64,000 bases of DNA from Mesostigma viride. Its lineage: Eukaryota > Streptophyta > Mesostigmatophyceae > Mesostigmatales > Mesostigmataceae. The number at the start of each line of letters is the position of its first letter. The stretch's first letter is position 1. Where the stretch lies: the NCBI GenBank assembly GCA_009746045.1, contig RPFO01000253.1:2120888-2184887 (forward strand), read 5' to 3'. The notes under the pieces were generated by a model. It did not search any database, was not told the DNA's origin, and saw only the letters and a program-made list of their open reading frames with translations. Below, one piece after another: positions 1 through 64,000 of the stretch. Both the position numbers and the translations under genes were made by a program.

Positions 1-210
1 CTGCAGTTTGGGCAACATGCAACCCCTCGAAACACAAACCGATAAGACATTCAACAAGCCGACATCAGTGGCAATGCTACTTGCCAACTATCTCCAATGA
101 CGCGCCATTTTCAATTATTGTGTGTATTGTGGAACTAAACCCCAGCACAGTTGATAACACCTGACGCCCCTTGATGCCTTTTCTGCCTCCCTAGCCATGA
201 CACCATCTCA

Positions 211-275
211 GCCATGCCATGCCATGCCATGCCATGCCATGCCATGCCATGCCATGCCATGCCATGCCATGCCAT
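211..275. repeat. (GCCAT)n microsatellite
   Basis: Thirteen tandem copies of the pentamer GCCAT, decaying to GCCGT and GCCAC at the right edge. Open frames through it are artefacts of the repeat. Confidence 0.95.
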
Positions 276-470
276 GCCGTGCCACCATTCGTGCCGCGGC
301 CTTACCTTGCTGTCAGTGCTCGCCAGCTGGCGCAACACGGCCGCTGCCATCCTCTGCAGCACTGATGGCGTGATGGGGGAGGGCGGGCCATCGTTGCCTG
401 TCAAAATGGCGTAAGGACAGGACCAGCGGGGACAGACCCGATCAGGGTCGGGGGGGACAGAGCCATGACA

Positions 471-580
471 GGTATACAAATATACAGATATACAGATGCT
501 CAGATATACAGATATACAGATACATGGTTGTCTCTCTTAATACAGATATACAGACATACAGATACGGATACGGATACCTA
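471..580. repeat. ATACAG-type short tandem repeat
   Basis: Imperfect tandem copies of a hexamer close to ATACAG, interrupted near 495 and 520-540. No coding potential. Confidence 0.8.
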
Positions 581-1347
581 GCCTGACTATAGCACAACCA
601 TGGCAAGACTTGTTCACAACAACGTCAACGTGTGAACATGACTATGCCAATGCTTGAACAAAGCAAAGCCCACGCGTCAGCATGAATATGAGAACACTTT
701 GGAAATGGCGAGAGCTGTGGTAGTGGATGCATGCTATACGCGATCTCTACATCCATTACTTGCTCATAGCATTCATCCACTACTTACTCTTGGCATTCAT
801 CGATTACTTGCTCATAGCATTCATCGATTACTTACACAGCATCCATCGATTACTTACTCATGGCATGGCGGTGGGGACGGTCATTTTTTAGCATACTGCC
901 AATGATGCCTAGCACATGATAATGGAGTTACTGCTTGCATCGTTCACCTGGGCTTCCATTCTCCGTTCTCGCGAGCGCACCCTGGAGGGCGACCAGGGAC
1001 ACTGCGGCCTTGATTGCGTGCCGGGCTCTGGGTGCCAAGAAGGTATCGTGCACATCCATCAAGTACAATGTACATACCATGCATGTCAATTGTCATCCAT
1101 CTCAAGCATCATGCACACCAACGTCAACTATCATGCATGTCATGTATCGTGCACATCAATTCTAGTTCATCATGCAACTCAATATCCTCATGCCAGGCGC
1201 GCAGGAAACCTAGAAAGCCAGCCATTGTGCCAAGGAGTATTGCTTTGCTCAGCGCAAAAGGGGATAAATAACTGTCCGGTACACAAATCTTGTGCCAGGC
1301 TGATTGGTACATTTGTCTGGTGACCTGATAGGGACTAGAGGCGCTAA
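581..1347. other. Non-coding stretch with short imperfect repeats
   Basis: No gene recognised. At 735-870 a unit resembling CATTCATCGATTACTTGCTC recurs about five times with changes. At 1040-1190 short CATGCATGTCA-like words recur. Open frames here follow the repeats. Confidence 0.5.
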
Positions 1348-2262
1348 TTATGGATCACCTAGCGCCACATAGAAGGCAGACTGCTGCAACCTTGGCCATA
1401 GCATACCAAAGCTGCACAATGTTGCGACGGAATTCAACTGGGTATGGACTTGAGGCATCGATACTGACATTTCCGCGGCGGGGGAGCTGATGTCGTCAAT
1501 CACCACTTTCACCAATGCAGGCAGGCGGGATATCGTGCCAGTGTCCAGGTCGGCCTTCTTTTCCGCACGGTAGCGCTGCAAGACATCTCCCAGTGATTCA
1601 TAAGAACGCACCCGTGCATGCGTGTCAACCGCACCACTGGCCGCAGGAGATGCAAGTAGCTTATCAAAGACTTCCAGCAAGTTCATCTTCCCGGAAAGCT
1701 GTTAGCCAGTACTGTGACCGGACAACCCCCTCTTGGGCGCCATTTTCAGCTACTTTATAATAATCGTTGACCATTCGCCTATGTCCACTCGCCGAGCACA
1801 GGCGGACATTGTTGCGCCCGGCAGCATAGGGTGCTGTCACCGCTTGGTATAGCCGTGCTCGCTTGACGCGATAACGAAAGCGGCATCGCCGGTTGTTTTG
1901 GGTGCCATTACAAAGCGCCTGTCGGGCGTGGCAATTCGCCATTTGCCGAATCCGAACCGTGGCGGGAAAACTTCGTACCTCGTTATAACGCCGAGCCCCA
2001 AGCCATCGACAGGATCGTCATTACTCAACAGTAATTTGAGATCCTCCGTTCTGAACGAGTTGTTGTTGTTGTTGTTGTTGCCCACGCCGCACCCTAGTAG
2101 GCAGGAGTTCTGCAAGATACATAGCGAGTCCATTTGCAGCCACAAACACCTGGGATTTTTTACGCTTGACCAGATCAGATCCGTGCCCAGAATGTGGCAC
2201 CCAAAAACTTGAACTTTTGACATGTACCGCCAATATTTATTACCAAATGACCATGGCATCAC
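1348..2262 (-). pseudogene. Degenerate coding region of unknown type
   Basis: Several overlapping minus-strand frames (2262-1837, 2233-2021, 1942-1664, 1686-1348) give protein-like sequence in successive frames, as expected of a gene broken by indels or introns. One segment carries a run of seven Gln (or Asn in the other frame) from a short trinucleotide repeat at 2059-2080. I recognise no domain and cannot assign a family. It could equally be chance open frame in GC-balanced DNA. Confidence 0.2.
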
Positions 2263-2397
2263 GAAACGCCGGCTCAGAATGGGGCACAGAAAGGGACAGA
2301 ACGGGACACTACGACGTAGGCACGACGCTACTGTACTGTGATTGATGGCTGCATCGGCAAGTGAAATGTCATTTAGGGCTTAACCCAAGGTTAATCT

Positions 2398-2590
2398 GGC
2401 GGAGCCAATTTTCGGAAGAACCGTTAGGTTCGCCAGAATTGGCGAAGCTTATAAGGCCGTACACGTGAGAAAACATAGGAATAGGGGATGAAAATCCGTC
2501 AATCCATCCATCCATACATACATACATCCACCGAATTTGTCCCGAATTTGCAAGCATAAGGGTGAGGTTCTTCCGAAAATTGGCTCCGCC
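2398..2590. repeat. Foldback repeat with perfect 25-bp arms
   Basis: The arms at 2398-2422 and 2566-2590 are exact reverse complements, 193 bp outer edge to outer edge. The loop holds a CATC/CATA microsatellite at about 2499-2531. This resembles a small MITE or foldback element; no target duplication was identified. Confidence 0.7.
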
Positions 2591-3577
2591 GTAGAGTTTC
2601 AACGGGCAAGTTGCAAACACGCACGTTACTTGATATCATCCAGGCGCCGGCCGCCGGGCCGCCGGGCCGACTACAATACGATTCCGCGGACACCTTTTTC
2701 AGCGGGGAAAGTGCCCCCGGGCTTCCGGGGCAAATTCAGCAAGCGCTGCGGAACTTAGATACTAAAATTTCGTTATTGGTTCGTACCGTACAGCCAATCA
2801 TTTTGCGCCCGGATCAAATTGTGATCTGGGCACTGAACACGAAAATTTCAGCGGAACGTACGAAATACCAACGCAACTACAGAAAATTTTCAGTGACGAA
2901 ACTGCAGTACCGTGTACCCAAGCAAAATGTAGTAGGACTTCGCGAAATTCACGTTCGGAATTTTTCCCCGCAAGATTCCCCCGCAAGATTCCCCCGCACG
3001 ATTCCCCCCGCTAGGTTCAGGCTCCAGTCGATGCTCGCCAAATGGCGCAAAAAAAGAAACATATGTTAAAATCAACGGTGCGAATCCTCGTTACCGCTCA
3101 GGTAACATTCTCACTCATTTCGCGTCTCCTACGAACCGTATTGTAGTCGGGCAACGAACGGGGTCGCCTGGCAGAAACCGAGGTTCCTATACTGTACATG
3201 TTACGGGAAATTATCGGCCTTGGTCGACCGGCTTGCCGAATTCTGTGGTGAAACCCGGCTGCTACGTCCATGATGTACTATGCCTATGAACTGCCGGTCA
3301 TCTTGAGTCTTGCAGGCACGTGGATGATCTGAACGGCAATGCCAATCATGATATTGGCGCATGATTCGGCAGGAATTGGCTATGCCGGCTTCTCTGCGTC
3401 GTGGGCCGAGGCATCGTATTACACAGGAACACCGTGCTGGTCGTGCGGAGGCATGGTATATTGCGCAAGTTGTCTGCTTGCCTGTCCGACGTCTTTACAG
3501 CGACGGTCGTGACAACTTACTCGGTAACGTATAGAGCCTGAGCAACATATCCGTCAAGACCAACATCAAAGAGCAAC
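2591..3577. other. Region upstream of the DJ-1-like gene
   Basis: No protein domain recognised, although one frame stays open at 2611-3069. The 500 bp before 3578 should hold the promoter and 5' leader of the DJ-1-like gene; I see no diagnostic promoter element. Three direct CCCGCA(A/C)GATTCC-like repeats lie at 2968-3007. Confidence 0.4.
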
Positions 3578-3671
3578 ATGTCTAAAATATTGATTATCTG
3601 CACGAGCGCAGCATCGATGGCTGGCCCGGATCAGGCCGGGGCCTGGAGTGAGGAGATTACCGCGCCATACT
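3578..3671 (+). CDS. DJ-1-like exon 1, 5' part
   Basis: It starts at an ATG in context GCAACATGT. The N-terminus has the typical first beta strand (KILIICTS) followed by the WSEEITAPY segment that carries the conserved Glu of the family. It stops abruptly in the codon after TAC, where the Ty3/gypsy LTR begins. The last five bases, ATACT, are the target-site copy. Confidence 0.88.
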
Positions 3672-4337
3672 TGTTACGGCCCAGACCTTTGTATGGGCGT
3701 AACAATGCCTTCAATAAATAAGTCGAAAGTCATTTGTTATTCGTTTGGGACTTTCGATAGCTCGCTTTCATAGTCCGCCGGACTATAGGACTCAATTCGG
3801 GACTTATTTGGGAATTTGTCCTAAGTTCGGGACTTTGTGTGTTTATTTGATACTTTGTGTGTTCCGGACCAGTTATTTTGGGCCTAGCCAGAAGTACGAG
3901 ATCTTCTAGGGGCCGGGCCGGCCCTAGACGTCATCCAGAACCTATTGGGGCTTGACGGCAGTATCTGGAAGATCGGCGCGCATGTCGGCGCGCCTGCACA
4001 CCAACTTGCCAGCTTGGTAGCGCAGCTAGGTGAAATTGGTCTGTGGACGATGGACTCTCTCTCTTTGGTTTGATGATTAATGAAACGAGTGTTGACGACT
4101 CTCTCAGACCAAGGGGCACTATCCGGATGCCATTTGCCTCATGACATGCCGTGTTATATAGCTAGATTAATTAATCATGCTATAAGGCCTAGCTGAGGAC
4201 AAACCGCTGCTCAGTTAGTCAATTTACTGCGATCTTTGCTTGCTATCGCGGTACGCGGATGCGCGGCTATGCCGGCTTATTAAACTGCACCTTATACTAG
4301 ATTAGATCTTTCGCACCGTCCGGCACAGGACGTAACA
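3672..4337 (+). repeat. 5' LTR of the Ty3/gypsy element
   Basis: 666 bp, TGTTAC...GTAACA, nearly identical to 15588-16254. Confidence 0.95.
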
Positions 4338-4338
4338 C

Positions 4339-4355
4339 TGGATCGGAGGTAGTTC
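4339..4355 (+). promoter_or_regulatory. Candidate primer-binding site
   Basis: Begins TGGATCGGAGG one base after the 5' LTR, the right place for a tRNA 3'-end complement. The tRNA was not identified. Confidence 0.4.
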
Positions 4356-5049
4356 TAGAGGTTTTCCACAGGTGCTCGCGAAGAGCCCTTGTGTTTAAGC
4401 CGCTAGGTGCATTCTTAATAGCGCAGGGCCTGCGCTGGACCGGCCCAATATTTAGTGAGATAGAAAGCCGAGTTCGACCCGCCAGCCTGGGCAGCTGGCT
4501 GTGGTGAAAGGCGGCATCGTCTAGCTGAAAGGGCGGTCATAGTGTAGGGCTTAGAAGCATCACCTGTCGACTGGGCACCGACGGGGAGCTCGGCTCTGCA
4601 CCACTACAAGGAATCGGCGCCACAAGCTAGGGAGGAAAGTCGGCTGCGCAACGCCAAGGTACGTTTTGTCATGCAGTATGTGGTAGTAGCTTGCAGCCAA
4701 CCGCTTTGCTCCGACTCTCTTACCTGCAACGCGTAGGATGTGCGCCCATCCTTGTTGTTTTGTTTGTGAATTTGTCGTTTCTGTGACGTATTGTGACTAG
4801 CGTCCTGGCTGCGAAAGCTGTGGGCGCTGGTAGGGTGGTTTCCGTGGCTTCGTCCTTGCGAAAAGGCGGGCAGTTATCACGGAGGCTACCCTCTTGTATG
4901 GAATTAGGGGCGCGAAGCTCCTGATTTCTGTGATAGTGATTAGATTAGAGCCAGTTGGCATCCCACCCCTGTGACAGGTCACACACTAGAGGTAAAAAGG
5001 TTCCTTTCTCTTTTCTATCTCTGTCTGCTGGCAATAGACAACGTGTGTG
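4356..5049 (+). other. Untranslated leader of the Ty3/gypsy element
   Basis: About 700 bp between LTR and first ORF. I see no gene. It probably carries packaging signals; none can be pinned down from sequence alone. Confidence 0.5.
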
Positions 5050-5472
5050 ATGGCTAATAGTAATAATAGAAATAATAATAGATATAATAATGGACTTGGG
5101 GGTTGGGATAGTGATGTATCTAGGCAACTTTACTATGCTGTGGCACATGATGGAGGCACAGGGAAAGTAGGTATTTTCTATAGCTGGGTAGACTGCAAGA
5201 ACTATATAGTGGATAGGCATAGGGCTATCTTTAAGGGATTCAAGACAGCATGGGAAGCAGATAGGTTTATCCAGGAATACATGACACGTCCAGTAGGCTT
5301 GCACGTAGAGGCACCACCTCAGGAGATTAGGACTCGCCCAATGCCTAGGGGCCGTAGCTGTGCACCCAATAGTGCAACAGTAGAGAGCAGGACGGGGGAC
5401 ACACAGGCTGTCACAGTCACGTTCAGCCAACTCACTGTCAGCACCCCACCTAGGCAGCCACCTAGTTTCTAG
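5050..5472 (+). CDS. RNase H1 hybrid-binding (viroplasmin-like) domain protein
   Basis: A 140-residue protein. Residues about 27-80 read YYAVAHDGG...VGIFYSWVDCK...FKGFKTAWEADRFI. This matches the small domain at the N-terminus of RNase H1 that binds RNA:DNA hybrids and dsRNA, also found in the caulimovirus inclusion-body protein: aromatic-rich start, G-I-F-x-S-W, then F-K-(S/T)-x-x-E-A. The N-terminus is Asn-rich and the C-terminus Pro/Thr-rich and probably unstructured. It lies alone in front of gag in another frame. A role in nucleoprotein assembly or reverse transcription is inference. Confidence 0.7.
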   Translation: MANSNNRNNNRYNNGLGGWDSDVSRQLYYAVAHDGGTGKVGIFYSWVDCKNYIVDRHRAIFKGFKTAWEADRFIQEYMTRPVGLHVEAPPQEIRTRPMPRGRSCAPNSATVESRTGDTQAVTVTFSQLTVSTPPRQPPSF

Positions 5473-5696
5473 AGGAGTAGAGTACTAATTATAGCTTACT
5501 ATATAATAGCTACATTAGCAGTATAACGTAGGGCAGTCGCTTGGTTGATTGCTTGTGGGCATGTGCATGGCATTTTCCTCCTTCTTCCTCTCTCCTTCCT
5601 TCCTTCTCTTGTGGATGTGGTACTGGTAAACATGCCGCGGGGTAAAAAGAAGATACGCGGCACGCTAGGAGTCATTCCGAGGAGGGCGGTGTAGAC

Positions 5697-7808
5697 TTGG
5701 ATAGGCAGGGCAGCCCAGAGTACCAAGTACAGGAGGTATCACAACAGGGCTCGTCCTACCAGCAAGGCAGTCCTATAGGTCACCCAGGTGAGCTGGCTAG
5801 TACCTCCCGTGAGCCGCGAAGGCCACGAGGAGCGGATAGGATGGATAATAGCGAGGAATACCAGCCGCAGCGAATGCAGGCTGAGTATAACCAGCTGATG
5901 GAACGGGCAGGTGATGAGACCCGGCCCAGATCGAATCCCACGAGTGCAGCCCAGCACCAGTCAGTGCAGCCGCAGCAACGCCCGCCCGGGCAGCCGCAGC
6001 AGCACCCAGTGCAGTCCCCACAGCAGCATTCGGAACAGCAACAGCCGTTGTCGCAGCAGTGGCAGCAGCATCCAGTACAGCAGCAGCAGCCACCGCCGCC
6101 GCAGCAGCAACAGTGGCAGCAGCAGCCAGTACAGCAGCAGCAGCCACCGCCGCCGCCGCAGCAACAGTGGCAGCAGCCGCAGCAGCTTCCGCCGTTGCAG
6201 CAGCAGCAGCAGCCGCTAAGCCAGCCGACCGGGTCGCAGATGTATGGTCCGCTTAGTCAGAACGCGACCTATTATCACGCGCAACGTGCCCAACGATTAC
6301 AACATCCCTGGGCGAGCGGTCGACGGGTTTCTTTTGGCAGTGACCTGCAGTCCAATGCGACATCGCTGTGGACCCAGGACGAGGCTAGGGTTCCACCGCC
6401 GGTATACGATGAGGCTGGGCCCGCGTCGTCCCATCCGGCGCGCAATGTCCCAGCAGCCGGACCTGCGCGGCCGAGCGTGTCGCATGGCAATAACCTCAAC
6501 TTGAGTCGCATGGCACCCAGTGATCCTGGCTACGCGCATCCCTCGTCTGTCTGGCTACAACGCAGCGCGACTAGGTCAGCGCCTGCATCGGCAGATGACT
6601 CGTTGTCGATCTTTAATGTTCCGCCGTATCGCGCAGTGGGCGGACCTCGGGCCGACGCGTTTAAGGCGCCGCCCATGCCTGACTTTAAACCAGTGCCCAA
6701 GCTGCGCGCGACTATGAACCCTCGCGAGATCGACGAATGGACGCGTATGTGGGTACAGATCTACTGGGCGTGGTGCAACCACAATGGGTGGGAGCTAGCT
6801 ACCGAGGTTCTTATCTCCTACGTCGTCACCAACTGCATGGATCCCTCAGTGGTCGGCATACTCAACTGTGAGAGTGTCGCGTCGCGCTTGTACCCTCGCA
6901 CAGTAGAGGAGCTACTAGAGCGCATTGAGCGCAAGCTGGTGCCCCCTGACTGGAAGCTCCACGAGCGTCTGGCTTTTGCCAAGCTACGCCAAGGCACCAC
7001 ACCGTTCCGCGAGTTTCTGACAGAGTTTGAAGCATTCTCGGCTCGCCTTGAGGACTTGACCTGGACCGAATATAGGTCGCGGTTCATTGAGGCGCTGAGT
7101 CCGGAGCTCCTAGATGAGGTGCTAAAGCGCTTTGCTGAGATACCGTGGGAGCAGTGGGATGTGATCGAGATCCAGCAGTACCTTCTAAAGGTGTCAGATG
7201 TGCTCGCACGCCGCCGCGCAGCGGTCACCTATCGGCATGCTGGTGCTGCACCGCGTCGCGTCCACTTCACTACGGTGGACCAAGATGGGTCCTCTGAGGA
7301 CATTATCGACCACGAGCAGGAGGACGGCGAGTATGAAGCGCCCCAGGTCAATGCAATCGATGCGTCCAAGGCGCGATGCTTCCGGTGCGGCGAGGTCGGT
7401 CATCTCAAGAAGGACTGCACGCGACCACCACGGGATCGCGATCGTGGCGACGAGCAGACGTCACCCCGTTTCTCCGGGCCTGCCTTCGGTAAGCGCCCGG
7501 AACAAGCACGGCGCCCAGACCGGCCTCGCAACGCGGGCGAGCGCGCAGCCAAGTTGCAGGACGCCCGGCAGCGTCCCACGCAGCACCAGACGCCCCGCGC
7601 TACGGGTCCTTCGTTCCAGCGGGTGAACCGCGAGTTGAATGAGTTGTTCTCACAGCAACAGGACTCGGGTAATGGCGCCTCGGGGGTTATGGATGGCAAG
7701 GCGGTCGCCGGCTATGGGCATGGCGACGAGGAGGATGAGGTAGAGGGGGAAGAGTGGACCGGGCGGTCGAACGAGGCGGTCTCCCGGCCCTCCGTTCCTC
7801 GTGCGTAG
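5697..7808 (+). CDS. Gag polyprotein of the Ty3/gypsy element
   Basis: About 700 residues. The frame has no ATG before 5841. An ATG at 5632 opens MPRGKKK in the neighbouring frame and would join this one by a single-base shift near 5675, so the true start is probably 5632. A Gln/Pro-rich segment (about residues 75-185) precedes a retrotransposon capsid domain (about 320-510) and a zinc knuckle, CFRCGEVGHLKKDC (C-x2-C-x4-H-x4-C). It overlaps pol by up to 70 nt, pol being in the -1 frame; no classic slippery heptamer is visible. Confidence 0.88.
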   Translation: MDRQGSPEYQVQEVSQQGSSYQQGSPIGHPGELASTSREPRRPRGADRMDNSEEYQPQRMQAEYNQLMERAGDETRPRSNPTSAAQHQSVQPQQRPPGQPQQHPVQSPQQHSEQQQPLSQQWQQHPVQQQQPPPPQQQQWQQQPVQQQQPPPPPQQQWQQPQQLPPLQQQQQPLSQPTGSQMYGPLSQNATYYHAQRAQRLQHPWASGRRVSFGSDLQSNATSLWTQDEARVPPPVYDEAGPASSHPARNVPAAGPARPSVSHGNNLNLSRMAPSDPGYAHPSSVWLQRSATRSAPASADDSLSIFNVPPYRAVGGPRADAFKAPPMPDFKPVPKLRATMNPREIDEWTRMWVQIYWAWCNHNGWELATEVLISYVVTNCMDPSVVGILNCESVASRLYPRTVEELLERIERKLVPPDWKLHERLAFAKLRQGTTPFREFLTEFEAFSARLEDLTWTEYRSRFIEALSPELLDEVLKRFAEIPWEQWDVIEIQQYLLKVSDVLARRRAAVTYRHAGAAPRRVHFTTVDQDGSSEDIIDHEQEDGEYEAPQVNAIDASKARCFRCGEVGHLKKDCTRPPRDRDRGDEQTSPRFSGPAFGKRPEQARRPDRPRNAGERAAKLQDARQRPTQHQTPRATGPSFQRVNRELNELFSQQQDSGNGASGVMDGKAVAGYGHGDEEDEVEGEEWTGRSNEAVSRPSVPRA

Positions 7809-10547
7809 TGTCCCTGCCTACACGGATAGAGGTAGATGTAGGACAGGTAGATAAGATAGCGCAAGTCAATAACGTCGGGCAGATAGACAGCTTAGATAAG
7901 GACACCCCGTTGGTAGCGAATACCAGCGTGGGCGCAGAATCAGTCGTTACAGTAGATAGTCGCACCCCGCTTGTAGCGAATACAAGTGCGGATGCATCCT
8001 TGGGCGAGACTTCTGCTCCAAACACGCAGCCGGCCACGGGTAGCGCAGCGAGCTCCGACCAGCCTACGCGCGCAACTCCGGCTGGTACCCGCAACTTGCT
8101 CCTGTTTAGGGGAGGTCTGGCTGTACCGGGATCAGCATTAGACCCCTACCTCAAGGACAAGACCGTCATGGACGTGCAGTTCATGGTGGACACGGGTGCG
8201 TCTACGTCGTTCATCAACGAGGCATTGGCGCGTCGCGCAGGATACGACATCCGGCCACATGCGACAGTGGTGAATGTGACCTATTCAGATGGTCGCAAGA
8301 GCCCCTCGCCTGGTCGGGTTGATATCAAGGCTGTGATTCAAGGCATCCCTGTGGAGCTCACAGCCACGGTCGCACCGCTGGGAGCTGCCGACATCATCAT
8401 CGGCATCGACTGGCTGGACGCGCAGGATGTGGACATTAGCATTCGGCGTCGCGTGGTGTGGTTCCCTGACGGTTCCTTTTGGAGCCCTGTCAGCGAATAC
8501 CAAGTGCAGGGCCCCGACGTGCATAACATCACGCACGAGCGGGAAGTCACCCAGCCCCGCAACGCCTCGCAGATCCTCATGAGCCTCAAGTCACTGGAGA
8601 GTAAGCTGCGTCGAGGCAAGGAGTACTACATGTACCGTCTTGACCTCTCCAACATAGAGGTTCTCCTTAATGAGATCGGCGTGGGGTTTACACCCGAGGA
8701 GACGGAGCGTTATAACGCGGTTCTAGCGCGACGGGAGAAGCTCTTTGACGAAAGCAAGCAGGAGTTTCCCCCGCACCGCTCAGTGCTCCACCGCATCCAG
8801 GTGAAGGAGGGCTATGGTCCCACGTCCTCCCCCATGTACCGCATGGGTCCAGTTGAGCTGGTGGAGCTGAAGAAGATCTTGATGGCGCTCTTGGAGCGGG
8901 GTCTCATCGAGCCTAGCAATAGCCCCTTCTCGGCTGGTGTGCTACTGGTCCCTAAGCCTGGGGGCAAGTGGCGGCTCGTCACGGACTACCGGAAGCTCAA
9001 TGCTATCACGGTAAAGTCCAAGTACCCCCTTCCGCGCATCGACGATATCTTCAACCGCGTCCAAGGAGCCACGTGCTTTACAGTCCTAGACTGCGCGGAT
9101 GGCTTCTGGCAGCTTCGCATCGCCCCGGAGGATTGTCACAAGACGGCGTTCAACACGCCCTTTGGGCATTACCAGTTTCGGGTGGCCGCGATGGGTTTGT
9201 GCAATTCCCCCGCGAGCTTCCAGATGCTCATGAACGACATCCTCCGCCCTGTCATGGGAACCGCGCATCTTCCGCAGGTTTCCCGTGACCTCAAGGACCC
9301 CAACAGGGGCGTGAAGCCCCCGTGGTCCTACAAGCGCACATGCGCTCTCGCGTACCTGGACGACATCCTCGTGTACTCCAAGACTTTCGAGGATCACTTA
9401 GAGGACGTCGACACAGTGTTGCGCATTATGGAAGAGGAGCATCTTTCGGTCCGCAAGGCCAAGGTCCGCGCTGGACGCAGCGTGCCCTTTTTGGGTCACA
9501 CCCTCTCTGCCGCTGGCGTCGCGACGGACCCCGCCAAGATTGCTTCCATCCAACAGTGGCCGACCCCGACCGACGTCAAGGGTGTGCGCAGCTTTTTGGG
9601 TATCGCGTCATACTACCGACGCTTTATCCCCGCTTCGCGACAATAGCTGCCCCCATCAACGCCCTCCTCAAGAAGGGTGTTCCCTTTGTCTGGTCGGAAC
9701 CGTGCCAGCAGGCCTTCGAGGCCCTCAAGCACAGCTTGACCACAGCACCCGTGCTCGCTATCCCGGATCCGTCAAGGCCCTTGTGGTGGCCACGGACGCG
9801 AGCAAGGTTGCGATTGGCGGCGTCCTCCTGCAGGACCAGGGTCAGGGGTTACAGCCGGTTGAGTATATCTCCCGCACCATGATCCCCGCCGAGCGTAACT
9901 ACCCGGTGCATCAGCAGGAGCTTCTTGCTGTGGTCTACTGCTGTCACACTTGGCGCCATCATCTTCTCGGGGCTCAGTTTGACGTTGCGATTAGCGAGCA
10001 GGGGGACCTTGATCCCCACCGGCTGATCATCCACACGGACCATCGGCCCCTCACGCATCTGCTCGCCCAACCTAACTTGACGCCCCGTCAGGCGCGGTGG
10101 ATGGAGTACTTGTCTCAGTTTGCCCCTTTCAAAATTCAGTACGTGAAGGGTGCAGAGAATGTGGTCCCGGACGCCCTTTCTCGGCGGGCGGACTACGCAG
10201 ATTTTTATGAGACTATGGACGTACTTCACACCACATGTGGCTCCGCGCAGGAGCCTGGCTCGCCTTGTGGCGACCCAGGGTCGCCGCACAGTCGCTATCT
10301 GTTCCACACCGGTCGCACGACCCAGGACGACCTGTCTCCCGACTGGGAGGCCGCGCGCGAGGACGTGCGCGCCCCCGGGGAAAGGGAGGGGTCCCGGTCA
10401 CGAGTGCCACTCAGCCACGTGGTACCGGCTCAGGGAATTTTTCACCTGCAGCGCATCGGGCCCCCTACCATTTTTTCGGAGTACGTGCACCAAACCCTTG
10501 AGGAGGAGGCGGACACGTACACGATCACTCTGTCCTGGAGACGTTGA
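7739..10547 (+). CDS. Pol part 1: protease, reverse transcriptase, RNase H
   Basis: The frame opens at 7739. An aspartic protease carries DTGAS (about 8189). Reverse transcriptase follows with the LVTDYRKLN block and the YLDD catalytic motif (about 9353); a ~30-residue insert lies just before the YLDD strand. RNase H (about 9780-10240) has TDASKVAIGG, QQELLAVV and the HTDHRPL motif. Two single-base shifts break the frame, near 9630 (a C run) and near 9775, each consistent with loss of one base. Confidence 0.88.
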
Positions 10548-12046
10548 TTAGCCGGTTCACTGTCACGGAGCCCGCGGCCTTAGAGGCAATCAGGTCGCAC
10601 CCCAAGCAGATGGGCAAGCTCCCGTGCAAGTTCCAGGACGGGCGACTCTATGTCATGGTGAGGCCAGACTGCTGGCGCCTGTACGTCCCGGAGTTATGTC
10701 GAGCGGCTCTGCTCCATGAGCTCCATGACTCTCTCGCCGGTGGCCACCAAGGGATCCACCGCTTGCTGCCACGGGCCAGAAAGAACTTCTATTGGCCAGG
10801 CATGCGAGAGTACATTGAGACGTACGTGCGCGAGTGTCCATCATGTCAGATCATGAAGTCCCGCAATACGGGCTCACAGGCGGTCCCCCAGACCCTACCA
10901 GACCCGATGGGCCCTTGGGATTCCCTGATGATGGATTTTGTTGGCCCCTTCCGGAAGACCAAGAATGGCAACAGCATGATTCTGGTTTTCCTGGACCGTT
11001 TGACGCGCATGTGTCACCTGGCACCATGTCCGGCCGAACTCACGGCCGAGGCTTGCGCTAAGCTATACCTTCACCACGTGTTCAGGTACCACGGACTCAG
11101 CCGGCAATTCATATCGGACCGAGACAAGCTGTTCACGGCCCGCTTCTGGCAGGAGTTCTTTGAATGCCTGGGCACCAAGGTGTCGCTGGGGACAGCATAT
11201 CACAGCTCGTCCTCCCACCTGGTGGAGAGGCTGAACCGCACAGTGCAAGAGACCATGCGCCACTACACCGACGCGGTGGGAAGCAACTGGGAAGAGTTCT
11301 TGGGTTTGGTGGAGTTCTCCCTGAATAACGCCCCCCAGGCAGCTCATGGCTTCACACCATTCTTCCTCAACACGGGCAGGCATCCGCTCACGCCGACTGA
11401 CCTTCTCACAAGCCCAGCCTTAGCTGAAAAGTCGGTCCGGCGAGACACCCTCGAAGGGGTGGAGCGGCTGCTGGTCCAGATGCGCCAGGCCCATGACAGT
11501 GCGGTCAAGGGCTACCGGGCCGCCGCAGAGCGCTACATGGCGAGGACTGCTGGCCGCCTAGATGCGCGCACGCCGGCCATCGAGGTGGGCGACTGGGTAC
11601 TGGTGGAGGGCCCCCGCCTAGGACGTTTCTCTGAGAAGGTAGAGGGTGAGCTCAAGACAAAGCTCCGTCCTATGTTCCTGGGGCCACACAAGGTTCTGGA
11701 GAAGCTTGGAGATGTGATGTTCAAGGTGGACATCCCGAGCTCCTGGAACACTTCCTCCAACTTCCATCGAGACCAGCTCAAGTTATACCACCAGAACTCC
11801 ATCCAAGGTCGGCTCAACCCGCCGGCCCCTGTCGAGTACAACCCCGAGACTGGAGAACAGGAAGACGAGGTGGCCGAGATCGTGGACCACCGGGACATCA
11901 AGCGTGGGAGAGGTAGACAGCGACAGTATCGCGTACGGTGGCGTTTTGCTCAGCATGATTACGAGGATTCGTGGCGAACCGAGAATGAGCTAGAAGGGTG
12001 TGAACGTCTGCTTCGCGAGTATAAGGCCAAGCATGCCCTCCACTAG
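10544..12046 (+). CDS. Pol part 2: integrase with C-terminal chromodomain
   Basis: Separated from RNase H by a third single-base shift near 10540. An HHCC zinc-binding module ends ECPSCQ; the catalytic core shows MMDFVGPF, ISDRDKLF and the Glu in LVERLNRT as the D, D, E residues. After a GPHKVLEKLG-type region the last 60 residues form a chromodomain (VAEIVDHRDIKRG...YRVRWRF...SWRTENEL), which marks chromoviruses and is thought to direct insertion to modified histones. The stop is at 12044-12046. Confidence 0.9.
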   Translation: MISRFTVTEPAALEAIRSHPKQMGKLPCKFQDGRLYVMVRPDCWRLYVPELCRAALLHELHDSLAGGHQGIHRLLPRARKNFYWPGMREYIETYVRECPSCQIMKSRNTGSQAVPQTLPDPMGPWDSLMMDFVGPFRKTKNGNSMILVFLDRLTRMCHLAPCPAELTAEACAKLYLHHVFRYHGLSRQFISDRDKLFTARFWQEFFECLGTKVSLGTAYHSSSSHLVERLNRTVQETMRHYTDAVGSNWEEFLGLVEFSLNNAPQAAHGFTPFFLNTGRHPLTPTDLLTSPALAEKSVRRDTLEGVERLLVQMRQAHDSAVKGYRAAAERYMARTAGRLDARTPAIEVGDWVLVEGPRLGRFSEKVEGELKTKLRPMFLGPHKVLEKLGDVMFKVDIPSSWNTSSNFHRDQLKLYHQNSIQGRLNPPAPVEYNPETGEQEDEVAEIVDHRDIKRGRGRQRQYRVRWRFAQHDYEDSWRTENELEGCERLLREYKAKHALH

Positions 12047-12242
12047 GCTACCGCGAAGGTAGTAGTGGTGGGGGCGCCATGACAACGGGCTTGATCACGT
12101 GTAGCCAGGATGCCGCGAAGGCACTTGTGTTATTCACGTCGATGTGTACGCACCATCGTGGTAATTGGGTATAAGAGCCTAGTATCAAGTGTACCCCTTT
12201 TTCACACTCACACGCCTTGAGTCGAGTGTGCGATGATCGCAG
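12047..12242 (+). other. Spacer between pol and the extra ORF
   Basis: About 200 bp without recognisable coding. It may hold a signal for making the downstream ORF, but none is identifiable. Confidence 0.4.
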
Positions 12243-12368
12243 ATGCTTCCACAGCAGCCCGACAGCGAGGAGCCAGGGATATCGTTGTTCGCTGACAACG
12301 TTGACTTGCGGATGGACATGGACATGAACGTCCCGCAGCCATTGGCGGAGCCTAAGACTCCTGACCAA

Positions 12369-13409
12369 AGTTATTATAAATAGTGACGGAACCTTTTTGC
12401 CACTTGGGCAATTAGGTCCGTCACTATTTATCCGGCGAAAACCACTCGCCGGCATCTATTCCGCGTTAAGTTCACGTGAACGTGGCGCGGAATTGATGCC
12501 GGCGAGTGGTTTTCGCCGGATAAATAGTGACGGACCTAATTGCCCAAGTGGCAAAAAGGTTCCGTCACTATTTATAATAACTAAAACGTCGTAGTGTGGG
12601 GGCCGATATCTATCGTACCGCTAATGCCTACTGCAGTATCGAATCTCGCCTTAACGATATTCCAACCGGGCATTTTTTCCCTTCTGGCACTTTCGTTTGG
12701 CCTTCTGGTATCAATTCCTTCCGGTATTCGGAAATACCCGTGTCACCACAGGGATTCGAACCCCCGACTTACGAGGTCTTAGTTATTATAAATAGTGACG
12801 GAACCTTTTTGCCACTTGGGCAATTAGGTCCGTCACTATTTATCCGGCGAAAACCACTCGCCGGCATCTATTCCGCGTTAAGTTCACGTGAACTGCACGC
12901 GGAATTGATGCCGGCGAGTGGTTTTCGCCGGATAAATAGTGACGGACCTAATTGCCCAAGTGGCAAAAAGGTTCCGTCACTATTTATAATAACTAAGACC
13001 TCGTAAGTCGGGGGTTCGAATCCCTGTGGTGACACGGGTATTTCCGAATACCGGAAGGAATTGATACCAGAAGGCCAAACGAAAGTGCCAGAAGGGAAAA
13101 AATGCCCGGTTGGAATATCGTTAAGGCGAGATTCGATACTGCAGTAGGCATTAGCGGTACGATAGATATCGGCCCCCACACTACGACGTTTTAGTTATTA
13201 TAAATAGTGACGGAACCTTTTTTGCCACTTGGCAATTAGGTCCGTCACTATTTATCCGGCGAAAACCACTCGCCGGCATCAATTCCGCGCCACGTTCCGT
13301 ACGTGAACTTAACGCGGAATAGATGCCGGCGAGTGGTTTTCGCCGGATAAATAGTGACGGACCTAATTGCCAAGTGGCAAAAAAGGTTCCGTCACTATTT
13401 ATAATAACT
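12369..13409. mobile_element. Compound palindromic element, H-S-H-S'-H
   Basis: Three palindromes H (12369-12582, 12781-12994, 13193-13409) separated by a 198-bp spacer S (12583-12780) and its reverse complement (12995-13192), so the whole is one ~1-kb palindrome centred near 12888. It begins AGTTATTATAAAT and ends ATTTATAATAACT, with a perfect 5-bp duplication ACCAA at 12364-12368 and 13410-13414. Each H arm contains smaller hairpins: a 13-bp stem starting AAATAGTGACGG, a TTGCC/GGCAA stem, and CCGGCGA/TCGCCGG closing the loop AAACCAC. There is no open frame of its own. A foldback DNA transposon or palindromic-LTR mini-element are alternatives. Confidence 0.9.
12952..13023 (+). promoter_or_regulatory. 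tRNA-like A and B boxes (Pol III type) in the palindromic element
   Basis: TTGCCCAAGTGG (12952-12963) resembles an A box of the Leu/Ser tRNA kind. GGTTCGAATCC (13013-13023) is a perfect B box. Starts are 61 bp apart, within the tRNA range. Mirror copies lie on the - strand on the other side of the centre. A T run in the outer H arm, about 250 bp on, could end transcription. Confidence 0.5.
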
Positions 13410-14641
13410 ACCAACGCCAGGTGCAAACAGGGCCGACTCGGCGAACGGGCGGTTCTGTCACACCTGCGGTGACACCGATCCAACAACGGGACGGTGATGC
13501 CGTGCGAACCATTCGGACCCAGGGAACGGGGGGGATGACGGTTCTTGTCGGGACGGGACCGGCCCGGCGAACAGGCGGCTCAACCGACCTGACCAAGCTC
13601 GTTTCCGAGGTTGTTGAGCGCAACCAGAAACGGCCCCAGGTGGAACCGGATGCCCAGCGAAAAGTTAGACGTCGCGCATGTACGAACGAGGTGTCGGCGG
13701 GCAGCGTCTCCGCGGATTCCCAGAGTCCGCGCCGAGAGGCTCGAACTTACTCCGAGCGGGTGGCCCGCGTGGAGGCGTCCCGCGCCCATCTACCAGAGAG
13801 GCGTGGCCCGATACCAGCGGTGAGCTTTATATCTCCCTCGCAGGGGTCGTTGATCGTACAGCCGGCGCCATGGACGGTGGGCGCTTACGTCAGTGCGTTT
13901 CCCGGCCCACAACGAGTACGCCCCTTACGCGAGTTTCGGGGTGTTCCCGTCTACATTGAACTCCCACCACCGCCGTTCGTGGCCGTCGACAGCGCGGACT
14001 ATCATCGACCGCAACCGCTGCACTTTGAGGCAGGAACTCATGCGTATGTGGAGCGGGGCTCCATGCGCGAGCTAGTCTGCTTCGACTTGCACCCAGGGAG
14101 GGCGGCCCCGCGACCCCAGGACTGCCTCGAATCGACGCCAGAGGGTTCTGGTACGCGTTACGGCCCCAAGCGGGAGCTGCCAAAATACATGGTAGATGGT
14201 AAACCTCGAAAGGTTGACTGTCCCAAGTATGCTCCGTGCGAGGGAGAGGCATTCCTCGACTGGGTTGTGCCCAACTTTGTGAGGGCTCCGGGCTTTCGCT
14301 TCAACGCTCTCCATGTGCGCGTCGTAGTGTTGACCATGGCGGGGGGTTTCTTTGCGGAGCATGGATGTGGGGTTATTGATTGGAACGCGGGCACAATCAT
14401 GTTCACGCACCCGCAATACCTGGCCGCATTCATGTCGTACTGGCCCACCGGGACGTGGGTAGACCTCGCTCAAACGCGCACCAACGTGAACGAATACCAG
14501 CTCGCATACAATGCGGATCACCTCGCTAACCCCGGGAAGATCCTCGAGGAAATTGGTGAGCAGGGTCGCCAGGTACTCCACGAGTATCGTCAACGGAAGG
14601 CGCGGGCGGGAGGGGTGGGCCCTAGCATTGGAGGAATGTGA

Positions 14642-15573
14642 GGGTCGCGACCTCCTCATGGACAGTCTTGCAGACGGGATGACGAGTTCAGCGCTTGCGC
14701 GCGCATCTCCGCACAGGCAAGACGTGATTCAGCTTGGTGGTCCTCCCTGCAACGACCGCATTGGATAGTTAGGCACGCGAGCACCTCCCGTAGTCGCTGA
14801 TGACGACTGCCGTGATCCATATTTTGGCTTTTGCTCGGCGGTGGCGTTTACAACGCTGTCACATGCTGGCGCGTGCGCGCCCCGCGGATCACTGTTGCGC
14901 ACCCCAACTGTTGCGTGCCCGCCACTGTGCATGGTCGCGCGCAACCTGTCTGCCACGCGCGATTATTATCCCAGTTGTGATAAGCACCGTCGCCTGCAAC
15001 CATACATCCGGTAGTATTGGTATCGGTCGACCCCATCAATTGGGTTAATTGTCTTGCATGGCGTTGATTGGTGTGCGCCTCTGTTTCGGGTCGCTGGCGG
15101 AATTTTATATGCTGCCGCGGCCCTGCACTAGCGCGGTCGCCAGGGAGGGCAGCGGTGAGAGGGAAATTAATTGATGGATTTGTGGGAAGTGGGGGGATAT
15201 CCAGGAAGGATTATGGGGGTTCCTGTTCCTGCTGTTCCAGTCCAGAGATCCAGAGTCCATTCACATTGCCCTCATGAATTGCAACGGGATGGCGACAGCA
15301 TCCCATCGGCTATCAAGGAATTGTCCTTGTGTGGCAACGCCGGGGAGAATTGGCTTTACTAACCCGCTGGCGAACAGGGGTTGGGACATAGTATCCCCAT
15401 GGCCGATTTTGTACTATTATTCTCTATAGCTGACTGCCCGGCCTGGGCAGTTGTCGCTTTTGTGTGTTGCTTGTTTTGCTTGCAAGAGCTTCTTTTTTTT
15501 TCTTGTTTGTTTGTTTGTGTTAATTGTCTTGTTGCGTGCGCCCCAAGCCTGGACGATATAGCTATCGTCCCCT
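14642..15573 (+). other. 3' non-coding part of the Ty3/gypsy element
   Basis: No gene recognised between the extra ORF and the polypurine tract. A hydrophobic open frame at 15381-15689 runs into the LTR and is probably chance. Confidence 0.6.
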
Positions 15574-15587
15574 GGGGAAGGGAGGAG
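15574..15587 (+). promoter_or_regulatory. Polypurine tract
   Basis: GGGGAAGGGAGGAG abuts the 3' LTR and is the expected plus-strand primer of this element. Confidence 0.9.
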
Positions 15588-16254
15588 TGTTACGGCCCAG
15601 ACCTTTGTATGGGCGTAACAATGCCTTCAATAAATAAGTCGAAAGTCATTTGTTATTCGTTTGGGACTTTCGATAGCTCGCTTTCATAGTCCGCCGGACT
15701 ATAGGACTCAATTCGGGACTTATTTGGGAAATTGTCCAAAGTTCGGGACTTTGTGTGTTTATTTGATACTTTGTGTGTTCCGGACCAGTTATTTTGGGCC
15801 TAGCCAGAAGTACGAGATCTTCTAGGGGCCGGGCCGGCCCTAGACGTCATCCAGAACCTATTGGGGCTTGACGGCAGTATCTGGAAGATCGGCGCGCATG
15901 TCGGCGCGCCTGCACACCAACTTGCCAGCTTGGTAGCGCAGCTAGGTGAAATTGGTCTGTGGACGATGGACTCTCTCTCTTTGGTTTGATGATTAATGAA
16001 ACGAGTGTTGACGACTCTCTCAGACCAAGGGGCACTATTCCGGATGCCATTTGCCTCATGACATGCCGTGTTATATAGCTAGATTAATTAATCAGGCTAT
16101 AAGGCCTAGCTGAGGACAAACCGCTACTCAGTTAGTCAATTTACTGCGATCTTTGCTTGCTATCGCGGTACGCGGATGCGCGGCTATGCCGGCTTATTAA
16201 ACTGCACCTTATACTAGATTAGATCTTTCGCACCGTCCGGCACAGGACGTAACA
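15588..16254 (+). repeat. 3' LTR of the Ty3/gypsy element
   Basis: 667 bp. It is preceded directly by the polypurine tract and followed by the ATACT target copy. Confidence 0.95.
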
Positions 16255-16259
16255 ATACT

Positions 16260-16270
16260 ATACTTTTACG
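16260..16270 (+). CDS. DJ-1-like exon 1, 3' remnant
   Basis: Eleven bases after the second ATACT copy complete exon 1 (tyrosine, then TFT) and are followed by a good donor, GTAAGA, at 16271. Joined to the first part, the reading PYYTFT then D-V-G matches the family pattern of Y-x-F-x-x-x-G before the second beta strand. Confidence 0.8.
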
Positions 16271-16376
16271 GTAAGAGCAATGCGTAGCTGCAACGAGGTC
16301 GTGCGTCTCCGCTAGGAGGATTCCGACCTGCCGCGCAGCTCTTTAATTGTAGTGGCACCCACACCTACTTGGTCCC

Positions 16377-17120
16377 TGTCAAATATCTAGCGATGTTTCT
16401 CTACTTTTGTCACGCATTATGTTATCACGCATTATATGCGGGGAAAATTGACGCCGTCAGCTAGGTGTTTATTTACACGACTTGTTGTTGGGTTTGCATC
16501 CCTATTAATTGCACCCACAGGTCGTTGACTAGTTTAATATCATATACAATGTTTGAGTGTACTAAAATCCGAATGATGTTGCTCGGAAAACAGCAAGCGT
16601 TACCTGTCAGCACCGTTACAGGTGCCGTAATTTACATCGGCTCTCTCCGGATCAGATCAGGTCCGCAGTTTGTGGTGCCGCCCTGGAGGCGATAGGACTT
16701 TGAGCCTATCAGACCACACACACAATGTACCATGATGTGGACAATAGATTACAGGCTGCAAAGTCGTTATTATCTAGTGTTCTTTCCGTGGTTGTAGAGA
16801 CGCTAAGCTGCAGTGCCGTCAGATGTAAATCAACGGTGCATAATGCATTAGCCGCCACTACTTTGTGTTCCTAGAGTTGTTTGCTTGCCTAGCCGTGTGT
16901 GGCCCCGACCCAGTGTTGGTCGTGTGACCCTGCCCAGTGTTGGCATTGTCATTTGCCCTGGCCCAGTGTTGGCTATGGTAGACTGCGCCCAGTGTTGGCC
17001 GCACCGTGTTTTCCACTCTCAGTAAACGTATTTTAATACAAGAAGTCTTTTCCATACACTTGTGCAATATCTGGGTCATAACAGGCAAAAGATCTTTCCT
17101 CCGAGCCCCGGTTTCTGACA
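16377..17120 (+). repeat. 5' LTR of the TR-GAG element
   Basis: 744 bp. It contains four spaced copies of CCAGTGTTGG near its 3' third (about 16909-17003). Confidence 0.93.
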
Positions 17121-17135
17121 TGGTATCGAGTAGCG
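17121..17135 (+). promoter_or_regulatory. Primer-binding site, initiator tRNA-Met type
   Basis: TGGTATCGAG directly follows the 5' LTR and is close to the usual initiator-Met complement TGGTATCAGAGC. Confidence 0.75.
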
Positions 17136-17139
17136 AGTG

Positions 17140-17538
17140 ATGCCTATGAACCCATATTTTCCAATTCCCAACGACCGCAACCTGAGATCTGGAATTGAGC
17201 TTTTTCAATTTCCCGAAGAATCTTGCCCAGACTACCTCGCAAGAGCAAATCTGCTTTTTGCCCAAGTTGAAGACATCTTCCCGGGCGTGTTTCCTGAATC
17301 TGCCTACTGCCGCTGGCTCCTGCGTGGCATTCGACAAGAATTTTTCAACTGTGTGTGTTTCAGCGAACTTCCAGACTTTTCAATCAGAAATCTACAGGAT
17401 CTGCTCGACAACAACGCAGTATCTCTGGAGAGATTAAATCACACTTTACTTCACATTACAAATCTCCAACGCAATCAAGAACATGTCGGGAGGTGCGCCA
17501 GCTGTGGCACGAGAAGTCAAGGAGAGCAGCGTTCTTAG
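17140..17538 (+). CDS. Leading gag-like ORF of the TR-GAG element
   Basis: About 132 residues from the first ATG after the primer-binding site. The middle (FPEESCPDYLARANLLFAQ... then WLLRGIRQEFF) has the helical pattern and length of a retroelement capsid C-terminal segment, which I infer only from its look. It overlaps the next ORF by 56 nt in a different frame, so the second could be reached by frameshift or reinitiation. It could also be a relic of a longer gag. Confidence 0.45.
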   Translation: MPMNPYFPIPNDRNLRSGIELFQFPEESCPDYLARANLLFAQVEDIFPGVFPESAYCRWLLRGIRQEFFNCVCFSELPDFSIRNLQDLLDNNAVSLERLNHTLLHITNLQRNQEHVGRCASCGTRSQGEQRS

Positions 17539-18367
17539 TGCTCTCAAGAATCTCAACTTTGATGGGAGCGACCCCAAGAAATTCACCGGATTCCGAATCA
17601 AGGCGGAAGGGCAATTCGACGCCCTCGGATATTCAGATGTACTAGCTGGAAAGGATCCGATCGTGGTAAAGCAGCAAAAAATTGGTTACGCTGCCCTGAT
17701 TGCTGGCCTCGACGGCAACGCGCTACTGCATGCCGCTACGGCCCCCAACAAGTATATGCACGAGGCGTGGACCGTCCTGGTTGACGTCTATGGACGTGAC
17801 GAAACGACATCCACCCATCAGGCCGCGACACTTGAGGAACTGCTGTCAGCTGAGCAGATTCCCATGGATTCTGTTCCTGCAAATGTCAATCTCACCGAAC
17901 GATTGTACCTGCAATATAATAAATTAAGCAACAATAAACTCCATGATTCCATCCTGGTGACATCACACCGCCGCAGACTTCCTGCCCAGTATGGCCCCGT
18001 CCTGGCGGCGTACAACCTTCCCCCCGACTTGACGTGGAAAGACTACAAGACCGCCGTCCTGAAAGTGGACGACCATCTGCGTGTGCACCGCGCGGCCCAA
18101 GCTGGCAGCTCAGATTCCAGTGCACCAGTGTATCATACTGCTGCCTGCCCCCACTGTGCGGGTACTATCGACGAATCAGTCTTCCTCACCAAGGGTGGGA
18201 AAGTGCTGACCTGCAAGCACTGCCACCGTACCGGTCACACTGAGGATCGCTGCTGGTCCAAGAAGGCGGAGAACAAGTCCAAGAAACCTGAGGCGCACTT
18301 CACCATGGACGGCGAGCCACTGGCTGACGACGTGGCAGATGTTCCTGCTGGTTTTTTCATTGAGTAG
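17483..18367 (+). CDS. Copia-type Gag of the TR-GAG element
   Basis: 294 residues. The body (LNFDGSDPKKFTGF... AWTVLVDVYG... LSNNKLHDSILVTSHRRRLP) follows the UBN2/copia capsid pattern. The C-terminal knuckle CKHCHRTGHTEDRC is C-x2-C-x4-H-x4-C, preceded by an extra CPHC pair. It ends 30 bp before the 3' LTR, so no pol is encoded. Confidence 0.85.
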   Translation: MSGGAPAVAREVKESSVLSALKNLNFDGSDPKKFTGFRIKAEGQFDALGYSDVLAGKDPIVVKQQKIGYAALIAGLDGNALLHAATAPNKYMHEAWTVLVDVYGRDETTSTHQAATLEELLSAEQIPMDSVPANVNLTERLYLQYNKLSNNKLHDSILVTSHRRRLPAQYGPVLAAYNLPPDLTWKDYKTAVLKVDDHLRVHRAAQAGSSDSSAPVYHTAACPHCAGTIDESVFLTKGGKVLTCKHCHRTGHTEDRCWSKKAENKSKKPEAHFTMDGEPLADDVADVPAGFFIE

Positions 18368-18397
18368 CCGGAATACGTGACATGCAGTATGGGGGTG

Positions 18398-19141
18398 TGT
18401 CAAATATCTAGCGATGTTTCTCTACTTTTGTCACGCATTATGTTATCACGCATTATATGCGGGGAAAATTGACGCCGTCAGCTAGGTGTTTATTTACACG
18501 ACTTGTTGTTGGGTTTGCATCCCTATTAATTGCACCCACAGGTCGTTGACTAGTTTAATATCATATACAATGTTTGAGTGTACTAAAATCCGAATGATGT
18601 TGCTCGGAAAACAGCAAGCGTTACCTGTCAGCACCGTTACAGGTGCCGTAATTTACATCGGCTCTCTCCGGATCAGATCAGGTCCGCAGTTTGTGGTGCC
18701 GCCCTGGAGGCGATAGGACTTTGAGCCTATCAGACCACACACACAATGTACCATGATGTGGACAATAGATTACAGGCTGCAAAGTCGTTATTATCTAGTG
18801 TTCTTTCCGTGGTTGTAGAGACGCTAAGCTGCAGTGCCGTCAGATGTAAATCAACGGTGCATAATGCATTAGCCGCCACTACTTTGTGTTCCTAGAGTTG
18901 TTTGCTTGCCTAGCCGTGTGTGGCCCCGACCCAGTGTTGGTCGTGTGACCCTGCCCAGTGTTGGCATTGTCATTTGCCCTGGCCCAGTGTTGGCTATGGT
19001 AGACTGCGCCCAGTGTTGGCCGCACCGTGTTTTCCACTCTCAGTAAACGTATTTTAATACAAGAAGTCTTTTCCATACACTTGTGCAATATCTGGGTCAT
19101 AACAGGCAAAAGATCTTTCCTCCGAGCCCCGGTTTCTGACA
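18398..19141 (+). repeat. 3' LTR of the TR-GAG element
   Basis: 744 bp, apparently identical to the 5' copy. A short G-rich tract, TGGGGGTG, precedes it in place of a strong polypurine tract. Confidence 0.93.
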
Positions 19142-19146
19142 GTCCC

Positions 19147-19756
19147 AAACAGAGACGCCATTTACCTAATATTTTCTTCCTTGGAACAGCCTAATAGTCG
19201 ATCGATACCTGTCTGATGGGAAAGTGGTTGCTACTTGGCGATATCGATGATAATATAGCTGGTCTCTTCAGCTAAGTTGTCTGTCATAGCTTTCCAACTT
19301 ATGCCTTCATGAATCAACCTAGCCTACTAATTGCGGCGTTATCACCCTACAGCGCAGCCGTGTGAAACTGCATGATCACGCCGTGCTTTACTGCGTCTGG
19401 CTCAAGTTGTTTGGTTTCCTGTTAAGCGAGTGGAGCATCGCCCTGTATGCGGACCTTACCTTCCACCATTGCGGAGCAGTGACTCGGAATCTAGCTAGTC
19501 GGATACCAGTTGACAACTTCTTGCAATGAAGTCGGTATACGATATTGCTATCTAATTAACCCCTATACACGATATTGCTATCTAATTAATCGCTGTGCTC
19601 ATTATGTGGCACGTCGCTGCTGCCGGTGAACGTGAACGTTTTATCATGTTTGTACATTGCTGCCCCGGCGTGTGCGCGCCACCATGTGCGTGCGTGTGCG
19701 CGCGCGCGTACGGGGTGGGCGGGCGGACAGCCACCATGTGTGTGCGAGTGCGCGCG
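19147..19756 (+). other. Remainder of intron 1
   Basis: No gene recognised. Two direct copies of ACGATATTGCTATCTAATTA lie at about 19538 and 19569. Confidence 0.5.
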
Positions 19757-19858
19757 CGGCGGGCGGGCGCGGGCGGGCGGGCGGGCGGGCGGGCGGGCGG
19801 GCGGGCGGGCGGGTGGGTGGGTGGGTGGGTGGGTGGGTGGGTGGGTGGGTGGGTGGGT
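19757..19858 (+). repeat. (GGGC)n(GGGT)n G-rich tract at the 3' end of intron 1
   Basis: About ten GGGC followed by about thirteen GGGT units, ending 15 bp before the acceptor of exon 2. It could form G-quadruplexes in DNA or pre-mRNA and takes the place of a pyrimidine tract. Confidence 0.9.
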
Positions 19859-19873
19859 GCGTATGGCATGCAG

Positions 19874-19966
19874 GATGTCGGCAGCAAGGTGACCATCGCC
19901 AGTATTGGAGGAGGCAAGGTGCCCCTCAGCGAGGGGAGCCTCCAGGAAAGTGCCTTGACTGACAGC
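19874..19966 (+). CDS. DJ-1-like exon 2, 5' part
   Basis: It follows the acceptor GCATGCAG. It reads KVTIASIGGGKVPLSEGSL, the second beta strand and the conserved A-S-x-G-G-x-x-P stretch of the family. It is cut by the copia LTR after ACAGC (19962-19966). Confidence 0.85.
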
Positions 19967-20342
19967 AGTTATGGACACACTGAGCTTGGAATGCTTGGGC
20001 ACTGCCAAATGGCGTGTGTGTGAACGACGAGACACCTTGGCATTAGGATAATGTGGCACATATACCGCTGGCCAGCCGTCAACGATGGCTGGCCAGACTT
20101 TGCGTAAGTTAAACTAACTTACTGATCCTGGACGGACTAGCCTATCAGTTACAACCTGATCTAGTCAGTCCTAACATGACAACTACAGTCCCGGTACTGA
20201 GGTACCGGCTCATCACATACTGAGTACAGCCACGTGTCCATGCCACGACTGCTCCAGTCCAGCACCGTCCCAGTACCCAATTGGGCGCCGGCGGTGCTGG
20301 CACGTGTCCACTTAGGCTACAGGCGGGAGACTTAGACTAACT
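19967..20342 (-). repeat. Copia LTR (3' in element orientation)
   Basis: 376 bp. In element orientation it is preceded by AAAGTGGG, a possible polypurine tract. Confidence 0.92.
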
Positions 20343-20728
20343 CCCACTTTAAGTTTTCTTTGGGTTTCAACAGAAACACACATAGCCATCAAATGGACGC
20401 AGCCATTCCCAATGCCTTAGAAAAACTGTCAGATATAACCTACTAGGACCCAAAGGTAACCTCACACATGTACAAGAGATGCATTAAAAAGGCCCCATGT
20501 CTCAAGCATGGTTTCTTAACTGAGTGAGATGGGTGCTCCAGGCCCTAGCATGTCATGGTCATCCAAACAAGTGTCTCACAAAATTTTATTCAATAAATAA
20601 CACATTCCTCATGTCCCAACTTTCTAGACCAGTGCTTCTCACTGTCAGAAAACTACCCAGCTGCCACTGCAGCCTTTCAGCTGCAGTATTAGGCAGGGGG
20701 TCATGGGCTAACATGTACAATGTGCCAG
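20343..20728 (-). other. 3' non-coding region of the copia element
   Basis: Between the RNase H stop and the LTR; nothing recognised. Confidence 0.5.
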
Positions 20729-21393
20729 TCACTTCAGACTGTAACCAGGGTTCATCAACCCATACAAGACCTGGTATTGTGGTCCTGCTGCTTGTGGCAC
20801 CTTGGTCAGTGCATCTGCAGCATTGTCTTTGTCCCTGACGTGGGCTTTAGACTCCAGGTACTTGCATTCCTGTTTTAGCACAATCCAATCCAGGTCCGAG
20901 TGTACAGCCAAAGGATTGGCAAGGAAAGAGATGATAGATTGAGAGTCAGTCTGCAAATGTGCTTTCACTCCTGCAGAGCTACCAGCCTGGTGTCGAAGCC
21001 AGACCAGCAAGTGATTGAGATACCTTGCATGCAAGACAGAAGATACCACAGCCCTGCATTCAGCTACATTGCTACTCACAGCTTTCCTCTTGTGCAATCT
21101 ACTGAACCAGGAGACTAGTGACTTCTTCCCACCTTGGTTATGCAGGAAAAACAATCCAGCCTCTCTGGCTTGAACCTTGGTAACTACCCTGGACTCCATT
21201 GAACTATCCATCATGCACGTGATGTGAATGGGAGTAAACAGGTCCAGTGAGTGAAGCATCAAAGGTGGACCATCATGCAACAGCTGCTTGATTGCCCGTG
21301 CTCCTACCTCCTGTAGTACCTCATCATCTACCCTGCTCACAAAAGCCAGGTGGGGTGCACATGTAGCACATAGCCAACCAAGCTTGCCTCTAA
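20729..21393 (-). CDS. Copia RNase H and end of reverse transcriptase
   Basis: From 21393 downward the frame reads RGKLGWLCATCAPHLAFVS, the usual copia connection after the reverse transcriptase fingers and palm. RNase H follows: SWFSRLHKRKAVSSNVAECRA carries the catalytic Glu region, then TDSQS and the closing ADALTK motif. The reading continues exactly from the reverse transcriptase at 23114 once the 21394-23113 insertion and one CTAA copy are removed. Confidence 0.85.
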
Positions 21394-23113
21394 CTCGTCG
21401 TCTGTCCCAACTCAGTCCTCACAGGAGGACTGAGTTGACAATTTTCAACCGCGTGTAGCGACTAGGTGGGGGGTCCATCCCAAATGTTTTGATGTGGATC
21501 GGGGGTGTACTAGATGTCATTTTGTTGGCAAAAATACTGCATATGTGAAAACTTGACCCGAACACCTGAAAATTACACGGACGTTGGGCACCCCTCGCGA
21601 ATTTGCATTTTTCGGGATAAGAACGAGTGGGAAAAATTCAATCAAATCCTGGTGCATGAAGAAAAAATATAGGCATGTAAACAATATAGTTCTTGAAACG
21701 TGGCAAAAAACTGGGCTCAATTTGGCCACTGCAACTGCCTGAAACAATTAAAAAACTCTCAGTCCTCAGGAGAGGAATGGGGCTTTTGCTAACTTTGCTA
21801 GCATGTAAGTGCGGTCATACTACACAATACCGTGGCCACCAACCATCCCAATCAACTCATTTCCCTTCAAGCATTACAGGACAACACACTTGCATCATCA
21901 TACTTCAGGTATATCATACCTTATCATGTAGTGAGAGCCTATGCATGCATGTAGGGAATGGGCTTGGATACCTACCAACAAAGGGTTATGTTATAAGTAT
22001 CAACCACCAATATAATGGGTAGGTTAAGAATATTTCCATTGTTTCTAACAACAATAGATATGGCTATAACTGTTTTGCCTTGCCATGATGTGGCCAACAT
22101 AGTTGCTGGCACATGATGGCAGTGGTTTGTCACCAAGACTTTTCACTCACCCGTAAAAGCTTGAATGCACCCTTGACGCAGCCCGTGGCCACACAATCAT
22201 GCAGTATGAACGTAGCAAGAGAATAACTAACATCTACGTAGGTATTTAAACCTGCACAGCTCCTAAAACCCTGCACAACTACACTGGGTTAAGGCAAATG
22301 CCTGCTAACATCATCTGAAAAGGGGGTTTTAGAGAGGGGCAGGCAACGGTCAAGAAAGAGCATCAAGACTTGAACCTGACAACGCCTCGCAAGCTTAAAC
22401 TCATGTACGAACATCAAGAAACGAAGAGGCAACGATTATCCGGCTTTACCTGGCACGGCTGGCGTTACCTTGGCCCAGGCGGTGCCCGCAAAAGTGGCAC
22501 TTTGCGGCACATAGACCATGACGTGACAGAATGGTCGAAATCATCAAATCTATACTGCCACTCAATTTATTCTAATACAATGCATGTTAAAATGTAGAAA
22601 GAAACCTATCAGCCATTGAAATTGCGCCGGAAAGCAAGCGCAGTCATCAATTCCGTCGACCTGCCTTATCGCAGTTTTTTCCAGCAAGAACAGTGCCGAC
22701 ACCGGGTAAATCGCATCCCCGCGAGCTAAAAATTGATTTTTATCATCTTTAGGGCATGTTAAATCTATTTCCTGAGTTTGGACAGCTAACTCGTCCGCAA
22801 ACGTAAACTGCATGCATGGGCGCGAGCCGCCATGGCTAGGTCGTGCATTTCCGGAACTCGCGTTTCACGTGGAAAAGTACCCTTACCACCTGTACTTTGA
22901 CCGTACATGTAGCCGCTCATACCAAATCCAAAAAAATCCCAAAAATATGTCCAAGCAAGATCTTTTCACGTAGTATTTGAATAAATTTTGAGAGATTTTT
23001 TTTTACAAACATTCTGACCGGGGCGAATTTTCTACGAAACCCAAAAACTCGGTCCTCTAGAGAGGACTGAGTTCAACTCAGTCCTCCGTAGAGGACCAGG
23101 GACAGACGACGAG
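21394..23113. mobile_element. Non-autonomous DNA element, CTAA duplication, 15-bp inverted ends
   Basis: Ends CTCGTCGTCTGTCCC at 21394-21408 and its reverse complement at 23099-23113. The 4-bp duplication CTAA is at 21390-21393 and 23114-23117. Both ends carry subterminal palindromes built on CAGTCCTC/GAGGACTG. The 1720-bp interior has no convincing ORF. Excision in silico restores the copia pol frame exactly, which fixes the boundaries. The transposase family is unknown. Confidence 0.85.
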
Positions 23114-23853
23114 CTAATGGTAGGGCACATGTCAGGGGTGATGTGAACAGGCAGGACATCCAGACAAGACTTAATGTATTCAGCAGAGGCCTGCATGGAA
23201 CAAACCCAGCTGCCCTGCTGCTGCAGCAACTCAAGCATCATGCCACAGAACTTGACTGGCTCCTTGCCCAGCTCTAGCTGCTTGCCAATCTCAAAACTGG
23301 CAGACACCTGAGCTATGAAAGCATCCACTGCAGCTCTAGGACCTGAGATTAACTGATCATCCCCATGCCAGACAAACATCATCATTCCATCAGGGTGTGG
23401 GATGACAAACAAGCAAGGGTCAATATCATTATAGGTGGCCCCTAGCTTCATGAATACCTCCTGTGCAGACAGCCTAAAAATTTTTGGAGCTGACTGCAAC
23501 CCTTCAACCCCCAGGTTTGGCCTCAACAAGGGTTGAACAATATCCCTGTGCCACACCTTAGGAGTATTCACCACGTATACCTGACCTCTCCAGACCTGCT
23601 GTGCTATGGCAGGGTCCCCCTTTAGAAAGGCTCTTTTGATATCTGTGGCTTTACACACATAATCCTTCCCTGTATTAAGCTGATGCAAAAACAAGGAAAG
23701 CAACACCTTGAGAGACGTTTGCTGAATACCAGGAGTATAAAGCTCAGCCTCTGTCAGCTCTGTAGAGCCCCTGAACTCAGTGACACATGGCCTAGCATGG
23801 AAAATGGGTGGTCCCCCATCAGCCTGAGGTTTATGCTTGCACACAAACTTTAA
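23114..23853 (-). CDS. Copia reverse transcriptase core
   Basis: It starts with KFVCKHKPQADGG, the equivalent of the copia W-V-F-K-x-K motif. It includes ATDIKRAFLKGD (first catalytic Asp) and FVWHGDDQLISG (catalytic D-D), then the FEIGKQLELG and CGMMLELL segments. It is cut at both ends by insertions: after TTAA at 23850-23853 and before CTAA at 23114-23117. Both cuts rejoin in frame. Confidence 0.87.
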
Positions 23854-24720
23854 TGTCTAATCACCAAGAAAATGTCCTCATATGAGGACATTTTTAAGCA
23901 TGGATACCATTTGTAATAACTCACACATTTCAACATATCCATGGGTACGGCATGGAACCATGTTCATTTATGATATGTTCAAGAGTAGCAATGCTTAACA
24001 TCCATGAAATATGCTCATGGTATAATGGTTTACGATTTATGAATGCAGGGGGGTCGCTACGCGAGTGACCAACAAGCACTCAAGTCAACAATATGCCCAG
24101 AAAGAAGGCAGGGCCAGGTCATGGCTGGTCCTGAAAATGCACCCAAGGTGCCCACAACACGTCTACATTACACCCTCGCTATCCTAGACCCCGCCTGCAG
24201 CCTGCCGGGGGGGGGCACAAAATGTAACTGGCAGCCAGGGACCATGGTGCAGGCCAAATTGCAGGTGTAAAGCTAGCTCAAAGCTAGCTCAGTCCAAAGA
24301 ATGAAATAAGAAGCAAATACTTGCCAAGGTTAGGTCCGTGATCGTTATTGGAGGCTTCATCATGGCTGCCACCACGGTGCTCGACAATGATGCTGAAGCC
24401 TTCAATCATATATGAAGCAGATACTGCAAAGAGGCACAAATAGCAATACAAGCACAATGTAAGCATGACAAGCTCAAGTTTCCAAGCCAGTCTAGCTCAC
24501 TTGGACATGAGGTTAAGCGTTAGAAACATATGGGCAACATCCCAGCAAGCCTTGAAAAAGTTTTCAGCAACAAGGCAGTATATGTGTTACAAACTACCAC
24601 ATTGCAACTAAGCACAGTGACTTCTACTTGCTGCTGTCTTGACGACGCAAGGCCGTTTACCTTTTCAGTGACACCACGGGAAAAGAAAGCATTACCCAGC
24701 AAACTTCCTTTAACCCTTAA

Positions 24721-26420
24721 ATCGTCACGGGTCCGTTATAATGGTCCCAGTCGAACTGGGACCATTTAAACGGACCGAGTTTGTGGCAGAACTGGGCGCC
24801 GCGCCACTTTGAATTTAACGGTCAACTCGACGGATCCTGAAAGCTGGCCACGTGGCCTATCCGCAGCACTTCTCAGACCGTCCATCGGACACTTGGCCAG
24901 GGTGCTACGCGCTTGCAAGTCCAGGGGGGTACCATGGTCGAACGAAGACGACGTGCATAAAAATAATTTTGTCATGCATGCAATATTCCGGCTATGGCGA
25001 AGCAAAAGATGATTGGGGCAGGAGCACGGATGATCAGATTGCGCTGAAATTTTGTGGAAATATTATTTATGTCATAAACATGCTGCATACCTAGCTGCGG
25101 AACAGATAGAAATGCGAATGTAGGCTTCGGAGCAATTTTTCCTTGCGGCAGCTCGTTAGGGCGGCCAGGCGATGAGCATGCCAGGGCTACGTCATTAATC
25201 GCAGCGAAAGTCCATTTGTTTGCGCACTGATGCAATATATAAATTGTTTTTAGCATTTGTGGTTAGTGGCGTGTTGAAAAAAGCCGCGGTGGATACATCT
25301 ACAATGTGGGGGTGCTGGCTCCCGCAAGCAAGGTAACGTCCGGTCTCCAGCTGGTACGTATTTGAGCGCTGGCGTCTTGTAAGAACCCAGTATATATAGT
25401 TTAACGTTTGGCACTTGTTCGTAGGCTTGTACTAGAAGGTTTGTAATCGTTTTTTTGTGGTTTGCTGCTTCTTTGCACAGGCTTGTCAATTGGTTGGTGT
25501 ACGCCAATGTCGGGCAGATTTTAGCCCATATTCACTTCCGTTCAGCCAATATTAGCCTCATGGTGGTGAGAACACGGTCGGGGTCGTTCATGGATAAGAT
25601 ATATGTAATACCAAGGTGATTATCCCTCGCTCATGCAGGTCGAAAGTAGTGTTTCCATGGCAAGCTTTCTGCACCACTTCATGTCTTGCTAGCTTCTTGT
25701 TGTGTGCTCCTTGCAAGCTAGAAACATGACCCTGCTGGCATGGCAGCATGTCCAGCTTAAACCATTTGTTTTTCTCATCATTGACAACACTTTAGGGGTG
25801 CTTTTTTATACCTTTGCTGCACTAGTAATCTCCACCTTGCTATGCCTCCTTGCGACCGTCCGTGTGCGTATGGTTGATTGCACAAGCTTTATACCCAATG
25901 CATAGAATGGCAGTAGCTCTGTATGCTGGGGCTGTGCATTTGGATGCATTTGTGGTTGTTTATGATGATGTTGGCCAGGTTGCCACAAAGAAACTATACG
26001 GTAGTGCTAGCGAAACACACCCTAAAAACTGGGGCCGTTATAACGGACTGAGTTATTTTGGGCATTTTGCTAGCTGTGGTAGGCAGCTCTCTGCCATTTC
26101 ATGATGTGAGTGCATCTATGCCATGCCTGTGAGTATAGCAAACTACCTTTGAAGGGCCAAGCCCAACTGATTTGTATAAATGGTTTATATTGCATGGTAT
26201 AGGTCTCATACCCTTTTTTTTTGGTACCCCCTTGGGGGGCATGCTATTTATAGCACCCTTGGAGCATGGAAATGTGACCAACAACATGACCCCATCAAAA
26301 CTTGATATAAAAGCATGCTTGAATACAAGGGTGGGCCAGAAAATGTTATTGGGCTTGATACTAGCGTGTTTGCAAAGATAGGTCAACTCAGTCCGTTCTC
26401 GTGGTCCCAGTCAAGACGGT
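24721..26420. mobile_element. TTAA element (copy 1 of a family shared with 60917-62633)
   Basis: Bounded by TTAA at 24717-24720 and 26421-26424. Termini ATCGTC and, inverted, ACCGTC. Just inside the left end is a two-tier hairpin: GGTCCGTT/AACGGACC outside, TGGTCCCAGT/ACTGGGACCA inside. Shared with 60917-62633: the left-end TTTGTGGCAGAAC, a CCTTGGGGGG...GCTATTTATAGCA segment and GCCAGAAAATGTTATT near the right end. No transposase. Confidence 0.72.
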
Positions 26421-26514
26421 TTAAGTTCCCCGGACATAGGCGTAATCACAACCACGACGTTGGGCATTGAAAAGAACCGGAATCATTAAGTCTGCGGGGG
26501 TCAACATATATACT

Positions 26515-27400
26515 TAGCTTGTAAAACGCAGCCTTGGCACCATTTTAGCGAACACTCTTTCGAACGGCTTTCGGCTCCAGCCACTCAGCGGCGCGACTTA
26601 CAGTCCGCTTGACGAATGAGCTGCGCGAAATTTCGTTGCGACCAATCACGAAAAGGTCAAACCACGGCGTCCATATTATGAGGGTTTTTGGGCGTTACAG
26701 CCAGATGAGCCATTTGGCAGAGGTCCGTATGCCCAGATTGCAGCAGGAGCCAAACTCTGCGATGTCCTGTGTTCGCGAGCTCCAGATATAACCGTCGCAA
26801 ACTTTTGGGCTGTTGGACCAAACTTTCTGTTAAGGAAATCCCGTTACAAACGCGCAGGAAGCTCACACGTGGATTTTCCTCTGCTCCACCGCCTGTAAGC
26901 GATTTTCCCCTGCTGTCTGCGGGGTTGGCGAGGTCACTAATCCCCGCGCGCATCGCGCTCCCGTGCGGGGTAGCAGTCAATCTGGAGCTACTGTACTAAC
27001 TGTAGTTGAACTCCGCAAGACGTAGTTCGCGAGCTCCGTCCACTGCGCGGTTGTCCCTTTGTAAAAAGATACATATTGTGCAACTTCAACTGAAACTGGT
27101 TGCGTAGACTTAAGGCGCCAAGGCACACTGCATGTCACGACCAATCGTGAGATTCCGGGTTCGGATCATCGTAGTTTTGGTATTTTCTTCGGGTTTTTTT
27201 CCTTTACGCTTTTGCCACCCTCCATGAATCTTGTGGTCGAAACCCTAAGGCTAGCGCGCGCTCCTTGGCGAGGCTAGCGCCACCTGGCCCTCGGCGGCGG
27301 TACGTGGTGTCACGCAATCCCCAGCCGGGGCTCCCTGGCCGGGGACCGGCCACAAAAAGAACGAGCTCCAATGTCGCGGGCGAAGCCCGCAAAACTTGTT
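26515..27400 (+). mobile_element. Helitron-like non-autonomous element, copy 1
   Basis: Homologous over its length, with many changes, to 53001-53922. Starts near CTTGTAAAACGCAGCC and ends with the hairpin GCGGGC-GAA-GCCCGC followed by AAAACTTGT. A hairpin close to the 3' end is typical of rolling-circle (Helitron and Helitron2) elements. Boundaries in this copy are approximate. Confidence 0.55.
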
Positions 27401-28241
27401 ATTAGCTACGATACTCTTGACACGCTTATTTAGAACGATGCGGTTGCGGATGACATCCGGAACCTTGTTCTTGACGTGCGCCCAGGCCGCCAGCTGCGCG
27501 GGACAGCTCAAGAAATATATATTAAAGGACGGTGACGCCCGGGAAGCACCCAGCCTTGCGGCAAAAGTAAAATATGGCTCGCGCTCGCCGTGGTTTTCGC
27601 CAGGCGTGACTGCGATATCATGACGAAAAAATGGAGACTCTTTGACCCATCTAACTGCCCAGGTCCCTCTGTTGCCCGGGTCGCCCATTAACCCAGAAGC
27701 GTACCATAACCCATACTTGCGATATCCGCAGCTACTGGGCGGAAAAAGAAATTGTAAAACCGAACTGCATACTGACCTATCATGCCATCTACGTAGCTTC
27801 CAGATTTTCTTCAACGATGCCAAAATCCGTTCATGAACAATATTTTCGACATATACAAAGCACCTGCACGTCAAAAGCAGCATCTTCGAAATGAATAGAT
27901 GATGATCTAAAGTTCTGTCTTCATTCGGGGCAAAATAATGGCCTATAACGTTCAGGCAAGCCTCAGAACTGGAACGACCCCATAGCCGTCACTCGACAAA
28001 ATGCTCGATTACATTGCAACGTTCTTGCTGTAGTAGGTACTTTTCCTCGCCTCATATTTTCCAGGTACGGTCGGCCCCTGTCGACCCCGGGGGCTTGGCG
28101 CGCTCAGTACCTATCCCAGTTTCGCGCCAAAACCCACCAGGGATCCTCAGGACCAACTTTGGCGCCAAAACCGCCCCCCTGACCCCCCCCCGTCTCAAAC
28201 GAGGACTATGTCCTCAAATGAGGACATTTGGTTTTTGGACA

Positions 28242-29030
28242 TTAACCTTAGCTTCTTGGCTCCAGCTGGCATAGCATCAAGAGGAGTCACAGGTGGTGTG
28301 TGTGTGGGACTACGTGCATCTGGAACAACCCACTCCTCCCTGGCTTTGGTAAAAGCCTCCAGCCACTTAAGAAACCCAATCTGCGTCTGGCAGTCCCGTA
28401 CAATATCATCATAGGACAGGGGAGACATGGATGCAACATCCCATCTACCAAGCCCAAACGCTGAAGGGTGTAGCTTTTGAGAGTGTATGAGGTCCTCCAC
28501 ACACGGTTCCTGACCTGGGAGGTACTTGGGCTTGACTGCATTGATGGCAGCATCCAACCCAGTGCTAATCTGGCTCAAAGGGATTTTAAAATGATCTAGA
28601 GGCACCTGTCCTACCCCTGCCACACTCAACCTCCCAGCTGAGATGACAACACCAGGGTAAGATACAAAAGGTTCCCCTAACAGGGCATTCCCTGAGTAAC
28701 CCTCAACCACCTGAAATGGAGTGGGCATACCCAAGATTTGAATGCTCACCTGACCTTTGACCTGCATTTTGGTTTTGCCTGAAAAATCTGACACTCTAGC
28801 CCATGGTGAGGCCTTCATTTTCAGACCAGATACAGCTGCTGCACTGATGATACTCACCTGTGCTTGGGTGTCTACAGCCAAAATACTAGGATCTTGACCT
28901 GCATCCCCTACAGCATTGACTTGTGCTGCACCTGTTGCCACAACTGCTTTAGTGTTGTGTGCCTTGTGCAAGGCCTTAAGAATCTCAGCAAATGACTTCC
29001 TGGGAACGACAGGATCTGCTTTTTTGTGAC
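28242..29030 (-). CDS. Retropepsin-like domain and linker of the copia pol
   Basis: The minus frame runs from about 29030 (after a shift at an A6 run near 29018) through KSFAEILKALHKAHN to a domain with AVDTQAQVSII and, 60 residues later, NALLGEPFV. These are the active-site and flap-distal I-L-G-type motifs of a retropepsin, but with Gln in place of the usual Gly of D-T/S-G. A linker then leads in frame into the reverse transcriptase once the 23854-28241 element is removed. Lying after integrase, it is in an unusual order for copia. Confidence 0.6.
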
Positions 29031-30598
29031 TCCTCCAGGTGTGAGGGAGGTGCTACCTGCTGCTCACCCTGTGCACCGTCCTCCTGCCCAGGTGGACTAT
29101 TGGGTTGTAGTGGGGCTGCACTACTGAGGAACACAGGAGCTTCTACTGTGGTACTAGTGCTTGCATCAATGACGTCCTTAGCCAATTCATTGGGTGAGAT
29201 CAATCCACCAGACTCCTGCTCTGAATCCATGTCCAAGAATTCTACCCCTGACACGTCTGCCAGTGGTGGGTAATAAAGCTTGAGTCTATGCTTGCTGACC
29301 ACACGCTCTCTGTCATGTTGTATAGTGACTGCAGTCCCTTCTTCATGAATTTTGGTGACTACAGCTGGACCGTGCCATCTGGCAGAGTGTGCTCTTCCTC
29401 TGTCACCCTCTCTGAAAAACAACACATGGTCCCCCACTTCAAACACAGGCCTGGCATTATTTTTGTCTTTCTTTGCCAGCAACTTGGCTAAGTGCTGCCT
29501 TTGTGTGTTGTAGTGAGTGTGTACCTCTGAAGCATAGCTGCCTGACTGAAGGCCAGTTGGGGTGATTTCCCCAAAAGGTGAGGACATTATTGGTTTGGCG
29601 TTTAGCTGGGTAGTCACCCCTGCTGCCCAAGATGCCCTGTCAGCATAGCTACCAGAGTCAGCCAACCTGGATGGCATTTTTCTTATCACATCCCTGATGG
29701 CTCTCATGGTACGTTCTACCAACCCCTGACGTTCATGATCTTGAGCCCCAGACACTTCTATCTTGGGCAGGTCATTCCTGTCCTGGATGCAGAGAAACTG
29801 CTGATCCAGCATTACTTTTTCAATGGGGTGAAAACGTGCCAAGGCTATCTGTAAAGCTCTGTGCAGCTGCTCTTTATCCATCCCAGGCAGGGGCTCCACT
29901 ACCACAAACCTTGACCAGGCATCCTTTATGACTAGGTAGTATACCGTGTCCTTCACCACGTGTATAACATCCCCAACCAGTTTGCCTCTAGCCAGTGGTG
30001 GTGTGGCCACATGCCATTTTCTGGGCTTAGGAGCATATAGCTGACATTGCTCACAGTGCTTACGTACGTGCCTGCACATCTGTTCCAGATCATGGCCTTG
30101 TATTTTATTGGCTAGCCTTTCAGCCACAGCCTCATGGCCCATAACCTTGTGCAGTTGCTCTGCTAGAGCACCATACGTGATTACCTTTTCTGCTGCTGCA
30201 CTAAGGGAAGCTATGGTGGGGTCACGCATCATGTGTGACAGTGTCATGTCATATGCCACTTCCCAATCCACATCATCACACTCAGGCAACACTTGGCAGA
30301 CAGAAGGTAACAGGAAACCATTTGTGAAAAATGGTGAGGGTAGCTTACAGGAGTCTCCCTGGTCTGCCGCCCCCGCGCGGTTGTAGCGCCCTGGCGTGTT
30401 CTTGTTGTGCCTGGGAGCCGTGCAGCGCGCTCCTGCTGCAATGGGGTGACGTGTTTTCCAGCATCCAGGACAAACATCAACGTCAGAACCATAGTCGGGT
30501 TTGCCCTTCCAGCAATCATCTTTTAGGTGCCCCTTACAAAGGCACCTAGTGCAATGTTTGGTGGGGTCATGAGGCAACCTCTTGTCCCCCCTGCTGGC
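28985..30598 (-). CDS. Copia zinc knuckle and integrase
   Basis: The frame opens at 30598 and has no ATG at its start, so it is probably reached from gag by a +1 shift in the 30567-30598 overlap. It begins with CTRCLCKGHLKDDC (C-x2-C-x4-H-x4-C). A His-His-Cys-Cys region (MGHEAVAERL...HCEQC) and the catalytic core follow: Asp in VGDVIHVV, Asp in VMLDQQFL, Glu in GLVERTMRA. The C-terminal part (FEVGDHVLFFREGD...WHGPAVV) is a GPY/F-like or SH3-like domain, more usual in Ty3 and BEL integrases than in copia. Confidence 0.75.
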   Translation of the reverse strand, partial: ASRGDKRLPHDPTKHCTRCLCKGHLKDDCWKGKPDYGSDVDVCPGCWKTRHPIAAGARCTAPRHNKNTPGRYNRAGAADQGDSCKLPSPFFTNGFLLPSVCQVLPECDDVDWEVAYDMTLSHMMRDPTIASLSAAAEKVITYGALAEQLHKVMGHEAVAERLANKIQGHDLEQMCRHVRKHCEQCQLYAPKPRKWHVATPPLARGKLVGDVIHVVKDTVYYLVIKDAWSRFVVVEPLPGMDKEQLHRALQIALARFHPIEKVMLDQQFLCIQDRNDLPKIEVSGAQDHERQGLVERTMRAIRDVIRKMPSRLADSGSYADRASWAAGVTTQLNAKPIMSSPFGEITPTGLQSGSYASEVHTHYNTQRQHLAKLLAKKDKNNARPVFEVGDHVLFFREGDRGRAHSARWHGPAVVTKIHEEGTAVTIQHDRERVVSKHRLKLYYPPLADVSGVEFLDMDSEQESGGLISPNELAKDVIDASTSTTVEAPVFLSSAAPLQPNSPPGQEDGAQGEQQVAPPSHLEESQKSRSCRSQEVIC

Positions 30599-32144
30599 TT
30601 AGCACCCCCTGGCTTGCTAGCTCCCCCACTTTGTTTTCTGTTTTTATTGTTATTGTTCTTTCCCCCCCCTTGTTTCCACCTCCCCCACTTTTGTTGTTTT
30701 TGTTTTTATCCCCCCCCATTACCGCCTTTACCTGGGCCACCAGCGACTGCATCTGCTTCTTGGAGAGCCCCGTACCTGAGGCTTCCTCCCCCTTTACCTG
30801 CTTCACCTTTACATCCTTGGCTGCAGCAGCAAATGGCTCTAGGCATTGCTGCACATAGGCCATTGCCTTCCTGAAATCCTCCCACTTATCCTTCAGACCT
30901 GCCAGTATGACTGACAGGGTGGTAGGGTCCAGTTCTGCCTTTTGTAGCCATAGGTGTACTAGGTACTTGGCATTGAGCTTCTTCAGCTCCTCATCCCCCT
31001 CTATGTACATGACATACTTTTTGTTGTCACTCACATAGTCACGCTTATTGACCTTATACGCCTCTATCCACTGGAAGCCCTTAAGTACTTCTAAGTGCTC
31101 CCCCGTGGTAACAAGTGCCCTAAGGTCAACCATGAACTGCGCCCACAACACATTTTCTGCCACGTCTACCCCGCTGCTGGCACGCTTTTGGTACAATTGT
31201 ACCAACTGCTGGATAGGCTTGGCAGACTGATGGATGGGTGTGGATGCACGTAGGGATGCAAACCAATCACGGACATTATCACTAGCATATGCATGTGACA
31301 ACTTAAACAACCACTCCCTAGCTTCGTCCTGGGTATGGCCCTCTGGCAAACCCGGAAACACTAGCTTATCCTCTTTCTTTTTTGGATCAAACCTGGGCCT
31401 ATTCAAGGCCATGTTGGAGGTTGTGGTCGTTCCTGCTGGTGGCGGTTGCTGCTGCTGCTGCTGTTGCTGTTGCTGCTGCTGCTGCTGCTGCCGCTCTCCA
31501 CCCTCGTGCCGTGTTGGTGCAGACTCCTGGGTGCCGTGTCCTCCCCCGCCCTGGTTGCCCCCCCTCTCTCCGTCATCCTCCCCCTCGTCCCTCTCGTCCC
31601 TCCTGCGTTTTTGCTGTGGCTGGCATGCCTCCTCTGGTGCCCTTCGCTTTGCTGGCTTCAGCGAGGCCACCAGCCTCGCCACCGTGTCTGCTAGCCGGCC
31701 ATGCTCCGCCGGGGTGAGCTCCCTCCCCTCGTCCAGCATCTGCTGGGCCAGTTGGAGTTGCCTCCGGATGTCCTCCCGGTGCGACAGTGTCGCTGGACCG
31801 GGTTCGCCCCGGTGCGTCACCCTGGTCCTTGCCGCTGTGCCGTCTCGGTTTGAAATGGTATGCGTGGGCTGCGACAAGAAATGGTACAGTTGCTCGGTGG
31901 AAATGCGCTCATCCGGCATCAAACCAAATTCAGCTCTTACCGCCTCCCCCATGCATCCCCTCACCGCAGCCTTCTTGATGTTCTTCGACATACGGCGTCG
32001 CTGCTTCAGCATACGCCTCTCCAGTCGGCCTACGCTGGCCTCCCAGATGGCCAGCTTCCGGCGGTAGCGCGCCTCGGCTTCCCTACGAGCCGGCCCCTGC
32101 AGTGGTGCCAACTCGGCGACCTTCCTGTATTTCCAGGTCTTCAT
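30567..32144 (-). CDS. Gag of the copia element
   Basis: 525 residues from an ATG that overlaps the previous stop (ATGA). The N-terminal third is basic and helical. A run of about 15 Gln comes from a CAG repeat (31447-31492). From about residue 255 a capsid-like region follows (LVFPGLPEGHTQDEAREWLF... YLVHLWLQKAELDP). The C-terminus is Lys/Gly/Asn-rich. The zinc knuckle is in the next frame. Confidence 0.7.
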   Translation of the reverse strand: MKTWKYRKVAELAPLQGPARREAEARYRRKLAIWEASVGRLERRMLKQRRRMSKNIKKAAVRGCMGEAVRAEFGLMPDERISTEQLYHFLSQPTHTISNRDGTAARTRVTHRGEPGPATLSHREDIRRQLQLAQQMLDEGRELTPAEHGRLADTVARLVASLKPAKRRAPEEACQPQQKRRRDERDEGEDDGERGGNQGGGGHGTQESAPTRHEGGERQQQQQQQQQQQQQQQPPPAGTTTTSNMALNRPRFDPKKKEDKLVFPGLPEGHTQDEAREWLFKLSHAYASDNVRDWFASLRASTPIHQSAKPIQQLVQLYQKRASSGVDVAENVLWAQFMVDLRALVTTGEHLEVLKGFQWIEAYKVNKRDYVSDNKKYVMYIEGDEELKKLNAKYLVHLWLQKAELDPTTLSVILAGLKDKWEDFRKAMAYVQQCLEPFAAAAKDVKVKQVKGEEASGTGLSKKQMQSLVAQVKAVMGGDKNKNNKSGGGGNKGGERTITIKTENKVGELASQGVLSQQGGQEVAS

Positions 32145-32860
32145 GTCGCGGGTGAGACCGGCTCACACCGCACCTTGGTGTGAGACATCTTCACCCTAAT
32201 CCTCGCCGCGAGCGCCTCCGCCCTGTCGCGCTCTTGCTGCTCGCGCAGCTTCCTCTGCGCAATCGCCTCGCGCCTGCGCTGCTTCTTCGCCCTCTCCGCC
32301 TGGAAGACCTCCAGCCTCCGCTTGGCCTCCTTCTCGCGCTCCTGCATAGCTGGTGTCATCTCCACCAGGTCTTCAGCGTCCGAAGCCGACGGGCCCGTCA
32401 GAGAAAACTCTGACTCTTGTAGCACCCCGTCGATCTCCCGCGGGATCGTCTCGGACCTGCGAAGACGTTGAAAACAGGCCAGGTCGCCCCGCCTGACCAC
32501 CTCGTAGGTCGGCGAGGCCGGCCTCCTCAGGGCCGCTCGGACCCTCGCAGCATCCTCCATCTGTGCTGCCCGCTCACGTGACCTCACGTCCAGCCTCCTC
32601 TCCTCCGCTGACTCCTGCTCAGCCATGCGACGTGCCAGTGCCGCGTCGGCCTCCACTTGAGCCGAGCGTGCCTCATCCGCCGATGAGGGCTGCATCCCGA
32701 ACAACCCGAGAGAGCTGGAGTCGGACTCCCCGCCCAACTGCTCCCCCGATGAGGTGACACCCGGCCCCGCACCACATGGTGCATATGGCGGGCCCCGCGG
32801 TGCACGAGCCACCGCCGGCGTCGAACCCCTCACCCTACGCATTAGTGGAATGCGCACCAT
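32141..32860 (-). CDS. Coiled-coil ORF upstream of copia gag
   Basis: 239 residues. The second half is rich in Glu/Arg/Lys/Ala with a long predicted coiled coil (EREKEAKRRLEVFQAERAKK onward). No known domain. It overlaps the gag start by four bases and follows 33108-32842 with a one-base offset, so the two are probably parts of one N-terminal gag extension. Confidence 0.45.
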   Translation of the reverse strand: MVRIPLMRRVRGSTPAVARAPRGPPYAPCGAGPGVTSSGEQLGGESDSSSLGLFGMQPSSADEARSAQVEADAALARRMAEQESAEERRLDVRSRERAAQMEDAARVRAALRRPASPTYEVVRRGDLACFQRLRRSETIPREIDGVLQESEFSLTGPSASDAEDLVEMTPAMQEREKEAKRRLEVFQAERAKKQRRREAIAQRKLREQQERDRAEALAARIRVKMSHTKVRCEPVSPAT

Positions 32861-33108
32861 GCCTCCTGCACGACATCCCTATACGACGGGTCATCCTCCT
32901 CGATGTCGTCCGGGTGCGTCTCGTCCCGGGTCTGCCGGTCCAGAATTTCCTGGCGCAGGCTCGCCAAGTCCGAATCCGACGTCCCCGAGTCATCAGACAG
33001 CGGGGACGACGAAGACGACTGATACTGCGTGACTGATGGCGACTCCTCCTCCGAGGAAGTCGCGCCCATCAGGGCCTTGCCCTTGTTGTTGGGAGTCTTG
33101 GGAGCCAT
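32842..33108 (-). CDS. First ORF of the copia element
   Basis: 88 residues from the first ATG about 100 bp after the 5' LTR. Basic start (MAPKTPNNKGK), then Ser/Asp/Glu-rich. It overlaps the next ORF by 19 nt in another frame, so a single-base indel may have split one protein. Confidence 0.45.
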   Translation of the reverse strand: MAPKTPNNKGKALMGATSSEEESPSVTQYQSSSSSPLSDDSGTSDSDLASLRQEILDRQTRDETHPDDIEEDDPSYRDVVQEAWCAFH

Positions 33109-33212
33109 TGGTACAAAAAAGTAGGTAGAAAATGAAGTGGGTTTTCGCGAAATAAACGCTTTGAACGCTCGTCGTCTCTCACGTGTGTCTTTTTACGGAG
33201 TTTTTTAATGCA

Positions 33213-33588
33213 AGTTATGGACACACTGAGCTTGGAATGCTTGGGCACTGCCAAATGGCGTGTGTGTGAACGACGAGACACCTTGGCATTAGGATAATGT
33301 GGCACATATACCGCTGGCCAGCCGTCAACGATGGCTGGCCAGACTTTGCGTAAGTTAAACTAACTTACTGATCCTGGACGGACTAGCCTATCAGTTACAA
33401 CCTGATCTAGTCAGTCCTAACATGACAACTACAGTCCCGGTACTGAGGTACCGGCTCATCACATACTGAGTACAGCCACGTGTCCATGCCACGACTGCTC
33501 TAGTCCAGCACCGTCCCAGTACCCAATTGGGCGCCGGCGGTGCTGGCACGTGTCCACTTAGGCTACAGGTGGGAGACTTAGACTAACT
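33213..33588 (-). repeat. Copia LTR (5' in element orientation)
   Basis: 376 bp. The interior begins TGCATTAAAAAACTCC, not a standard TGG primer-binding site. Confidence 0.92.
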
Positions 33589-33593
33589 ACAGC

Positions 33594-33608
33594 GACCGGC
33601 GCTTCCAG
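33594..33608 (+). CDS. DJ-1-like exon 2, 3' remnant
   Basis: Fifteen bases after the second ACAGC (33589-33593) read DRRFQ in the same frame and end CAG before a GTTAAT donor at 33609. Confidence 0.75.
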
Positions 33609-33980
33609 GTTAATATATGACCTTGTAGCCCCGTGCGGTCATCAGAGCCGTTGCCCAGCAGGTGCTGTGGTGCGGCGATGAATACTGCGGCTTCTAATTC
33701 GCTTGTTGCTGTCTTGCGCTGTACTTGTGTTGCCTGTTGTCTCATTCCTGCAACTCATTGCTGTAGTTTAATCGTTTTCGCTGGGGGGATCAAGGTTGGG
33801 AGAGGTTACTCATCAGGGGGCAGCGCCCAGCCCATCTGCAGCAATTGCATTCCTGTGCTGTCCTGTTGCTCAGCCTAGATCAGGTTTTAAAGTCGATGTG
33901 CATCCACGGCATACCAAGTCTGACTGGCGCCCGGCACAGTGACCATGGATTCATTGTGTATAATGCCCAACCCCCCGCAG
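33609..33980 (+). other. Intron 2 of the DJ-1-like gene
   Basis: GTTAAT...CCCCCCGCAG, 372 bp, phase 0, with a C-rich tract before the acceptor. It holds nothing else. Confidence 0.75.
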
Positions 33981-34142
33981 AGTGACCCAATCGCCTCCAA
34001 GCTGCTGGAGAACACGCCAGCTGTCAAGGACTTAACCCCAGACGAGTTTGATGCCATTTTCCTCGCGGGGGGGCACGGCGCATGCGTCGATTTCGCCGAC
34101 AACCTGGGCGATTTCGTCACCAAATGCTACCATGCGGGCAAG
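33981..34142 (+). CDS. DJ-1-like exon 3
   Basis: 54 codons, acceptor CCCCCCGCAG, donor GTAGGG. It reads LLENTPAVKDLTPDEFDAIF followed by LAGGHGACVDFADN, the family segment leading to the nucleophile-elbow strand. Phase 0 at both ends. Confidence 0.92.
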
Positions 34143-34180
34143 GTAGGGTACCAATGATGCATTGATTTTTCCAATCAAAC

Positions 34181-34235
34181 CTGGACTTAGTCAGCAAATG
34201 CTACCAAGCGGGCACGGTAGGGTCCCAAGCGGGGA
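34181..34235 (+). repeat. Duplicate of the exon 3 end and its splice donor
   Basis: Copies the last ~40 bases of exon 3 and the GTAGGGT donor, shifted by 74 bp, with several changes (GCAAATGCTACCAAGCGGGC). Confidence 0.8.
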
Positions 34236-34949
34236 GTGTCCAGAGGGACTTTCAGACAAGCGGCGCAGATATGCCTTTTACGTTGGCACAGGGGTTTGAT
34301 TGTGGGGTGGCGCATGCGGCTACTTGAAGCAATTAAGGTTAATCCATGGGTCAGGATATGGGGTGTAATGATGGCTGAATATACCAACAATGAGAAATCA
34401 AGCAATCGCCAACAGGTAGTCAGGCAGTCAGAAATGTACCACATCAATTAAGCCCTTTTTCTCTCTTTGTCGAAAACTTGGAATCATGCTCTGTCTGTGC
34501 AGGGAAAAAGCAATGTTGTCAAGTCTTGCAGGCTGATTCTTTGCAGGCAGTGATAATGCCTTTGCGGCACATCACATGCCTCATGCGAAACACGACACGC
34601 GCGGCTTTCGAATGGGGCTGCGTAGGTTTCAGTCCCTTCTCTGTAATCACGAAGCACATGACTGTTTACTTTGAAAAGCTCGCAGAATCTTTAAGTTCTA
34701 ACAGCAACATTAAGGAACCACTTGATTGGGGAGCATGAGGATATGAGAAGATCTTCTGCTGACAGTGCATCCCCTTTGATCAATTAATTTACGCAAATCA
34801 TGTTGGAGGCGATAATGGTAGGTATTGTTACCCTTACAGTGAGCAGTGCCGGCGAAACTTGGAGGGCGTAGGCCATAGGCGAACCTATAGATCGAGTTTG
34901 TCCCAATGGCCAATGATGTGGGTGAAGAGTGCGCAGACTGTGGCCGCCC
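34236..34949 (+). other. Intron 3, left part
   Basis: No gene recognised. Confidence 0.5.
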
Positions 34950-35205
34950 TACAGGGGCAGCTCACGTAGGTGGGACGCGAGTGGAACACTTTTCACCTAG
35001 GAGAGACACCAGGTTCAGGTACGTGGAACAGCCATGTTTCAGGTATTCATGTAAGTGGGACAGGGTAGCTTTCAAATTTCAGTGTGGTGGGACAGTTACA
35101 TGTTCAAAATTCAGGTCGGTGGGACAGGCAAATTTTCAATTACATGTAGGTGGGACACATGTTCATACACATACAAAACACAGGTTGGTGGGACATGTCC
35201 CACCG
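34950..35205. repeat. GGTGGGAC array, left side of intron 3 insertions
   Basis: Starts with a 27-bp stretch (34950-34976) whose exact reverse complement is at 49079-49105. About seven GTGGGACA-like motifs then follow at 25-33 bp spacing to 35205, ending in a GGTGGGACA/TGTCCCACC palindrome. It looks like subterminal repeats of a transposon. Confidence 0.65.
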
Positions 35206-35610
35206 AGTTGTGTGGCATGGATGTGTAACACCTATAATGCGCTAGTTTCAGCTATACTGTCTGCACTCGTTTCAGTGCTATATAAACTGTGCCGGAAAGG
35301 TCACGGCAAGCCCTACCTAGCCTATTCAAGGTGTGCCAGAAATACGGCAGGCGGGTGCGATTATTAATGACGCAACCGGCAACCCTAATACCTCCGTTTA
35401 CAACATGATGGCCAGATATTAAAAACATGAAGGGCAGTTGGGCCCACAGGGAAAAGTCTACATCGCAACAAGGCACCATGCGACTCCGTAGTCAGCGATC
35501 ACAAACGTTTGCTTCACCCTTTCCGTGCGCTTCTGCTCATGCTGTTTAGGGTACGTGCCAAGACACACAACCACACACCATAATAATGCATTACAAATGC
35601 GAAGTACAAT
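35206..35610. other. Intron 3 segment without recognised features
   Basis: Nothing recognised. Confidence 0.4.
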
Positions 35611-35880
35611 GTTGTTGTTGTTGTTGTTGGTTGTTGTTGTGGTGGTGGTGGTGGCGGCGGCGGCGGCGGTACATGGTGGTGGGGGGGGGTGGGGGTTGGG
35701 GTGGGGGGGGGGTGTGGGGTGTGGGGGTGTGGGGGGGTGCGTCCCTGTGTTGTGGTGCGTGTGCGTGTGACAGTGCATATGTATGTGTGATGTACGCGTG
35801 ATGTGTGATGGGTGATGTGTGATGTGCGATGTGTGATGGGTGATGTGTGATCGATGTGTGATGTGTGATGTGTGTGTGCT
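35611..35880. repeat. GTT / GGT / GGC and TGTGATG microsatellites
   Basis: (GTT)n, (GGT)n and (GGC)n, then G-rich sequence to about 35755, followed by TGTGATG-type repeats to 35880. Confidence 0.9.
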
Positions 35881-36071
35881 CATACGCCTACTAATATGTT
35901 GGCCCATTTGATCATGCCGACGTGACCTGTCGCATGTGTGCGGTAGACATATGTACTGCATGCTACCTAGTCACACATGGCATGGGTTTGCAGAGTTACA
36001 TACAGAGTGTACATTCTTGTCACATAAATGGTCCAGTATATCTTGGAGCCAACCCATGCAACGATACTTAC

Positions 36072-37186
36072 TTGACCACCATGCGCCAGTGGTTGTCATA
36101 CTTCTTTGCATACGGGTCCTGTGGGTCAGGGTTTCCGTAGTACGTCAGGCCGTCACCATACAAGGTGAAAACCTGGTATTCGGCCCAGTCCGCCGTTGTC
36201 AGCACCTCGGCATGCTTTGCCACAGTGCGCTGTGGCGGAAGCTCGAGAGGAGGGAGAGAAGGCTTGGACTTTTTCTTGGCTGGGCGGGTGGCCTGATCCG
36301 TTGGTGGTGGTGCTCCCGCGGCTGGGTTGCCGACCCCTGCTGCCCCCACCTGGTCGGCTGCCCCCCCCTTCCCACCACGTCAGCTGCCTCACATCCGGCC
36401 TTGTCCCAGGTTGCCTTCACTGCTCCAGCCTTCTTGCATCATGAGCAATATCTTGCAAATAAAGGGGGGGCAGCTGGGATATCGCCAAGAAATGAGCAAG
36501 ACTGCTAGTTTCCAACCCTTACATAATTCATGATCACCCGTTGCTGGGTGGTTATGCTGCATCATTTGGCTGCATGCAACGAAGAAGACCATTACATACT
36601 TTCGGCTCTTCCACGTCAAATTCTCACGGGGCCGGGCTGCATGCATACTCATGAAACAATCGAAACTCAGCAAACTAGTGCGACATGTACAAAATGCAGC
36701 AGGAAAAATACCGACAATTATGATGGAAATAAACTTACGCGCACAAGCGCGCGGTTGACCATGTACCCCTTGCTCCGATACTCGCGAATCTCAGTGGCCA
36801 CCTCTTTCTCCACCAAGGGAAACTTGGCCGTAGTCGGGTTTCTGACACGACTTGGGCACTTCTTCCCCGCTAGCTTGGGGTTGTCTGCTGCAGCCTTGAT
36901 GGCCGCCTCCTCTGTGAGCATGCGGTTGAAGGTTGAAATCGGGATGGGGGGGTCGCTAGTTTTGCAGAATTGGCGCTGCGACAATCCGCTCTCGTGAAAG
37001 GCGTCCAGAATCTTCCGCTTGGTGCAGTCTTGGTGCGCATATCCCTGAACATGTAATTTCATCTCGCGGCGCACGGCTTACTTTTTCGCCCTTGTCAGCT
37101 GGTTTGTCGGAGTTAACCAGCCCCGCTTCTGATGCCGTGGTTAGCCCTGCCTGTCGTAGTTGCTTTTCCCTCGTCCTCGGTGACAT
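36072..37186 (-). pseudogene. CENP-B/pogo-like transposase, N-terminal part, spliced
   Basis: Exon A 37186-37082 (MSPRTREKQLRQAGL...), a 37-nt GT-AG intron (37081-37045), exon B 37044-36739 (TKRKILDAFHESGLSQRQF... ISTFNRMLTEE... FPLVEKEVATEIREYRSKGY) and donor GTAAGT. Exon B has the two helix-turn-helix units of CENP-B/pogo DNA-binding regions. A third frame, 36349-36072 (ADWAEYQVFTLYGDG), ends at another GTAAGT and may be a later exon. No DDE catalytic domain follows, so it is truncated or continues in exons I cannot see. Confidence 0.5.
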
Positions 37187-37309
37187 GCGGCACAAGAAAG
37201 CTTGCAGGTCCAGACCTGCGGGGGCCGGGCATCACGCGAGCCGCCGACAGCTGGCCCTGCGGATGATGGACTGCACTCCGGCTCGCCTGACCCGCTCGCC
37301 ATAGCGGCT

Positions 37310-38593
37310 CACCGTATATAGTTAGAGACCTCAGACCACGGATGCAGTCACGTGTTCAATAATTAGTTAATTGATCATTAACTGATGCAGCTGACTAGCA
37401 CTCTCTAACAAAAGTCACGTGCCAACGTACTGTACGTAGCCAGCGTGTGCCTCTCTCACCTCCTTACAGTATCTAACTATATTAAAAACCATCGGGCATC
37501 CTGTGGCCCGTACGCCGTAGTTTTTTACGGAATTCAGTGATCAACTCGTGATCGACGGGTGTCCTTTTCGCCTTTTCCCGTTGGGCGCAAGTCGACGGAA
37601 TTTGGAGATCGTACAGGCTTCCGTGCGTGGTTAGACGGAAGACGGCGTATCTTGGGCGGCGGACGGAGCGCGTTGGTGCAGTGGGATACGATTGGCGTTC
37701 ACTCGCTGAAATCTTTAATGGCTTTAAAGTCGTCACGCGACATTTTGACGTTAGCGAATCGATCGAGCTTGACTGGAGCGTAGTTGGTAGATCTATAACG
37801 CCTTGCCACCTGTCGGCTCACCGAAACTGGGTCGTCTACTAGAGTGACGGTCGGATTGACGGCTTTTGTCTTACACTTTTGTCTTACGGCCGCCACAATC
37901 CGTGCTCAGACCAGAACGTGGCCGCTAGCCATGTACCAACCTACGACGATCGTCGTAGGTTGGCTGAGCGAAACTGGGTCATGATCAAGACGTGAAACTT
38001 CGACCAACTACGCGCGAAACTGACCAAACTTTCTGACAGGCTCACCGAAACTGGGTCTTGATCAAGACGTGAAACTTCGACCAACGGCCGCCACAATCCG
38101 TGCTCAGACCAGAACGTGGCCGCTAGCCATGTACCAACCTACGACGATCGTCGTAGGTTGGCTGACCGAAAATGGGTCATGATCAAGACGTGAAAGTTCG
38201 ACCAACTACGCACAAATTTTCCGTCTTCGATCCGTGCAGGTGCTCTTGAAAGGGGCCAATAGACGTTCGGTTTGAAGCTGACTAAATTTTCTAAGTCGTC
38301 GAAAGTTGCGGTTTAGGATTTTGCAACTGTCTGTATCTCTAACCATACGAAAAACCATCGGCCGTCCTGTGGCCTGTACAATATCTTGCGTTTCATTCAA
38401 GTCACGAAGTTTCCAGTCTATTCGCGTATGGTGACTCAAGATCGATAAACGCACTGCATGACGACTGCAAATTGACCGATAGGCAATGGCGATTTGTCTT
38501 ACGGGCCACGGGAAGCTCGTCGCTTATGAGGAAGAAGATGTTAGACAAGGAGAATATTGTCGGAGATTTCAATTGCTGAGACAGATGACATAG
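37310..38593. repeat. Non-coding region with a ~199-bp tandem duplication and perfect palindromes
   Basis: Segments 37886-38010 and 38085-38205 are near-identical direct copies. Each contains a perfect 28-bp palindrome (37936-37963 and 38134-38161) with half-site CCAACCTACGACGA. The phrases CGAAACTGGGTC and ATCAAGACGTGAAA also recur between them. No gene recognised. Confidence 0.7.
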
Positions 38594-41500
38594 ATGGAAA
38601 ATAGCAGAGAGAGTCGTAGATTAAGGATAGAAAGAAGAAGACAATCACGACAACATCTAGAAATAAACCAACTGTTACGGGAGAGACAAAATAGATTTAG
38701 TCGGCAACGTGTGCAGCGACATCAACAAAACGTACAAAGACAACAGAGACGAAGGTTAGTTGTTGCTATGATCTTCATCAAGCGACTCATATTATCTTGC
38801 TCAACTCATATTATCTTCCTCATCAAATGACGAACTTTTTGCGGCTTTTGTAGGGAGCGTCAGTTAGAAATCGCGAGTTTCAAAGACGCCGAACCCTTTT
38901 TTCAGAGTCCTTTGTTTGAAAAATCGCTTGACGTCTTATCTTACTCGAATGATGCCTGTTATTACAGGCAGCATCAATTAGAAATTGCGAGGAGAAACGA
39001 AGAAGACGAAGACTTTCTCAGCGAGCGCCACTTGGAGATCACGAGGAGAAACGACGAAGGGGAAGAACTTCTGAGGTGAGATTATGTTTTCTGTAAAGTC
39101 CGAGTCTTCTTTTTCGTATGACAACGCTTTTCATCCTTAGCATGTGATGCGGAGCTTACGCTTTTCATGCTTTTCATGGCAGTTATGTGGAATTTTTTTG
39201 TCTTTTCATATTGCATTAATGAGTACTTTTGTTTTCGCAGACATCAACGAGACGAAGCGAATCGACAGCGTCAAGGACGGAGAAGAGTATCTCAAAGGTG
39301 AAAATTTATCTGAATTCATTGGTTAAGATGGATTGTTTTGGCATGACAAAAGCCTAGTATGGTATTAGAATTGTTTCCATCCAAGTCCAAGTCTTCTTTT
39401 TTAGTTGGCTTCGTATCCACTAGGACATCTGTTACTTTGTCGAGCTGCGGAAGCTATGGCGAAATTTTCTTCTTACTTCGCCATAGCAGCCTGCGGAAGC
39501 TATGGCAAAATTTTCTTGACTATGTTATCATGTGTATTCTGATCAATATGTTATCATGTGTATGTTTCTTCTTCTCGACATGATTTATAGACATTAATTT
39601 TAATTAAAGTCCAAGTCAAGAGGAACCGTTTCTCTGCTGACTTGATTTTATTGCGACAAGACTTTTTTAGTTGGCTTCGTATCCACTATGACATCTGTTA
39701 CTTTGTCGAGCTACGGAAGCTATGCAAAATTTTCTTCTTACTTTGTTTAGCAGCGGAAGCTATGGCAAAATTTTCTTGACTATGTTATCGTGCGTATGTT
39801 TCTTCTTCTCAACATGATTTATAAACATTAATTTATTGAAAGTCCAAGTCTTCTTTGACCTCATCATCACATTGTTTCTTCTTTTTATATGTTTCATTAG
39901 ATTGTTGACAAAATTTTCTTTTTACTCCATCAAGCTGCGGAAGCTATGGCGAAATTTTCTTGACCTCATCATCACATATGTGTTTCTTTTTCTTGACATT
40001 AAGATGGATTGTTTTGGCATGACAAAAGCCTAGTATGGTATTAGAATTGTTTCCATCCAAGTCCAAGTCTTCTTTTTTAGTTGGCTTCGTATCCACTAGG
40101 ACATCTATTACTTTGTCGAGCTACGGGAGCTATGGCGAAATTTTCTTCTTACTTCGCCATAGCAGCCTGCGGAAGCTATGGCAAAATTTTCTTGACTATG
40201 TTATCATGTGTATTCTGATCAATATGTTATCATGTGTATGTTTCTTCTTCTCGACATGATTTATAGACATTAATTTTAATTAAAGTCCAAGTCAAGAGGA
40301 ACCGTTTCTCTGCTGACTTGATTTTATTGCGACAAGACTTTTTTAGTTGGCTTCGTATCCACTATGACATCTGCGGTAGCTACGGAAGCTATGCAAAATT
40401 TTCTTCTTACTTTGTTGAGCAGCGGAAGCTATGGCAAAATTTTCTTGACTATGTTATCGTGCGTATGTTTCTTCTTCTCAACATGATTTATAAACATTAA
40501 TTTATTGAAAGTCCAAGTCTTCTTTGACCTCATCATCACATTGTTTCTTCTTTTTATATGTTTCATTAGATTGTTGACAAAATTTTCTTTTTACTCCATC
40601 AAGCTGCGGAAGCTATGGCAAAATTTTCTTGACCTCATCATCACATATGTGTTTCTTTTTCTTGACATCATTAAACATTAATTTAAAGTCCAAGTCTTCT
40701 TTTTCGTTAGTATGTGCTGACTCACAAACGTGATTGTATTGCATGTTGATGATCGTGTTAACGATGACTGCAGGCACGGCAGGGTACAGGGGGCGGAGGA
40801 CGAGATCGCCGATGTCATTCGGCGAGTCACGTCATTGGCCAGGGCGGATGGAGAGACGGTGACATCATATTTGAGGAGGAGGGACGCCGAGTTGATGGTC
40901 GCACGCGACGCGATAGCGCAGTGGAGATTGCGGCATGGCCAGATCGCGGTCCTCTGGCGACCGAATCCATGCACGCACTGCGGCATCCGACTGATGCACG
41001 AAGAGCCTGAGAGTCTCTGTTGCGGCCGAGGGAGACACGTGGTCCCCGCCGTCAGGTTGTCGCAGGACGCCGAGCGCGTCGTGTCGCGATTTTTCCCGAG
41101 CGTAGCGTCGGACGACGAGTCGCAGGCGTAGCGTCGCGTGTCCAATATCGCGAACAACTTGACCGCGGTGTCCTCGATGGCGCTGCATTGGAGCCATTGG
41201 GAACACGCGCGGAGTGCGACACATAACGTCGTGCTATTGGGTCGGGCGTACCACATCATCAGAGCTGCGTCCGAGCCGACCTCGGGCCCGCACCGCTGGA
41301 TCATGCACGACTCGGACCGAGACTCGGCACGCCAAGACCAAGCACTGGGCGGCGAAGCCCGCGGTGGCGAGTGGGAGCAGCTCATACGCAGGCACCCGGA
41401 CGCGCTGCGCGACCTGAGGCGCGACCTGGCGCGTTCGAATCGCGTCGTGCAGACGTATCGACCAGCGCAAGGGGGCGAGCAGCTACGCGATCGCGTCAGC

Positions 41501-42942
41501 CAAGCTGTCCCTTTTCGCGTGCACGTCGTTGGAGAGCGCGAGCGGGTCGACGACGACGAGATCGGCGTCGTTCGACTACTGTACGACGTCACCACGGGGA
41601 GCGAGCGGCAAGAAGAGGTCAGGACATTCCTACTACAACACGTCGCGGAAGACAGGCCGACGCGCGTCAGCGTGTTGAGCCCACTGCACGAGCTCGCTCA
41701 GTACCCGATCCTCTTTCCGGACGGGTTGGAGGAACAGGCGTGGAGCCCGGAACGAGGAACGACGGTGAGTCGATGGGCTCGCGGGGGCATCTTGCGAGCC
41801 GGATTTCAGACGCAGATGGGACGGCTGTCGCAGGCCTTCGCCTGCGAGAACTTTACCAGGGTGGACGATGCCCACATCGATTTCGAGAGACGGAGGACGC
41901 ACGGTGCAGCTGGCGAGACGTATTTGTCGCATTCGTTCGTCGGCGGCCCAGCCTGGTATCGCGCGCATCTGGACGATCGTTGGGCGTCTGCAGCGGTAGC
42001 ACCGGCGGCGGACGGCCGCACTTCTTCATCACGCTGACCGCGAACCCGAACTGGCCGGAGATCAGGGCAGAACTCCTCGAGGGCATGACCGCGGCAGACC
42101 GGTTCGACATGGTGTGCCGAATCTTCAATGCCCGACTGCGACGAGTCAGGCCGATATTGCGACAGGTCTTCTGCGGGAACCAGGAGCCGGACACGTGGAT
42201 CGAGGTGATCCAGTTCCAACACGGCGGGCTGCCGCACGTACACATCGTGTTCTCGCGCTCGAGCGACCCGGCGACGCCGCCGCTCACATACGCCGAGATC
42301 GACCGACTCATAACGGCCGAGGCGCCCGACGATCCGGAACTGCGCGAACTGATGCGCCGCTACCAGGTGCACCACCACTCGGACCGATGCCTGGGCCAGA
42401 CGGGGACGTGCGTGTGGGGGTACCCGATGCCGATTGCGCCGCAGACGACGGTGAACGAGAACGGGCGAGTCGTGTACCGTCGTCGACGCCCCGAGTACGC
42501 CCTGCTCGTGCCCACGCAGCTCGTCATATTGAGAGCGCGGGGCGGCCACGTCTGCGCCGAGGTGCTCGGGTCGATAGGCGTCTACGAGTACCTGCTCGAG
42601 TACCTGCTACCCTCGGGGCGCATCGACGACACGGTCCTGATGAGTCTCGGCATCAACCCGAGCGACCACGGGCTCCTGTTCGCGATGAGCCGACGCATCG
42701 GCAGCATGCAGGGGTGCTGGCGAATCCTGGGAGGGCATACGTTCCCGCTCGTCACGATACAGCCGTCCGTCTTGCGGCTGTCGTTCCTGGTCCCGATGGA
42801 GCAGGGCGAGGCGAGGCGCGTCGACGACGACGAGTACTGGTCGACGCGAGGCGCGATCGAGCACGACGCCGTTTTCGCGAGAGATAAAAATTATGTTGCT
42901 TACCGATCATCGACCATGCCAAAGAGAGAAAATCGTTCTTGA
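38594..42942 (+). pseudogene. Helitron Rep-like gene, spliced, no helicase
   Basis: Exons 38594-38754, 38968-39075, 39241-39297 and 40774 onward join in phase 2 each time, each junction making Arg from AG plus one base. The first three code Arg/Gln/His-rich sequence like Helitron N-termini. The large exon has a Cys cluster (PCTHCGIRL...CCGRGRH), then FFITLTANPNWPEI and the HUH nickase motif GGLPHVHIVF (about 42230) and a YEYLLEYL segment that could supply tyrosines. A TAG at 41129 and a one-base shift near 42000 break the frame. No helicase follows 42942. Confidence 0.75.
39325..40673 (+). repeat. 676-bp tandem duplication inside a Helitron intron
   Basis: Copy 1 39325-40000 and copy 2 40001-40673 start AAGATGGATTGTTTTGGC and are near-identical. 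Both contain repeated GCGGAAGCTATGGC(A/G)AAATT phrases. Confidence 0.88.
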
Positions 42943-43386
42943 ACTCTAGCACTGGTCCGCGAAATAAAATCCAGTACAGGACAAAACGATCGTCTCAAAC
43001 TGATACACAACTCAAAGGCTCAAGAAACACAGACTCCGAAGCCGCAACGACTGAGAAACACAGGAAAACAACACCGCCACTACTCAGCGATGCATCAGCT
43101 ATCCCCACTCACCGCAACACACGCTCCATACAGATGCACCCGGCCTTGACGACATTTCTTTCTCTCATTTATTCAGAAGATTCCGTATCTACAAGTTGTC
43201 AACTCATCCTTGACTTCTTTTGCTTCTATCGATTTACGGTTACTTGAAAAACCAAACTGAGCGCAATCTCGACCGAAATCTTCCGTATCGCAATCACAAA
43301 GCAAAAACTCCCAGAAGCTCTCAATCAATTTTCCCAGTTCAACGCATCGAAACTCCGTCGACTACGGCTTCTTTACGGCTTCTTTT
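42943..43386 (+). other. 3' non-coding part of the Helitron-like element
   Basis: AT-rich, no gene recognised. Lies between the Rep frame and the terminal hairpin. Confidence 0.5.
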
Positions 43387-43427
43387 GGGGGGGGATGCGA
43401 AGCATCCCCCCCCCCTTAAGCTTGTAC
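43387..43427 (+). other. Candidate Helitron 3' end hairpin
   Basis: A stem of eight G plus ATGC pairs with GCAT plus C8-10 around a GAA loop, followed by TTAAGCTTGTA. The loop and the trailing CTTGTA resemble the 3' ends of 26515-27400 and 53001-53922. Confidence 0.55.
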
Positions 43428-43537
43428 CATGTTAATTACGCCGGCAGAAGGGGAATTCATAAGGTGGGGCGCCTACAGTGCCACGTGTACTGATGTACGG
43501 TTATTGTGGATGCGACAGCCCACCGACCAACACAGCA

Positions 43538-43960
43538 AGGTGGGCCACCTGTTCCACGTACTCAGATTTTGGAAGAGCCAGTCCCACCAACGCAGCAACT
43601 CAACGCAGCAAGGTGGGGCACCTGTTCCACGTACTCAGATTTTGGATGGGACTGTTCCACCTACGCAGCAAGGTGGGGCACCTGTTCCTCGTACTCAGAT
43701 TTTGGATGGGACTGTTCCACATACGCAGCAAGGTGGGCCACATGTTCCACGTACTCGGATTTTGGATGGGACTGTCCCACCTACGCGGCAAGGTGGGGCA
43801 CCTGTTCCACGTACTCAGATTGTGGTTGAGACCGTCCCACAGGCGCATACAGCCCACTTCCACGGCTACGTGGTAAGCGAACCGTCCCACTTTCACGGCT
43901 AAGTGGTACGCGAACCGTCCCACTTTCACGGCTACGTAGTACGCAAACGTCCCACTTCCA
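43538..43960. repeat. Minisatellites with GGTGGGGCACCTGTTCC units
   Basis: A ~63-bp unit (CGCAGCAAGGTGGGGCACC..., ATTTTGGATGGGACTG...) repeats four to five times to about 43830. A ~34-bp unit with GAACCGTCCCACTTTCACGG then repeats three times. It shares the GTGGGAC word with the arrays at 34950 and 48875. Confidence 0.88.
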
Positions 43961-44239
43961 CGTGGTGTGGGACTGCCCAAGTACCCGTGAGGCGGTGTAC
44001 TGTACTGTGTACATATACACACAAGTGGTCACATATCACTACCAAGACCTATATTTCACTACACCGCACATACGTATTGTATATAATTCGACGTGGCTTT
44101 ATTATCAAGTATCGTTAACTGCATAAATACTTGCACTACGTGAGCAGCTAGCGGTACAATATAGCTTGTTTTTCTTCTTGAAACAATGGATTAAAGCGCT
44201 TCATCATGGTTCAGAGGCAGATTCGGAGGCTGCTTATGA

Positions 44240-44707
44240 GGCAGCTTCCGGGGCCTCTACACCGGTGACGTCCAGCCCAGCGTTGATGTTGATGATGAGT
44301 TGAACTCCACCCCAGACCTAGCGTCCTCTACAAATGATGAGGACATAAGTACCAAGGCATCGCCTTCAGGTCTTACAGTGATCCAGGAAGAACAACCAGC
44401 TTCTGCATCCTTGGCTTCTGAGACTCACAACCGGCAAGGGAATGAAGCGGAGGCCGTTTTGGCAAGAACAGATTCCGGGGGGTCTTCAGATTCCGGGGAT
44501 TCGGAGAAGTTTTGGAAGCTGGTGCGCACCCAGAAAGGCATTCTCTTACCGACCAAGAAGCCGGAGCAGTTTCTACACGTCGCAGCTGGTTCAAGCTCTG
44601 AGCCCAGCGATTCAAGTTCTGAGGATAATGAAGGGAATTCCAGTGACGAAGAGTGGTCCGTGGACGTCAGCTCTGGTCAACCCGATGTCGGTTCTTTGCA
44701 AATATGA
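44240..44707 (+). CDS. Acidic Ser-rich open frame of unknown function
   Basis: An open frame of about 155 codons without an ATG, ending TGA. Rich in Ser, Asp and Glu (DSGGSSDSGDSE, EDNEGNSSDEEW). This is like the disordered acidic N-terminus of some transposases, including piggyBac, but no domain confirms it. It could be an exon of a larger gene or chance. Confidence 0.25.
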   Translation, partial: GSFRGLYTGDVQPSVDVDDELNSTPDLASSTNDEDISTKASPSGLTVIQEEQPASASLASETHNRQGNEAEAVLARTDSGGSSDSGDSEKFWKLVRTQKGILLPTKKPEQFLHVAAGSSSEPSDSSSEDNEGNSSDEEWSVDVSSGQPDVGSLQI

Positions 44708-45509
44708 CTGAACACAGGTGCGTGATTCAGAATCCTTCCAATCACGAATCCCGTTGCTGGGTTCCCCATGATGGCCATTGTGCTGATGCTTAAAGGGTTT
44801 TCGCATGAGTAAATGTGAGGCCATGTGCATTATAACCGCGTTGTTCAGTTTGGGGTAATTCCAAGTGTGGGCACAAAGTTTGCGCATTCATTCATTGTGT
44901 TCATGTAGTTCTGTTTTGTGCAACCATGCACTACATGCAGGCTGCAGGCTAGGCGTATTGTGTTGATGGACAGTTTTTTGCAAGCACGATCGAATGCGAG
45001 GCCTTGTGAATTTTAATGCCTGCGTGGACGTCATAGGCAATCATGCATACATGGGTGTGTGCATAATAAAAATGCTGTCAATTTTCACAACCATACACGT
45101 GCAGGCACACACATGGCCGTGTGGATGATGTGAAATTTTTTGCCACCATGTATATGCATGGCCATGAGGTGCGGCATGGTTATTCATGATTCCTTACTTG
45201 AAAATCTGGCACCCTTTTTACACCATTACAACAACCATGGATGCATTCTCTTGCCCACATCTTGCTAGCACGGTAATTGTTTGAGTCAATCTTTTATGAT
45301 CCTAATCCAAAGCTTCCGAGTTATGACGTGGTTGTAGATGTGCATCACTTGGATTATGGCGATTGCAGACCCAGTCATCAAGTTTCGCACGTACGAGCGC
45401 TTGGCTGACCTGGAGCCTGTTGTCTTGTACATGATTGCCCGAATTCTCCCGATTTCTGGCCTGCGCAGGTTGTCTCCTTGATGATGGCGGTGGCGACTGC
45501 ACCACGATG
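44708..45509. other. Intron 3 segment without recognised features
   Basis: AT-rich with scattered TGCATG words. No gene. Confidence 0.4.
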
Positions 45510-47430
45510 TCATTTAAGATCACTCAGCTCCCAAGAAGACCAGCATTTGATTGAATACAATAAGTGGAGCCCTGCCACAAATGCAGCAGTTAACAGTGGC
45601 CTTAAGGTTTCTCAATCCGCACGCGGAAGCAAGAAGCCTCCAGGGTGGGAGGGAGGGGAAAGAAACAATTGCGGATCATTGCCTGCCTAGCTTGCTTAAG
45701 GCATGGCCCGCCGACACACAAGCTGACATCATCCTAAATTAATTAACACCGGCATGCGTCACACACCGGCCTGAACAGTGCTGAAAACGCCACTACAAAC
45801 AGCGTGGCCACGCACCCCCAGGCTAGTGCGTTAACCGTACAGGTAGTTGTACAAGGTTCCCAAGACTGACAACCATAAAACGCGCCCATCGACCCCTTGG
45901 GCCGGTCCGAATCCACTATACAATAATTAATCACGACTCACTAAATAACCCAAATCAGCCAAAGATTCGGTAAGCAACCAGCCGACCCTACAGGTCCCCA
46001 CCTAACCTCAGCTGGTGCAACCAAACACGAATCTTTGCAAGTGAAGTCGTATAAAACCTACAATTAATTTTCTCGGACCGCTAATTAATAGCCACCGACC
46101 CTTATAAACAACCGGGCCATCCAAGGAAAATTCGGGCGAGCAGGAAACCCTTTGTACAGATCGAATTTAGTCAGCCCATGTCGCAGACAGCCTTCCACAT
46201 CCAGGCCAAGGCATGGCGGCCTTATCTTTCCCGCATGCGTTAATTAAACTATATTCAGAGAAAACCGATTAAGATCACTCAGCTCCCAAGAAGACCAGCA
46301 TTTGATTGAATACAATAAGTGGAGCCCTGCCACAAATGCAGCAGTTAACAGTGGCCTTAAGGTTTCTCAATCCGCACGCGGAAGCAAGAAGCCTCCACCC
46401 AATTACCCCCCCTGGCGCCAACCCCATTGCGCCGATTAAACTCATGACCACCGTGCGCGAAAGAGCGTGTCGCAACATCTTAAATGGCGACTCAGCCCGC
46501 GCTAGGCTATATTAACCCCCGCAGGGGCCCGCTGGTTACAATGCGACACAAGCCGGTGACCACCCCAAAAGCAAGCCCTCAAAAAGAGCCAGCATTTCGC
46601 AATTCCGGAACCGTCCAAAAAGGAAAGAGGTTTTACGACACCATAATAGACTGAGCCGCGCAGCAGGTGCTGAGACGAAAAGGAACGACAAAGGTCTGGC
46701 GTAGCCTCGCCTCCCTGAGACGCCCTCCCCAACTCGAGTCTCGCAATAGGGAAATTTCTAGCTTCGGAGCGCAACTCTCGCGCGGCTCCTATTGTCCCCA
46801 GTTGTTTCTTTCACAATGGAAAGAAACAATTGCGGATCATTGCCTGCCTAGCTTGCTTAAGGCATGGCCCGCCGACACACAAGCTGACATCATCCTAAAT
46901 TAATTAACACCGGCATGCGTCACACACCGGCCTGAACAGTGCTGAAAACGCCACTACAAACAGCGTGGCCACGCACCCCCAGGCTAGTGCGTTAACCGTA
47001 CAGGTAGTTGTACAAGGTTCCCAAGACTGACAACCATAAAACGCGCCCATCGACCCCTTGGGCCGGTCCGAATCCACTATACAATAATTAATCACGACTC
47101 ACTAAATAACCCAAATCAGCCAAAGATTCGGTAAGCAACCAGCCGACCCTACAGGTCCCCACCTAACCTCAGCTGGTGCAACCAAACACGAATCTTTGCA
47201 AGTGAAGTCGTATAAAACCTACAATTAATTTTCTCGGACCGCTAATTAATAGCCACCGACCCTTATAAACAACCGGGTCATCCAAGGAAAATTCGGGCGA
47301 GCAGGAAACCCTTTGTACAGATCGAATTTAGTCAGCCCATGTCGCAGACAGCCTTCCACATCCAGGCCAAGGCATGGCGGCCTTATCTTTCCCGCATGCG
47401 TTAATTAAACTATATTCAGAGAAAACCGAT
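45510..47430. repeat. Partly duplicated block, order A-B-A-C-B
   Basis: A (~128 bp, starting TTAAGATCACTCAGC) lies at about 45515-45645 and 46270-46400. B (~612 bp) lies at 45658-46269 and 46819-47430, nearly identical. C (46401-46818) is present only in the second copy. A hairpin of TTGTTTCTTT and AAAGAAACAA marks the C/B junction. Either a tandem duplication with C added or deleted, or LTR-like B copies; no target duplication supports the latter. Confidence 0.8.
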
Positions 47431-47464
47431 TCTTATCGTGGTGTTGTTATGTTGTTGTTATATG

Positions 47465-47511
47465 GTGGGGGTGGGGGTGGGGGTGGGGGTGGGGGTGGGG
47501 GTGGGGGTGGG
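47465..47511. repeat. (GGGGGT)n microsatellite
   Basis: About eight units. The target for the element that starts at 47512. Confidence 0.92.
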
Positions 47512-48464
47512 AGTTATTATAAATAGTGACGGAACCTTTTTGCCACTTGGCAATTAGGTCCGTCACTATTTATCCGGCGAAAACCACTCGCCGGTATCTA
47601 TTCCGCGTTAAGTTCACGTACGGAACGTGGCGCGGAATTGATACCGGCGAGTGGTTTTCGCCGGATAAATAGTGACGGACCTAATTGCCAAGTGGCAAAA
47701 AGGTTCCGTCACTATTTATAATAACTAAAACGTCGTAGTGTGGGGGTCGATATCTATCATACCGCTGATGCCTACTGCAGTACCGAATCTCGCCTTAACG
47801 ATATTCCAACCGGGCATATTTTCCCTTCTGGCACTTTCGTTTGGCCTTCTGGTATCAATTCCTTCCGGTATTCGGAAATACCCGTGTCACCACAGGGATT
47901 CGAACCCCCGACTTACGAGGTCTTAGTTATTATAAATAGTGACGGAACCTTTTTGCCACTTGGCAATTAGGTCCGTCACTATTTATCCGGCGAAAACCAC
48001 TCGCCGGTATCAATTCCGCGCCACGTTCCGGCCGAATTAACTTGGGTGCTCGGAAGTGGTTATTCCGGGCAAAATAGTGTTCCGGCCCGATTTGCCTCAG
48101 TGGGCAAAAGGTTCCGGCACTGTTTAACCTAACTAAAACCTGTGCAACTTGGAGGTCAGGGGTTCGGATCCGGACAGCTCCGGCGCATTTAGTGGTGCGT
48201 GCTCAGTGGCCTAGGCGGATGTCTCATATTCAACCCACCCTCCACGAGGCCAGGTTTTAGTTAGGTTAAACAGTGCCGGAACCTTTTGCCCACTGAGGCA
48301 AATCGGGCCGGAACACTATTTTGCCCGGAATAACCACTTCCGAGCACCCAAGTTAATTCGGCCGAATTAACTTGGGTGCTCGGAAGTGGTTATTCCGGGC
48401 AAAATAGTGTTCCGGCCCGATTTGCCTCAGTGGGCAAAAGGTTCCGGCACTGTTTAACCTAACT
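47512..48464. mobile_element. Chimeric compound palindromic element (two families fused)
   Basis: Order: family-1 H (47512-47726), family-1 spacer (47727-47924), a hybrid H of family-1 half (47925-48030) and family-2 half (48031-48134), family-2 spacer (48135-48258), family-2 H (48259-48464). Ends AGTTATTATAAAT and TTAACCTAACT, with GTGGG on both sides (47507-47511, 48465-48469), though this lies in a G/T repeat. Both spacers have their tRNA-like end next to the central hybrid palindrome, as at 12369-13409. The switch occurs at the palindrome tip, where ACGTTCCG meets GCCGAATTAA. Confidence 0.87.
48092..48171 (+). promoter_or_regulatory. tRNA-like A and B boxes in family-2 element
   Basis: TTGCCTCAGTGGG (48092-48104) resembles an A box; GGTTCGGATCC (48161-48171) fits a B box. 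A TTTT run in the outer palindrome arm (about 48283) could terminate. Confidence 0.5.
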
Positions 48465-48465
48465 G

Positions 48466-48560
48466 TGGGGGTGGGGGGTGGGAAGTGGGGTGAAGTGGGG
48501 TGAAGTGGGGTGAAGTGGGGTGAAGTGGGGTGAAGTGGGGTGAAGTGGGGTGGGGGTGGG
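48466..48560. repeat. (GTGGGGTGAA)n tandem repeat
   Basis: A 10-bp unit repeated about seven times, in G-rich flanks. Confidence 0.92.
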
Positions 48561-48874
48561 GGGTTCTAACCCCACCCCCATGCACCATATTCTGATCAGG
48601 CACTCCGCAAAGGTGAAAACCGTTTGCGTTCAGGGCCATGCACCATATAACAATAACAATGTTGTCATACAAATCTGCAAGAACTACCATATTTGCACTT
48701 GATTGATTTAATTTCCAGCGTATTATCGGTTGCACACAGATCAAGTGTCCCTACGCCATGAGCAAACGTGCAGAATAGGTAGCATGCCCCATAGGAGTAA
48801 TAGGGACATGTATGTATAACATATGTAGGAGTATGACACATAGAGCCCATATGTGCGTAGCCACTACATTCAGG

Positions 48875-49105
48875 AAGGTGGGACACATAGAAACATACAG
48901 TTAGGTGGGACACAGCTTCAAGTTCGGGTAGGTGAGACAGGCCTGTATCACAAATGCCGGTAGGTGGGACACCATGTTTTTCCAAATTCAACAAGGTGGG
49001 ACATAATTTCAGTTAGGTGGGACACCTGAACATGTCCCGCTTTGCTGAATTTGTCCCACCTACCGGAGTTGGAACACTGTCCCACCTACGTGAGCTGCCC
49101 CTGTA
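48875..49105. repeat. GTGGGACA array, right side of intron 3 insertions
   Basis: Motifs GGTGGGACA and TGTCCCACC at 20-35 bp spacing. The last 27 bp (49079-49105) are the exact reverse complement of 34950-34976. Confidence 0.65.
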
Positions 49106-49622
49106 CGACGGCCCTATTGCAGCTCCTCGCATGGTGGGGTACGTATATTTAAGGGCCACATGCCCAACAGCCCATGTATTTAGAACCATACAGCAGGCTG
49201 CTGCCTTGTTTGTACATCATGATTCGATCCTTATTATTCTTAAGATGGGTCTTCTTATGTAGAGGGCTGTGCTGCATCATGGCCGGCGTGCCCGCCCCAC
49301 GGCTTCACAAGCTAGGAAACCCGGCCCTTCCCGGCCCATCCAAAGCACCCGCTGGGAAACCCCCCATGCGGCAACATGTGAATCTGACCTTACTATGTAG
49401 ACGTCCACTGATTGAGCTTATTGATGGCGTGCCGCGTGGCCCTTTGCCGTCGCTACTCAAGGAGGCAGGCTGCCTTCGTAGTTTTTGGCTTGGTGGTGTC
49501 TGGGATACTCTTGATGAATCGAGCTCAAAATCTGACATCCGCCCAATGCCGCATTTCTGCATCCTCGCATCATACATTTGCTGCGACGGTGATCTACGAA
49601 TGCCCCCACTCGATCCCTGCAG
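49106..49622 (+). other. Right end of intron 3
   Basis: No gene. Ends with the acceptor CCCTGCAG. Confidence 0.6.
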
Positions 49623-49739
49623 GTGGTGGGCGCGGTCTGCCACGGCCCCTGCGACCTCGTCAACGCCAAGAACGAGAAAGGGGAGCCGCTGGTCAAGGGC
49701 AAGAACGTGACGGGGTTCAGCAACCAGGAAGAGGAGCAG
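49623..49739 (+). CDS. DJ-1-like exon 4 with the Cys-His elbow
   Basis: 39 codons, phase 0 at both ends. VVGAVCHGPCDLVNA carries the nucleophilic Cys and following His. KGKNVTGFSNQEEEQ matches the family G-K-x-V-T-x-F-x-x-x-E-E segment. Donor GTGATG. The exon end and donor are repeated downstream. Confidence 0.93.
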
Positions 49740-49955
49740 GTGATGTGTATAGAGGAAGAGGGAAAGAACATGATGGGGTTCAGCAACCAGGAAGAGGAGC
49801 AGGTGACGTGTATACAGGAAGAGGGCAATCTTGAACGTGACGGGGTTCAGCAACCAGGAAGAGGAGGAGCAGGTGACGTGTATACAGGAAGAGGACAATC
49901 TTGAACGTGACGGGGTTCAGCAACCAGGAAGAGGAGCAGGTGACGTGTATAAACA
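49704..49955 (+). repeat. Minisatellite made of the exon 4 end plus its donor
   Basis: Four copies starting at 49704, 49767, 49834 and 49904 (period 63-70). Each has TTCAGCAACCAGGAAGAGG...CAG followed by GTGA(T/C)GTGTAT. The first is the true exon end. Confidence 0.92.
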
Positions 49956-50189
49956 GACACAGAAGGCATCTATTGGCGTCTCAGTATTGATGAATACTTG
50001 CTTCATACCAATAATATAATGAAATCAAAATATTGGAAAGCAAGCCTTGGTCGCATTTTTGGAAAGCAAATATATTGCTTCCATGTTAGCAAATATATTG
50101 CTCTTGTGGGGCCAGTGGCTCAGGTCTAAATGACCTAACTTCTGAATCCTCGTAGCTCCTTGTTGATCTGTGTATTGCTTAAATTGCAG

Positions 50190-50405
50190 GTGGGCCTCCA
50201 GGACAAGGTCCCCTTCCTCCTGGAGACAAAACTCAGGCAGCTGGGTGGCAAGTACGCGTGCGCATCTGCGTGGGAGTCCCACGCGGTGGCCGATGGGACT
50301 CTGGTCACAGGGCAGAATCCCGCGTCATCCAAAAGGGTGGCGATCCTTATACTGTCTACTTGCAAGGCAGAAAAGCGTGGTGACAACGTGCACGGTGACC
50401 AATAA
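50190..50405 (+). CDS. DJ-1-like exon 5 and stop
   Basis: 71 codons and TAA. It follows the acceptor AAATTGCAG. It reads VGLQDKVPFLLETKLRQLGG then DGTLVTGQNPASSKRVA, the C-terminal signature of Hsp31-type members. The last 15 residues (TCKAEKRGDNVHGDQ) are not conserved in the family as I know it. Confidence 0.93.
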   Translation: MGLQDKVPFLLETKLRQLGGKYACASAWESHAVADGTLVTGQNPASSKRVAILILSTCKAEKRGDNVHGDQ

Positions 50406-51159
50406 TTATGCTGTTTTGATTTACTGCCCATGTGGGCAGCTCGTCGATTACTCTGGCAAGAACTCTGTATCTGTGGTCATCGCCAGGTGGCTAGACTGTT
50501 CCGAAATCCGAACCGTACATGGGGCAGGCGCACTTAGCCAGGGAAACGTGAAAGAACCGCCCGTCGATATTGTCCCTCTGACATCATGGTGTACATAACA
50601 AGTTTCTAATCTTGTAACTGAAAAACACTGTATGTGCTGCTAGCGATGATCAAATCACTGAGGTATAACAAAATATCAACATGATACAACCAGCGCAGGC
50701 CGGAAATCTAGAGAACCACGGCTAGCTCAAGCCTGCTAGCTGATATCTTATCCACGTCCGTTTCTCGAGTCGTTACTCGTGCAGGATCGATATATGACGG
50801 AAATGCAACCTTGGAGGTGGAAATGGGTAGCCGTGTAGTGGGAGGCCGGCGGCTAACATTCACATAGTGAGACCTACGCGATTTAGCTAGAAATTACGAG
50901 CGTCAGCCGGCAAGTGTACGTGATATCATGCATGCATGCATGTGCGTTTGTTCCTAGCGGTCATGGGATCGTGTCGGTGGATGGTGTCCAACAGCTCACC
51001 ACTATATACCAATGGCTGGGCCAGTACGTTGCACTTCGCAAGATAATGCCTACAAACCAACCTAATAACTATTTACTGTCCATTAAATTGAATGCACATT
51101 CCCACCCTTGCAGGAAGTAGCTTAGAATGTATGATAGGCCATATGCCCCTTCTCTGGGC
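50406..51159 (+). other. 3' flank of the DJ-1-like gene
   Basis: A TGTAA word at 50613-50617 could be the polyadenylation signal if this is a chlorophyte; it is short enough to occur by chance. Nothing else recognised. Confidence 0.35.
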
Positions 51160-51269
51160 TATGTGCTACATATACTCCCAACGGAGTTATGTTCCTAATT
51201 AATTAATTAAATTAAATTAAATTAAATTATTATGTACATGACTCCATTGGGAGATCATGTAGCACATAT
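51160..51269. repeat. Imperfect inverted repeat with TTAA-rich loop
   Basis: Arms of about 33 bp (51160-51192, 51236-51269; word ATGTGCTACAT) around an (AATTA)n loop. A small MITE-like foldback. Confidence 0.7.
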
Positions 51270-51790
51270 TCCCTTGCTGGATGGATGGAGGTGGGCGAAG
51301 CCGCGAAACCGAACTAAGCTAACTCTAAGCTATCAAATCTAATCTAGAAAACCCTAGCTACTCTACTCAGCAAAGCGCCCCTTCCTCTTGGGGGGGGGGG
51401 GGGCCGGCTTGCCCACAGGGGCTGGCGTGTGAGCCTGGACAATCGTCTGCCACTTCTTCTTGTCCTGCATAGCAGTCCAAGCAAGAGAGAGGGAGTGAAT
51501 GCGGTGTTCAAACTGAGCTGCCAGGGACCACTAGGTCAGCCAGCAACATCTGTGTGTAGTTCATGGCAGGTTTACCGGCCAGCTTTCTAGGAATGTCCTT
51601 GGGGCCAGGCCGGCCAGGGCAGGATATGCCGCCCTGGTTGGCCAAGCCGCTGGGGGCCGGCCAGACCAAGGGACCGGGCAGACTGTGTCTACCTGACTGC
51701 TGGTGCGACTGTGCGAGCAAGATGTCCTACGAATGCCATCCTACGCTCAGTGCCTAATCAGTCTCGTCCGAAATGCGAGGCATACCCTGA
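51270..51790. other. Stretch without recognised gene
   Basis: A G12 run lies at 51391-51402. A segment at 51628-51672 (GCCGCCCTGGTTGGCC...) recurs at about 57312-57353. Confidence 0.45.
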
Positions 51791-51828
51791 TTAATTAATT
51801 AATTAATTATAATTAATTAATTTATTTA
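51791..51828. repeat. (TTAA)n-type tract, possible LINE tail
   Basis: ATTA units. It lies just beyond the 3' side of the minus-strand LINE remnant, where some LINEs have short-unit tails. Confidence 0.5.
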
Positions 51829-51835
51829 TAGACAC

Positions 51836-54800
51836 GTGACTGCGTCACGTGAGCATGAAGTCCTCAGTGGGAGGGGAACATGGGATGGAATGGATGGTGT
51901 AAGCTATCTAGTAGGTCCTAGTTACAGGGTAACTTGTGGGCACCACGGCACGAATCGCTATGAATGCCATACGCGGTCACACGCGGAGCCCCCACAGACT
52001 TGGGGGTGGTCTCCTTCATCACTGGCTTGCCATCTATCCTTGCGTACCATCTGCCTCCATATTACAGGCAAACCAGGAGGCTGCCCGGGCGTGAGCCCGT
52101 CACGGCTAGTGTAGCACATGTCCATGCCGAGTCTATCACGAAAAGTTCACGCGGGTGGCGGCCCTGCCGCGCGCGGCCGGCCTGGGGCATGCCAGGTGAG
52201 GACATAATCGCCCAGGCTGCATGGGCGGGCTTGGTGCCAGCTAGTCTATCTGATGTGTCTACCTGATCTGTGCGGGCCAGGTGCCCGGCTAGGCCCAGGC
52301 GCCTGTGCCTAAGAATGTGGGAAACATAGGGCAAATCAGCGTACAAATCCTCATGACTAATGTGCAAACCAAAGGGGATGTTAAGGGCCTTGCGCAGCAT
52401 CTTGGTGACGTTGCCGTCGAGTCGTTGCTCCAGCTCCTGCGTCAGTGTCCAGGTCTCGGCGCCGTAGGTCAGGATCGTCAGAATGACTACGACCTTGAAG
52501 AGGTCACGCTTGACGATCCGGGGTAGGGCGGGGTTGCTCCACCAGCGGCGGTGGTCAATGGAGTTGCGCCCACGCCATGCCGATCCGTGTCGTCAGGTCT
52601 TCCTCGCAGTTGGGAAGCCAACTGCCGAGCAGCTTGAAGCGGGCTGAAGTAGGGTAGTTCACTTCGGTGTCGTCTAAGAGGCAGAGGGTGGGTGGGGGCC
52701 CTGCAATGCCGATCGAGGGCCAGGGCCTCCGTTATGGGGCTGATTTCTAGATCGACCAACCGCCTGAGCCTCGCGGAGCGCCAGGCAGTCCAGCCAAAGT
52801 AATTGCATGGGCAGACTCCGGCTTCTCGATGAGCGTGATGTCGTCAGCAGAAATGAGGCGATCAGCTAGTAAATTCTGCTTGTTAGTCGGCCCCCCTTCC
52901 CCAAGCTCGTTCGTGATCGCTAGGCCAGGGGCACGGCCTGCAATGCTAGCAAAGCGAGCACGTGCCTGGCGCATAACATCATTGAACAACATATCTACTA
53001 AAACTTGTAAAACGCAGCCATGGCACAAATTTAGCTATAACACTCTTTAGAACGGCTTTCGGCTCCAGCCACTCAGCGGCGCGACTTACAGTCCGCTTGA
53101 CGAATGAGCTGCGCGAAATTTGATTGCGACCAATCACGAAAATGTCAAAGCACGGCGTCCATATTATCACGGTTTTCGGGCGTTACATCTAGATGAGCCA
53201 TTTGCATGGCAGAGGTCCGTATGCATGCCCAGATTGCGGCAGGAGCCAAACTCTGCGATGTCATGTGTTCGCGAGCTCCAGATATAATATCGTCGCGAAC
53301 TTTTAGGCTGTTGGACGAAACTTTCCATTAACGAACCAGCTACAAACGCGCAGGAAGCTCACACGTGGATTTTCCTCTGCTCCACCGCCTATACAAGCGG
53401 GTGGTCCCCTGCTGTCTGCGGGGTAACTTGGCGAGGTTCATCACTCATCCCCGCGCGCATCGCGCTCCCGTGCAGGCGCAGCAGTCAATCTGGAGCTGAT
53501 GAACTCCGCGAGTAGTTCGCGAGCTCCGTCCACTGCGCGGTTGCGCAATTTGTCAGGTATGTAGCAATGTACATATTGCGCAACTTCTCACCAGAGTTGT
53601 TTTCGAAGACTTTAGGCACTACAGTGAGGCTCAGTGTACATACAGTGAGCCTAAGAACGAGGTTCTGGGTTCGAGCTCTGCTAGGGTTTCACATTTTGTA
53701 CGGGTTTTTTTTTCTTCACCCTTTTGCCAACCTCCATGATTGTGGTCGAACCCCTAAAGCTAGTGCGCGCTCCTTAAGGCGGGGCTAGCGCCACCTGGCC
53801 CTCGGCGGCGGTACGTGGTATCACGCAATCCCTACTATAGCCGGGGCTCCCTGGCCGGGCCGACGGTCCGGCCACAAAAAGTACAAGCTCTAATGACGCG
53901 GGCGAAGCCCGCAAAACTTGTAATCCACTACAATAATCAACAAGTACGGCGACAGGACGCAACCCTGCCAGACGCCAGTCTGCAGTGCATGGTGACATGG
54001 CAGGGTAAGCTAGCCGTGTGGAGTGCGCACCGAAGTGGTCGACCCCTCATACAGCGTGCGGACGGACGGTAATCAGGGGGCCGTGGGGACGCGAGCGCGA
54101 GCAAGGACAGCCTATATAGAGCGTCCCAGAGAACAGAATCAAAAGCCTTGTTGATGAAGTCGACGAAGATCAGGATGGCGGGAAACTCACCAGGTTGCAG
54201 GAGAGCGATTTCCTCGAAGAGGCGGCGCGCCACGAAGATGGCCATGACAGTGTTGCGCCCAGGACGAAAGCCCATTTAATTGCCAAATGGTAACTCTTTA
54301 AGTCGGACTTTCCCCTATAGGTGACGGTCGAGAGCAGAACGAAGGCGGTTGAGGATCATGCGCATGAACAACTTGAGTGCGGCGCTCTGGATGCAGACTC
54401 CTCGGTAGTTGGCGGGGTCGTCAGGGGAACCTTAGTTTTTGTATAGCATAATACGGTAGATGACAGTGCTGCCACTCAGGAATCGGCGGCGCGTCGGCAA
54501 GCAGGATCCGGTTGCAGACGTCAAGCAGGAACCCCGTGAGCGCCGTCAGCTCACCGGCCAGGGCGGGTCCAGCTGGTCAGGTCCAACGGCGGCGTAGAAG
54601 CGGAGTTGCTTGGTGGCGGTGCTCAGCTCGAGCTCGGTGAACGGCGGTACCTAGCTCGTTGGGGTCAGCCAGGGGTTCCGTCAGGGCCGGCCGGGTACGT
54701 GTAGTCCTGCTCAGCGGCGGGCATGCTTGGGCGGCGCTGCCCAGCTAGGCGGAGTGTGGTGCGTAGCCGACGCCCACCGTCAGGGCTATATTATGTATAT

Positions 54801-55185
54801 AGTTTGAGTGGCCCTCCACCGAATGGAAGGTGGCCACGAGGAGGCAAGCGTTGATCAGCTGGGGTCATGCCCCATGTGGCGTACGGCGAGCGGGGAGCAG
54901 AGGAGACCGACGCCCCCGTTCCCGGTGCCGTCACCGCCTCCGTAATAAAACCGCCAGCCGTCGATGTCGTCAGCAGCAAGGGCGGTCGGTCCGCGAGCCG
55001 ATGTTGTGCGCCTGTGTTCTTGGATTCCCAGGATGGCGATGTTATTGTCGATGCAGAAACCAACAAGATTGGAGACTCGATGGCACTGACAGTCGTCGCT
55101 GAGCAGGCAGTGACAGCGGTCAGCGTCGGACTGGAGCGTGGGGCGTTGAAGGTGGCGATGACCAATGGCGCGCGTTGCATGACCG
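51836..55185 (-). pseudogene. LINE remnant: endonuclease and reverse transcriptase
   Basis: Minus strand. An AP-endonuclease-like part at 55180-54870 (IATFNA, then in a shifted frame CIDNNIAILGIQEHRR). Reverse transcriptase: DDPANYRGVCIQSAALKLFM (about 54420), GFRPGRNTVMAIFVARRL and FVDFINKAFDSVLWDALY (54275 onward), VWQGCVLSPYL (about 53960), then after an insertion VMRQARARF and the ADDITLI active-site strand (about 52840). A C-terminal part follows at 52400-52062 (LRHRRLGLAGHLAR). Many stops and shifts: an old, dead copy. Confidence 0.82.
53001..53922 (+). mobile_element. Helitron-like non-autonomous element, copy 2, inside the LINE
   Basis: 922 bp, flanked by ATCTACTA (52993-53000) and ATCCACTA (53923-53930). 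Starts AAACTTGTAAAACGC and ends with the GCGGGC-GAA-GCCCGC hairpin then AAAACTTGTA. Removing it joins CVLSPYLL to the MLFNDVMRQA reading of the LINE. An 8-bp flank repeat is not expected for a Helitron, so classification is open. Confidence 0.65.
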
Positions 55186-57000
55186 AAAAGCGGGGTGCAG
55201 GAGGGGGTGGGGGCGGAGATGGAGCAGGGTGCTCATGGGGTTGGGGGTGGAGGTGGGGGGGTAGGGGGGGGGGCGGGTTGAGGACTTATTATGCTTTCAA
55301 TCACCGTTTCGCTTCTTCCTGCCAACGCGTCGAGGCGACGCCGACGGTTGGCTCGGGTGGCCAGGTAGAATGACTTCTGCGTCTGCATGCACGCATAAGA
55401 AATGCGTGCAGTCTGAGGAGCATTGCGTTTCGGAGGCGGCCGCGCGAGGCGGGGCGAACCTGGCTCACTGCCAACCCGTTGCTCTCTCTCCGACAGCCCG
55501 TCGGAGGGCTGCGAAGGCAAAGGGGCGGGGATCGGGGAGTTAGGCAGATTCCACGGCTAGAGCCGCGGAGCCGCGCGGCGGGGCCGGGCCGCGAGCATCG
55601 TCATTAACAGTTGAGAAGGGTAATCGCAGCGCGGGCTCCGGCCGCTCGGGTGCAAAGCGAACGAATTTATTAGGGGGACGGCCATGCAGGCCCTGGCAGC
55701 CAATGATACCTGTCAGAGCTGAAGTTGCCCCGGCGGATCCCCACACATGCTGGGGAGAGCGGGTGACCGTCGATGCCGGTGCATGCAGCGATGGCGGTGA
55801 CGGCGGGGGCCGAGCAGGGGGCTGGGGCGCTGGCACGGCGGTATCCATGCGGGGTCGCCGTCTTTGGAGGAAGCTAGGTCCTGGCCGTTAATGCGGACGA
55901 TGAAGACACCATTAAAGAGGCGGCCATAGATGCTGCACCGTTGTTGCGGGTTGGCCTGCTTGGCTGCCCGAGCCTGGTGGACCTCCGGCCGGTTCAGGGC
56001 GGCAGCCCGGGGCCGCCTCAAGCCAGGCTCCGGGGTATAGTAATCGTCCATGCTCAGTTGGGTATCGTGGAGCCGTTCCGGCGGGCCTTAACTGCAGCTG
56101 CAGTTTGTCCTCCTTGCGGTGGAATTCCACCAATTAAGACGGGGGCGGTGGGGCCGCCGAGCCGGTGTGCCATTTTAATGACGACGCTTTGGGCCACACC
56201 GAGCTTCCCCAGGAAGGGGTCGATCGCCCCGGATCGAGGTAGGTGCCCAGGCGTGCATCACGAGTTGCATGACGTTCGAGGGGCCGGATGCCGCGTACCA
56301 CCATACTGCATGAGCGAATGGGTTAGTGCATAGCATCCCGTGTGCTGGCCTTGACGGCTGTTTTGATTTCGTTGATGAGCTCCGTAGGGTTCTGAAGCGT
56401 GGCAGCATAGGTGGTCTTGGCAGGGGTTATGGAGGCGGCATGAGTTGTTGCTGGAGCTGGTGGAGGAGCTGCTGCTGCTGCCGGCAGTCCTGCTGCAATG
56501 TGGGTGATGACTGATGGCGGAGTGGATGGAGGTGTCGGCGTGTGTGGAATTGGCGTGGTGGGTGGCCAGCGAGGTGGTCGTGGACAGGGTTAATAAGGGC
56601 AGCATTGATGAGGATCGAGGGGATGCGATCGAAGCAGGTATTGGCGATGCCTGGCGGTGATGTCAATGGCGGCAGCAACAGTGGGGTCGGCTCCCAGGTC
56701 CAGAGAGGCCATGACAAAGCGCTCAAGGGCACTGTCGGAAAGACGGAAGGACGTCCACCAGACTGCGAGGCAGAGGTGGGTGTCGTCGGGGTTGTCGTGG
56801 AGGAATTCCGACAGGTGGGTAACCTGTTGGTTGCATGCAGTCCCGGATCTCGCACTTTTTCTTGGCAGCTAGTTGCCGGCAGGATGGTGAGGGCGGCAGC
56901 TAGTTCGGGACAGGCGCATGATGGCGTTAAGGCCTAGCTAGCCATTTGCCAGGTAATAACTCGGCAGCTTCCTTGGCAGAAAAGGCCTCCTCGCGGGTAT
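55186..57000 (-). other. GC-rich region, possible LINE 5' part
   Basis: Minus frames at 56855-56427 and 56051-55713 are Pro/Gln/Arg-rich and could be a decayed ORF1, but nothing diagnostic is visible. G-rich runs at about 55200-55275. Confidence 0.25.
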
Positions 57001-59098
57001 CCATGGCGGGGTCGTTGTTCGGCGGAGCGGTGGAGTGGAGCGGCTGAATGCTGACAGTGGCGTCCGGCATATGTAGCGTGCAAGGGGGTTTCCAATGAAG
57101 CCATATGGCTTCATCATGCAGCGAGTTGGTGCAGGGCCGCGGACGCTTGTGATTGTTGGGATGAGTCGTATTCCGCCATATCGAGCTGAAAAGATCGATA
57201 TTTGCTGGGCAGGGCGGTGCCGGTATCTTCGGAAATATTGAGCGATAGCTGCAGAAAATTATATCAACGTGTTCGTCGTCAAAAGGGTCAGGATGTGAAA
57301 AAGGTCAGGATGTGCCGCCCTGGTTGGCCGCTGGGGGCCGGCGAGACCAAGGGCGGTATCAGTTAACGCCAAGCGCATTGGCGTGTTCCTGATTCGGCAT
57401 ATCTCTACGATTCCAGCGGCACCGGAACGAGTTCATTCCGACAAGTATCAAGAAAGTTATGGTGTTCCGACTTCCCGGTCGCGCGCGAGCGCGAGCCGGC
57501 TATTCTTCTAAGTCGTGCGTGAATATGTGCCGACGGCATATGGGGTCGACAGTAATTCCTGGGCTGACAGGAATTAGGTGCTGAACCTACGACGGCATTG
57601 GATTAATACGTCGTACGCAGGAAATAGGAACCTTAACCTGTGGTCTGTTGGTACCGCAGGCTTAGTCCTGGACTATTGGGTGCAGACGCAATAATCACTG
57701 TGGACTGTACTCTGTGGTCACTGTGCCTGTATATGGCAGACCTACTGTATAGGATCTGGACGCTGTACAGGTTGTTAATACTGTACCGGGGGTGTTAATA
57801 CTGAGCAGGCCTACGAGGCTGCTCAGGCCTAGCAAAGCACAGTGCACAAGTATATAAAGAATAGGCCAGTGCCAACTGGTTAGATCTCTTGCGAGCCCGT
57901 CTCACGTGTGTTGCCTTGACTTGGCAAACTCGTGTCTAAGCACTCACGTGCACGAGTGCTGTAAGCCTATATTTTTAACCAAGCTCCATTCCAACCATTC
58001 TCATGATGAATCTATCCGCGCGCATTGGAATCTATCTATCCCTACACATTGCGCTTTAACTCAAATTACAACGATGTTCCGGTTCCATCAAGGCGGTTTA
58101 CTGCCTGGGCTTCATCGTCGAGTTTAATCCTGCGCTGGACTGCTGCGGATACTCGCGGAATCGAGACTAGCGGATCATAGAAGGGCGCGGTACCAGATTA
58201 TCGGTTTATGATGCGTTCCGGAAATGGTTGAGTTCCCAACGACGGCCGAGGCTAAGTTTATCTTGGAGGTCGTTGGTGGGCGTTTGTACGCCAGGACTAG
58301 CTGGATTGGCTGCGTGAAGGTTTCCTGAGCTATCCAGATTGCGGGCACGTTATTGGCGACGAATGAGTTTCGTTGCTGGCCTGCTACGTGTTGACGAGCG
58401 CTCCTGGCTGTTTCGCATTTCCTGATGACAAGATGTTGCGGAATCGGCTTTTAGTGATCCTTGTGGGTTGCTGGGTTTTAATGGATCGAGTTATCCAGAC
58501 TTATCAAGAGTCAACTGCGCATGCGGTTCGGCATGGATCGAGTCGATCAGATCATTGGTTGCGTTCCGGTTTGCGGCATGGCTATGCTTTGCACCTGAGT
58601 GAAGCTACGAGTTTCAAGCGTTCGAGATTTGTCGTCAAGCGAAGGCGTTTCGCTGCCATGGGTGGCGGTCAAGCATGTTGCTGCAGTGGTGGCTACGACA
58701 AGCTCGGCTGGTGTTGACTGTCGAGTATGCTGGCGAGTTTTCGCGCATGTAGTCGACATAGCTGCGAGCTGTGCTGGTCGCGAGCTCGAGGAGCTACGCG
58801 AGGCGTCATCTGCAAGGTTGCAGTTTGTGCGGTGTGGAGTTATCCTTCGTCAATCTTTCCAGATTTATATTGCAAAGCTGCAGATTGCTGTCGAGTTCTC
58901 TTTATACCGCTTGATGAGCGATTGTGAACGGCGCTGGTGTGGGCGTGTCGGCAGCTAGAGGGTGAAGTTGTGTCGACTGCGACGAGAGAGCGTTGGCATC
59001 TGGGGAGCAGCGAGAAGAAGTTGTTCCTGGTTAATTTTCCGAGTCGCGGGTGACGGTGTCGACAAGCGGCAAGGTCGGCGGTGTTGTTGTAATTAATA
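57001..59098. other. Stretch without recognised gene
   Basis: Open frames are short and no domain is recognised. It may be remains of further elements. Confidence 0.4.
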
Positions 59099-59221
59099 AT
59101 GGCAGTGCTGCGCGACGTGATGATTGCATTGCTGCGACGCGAGGACGTCGGGCATCGACTGCGGCGAGAGACGGCAGCAAGAAGAGCGGATGGCCAGGCG
59201 AAGTATCGCGGGGCGACTAGA

Positions 59222-59355
59222 ATGTCACAGGCGACCTGGCGAGACGCGAGTATGCTGGCGCGAGTCGCAGGCGACTGGGTATGTCGCGAGCGACTGGGTG
59301 TGCCGCAGGCGACTGGGTATGTCGCGAGCGACCGGGTATGTCGCAGGCGGCAGAT
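59222..59355. repeat. GCGACTGGGTATGTCGC minisatellite
   Basis: A ~17-18 bp unit, GCGACTGGGTATGTCGC with GCAG/GCGAG variants, repeated about six times. Confidence 0.85.
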
Positions 59356-60916
59356 CTAGAGTATGTAGAGCGATGGCAAATGATGGCTGCAGGTTGCAGT
59401 TAATTGCATATTTGCTCTCAGCATTCCACTGCTATATGTGGTATGGCGCTATGAGAATCATGGCATTGAGGCCGTGATTGCAGAACTCGTGGAGTTTGCA
59501 AGGATGGTGCGTCCATCATTAGTTGGCGCGCGTGTACGTGACTGGCAGGCAGCTCCTACAAGGTCAGCATTTCCTGAGTCAGCGACTGGCAGGCAGGGAT
59601 GGTTTTGTTGGTCGGGGGTAGCCAGATAGCGTACAAGGCGAGAGCTGAAGGGTTCCCATAGCCGGAGGTCTCGCTGAAGACGTGCTGTTTCTGGGTCATG
59701 TATGCAGTAGCCGAAGCACAGTTGTGCTGTTCTGCGTGTGAAGGGGCTTGAGGGCCAAGTAACATGCCGTTTTCTCCACCGCTTGTATGTTGAGTGTGTC
59801 CCCGAGCGGGTGTTGAGTACATCATTCCTGTTAAGGGATATGTGAGGGACAGCCCCAGGCTCGGTCTAGCATGGTGTTGCTATTCCTTGAAGCATGAACA
59901 CACTGGGGGATCAGATGCTGAATGTGTTTCCAAAATTACTGCAATAATTTGACGGTTGTTGGTGACTGGCCTGTTTGCACAGGGTCAGGTTGAGCTCCCA
60001 TGTGATCTCTGTATTGATGTGTGAGGGTGGGCAACTCACAGCATTGTGCAGAATGCCCCTGGTCTAGTTCATGACAGGGAAGGGCACCCTTATTACAGTT
60101 GTATAAGGGTGTGGATAAGGGCCTCGCGGTTGGCCGTTACCACCATGTGCTGGTGTGTAATTAGTGATCGAGACCCAGGAAGTACCTCTTCTGGATTGAA
60201 GTGTGGGAAGGGTCTAACAAGTGTTCGGTTTGATGTTTTGATTTGTGCCAACAATCTGAAGTCAAGCATTTGCATCTGATTTTCAAGGTTTAGGCAGCTG
60301 GGCTTGGCGTGGTGAGCCAGGTGGAAACCAGTTGGCCATAAATGCTTTGAGTGGTTTTGGAAACATCACCTTAGCAATAATATGCCTGTTCTGTGATCAG
60401 CCATTCAAGGACAGGTAAGCTGATGGGAGTCAGTTATACCTGGGTACCTGAGCTTTGCCAGCTGCAGGTGTAATGCAGAGGATCAGTTTGCTACAGCTGT
60501 ATCGAGGCCCCAGGGTGACCCTGGCCAGGCCCCTGGGATACCTTCATATACGGTGGTTGGGCAAGCAGACAGGCAGGCTGCACCCCTGGATTGATCGGCC
60601 AAACACCAGGCCTGATCGGGTGTGCGCCTATAACTGCGTTGGGAGGATTCCCAGAGAGATTTTAATGTTGTGGTCTTGGCTAGGCAAAGCACAAGACGGT
60701 GCCAAGATGGCTAGCATGCTCATCCAGGTGCTACGTCCTGAGGCTGCTAAAATTAAAGTGGATACCAATGCTCAGGTCTCTGACATGGGATCTTGGTCAG
60801 CATACAGGAGAACTGCTGGTCGGTGAGCCAAGTTGCCCCTGGGTGTCTAGCTTTGTGTTGGGACACACGTGGAAAGGGCCTCAACATGCCTTAGGGGAAA
60901 ATTAACAGTTGGTTAA
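59356..60916. other. Stretch without recognised gene
   Basis: No domain or element ends recognised. Confidence 0.4.
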
Positions 60917-62633
60917 CCCTTAATTTGTACTGAGTCCGTTTTCGTGGCGCCAGTTGAACTCGCGCCACTCTAACGGACTGAGTTTGTGGCAGAACCAGGC
61001 GCCGCGCCAAAAATAATTCAACGGTCAAACCTGGGGGGATCGAAAGATCTAGATGTAAGCTTTGCCTGGCACTATTCAGACCGTACTTTGGACAACTGGC
61101 CAGGGAGATATACTCAATCAAAGCTGGGGGGGTACCATGGTCAAACGGGACCGACGTGAATGAAAATAATTGACGTCCGCGGCTATGGCGGTGCAGGCAA
61201 ATGACTGGTACGAGAGCATGGCTTGGAATTTTGAACTCAAATCTTGTAGTAATTATCCTTGAGTGTTATAAAGGTTATATCTCTGGCCGTGAAGCGTCTG
61301 GATGTGCGCAAGTATGTCTCTAGGTTCTAATCGGTGCGGCAGATCCTGTCAGCGGTCAGGCGGTGACAGTGCGTATGCTACCTGTTGTTCGGCAGCAAAC
61401 GTCCATATATTTGCGCGTGGATAGACTTGCTACGTTATTCTTGACATGTTTTATTAGCGATGACGGCCAGGAAAGGTTCGAGGCTATGTCCGTGAGGTGG
61501 GAGTGATGGCTCCCGCACAGCAGGTAATCTGCGGTTTCGACCTGGTACGTATTAACGTGTTAGCGTTTATACATTACAGTACCAAGTCGTCCTATCGTTT
61601 ATAAACTAGTTGTAGACATGTAATCGATGGTTTTTGCTTGTCGTTTTGTTGCTTTAGTGCTTGTACGCGTTCGCTTGTGATGGTTGGGGAATACCACTAT
61701 GTCACGCAGATTTTGGACCAGATTTGATTGCTATTAGCTGAGGCTTCAACGAAACCAGTGAAGTAGCGTTTGGTATTGTCTCTAAACATGGTGGGCTTGA
61801 TAACGGGATGCTTTTCCCTGCACAGACATAGCGAGACAAGTGGTTTTCTGGCCAGCTCTAGGCATTGCTTCTTGGTTTGCTGGCCCAAGTTATCCTTCTG
61901 CTTGTGCATCCATAATGCATGCAAGAAACATGAATGGCCAGGGCCTGCTTGCATGGAAGCATAACCAGGTTAGTTCTTTTGTTTTTTCTATCATTGCCAA
62001 TCATTGGAATTGCTTTACAGTGTGTTGGATGCATTGATAATGTAGCTCCTTGTGAACCCGTTATACGCTTGGTTTGGGGCCTTGGCACAAGCTTTATACT
62101 TGTTGTATAGCATGATGTTGTGACTTTAAAGCTGGAAATGTGTTTGGGAATCCATGTGTGGCCATCTATGATGTTTTGTGCCACGTTGGAATTGAATGCC
62201 TATACGGTAGTGCTAGCAAGACACCCCAAAATAACTGCACCCGTTATAACGGTCTGAGCTATTTTGGGCTGTATGCTAGCTAGCCTGTGCAGTTCTATGG
62301 CATGTCATGTTGTGAATGCATCTATGGCATGCCTGTGATTATCTTAAACTCCCCTCAAAGGGCCAGGGTCGGCAGATTTTGAGAAATGGTCCATATTGCA
62401 TTATATATCTCTTGAACCCCATATGCACCGTACCCCCTTGGGGGGGGTGCTATTTATAGCAGCTGTGGGGCATAGATATGTGACCAATGACATGACCCCA
62501 AAGTTATTTGATATAAAAGCATCCTTGGTTCCAAGGGTGGGCCAGAAAATGTTATTTGGCTAGATACTCTCATACTTACTAAGATGCCCATACTCAGTCC
62601 GTTCTGGCGGTTCCAGTTGACACAATTGAAGGG
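60917..62633. mobile_element. TTAA element, CCCTT ends (copy 2 of the 24721-26420 family)
   Basis: TTAA at 60913-60916 and 62634-62637. Ends CCCTTAATTTGT and, inverted, CCCTTCAATTGTG. TTAA with CCCTT-type ends is the piggyBac pattern. The left subterminal hairpin has outer arms around GAGTCCGTT/AACGGACTG and inner arms TGGCGC/GCGCCA. 1717 bp, no transposase, so a non-autonomous copy. Confidence 0.78.
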
Positions 62634-62637
62634 TTAA

Positions 62638-64000
62638 TAAACCCTAACTTTCCTGTGTTAATGGAAAACTGATGATACCCGATATGCACTGGCAGGTTGC
62701 CAGAAAATATAACCATTGGCAGCATTGCTCCTCATCCAAGCAGTGTTCATGGTATATTCTGCAATATCACTCCTGTATTTACAGTTTATCCATAATAGTG
62801 TTCCCCCATACTATGTACAAGACCTGCAGGGTCTGTTGCAAGGGGGTTCCTAATCCTGGATTCTCCAATGTGGTACGTTGGAGCGTTGCTGAGTCCAGAG
62901 TTCTGTGTCTGCAAGTGAACCTGAGATGCTGTCAGCTTCAGCTGCCCAGTGATACCTGTCGAGCTTGAAGGTGATGAACCAGAAATCCAGAAATCCAGAT
63001 TTCCAGAATTCAAGAGTTCCAGAGTTCCAGAGATTCCAGTTTCCAGAGATGCAGACCAGTGTCCTGAGGGGGCTAATAATATTGTCAAGTGGATCCAGAT
63101 TTTCCTGTTGAGTTCAGGCTGTCAGAGTGCCAGATTTATATTGGTCTCCCGTTTTGGCATGCAGTTGCTTACATATATGGTTTCTTGTAGCAACCATGCT
63201 GCTTTGGGGAATTATTATGTCCTCAAAAAGAAAGAAAATGTTGGAACAGTGCAGCATGTTTAACTCGTTAAAGTTGGCTACCAGATGGAGAAGAAACCAG
63301 ATTATGTTTGAAGGGTTGGCACAAGCTTCCTGAAGAAAATTTCCAGTCTACAAGGTCCGGGACTATGGAGCCTGCAGAGGATGCTTCAAGAGCAATCTGA
63401 AACCTGCTGAATGCTGAAGGCCGACTGTGGAGGGTATATACAGATCAGCATCTGCATACGTGAGTTGCTGATGATGGATGTGTGATTCCAGTTAACCCTG
63501 TCCCTGGCCTGTGCATGTTCAGATTGATTGCTGTATGACAATCAGCATATGGAAGTTGTGATGGTTCCCAGGTGTGATGCTGTGAAACCATATAGTTTGG
63601 TTGTCTCCTCATTATGGAGTTGGTTGGTCTTGGGATGATTTACTCTGTCCACGACTGTTTTGCTGTAAAACCATGGATTTGGTTTTTCCCAGGGTGATAT
63701 GGGAGTTGGCTGGTCTGAGGACATGTTTCAGGGACTGAAAAACCTTACTGATGTTTGACCTCGGGGTGTTACACTGTCAGATGTGATATGGATCTGTGCA
63801 CGAGGTAGCCCAAGGTTGGCTCCACGGTGTGGTGCCTTATTCAGCCTAAGTGGGGTTTTCTTCTCAGTGCCTCTATCATCTGATGCTTATGTGTACCCTG
63901 CAATGATGGTTGCTTCATGGTTATCAGTATGGTTGTTCCTGAATGAGTTTCAGCCTGACATGTACAGTTTGTATGTGAGGGTTGATCTGTGCTCTGGATA
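62638..64000. other. Right end of the window, no gene recognised
   Basis: At 62978-63055 short CCAGAAATCCAGA/GTTCCAGA words repeat. Otherwise nothing recognised. Confidence 0.4.

What the first reader, a model, noticed from the sequence alone, without database searches (positions are those of the whole stretch)
3578..50405. A 235-codon DJ-1/PfpI gene spread over 47 kb of nested transposons
Seven short coding segments scattered across the window join into a full-length Hsp31-like protein, with GT-AG introns all in phase 0, the conserved Glu, the AVCHGP elbow and the TGQNPAS tail. A simple ORF scan misses it because no exon exceeds 72 codons and two are cut by LTR elements.
Basis: partly seen in the sequence, partly recalled or inferred. 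Interest (0 to 1): 0.9.

Follow-up and report, generated by a model that had tools for sequence, protein, structure and literature searches.

The report
Algal glyoxalase-like gene split by retrotransposons
A five-exon glyoxalase/DJ-1-type gene, likely of the green alga Mesostigma, is present over 47 kb with every exon still readable, but two retrotransposons sit inside its coding exons, so this copy is predicted to make no working protein.

Summary
Seven segments (3578-50405) join into 235 codons plus stop: five exons, four phase-0 GT-AG introns. The product is in the DJ-1/PfpI family (Pfam 59.9 bits, cut-off 26.6), Hsp31/glyoxalase-3-like. The nearest relative found is a Mesostigma viride gene model (70% identical) that lacks exactly our exon 3, so two exon borders coincide. 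Exons 1 and 2 are each cut by an LTR retrotransposon (12.6 and 13.6 kb) with exact 5-bp target duplications; a third LTR element, a Helitron-type ORF and palindromic elements lie in introns or inside element 1. Reading from the ATG stops after 47 codons. No GT/GC-AG splice keeps exon 1b in frame. Exons 2-5 hold no in-frame Met. LTR pairs differ by about 0.5-0.6%, so only about two neutral changes are expected since insertion, and intact exons do not show function. I read it as a recently killed gene copy, not a working 47-kb gene. Two exon ends with their splice donors are duplicated into the next introns, an oddity left open. No RNA data; the own genome could not be searched.

The parts
3578..3671 (+). 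exon 1a of the DJ-1/GLX3-like gene (ATG, 31 codons + 1 nt)
   Evidence: tblastn hit by 81 of 120 homologues
3672..16254 (+). element 1: Ty3/Gypsy-type LTR retrotransposon with chromodomain, inserted in exon 1; LTRs 3672-4337 and 15588-16254 (4 substitutions, 1 gap column); target duplication ATACT at 3667-3671 and 16255-16259
   Evidence: gag zinc knuckle, protease, RT, RNase H, integrase and chromodomain
12369..13410 (.). palindromic element nested in element 1, beginning AGTTATTATAAA, apparent duplication ACCAA
16260..16270 (+). exon 1b (11 nt), followed by donor GTAAGA
   Evidence: in-frame TAA at 16250-16252 and no AG between it and the exon end
16271..19873 (+). intron 1 (3603 nt), acceptor preceded by a GGGC/GGGT repeat instead of a pyrimidine tract
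16377..19141 (+). element 3: short LTR element in intron 1, identical LTRs 16377-17120 and 18398-19141, one gag-like ORF (read by eye), target duplication GTCCC
19874..19966 (+). exon 2a (31 codons)
19967..33588 (-). element 2: LTR retrotransposon, likely Copia type, antisense to the gene, inserted in exon 2; LTRs 19967-20342 and 33213-33588 (2 substitutions); ends AG..CT; target duplication ACAGC at 19962-19966 and 33589-33593
   Evidence: RVT_2 and rve hits below Pfam's cut-offs
33594..33608 (+). exon 2b (5 codons)
33609..33980 (+). intron 2 (372 nt)
33981..34142 (+). exon 3 (54 codons, GGHG motif); absent as a block from the Mesvir1 model P0003
34143..49622 (+). intron 3 (15480 nt) with a duplicate of the exon-3 end, a Helitron-type ORF, a palindromic element and satellites
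41227..42939 (+). Helitron_like_N ORF in intron 3
   Evidence: E=5.9e-16
49623..49739 (+). exon 4 (39 codons, nucleophile Cys131 in AVCHGP)
49740..50189 (+). intron 4 (450 nt) holding three further copies of the exon-4 end with its donor, within the array 49703-49951
50190..50405 (+). exon 5 (71 codons + stop, TGQNPAS motif)

Best explanation
This is a real five-exon DJ-1/PfpI (Hsp31 or glyoxalase-3-like) nuclear gene, likely of Mesostigma viride or a close relative, whose first two exons have each been cut by an LTR retrotransposon, so that this copy likely no longer makes the enzyme. Shown: the family, exon structure, target duplications, LTR pairs, the stop codons met on reading into either element, and the lack of an in-frame GT/GC-AG splice that keeps exon 1b. 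Inferred: the pre-mRNA would terminate or be read into the element, giving at most a peptide of 47 residues (31 native, 16 from the LTR). Exons 2-5 have no in-frame start codon of their own, so no shorter enzyme would be made either. Both insertions are likely recent, and the gene was likely under selection until then. A related copy (P0003, 70% identical) would cover the function if it sits in the same genome.
For: Family: Pfam PF01965 59.9 bits; best solved relatives 4p5p (E=4.6e-46) and, among yeast chains, Hsp31 4qyx (E=4.8e-25). Gene reality: five of the seven pieces found by splice-free tblastn; all 21 invariant columns and 39 of 41 columns at least 95% identical in 117 homologues kept, among them Glu26, Cys131, His132 and Glu162. 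Insertions: exact 5-bp duplications and LTR pairs. Break: stop 47 codons after the ATG and 49 codons after the start of exon 2; 0 in-frame GT/GC-AG options for element 1; in-frame TAA at 16250-16252 with no AG between it and the end of exon 1b; Met only at residues 1 and 14. Youth: 4/666, 2/376 and 0/744 LTR differences, about 2 neutral changes expected in the coding sequence since elements 1 and 2. Former selection: end branch 0.25, against 0.26 for P0003. Organism: P0003 and the two best of 7 integrase relatives are Mesvir1 models.
Against: No RNA data were available, so silence is inferred. No frameshift or stop lies in any exon piece. Seven GC dinucleotides in phase 0 lie between 3580 and 3718; two of them, after residue 28 and in the LTR after codon 43, could in principle join exon 2 in frame with residues lost or replaced. 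GC-AG removal of an exonic retroelement is on record for Arabidopsis CMT1 (PMC6238269). Splices from out-of-phase donors to cryptic acceptors near exons 2-5 were not enumerated. An intact allele cannot be excluded: the own genome was never reached. A second haplotype collapsed in assembly is also untested.
Confidence: 0.85

Rival explanations
1. The gene still works: both exonic elements are removed from the RNA as parts of introns, as reported for Evelknievel in Arabidopsis CMT1.
For: Every exon piece is open and conserved. All four introns are phase 0. Element 2 has 12 in-frame GT/GC-AG options near its ends, 5 with GT. The CMT1 precedent includes a GC-AG event (PMC6238269). Seven phase-0 GC dinucleotides could serve to skip exon 1b.
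Against: Element 1 has no option that keeps exon 1b, and no GT between 3580 and 3718 is in phase 0 without a stop. The closest option for element 2 uses a GC donor and replaces residues. Neither target duplication allows an exact GT/GC-AG removal (read from the borders). Element 1 is sense-oriented with its own LTRs.
Confidence: 0.05
2. The insertions are polymorphic: an uninterrupted allele exists on a homologous chromosome or in other strains, and this assembly shows the disrupted one.
For: LTR pairs are nearly identical, so the insertions are young. No stop has accumulated in any exon piece.
Against: It concerns the population rather than this copy, and is compatible with the best explanation.
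Confidence: 0.4
3. Assembly artefact: unrelated contigs were joined at repeats, and the exons are not in one locus.
For: The locus is repeat-rich, and such regions are prone to chimeric joins.
Against: No N in 64 kb; three LTR elements each with an LTR pair and exact 5-bp duplications; all pieces on one strand, in order and in frame.
Confidence: 0.04
4. Old pseudogene into which transposons later gathered.
For: A G-rich repeat stands where the pyrimidine tract of intron 1 would be, and the C-terminal tail is ten residues longer than that of P0003.
Against: No frameshift or stop; 39 of 41 near-invariant columns kept; end branch as short as that of P0003.
Confidence: 0.06

Closest known systems
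Mesostigma viride gene model P0003 (jgi/Mesvir1/14696)
   Same: Nearest row by tree: 2-row clade, support 100/99; 120 of 171 residues identical; same exon 2/3 and 3/4 borders inferred from the missing block
   Different: The model lacks our exon 3; its DNA and genomic position were not seen
Hsp31/glyoxalase III group (yeast Hsp31 4qyx, Glx3 4lru, bacterial-type 1u9c and 4p5p)
   Same: Near full-length sequence match with Glu-Cys-His and a second Glu conserved
   Different: NCBIfam equivalogs HchA and PfpI are far below their cut-offs (40.5 of 365 and 30.7 of 330 bits); activity untested
Arabidopsis CMT1 with exonic Evelknievel (PMC6238269, abstract and passages seen)
   Same: Copia-like LTR element inside a coding exon
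   Different: There one element, with exact GC-AG removal in about 25% of splicing events; here two elements, and no in-frame splice that keeps exon 1b
Transposon-rich introns of the Mesostigma viride genome (PMC6947507, passages seen)
   Same: 66% repeats, 27.9% LTR elements, mean intron 1142 bp
   Different: Here two elements are in exons. The pseudogene count there used frameshifts and stop codons, a rule that may pass over this copy since its exon pieces carry neither (inference)

Membership tests
DJ-1/PfpI family (PF01965) | Profile score above the curated cut-off | tested here: met
   59.9 bits, cut-off 26.6
DJ-1/PfpI family (PF01965) | Nucleophile Cys with upstream Glu (role recalled) | tested here: met
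   Cys131 and Glu26 invariant in 117 homologues and kept
Hsp31/glyoxalase-3-like branch | Near full-length match to Hsp31-type chains, with His next to the Cys and an acidic third residue | tested here: met
   4qyx residues 5-232 of 245 aligned; His132 and Glu162 kept. That Glu162 matches yeast Glu170 was read from the alignment; the role of Glu170 is recalled
Hsp31/glyoxalase-3-like branch | Glyoxalase or chaperone activity | not testable with these tools
   needs an assay
HchA or PfpI equivalogs of NCBIfam | Score above the curated cut-off | tested here: not met
   40.5 of 365 and 30.7 of 330 bits
LTR retrotransposon, element 1 (Ty3/Gypsy with chromodomain) | LTR pair, TG..CA ends, 5-bp duplication, gag-PR-RT-RH-INT order, chromodomain | tested here: met
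LTR retrotransposon, element 2 (Ty1/Copia) | LTR pair and 5-bp duplication | tested here: met
LTR retrotransposon, element 2 (Ty1/Copia) | RVT_2-type polymerase | tested here: inconclusive
   27.6 bits, below its cut-off of 31.6
LTR retrotransposon, element 2 (Ty1/Copia) | TG..CA ends | tested here: not met
   ends are AG..CT
Exonic retroelement removed by splicing (CMT1/Evelknievel kind) | Donor and acceptor near the element that restore the frame | tested here: not met
   0 options for element 1, 12 for element 2
Working gene | Transcript joining all exons | not testable with these tools
   no RNA data at hand

The most novel reading that the evidence does not exclude
The locus still yields a complete DJ-1/glyoxalase-3 protein despite two exonic retrotransposons of 12.6 and 13.6 kb, by RNA joining outside the GT/GC-AG rules or by trans-splicing. 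The duplicated exon-4 end would at the same time offer a second donor that inserts 21 residues right behind the catalytic glutamate.
Probability: 0.03. Interest if true: 0.8.

Novelty: new member of a known kind. Interest (0 to 1): 0.3.

Why it matters
It is a clean example of gene loss caught early: two exonic insertions with target duplications, flanking exons without a single disabling point change. Pseudogene counts that ask for frameshifts or stops within the exons may miss such copies, and gene predictors may report them as fragments or as giant-intron genes. The locus gives a ready test of whether exonic LTR elements can be spliced out in an early-branching streptophyte alga.

Tried and rejected
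Chance assembly of short ORFs: rejected by splice-free tblastn and by the junctions in 117 homologues. Removal of element 1 by splicing with exon 1b kept: enumerated and rejected. Start inside exons 2-5: rejected, Met only at residues 1 and 14. Creation of intron 4 by duplication of an AGGT segment: set aside, because by eye the start of intron 4 does not resemble exon 5 and its end does not resemble exon 4 (sequence). Flanking host genes: hardly looked for. Of 261 stop-to-stop ORFs of 80 codons or more, 20 went to Pfam, 5 of them right of the gene and none left of it; those 5 matched nothing. Paper searches: (2 papers; 4; 1) listed nothing on this gene or on spliced exonic elements in Mesostigma by title and abstract start, and of these only PMC6947507 was opened (passages); led to PMC8170915 (passages; its main text has no occurrence of Mesostigma or intron) and PMC6238269 (abstract and passages). 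The library holds only PMC papers under open licences. tRNA scan: none. No structure prediction was asked for, since the joined protein is not read letter for letter from one stretch of DNA.
Full report
WHAT IS THERE. The seven pieces sum to 708 nt, 235 codons plus stop, with four GT-AG introns of 3603, 372, 15480 and 450 nt, all in phase 0. The joined product scores 59.9 bits against Pfam DJ-1_PfpI (cut-off 26.6) and 33 bits against ThiJ_like (cut-off 30). It matches solved chains 4p5p (E=4.6e-46), 1u9c (E=9.2e-45) and yeast Hsp31 4qyx (E=4.8e-25) over almost their whole length. It is below the curated cut-off of all six NCBIfam models listed, the best being the PfpI subfamily with 46.4 of 139 bits; I therefore name the branch Hsp31/glyoxalase-3-like and not a specific equivalog.

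INDEPENDENT CHECK. Exon 5 was hit by 120 queries, exon 4 by 120, exon 3 by 118, exon 1a by 81 and exon 2a by 62. One HSP from one query fell elsewhere (33754-33885, in intron 2), which I take as spurious; exons 1b and 2b are too short to be hit alone. In an alignment with 117 homologues (120 less P0001 and P0008, which carry duplications, and P0003, which lacks an exon) none of the six junctions has an insertion column filled in more than 10% of rows. The only gaps near a junction are at the third and fourth residues of exon 3, in 24 and 45 rows. All 21 invariant columns are kept, and 39 of 41 columns that are at least 95% identical; the two departures are residues 20 and 54.

ORGANISM. The nearest relative is P0003, a Mesostigma viride model (Mesvir1): 120 of 171 residues identical, 2-row clade with support 100/99 in a tree of 119 rows (P0001 and P0008 left out). 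It lacks precisely the 54 codons of exon 3, so its gene is inferred to share the exon 2/3 and 3/4 borders. The two best relatives of the element-1 integrase, of 7 found, are also Mesvir1 models, 61% identical over the whole query and 85% identical over 61% of it. So the window is likely from Mesostigma or close kin. At 70% identity P0003 is more likely a paralogue than the same gene in another strain, but this is inference. The published genome of strain NIES-296 has 66% repeats, 27.9% LTR elements, a mean intron length of 1142 bp and a haploid set of five chromosomes (PMC6947507, passages).

THE ELEMENTS. Element 1 (3672-16254, 12583 nt, same strand) carries gag zinc knuckle, protease, reverse transcriptase, RNase H, integrase and chromodomain, TG..CA ends and ATACT duplications. 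Element 2 (19967-33588, 13622 nt, genes on the opposite strand) has ACAGC duplications, but its ends are AG..CT, and its Copia-type polymerase and integrase hits lie below Pfam's cut-offs. Element 3 (16377-19141, in intron 1) has two identical 744-nt LTRs, GTCCC duplications and one gag-like ORF ('gag-like' is my reading: Pfam gave only a sub-threshold zinc-ribbon hit). A palindromic element sits inside element 1, and a relative about 91% identical sits in intron 3. Element 2 contains three stretches 72-81% identical to stretches at 53-62 kb of the window, near which one ORF looks like a LINE polymerase by eye, although Pfam found nothing there. Intron 3 holds a Helitron_like_N ORF.

CONSEQUENCE. 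Reading from the ATG runs into element 1 and stops after 47 codons; reading exon 2 into element 2 stops after 49. I enumerated GT/GC-AG splices within about 80-100 nt of each element border that keep frame and meet no stop: 0 for element 1, and 12 for element 2, of which 5 use GT. For element 1 the negative does not depend on distance: upstream of exon 1b the frame closes at TAA 16250-16252 and there is no AG between that stop and the end of the exon. Leaving exon 1b out and joining exon 1a to exon 2 needs a phase-0 donor: no GT between 3580 and 3718 qualifies, while seven GC dinucleotides do, which leaves a thin route with residues lost or replaced. Out-of-phase donors with cryptic acceptors were not enumerated. 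Met occurs only at residues 1 and 14, so exons 2-5 offer no start of their own.

AGE AND SELECTION. LTR pairs differ at 4 of 666, 2 of 376 and 0 of 744 sites. For elements 1 and 2 that corresponds to about two neutral changes in the coding sequence since insertion, so the absence of stops says nothing for or against function today. The end branch of the gene (0.25) equals that of P0003 (0.26), which speaks for normal constraint until recently. A possible sign of wear: the acceptor of intron 1 is preceded by a GGGC/GGGT repeat instead of pyrimidines.

COMPARISON. A Copia-like element inside exon 13 of Arabidopsis CMT1 is spliced out, one route being GC-AG and restoring the mRNA in about 25% of splicing events (PMC6238269, abstract and passages). 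Here that route is closed for element 1, except for exon-1b skipping from a GC donor. The case is thus an ordinary kind of event, gene disruption by transposons, in an unusually legible state.

AN ODDITY LEFT OPEN. Two of four exon ends, together with their donors, are repeated in the next intron: exon 3 (score 63, best of 300 shuffles 25) and exon 4 (score 101, best shuffle 27). The ends of exons 1 and 2, tested with shorter queries of 31 and 35 nt, and the four exon starts stay below the best of their shuffles. At exon 4 there are four donors with equal consensus match (7 of 9), of which those at 49739 and 49802 keep the frame and those at 49872 and 49939 do not.

LIMITS. No RNA data; the own genome was unreachable in seven tries. 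The strain of the window, whether the cells carry one or two sets, and any intact allele are unknown.

Noticed in passing
34101-34154 and 34178-34228; 49697-49951: The ends of exons 3 and 4 with their 5' splice sites are duplicated into the following introns (once and three times); the second exon-4 donor keeps frame and would add 21 residues.
   Followed up: partly
P0008 (protein, eukprot): A homologue from another eukaryote has the same stretch (GKKVTGFTNTEE...) three times in the protein, the region that is tandemly repeated in DNA here.
   Followed up: no
16377-19141: Short LTR element with identical 744-nt LTRs and only a gag-like ORF; likely non-autonomous and very young.
   Followed up: partly
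19967-33588: LTR element with AG..CT ends in place of TG..CA; on its strand a protease-like ORF (28198-29052) lies after the integrase ORF (28988-30598), unlike the Copia order (order recalled; the protease is read by eye, no Pfam hit).
   Followed up: no
12369-13410 and 47512-48464: Palindromic elements about 91% alike over most of their length, beginning AGTTATTATAAA and flanked by apparent 5-bp duplications (ACCAA, GTGGG); the first six bases equal those of element 2.
   Followed up: partly
13367-14638: 424-codon ORF without Pfam match between the pol ORFs and the 3' LTR of element 1.
   Followed up: no
P0003 (Mesvir1 model): The nearest relative lacks exactly one internal exon; whether the model or the gene lost it is unknown.
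   Followed up: no
19760-19860: A GGGC/GGGT repeat stands where a pyrimidine tract would be expected before the intron-1 acceptor.
   Followed up: no
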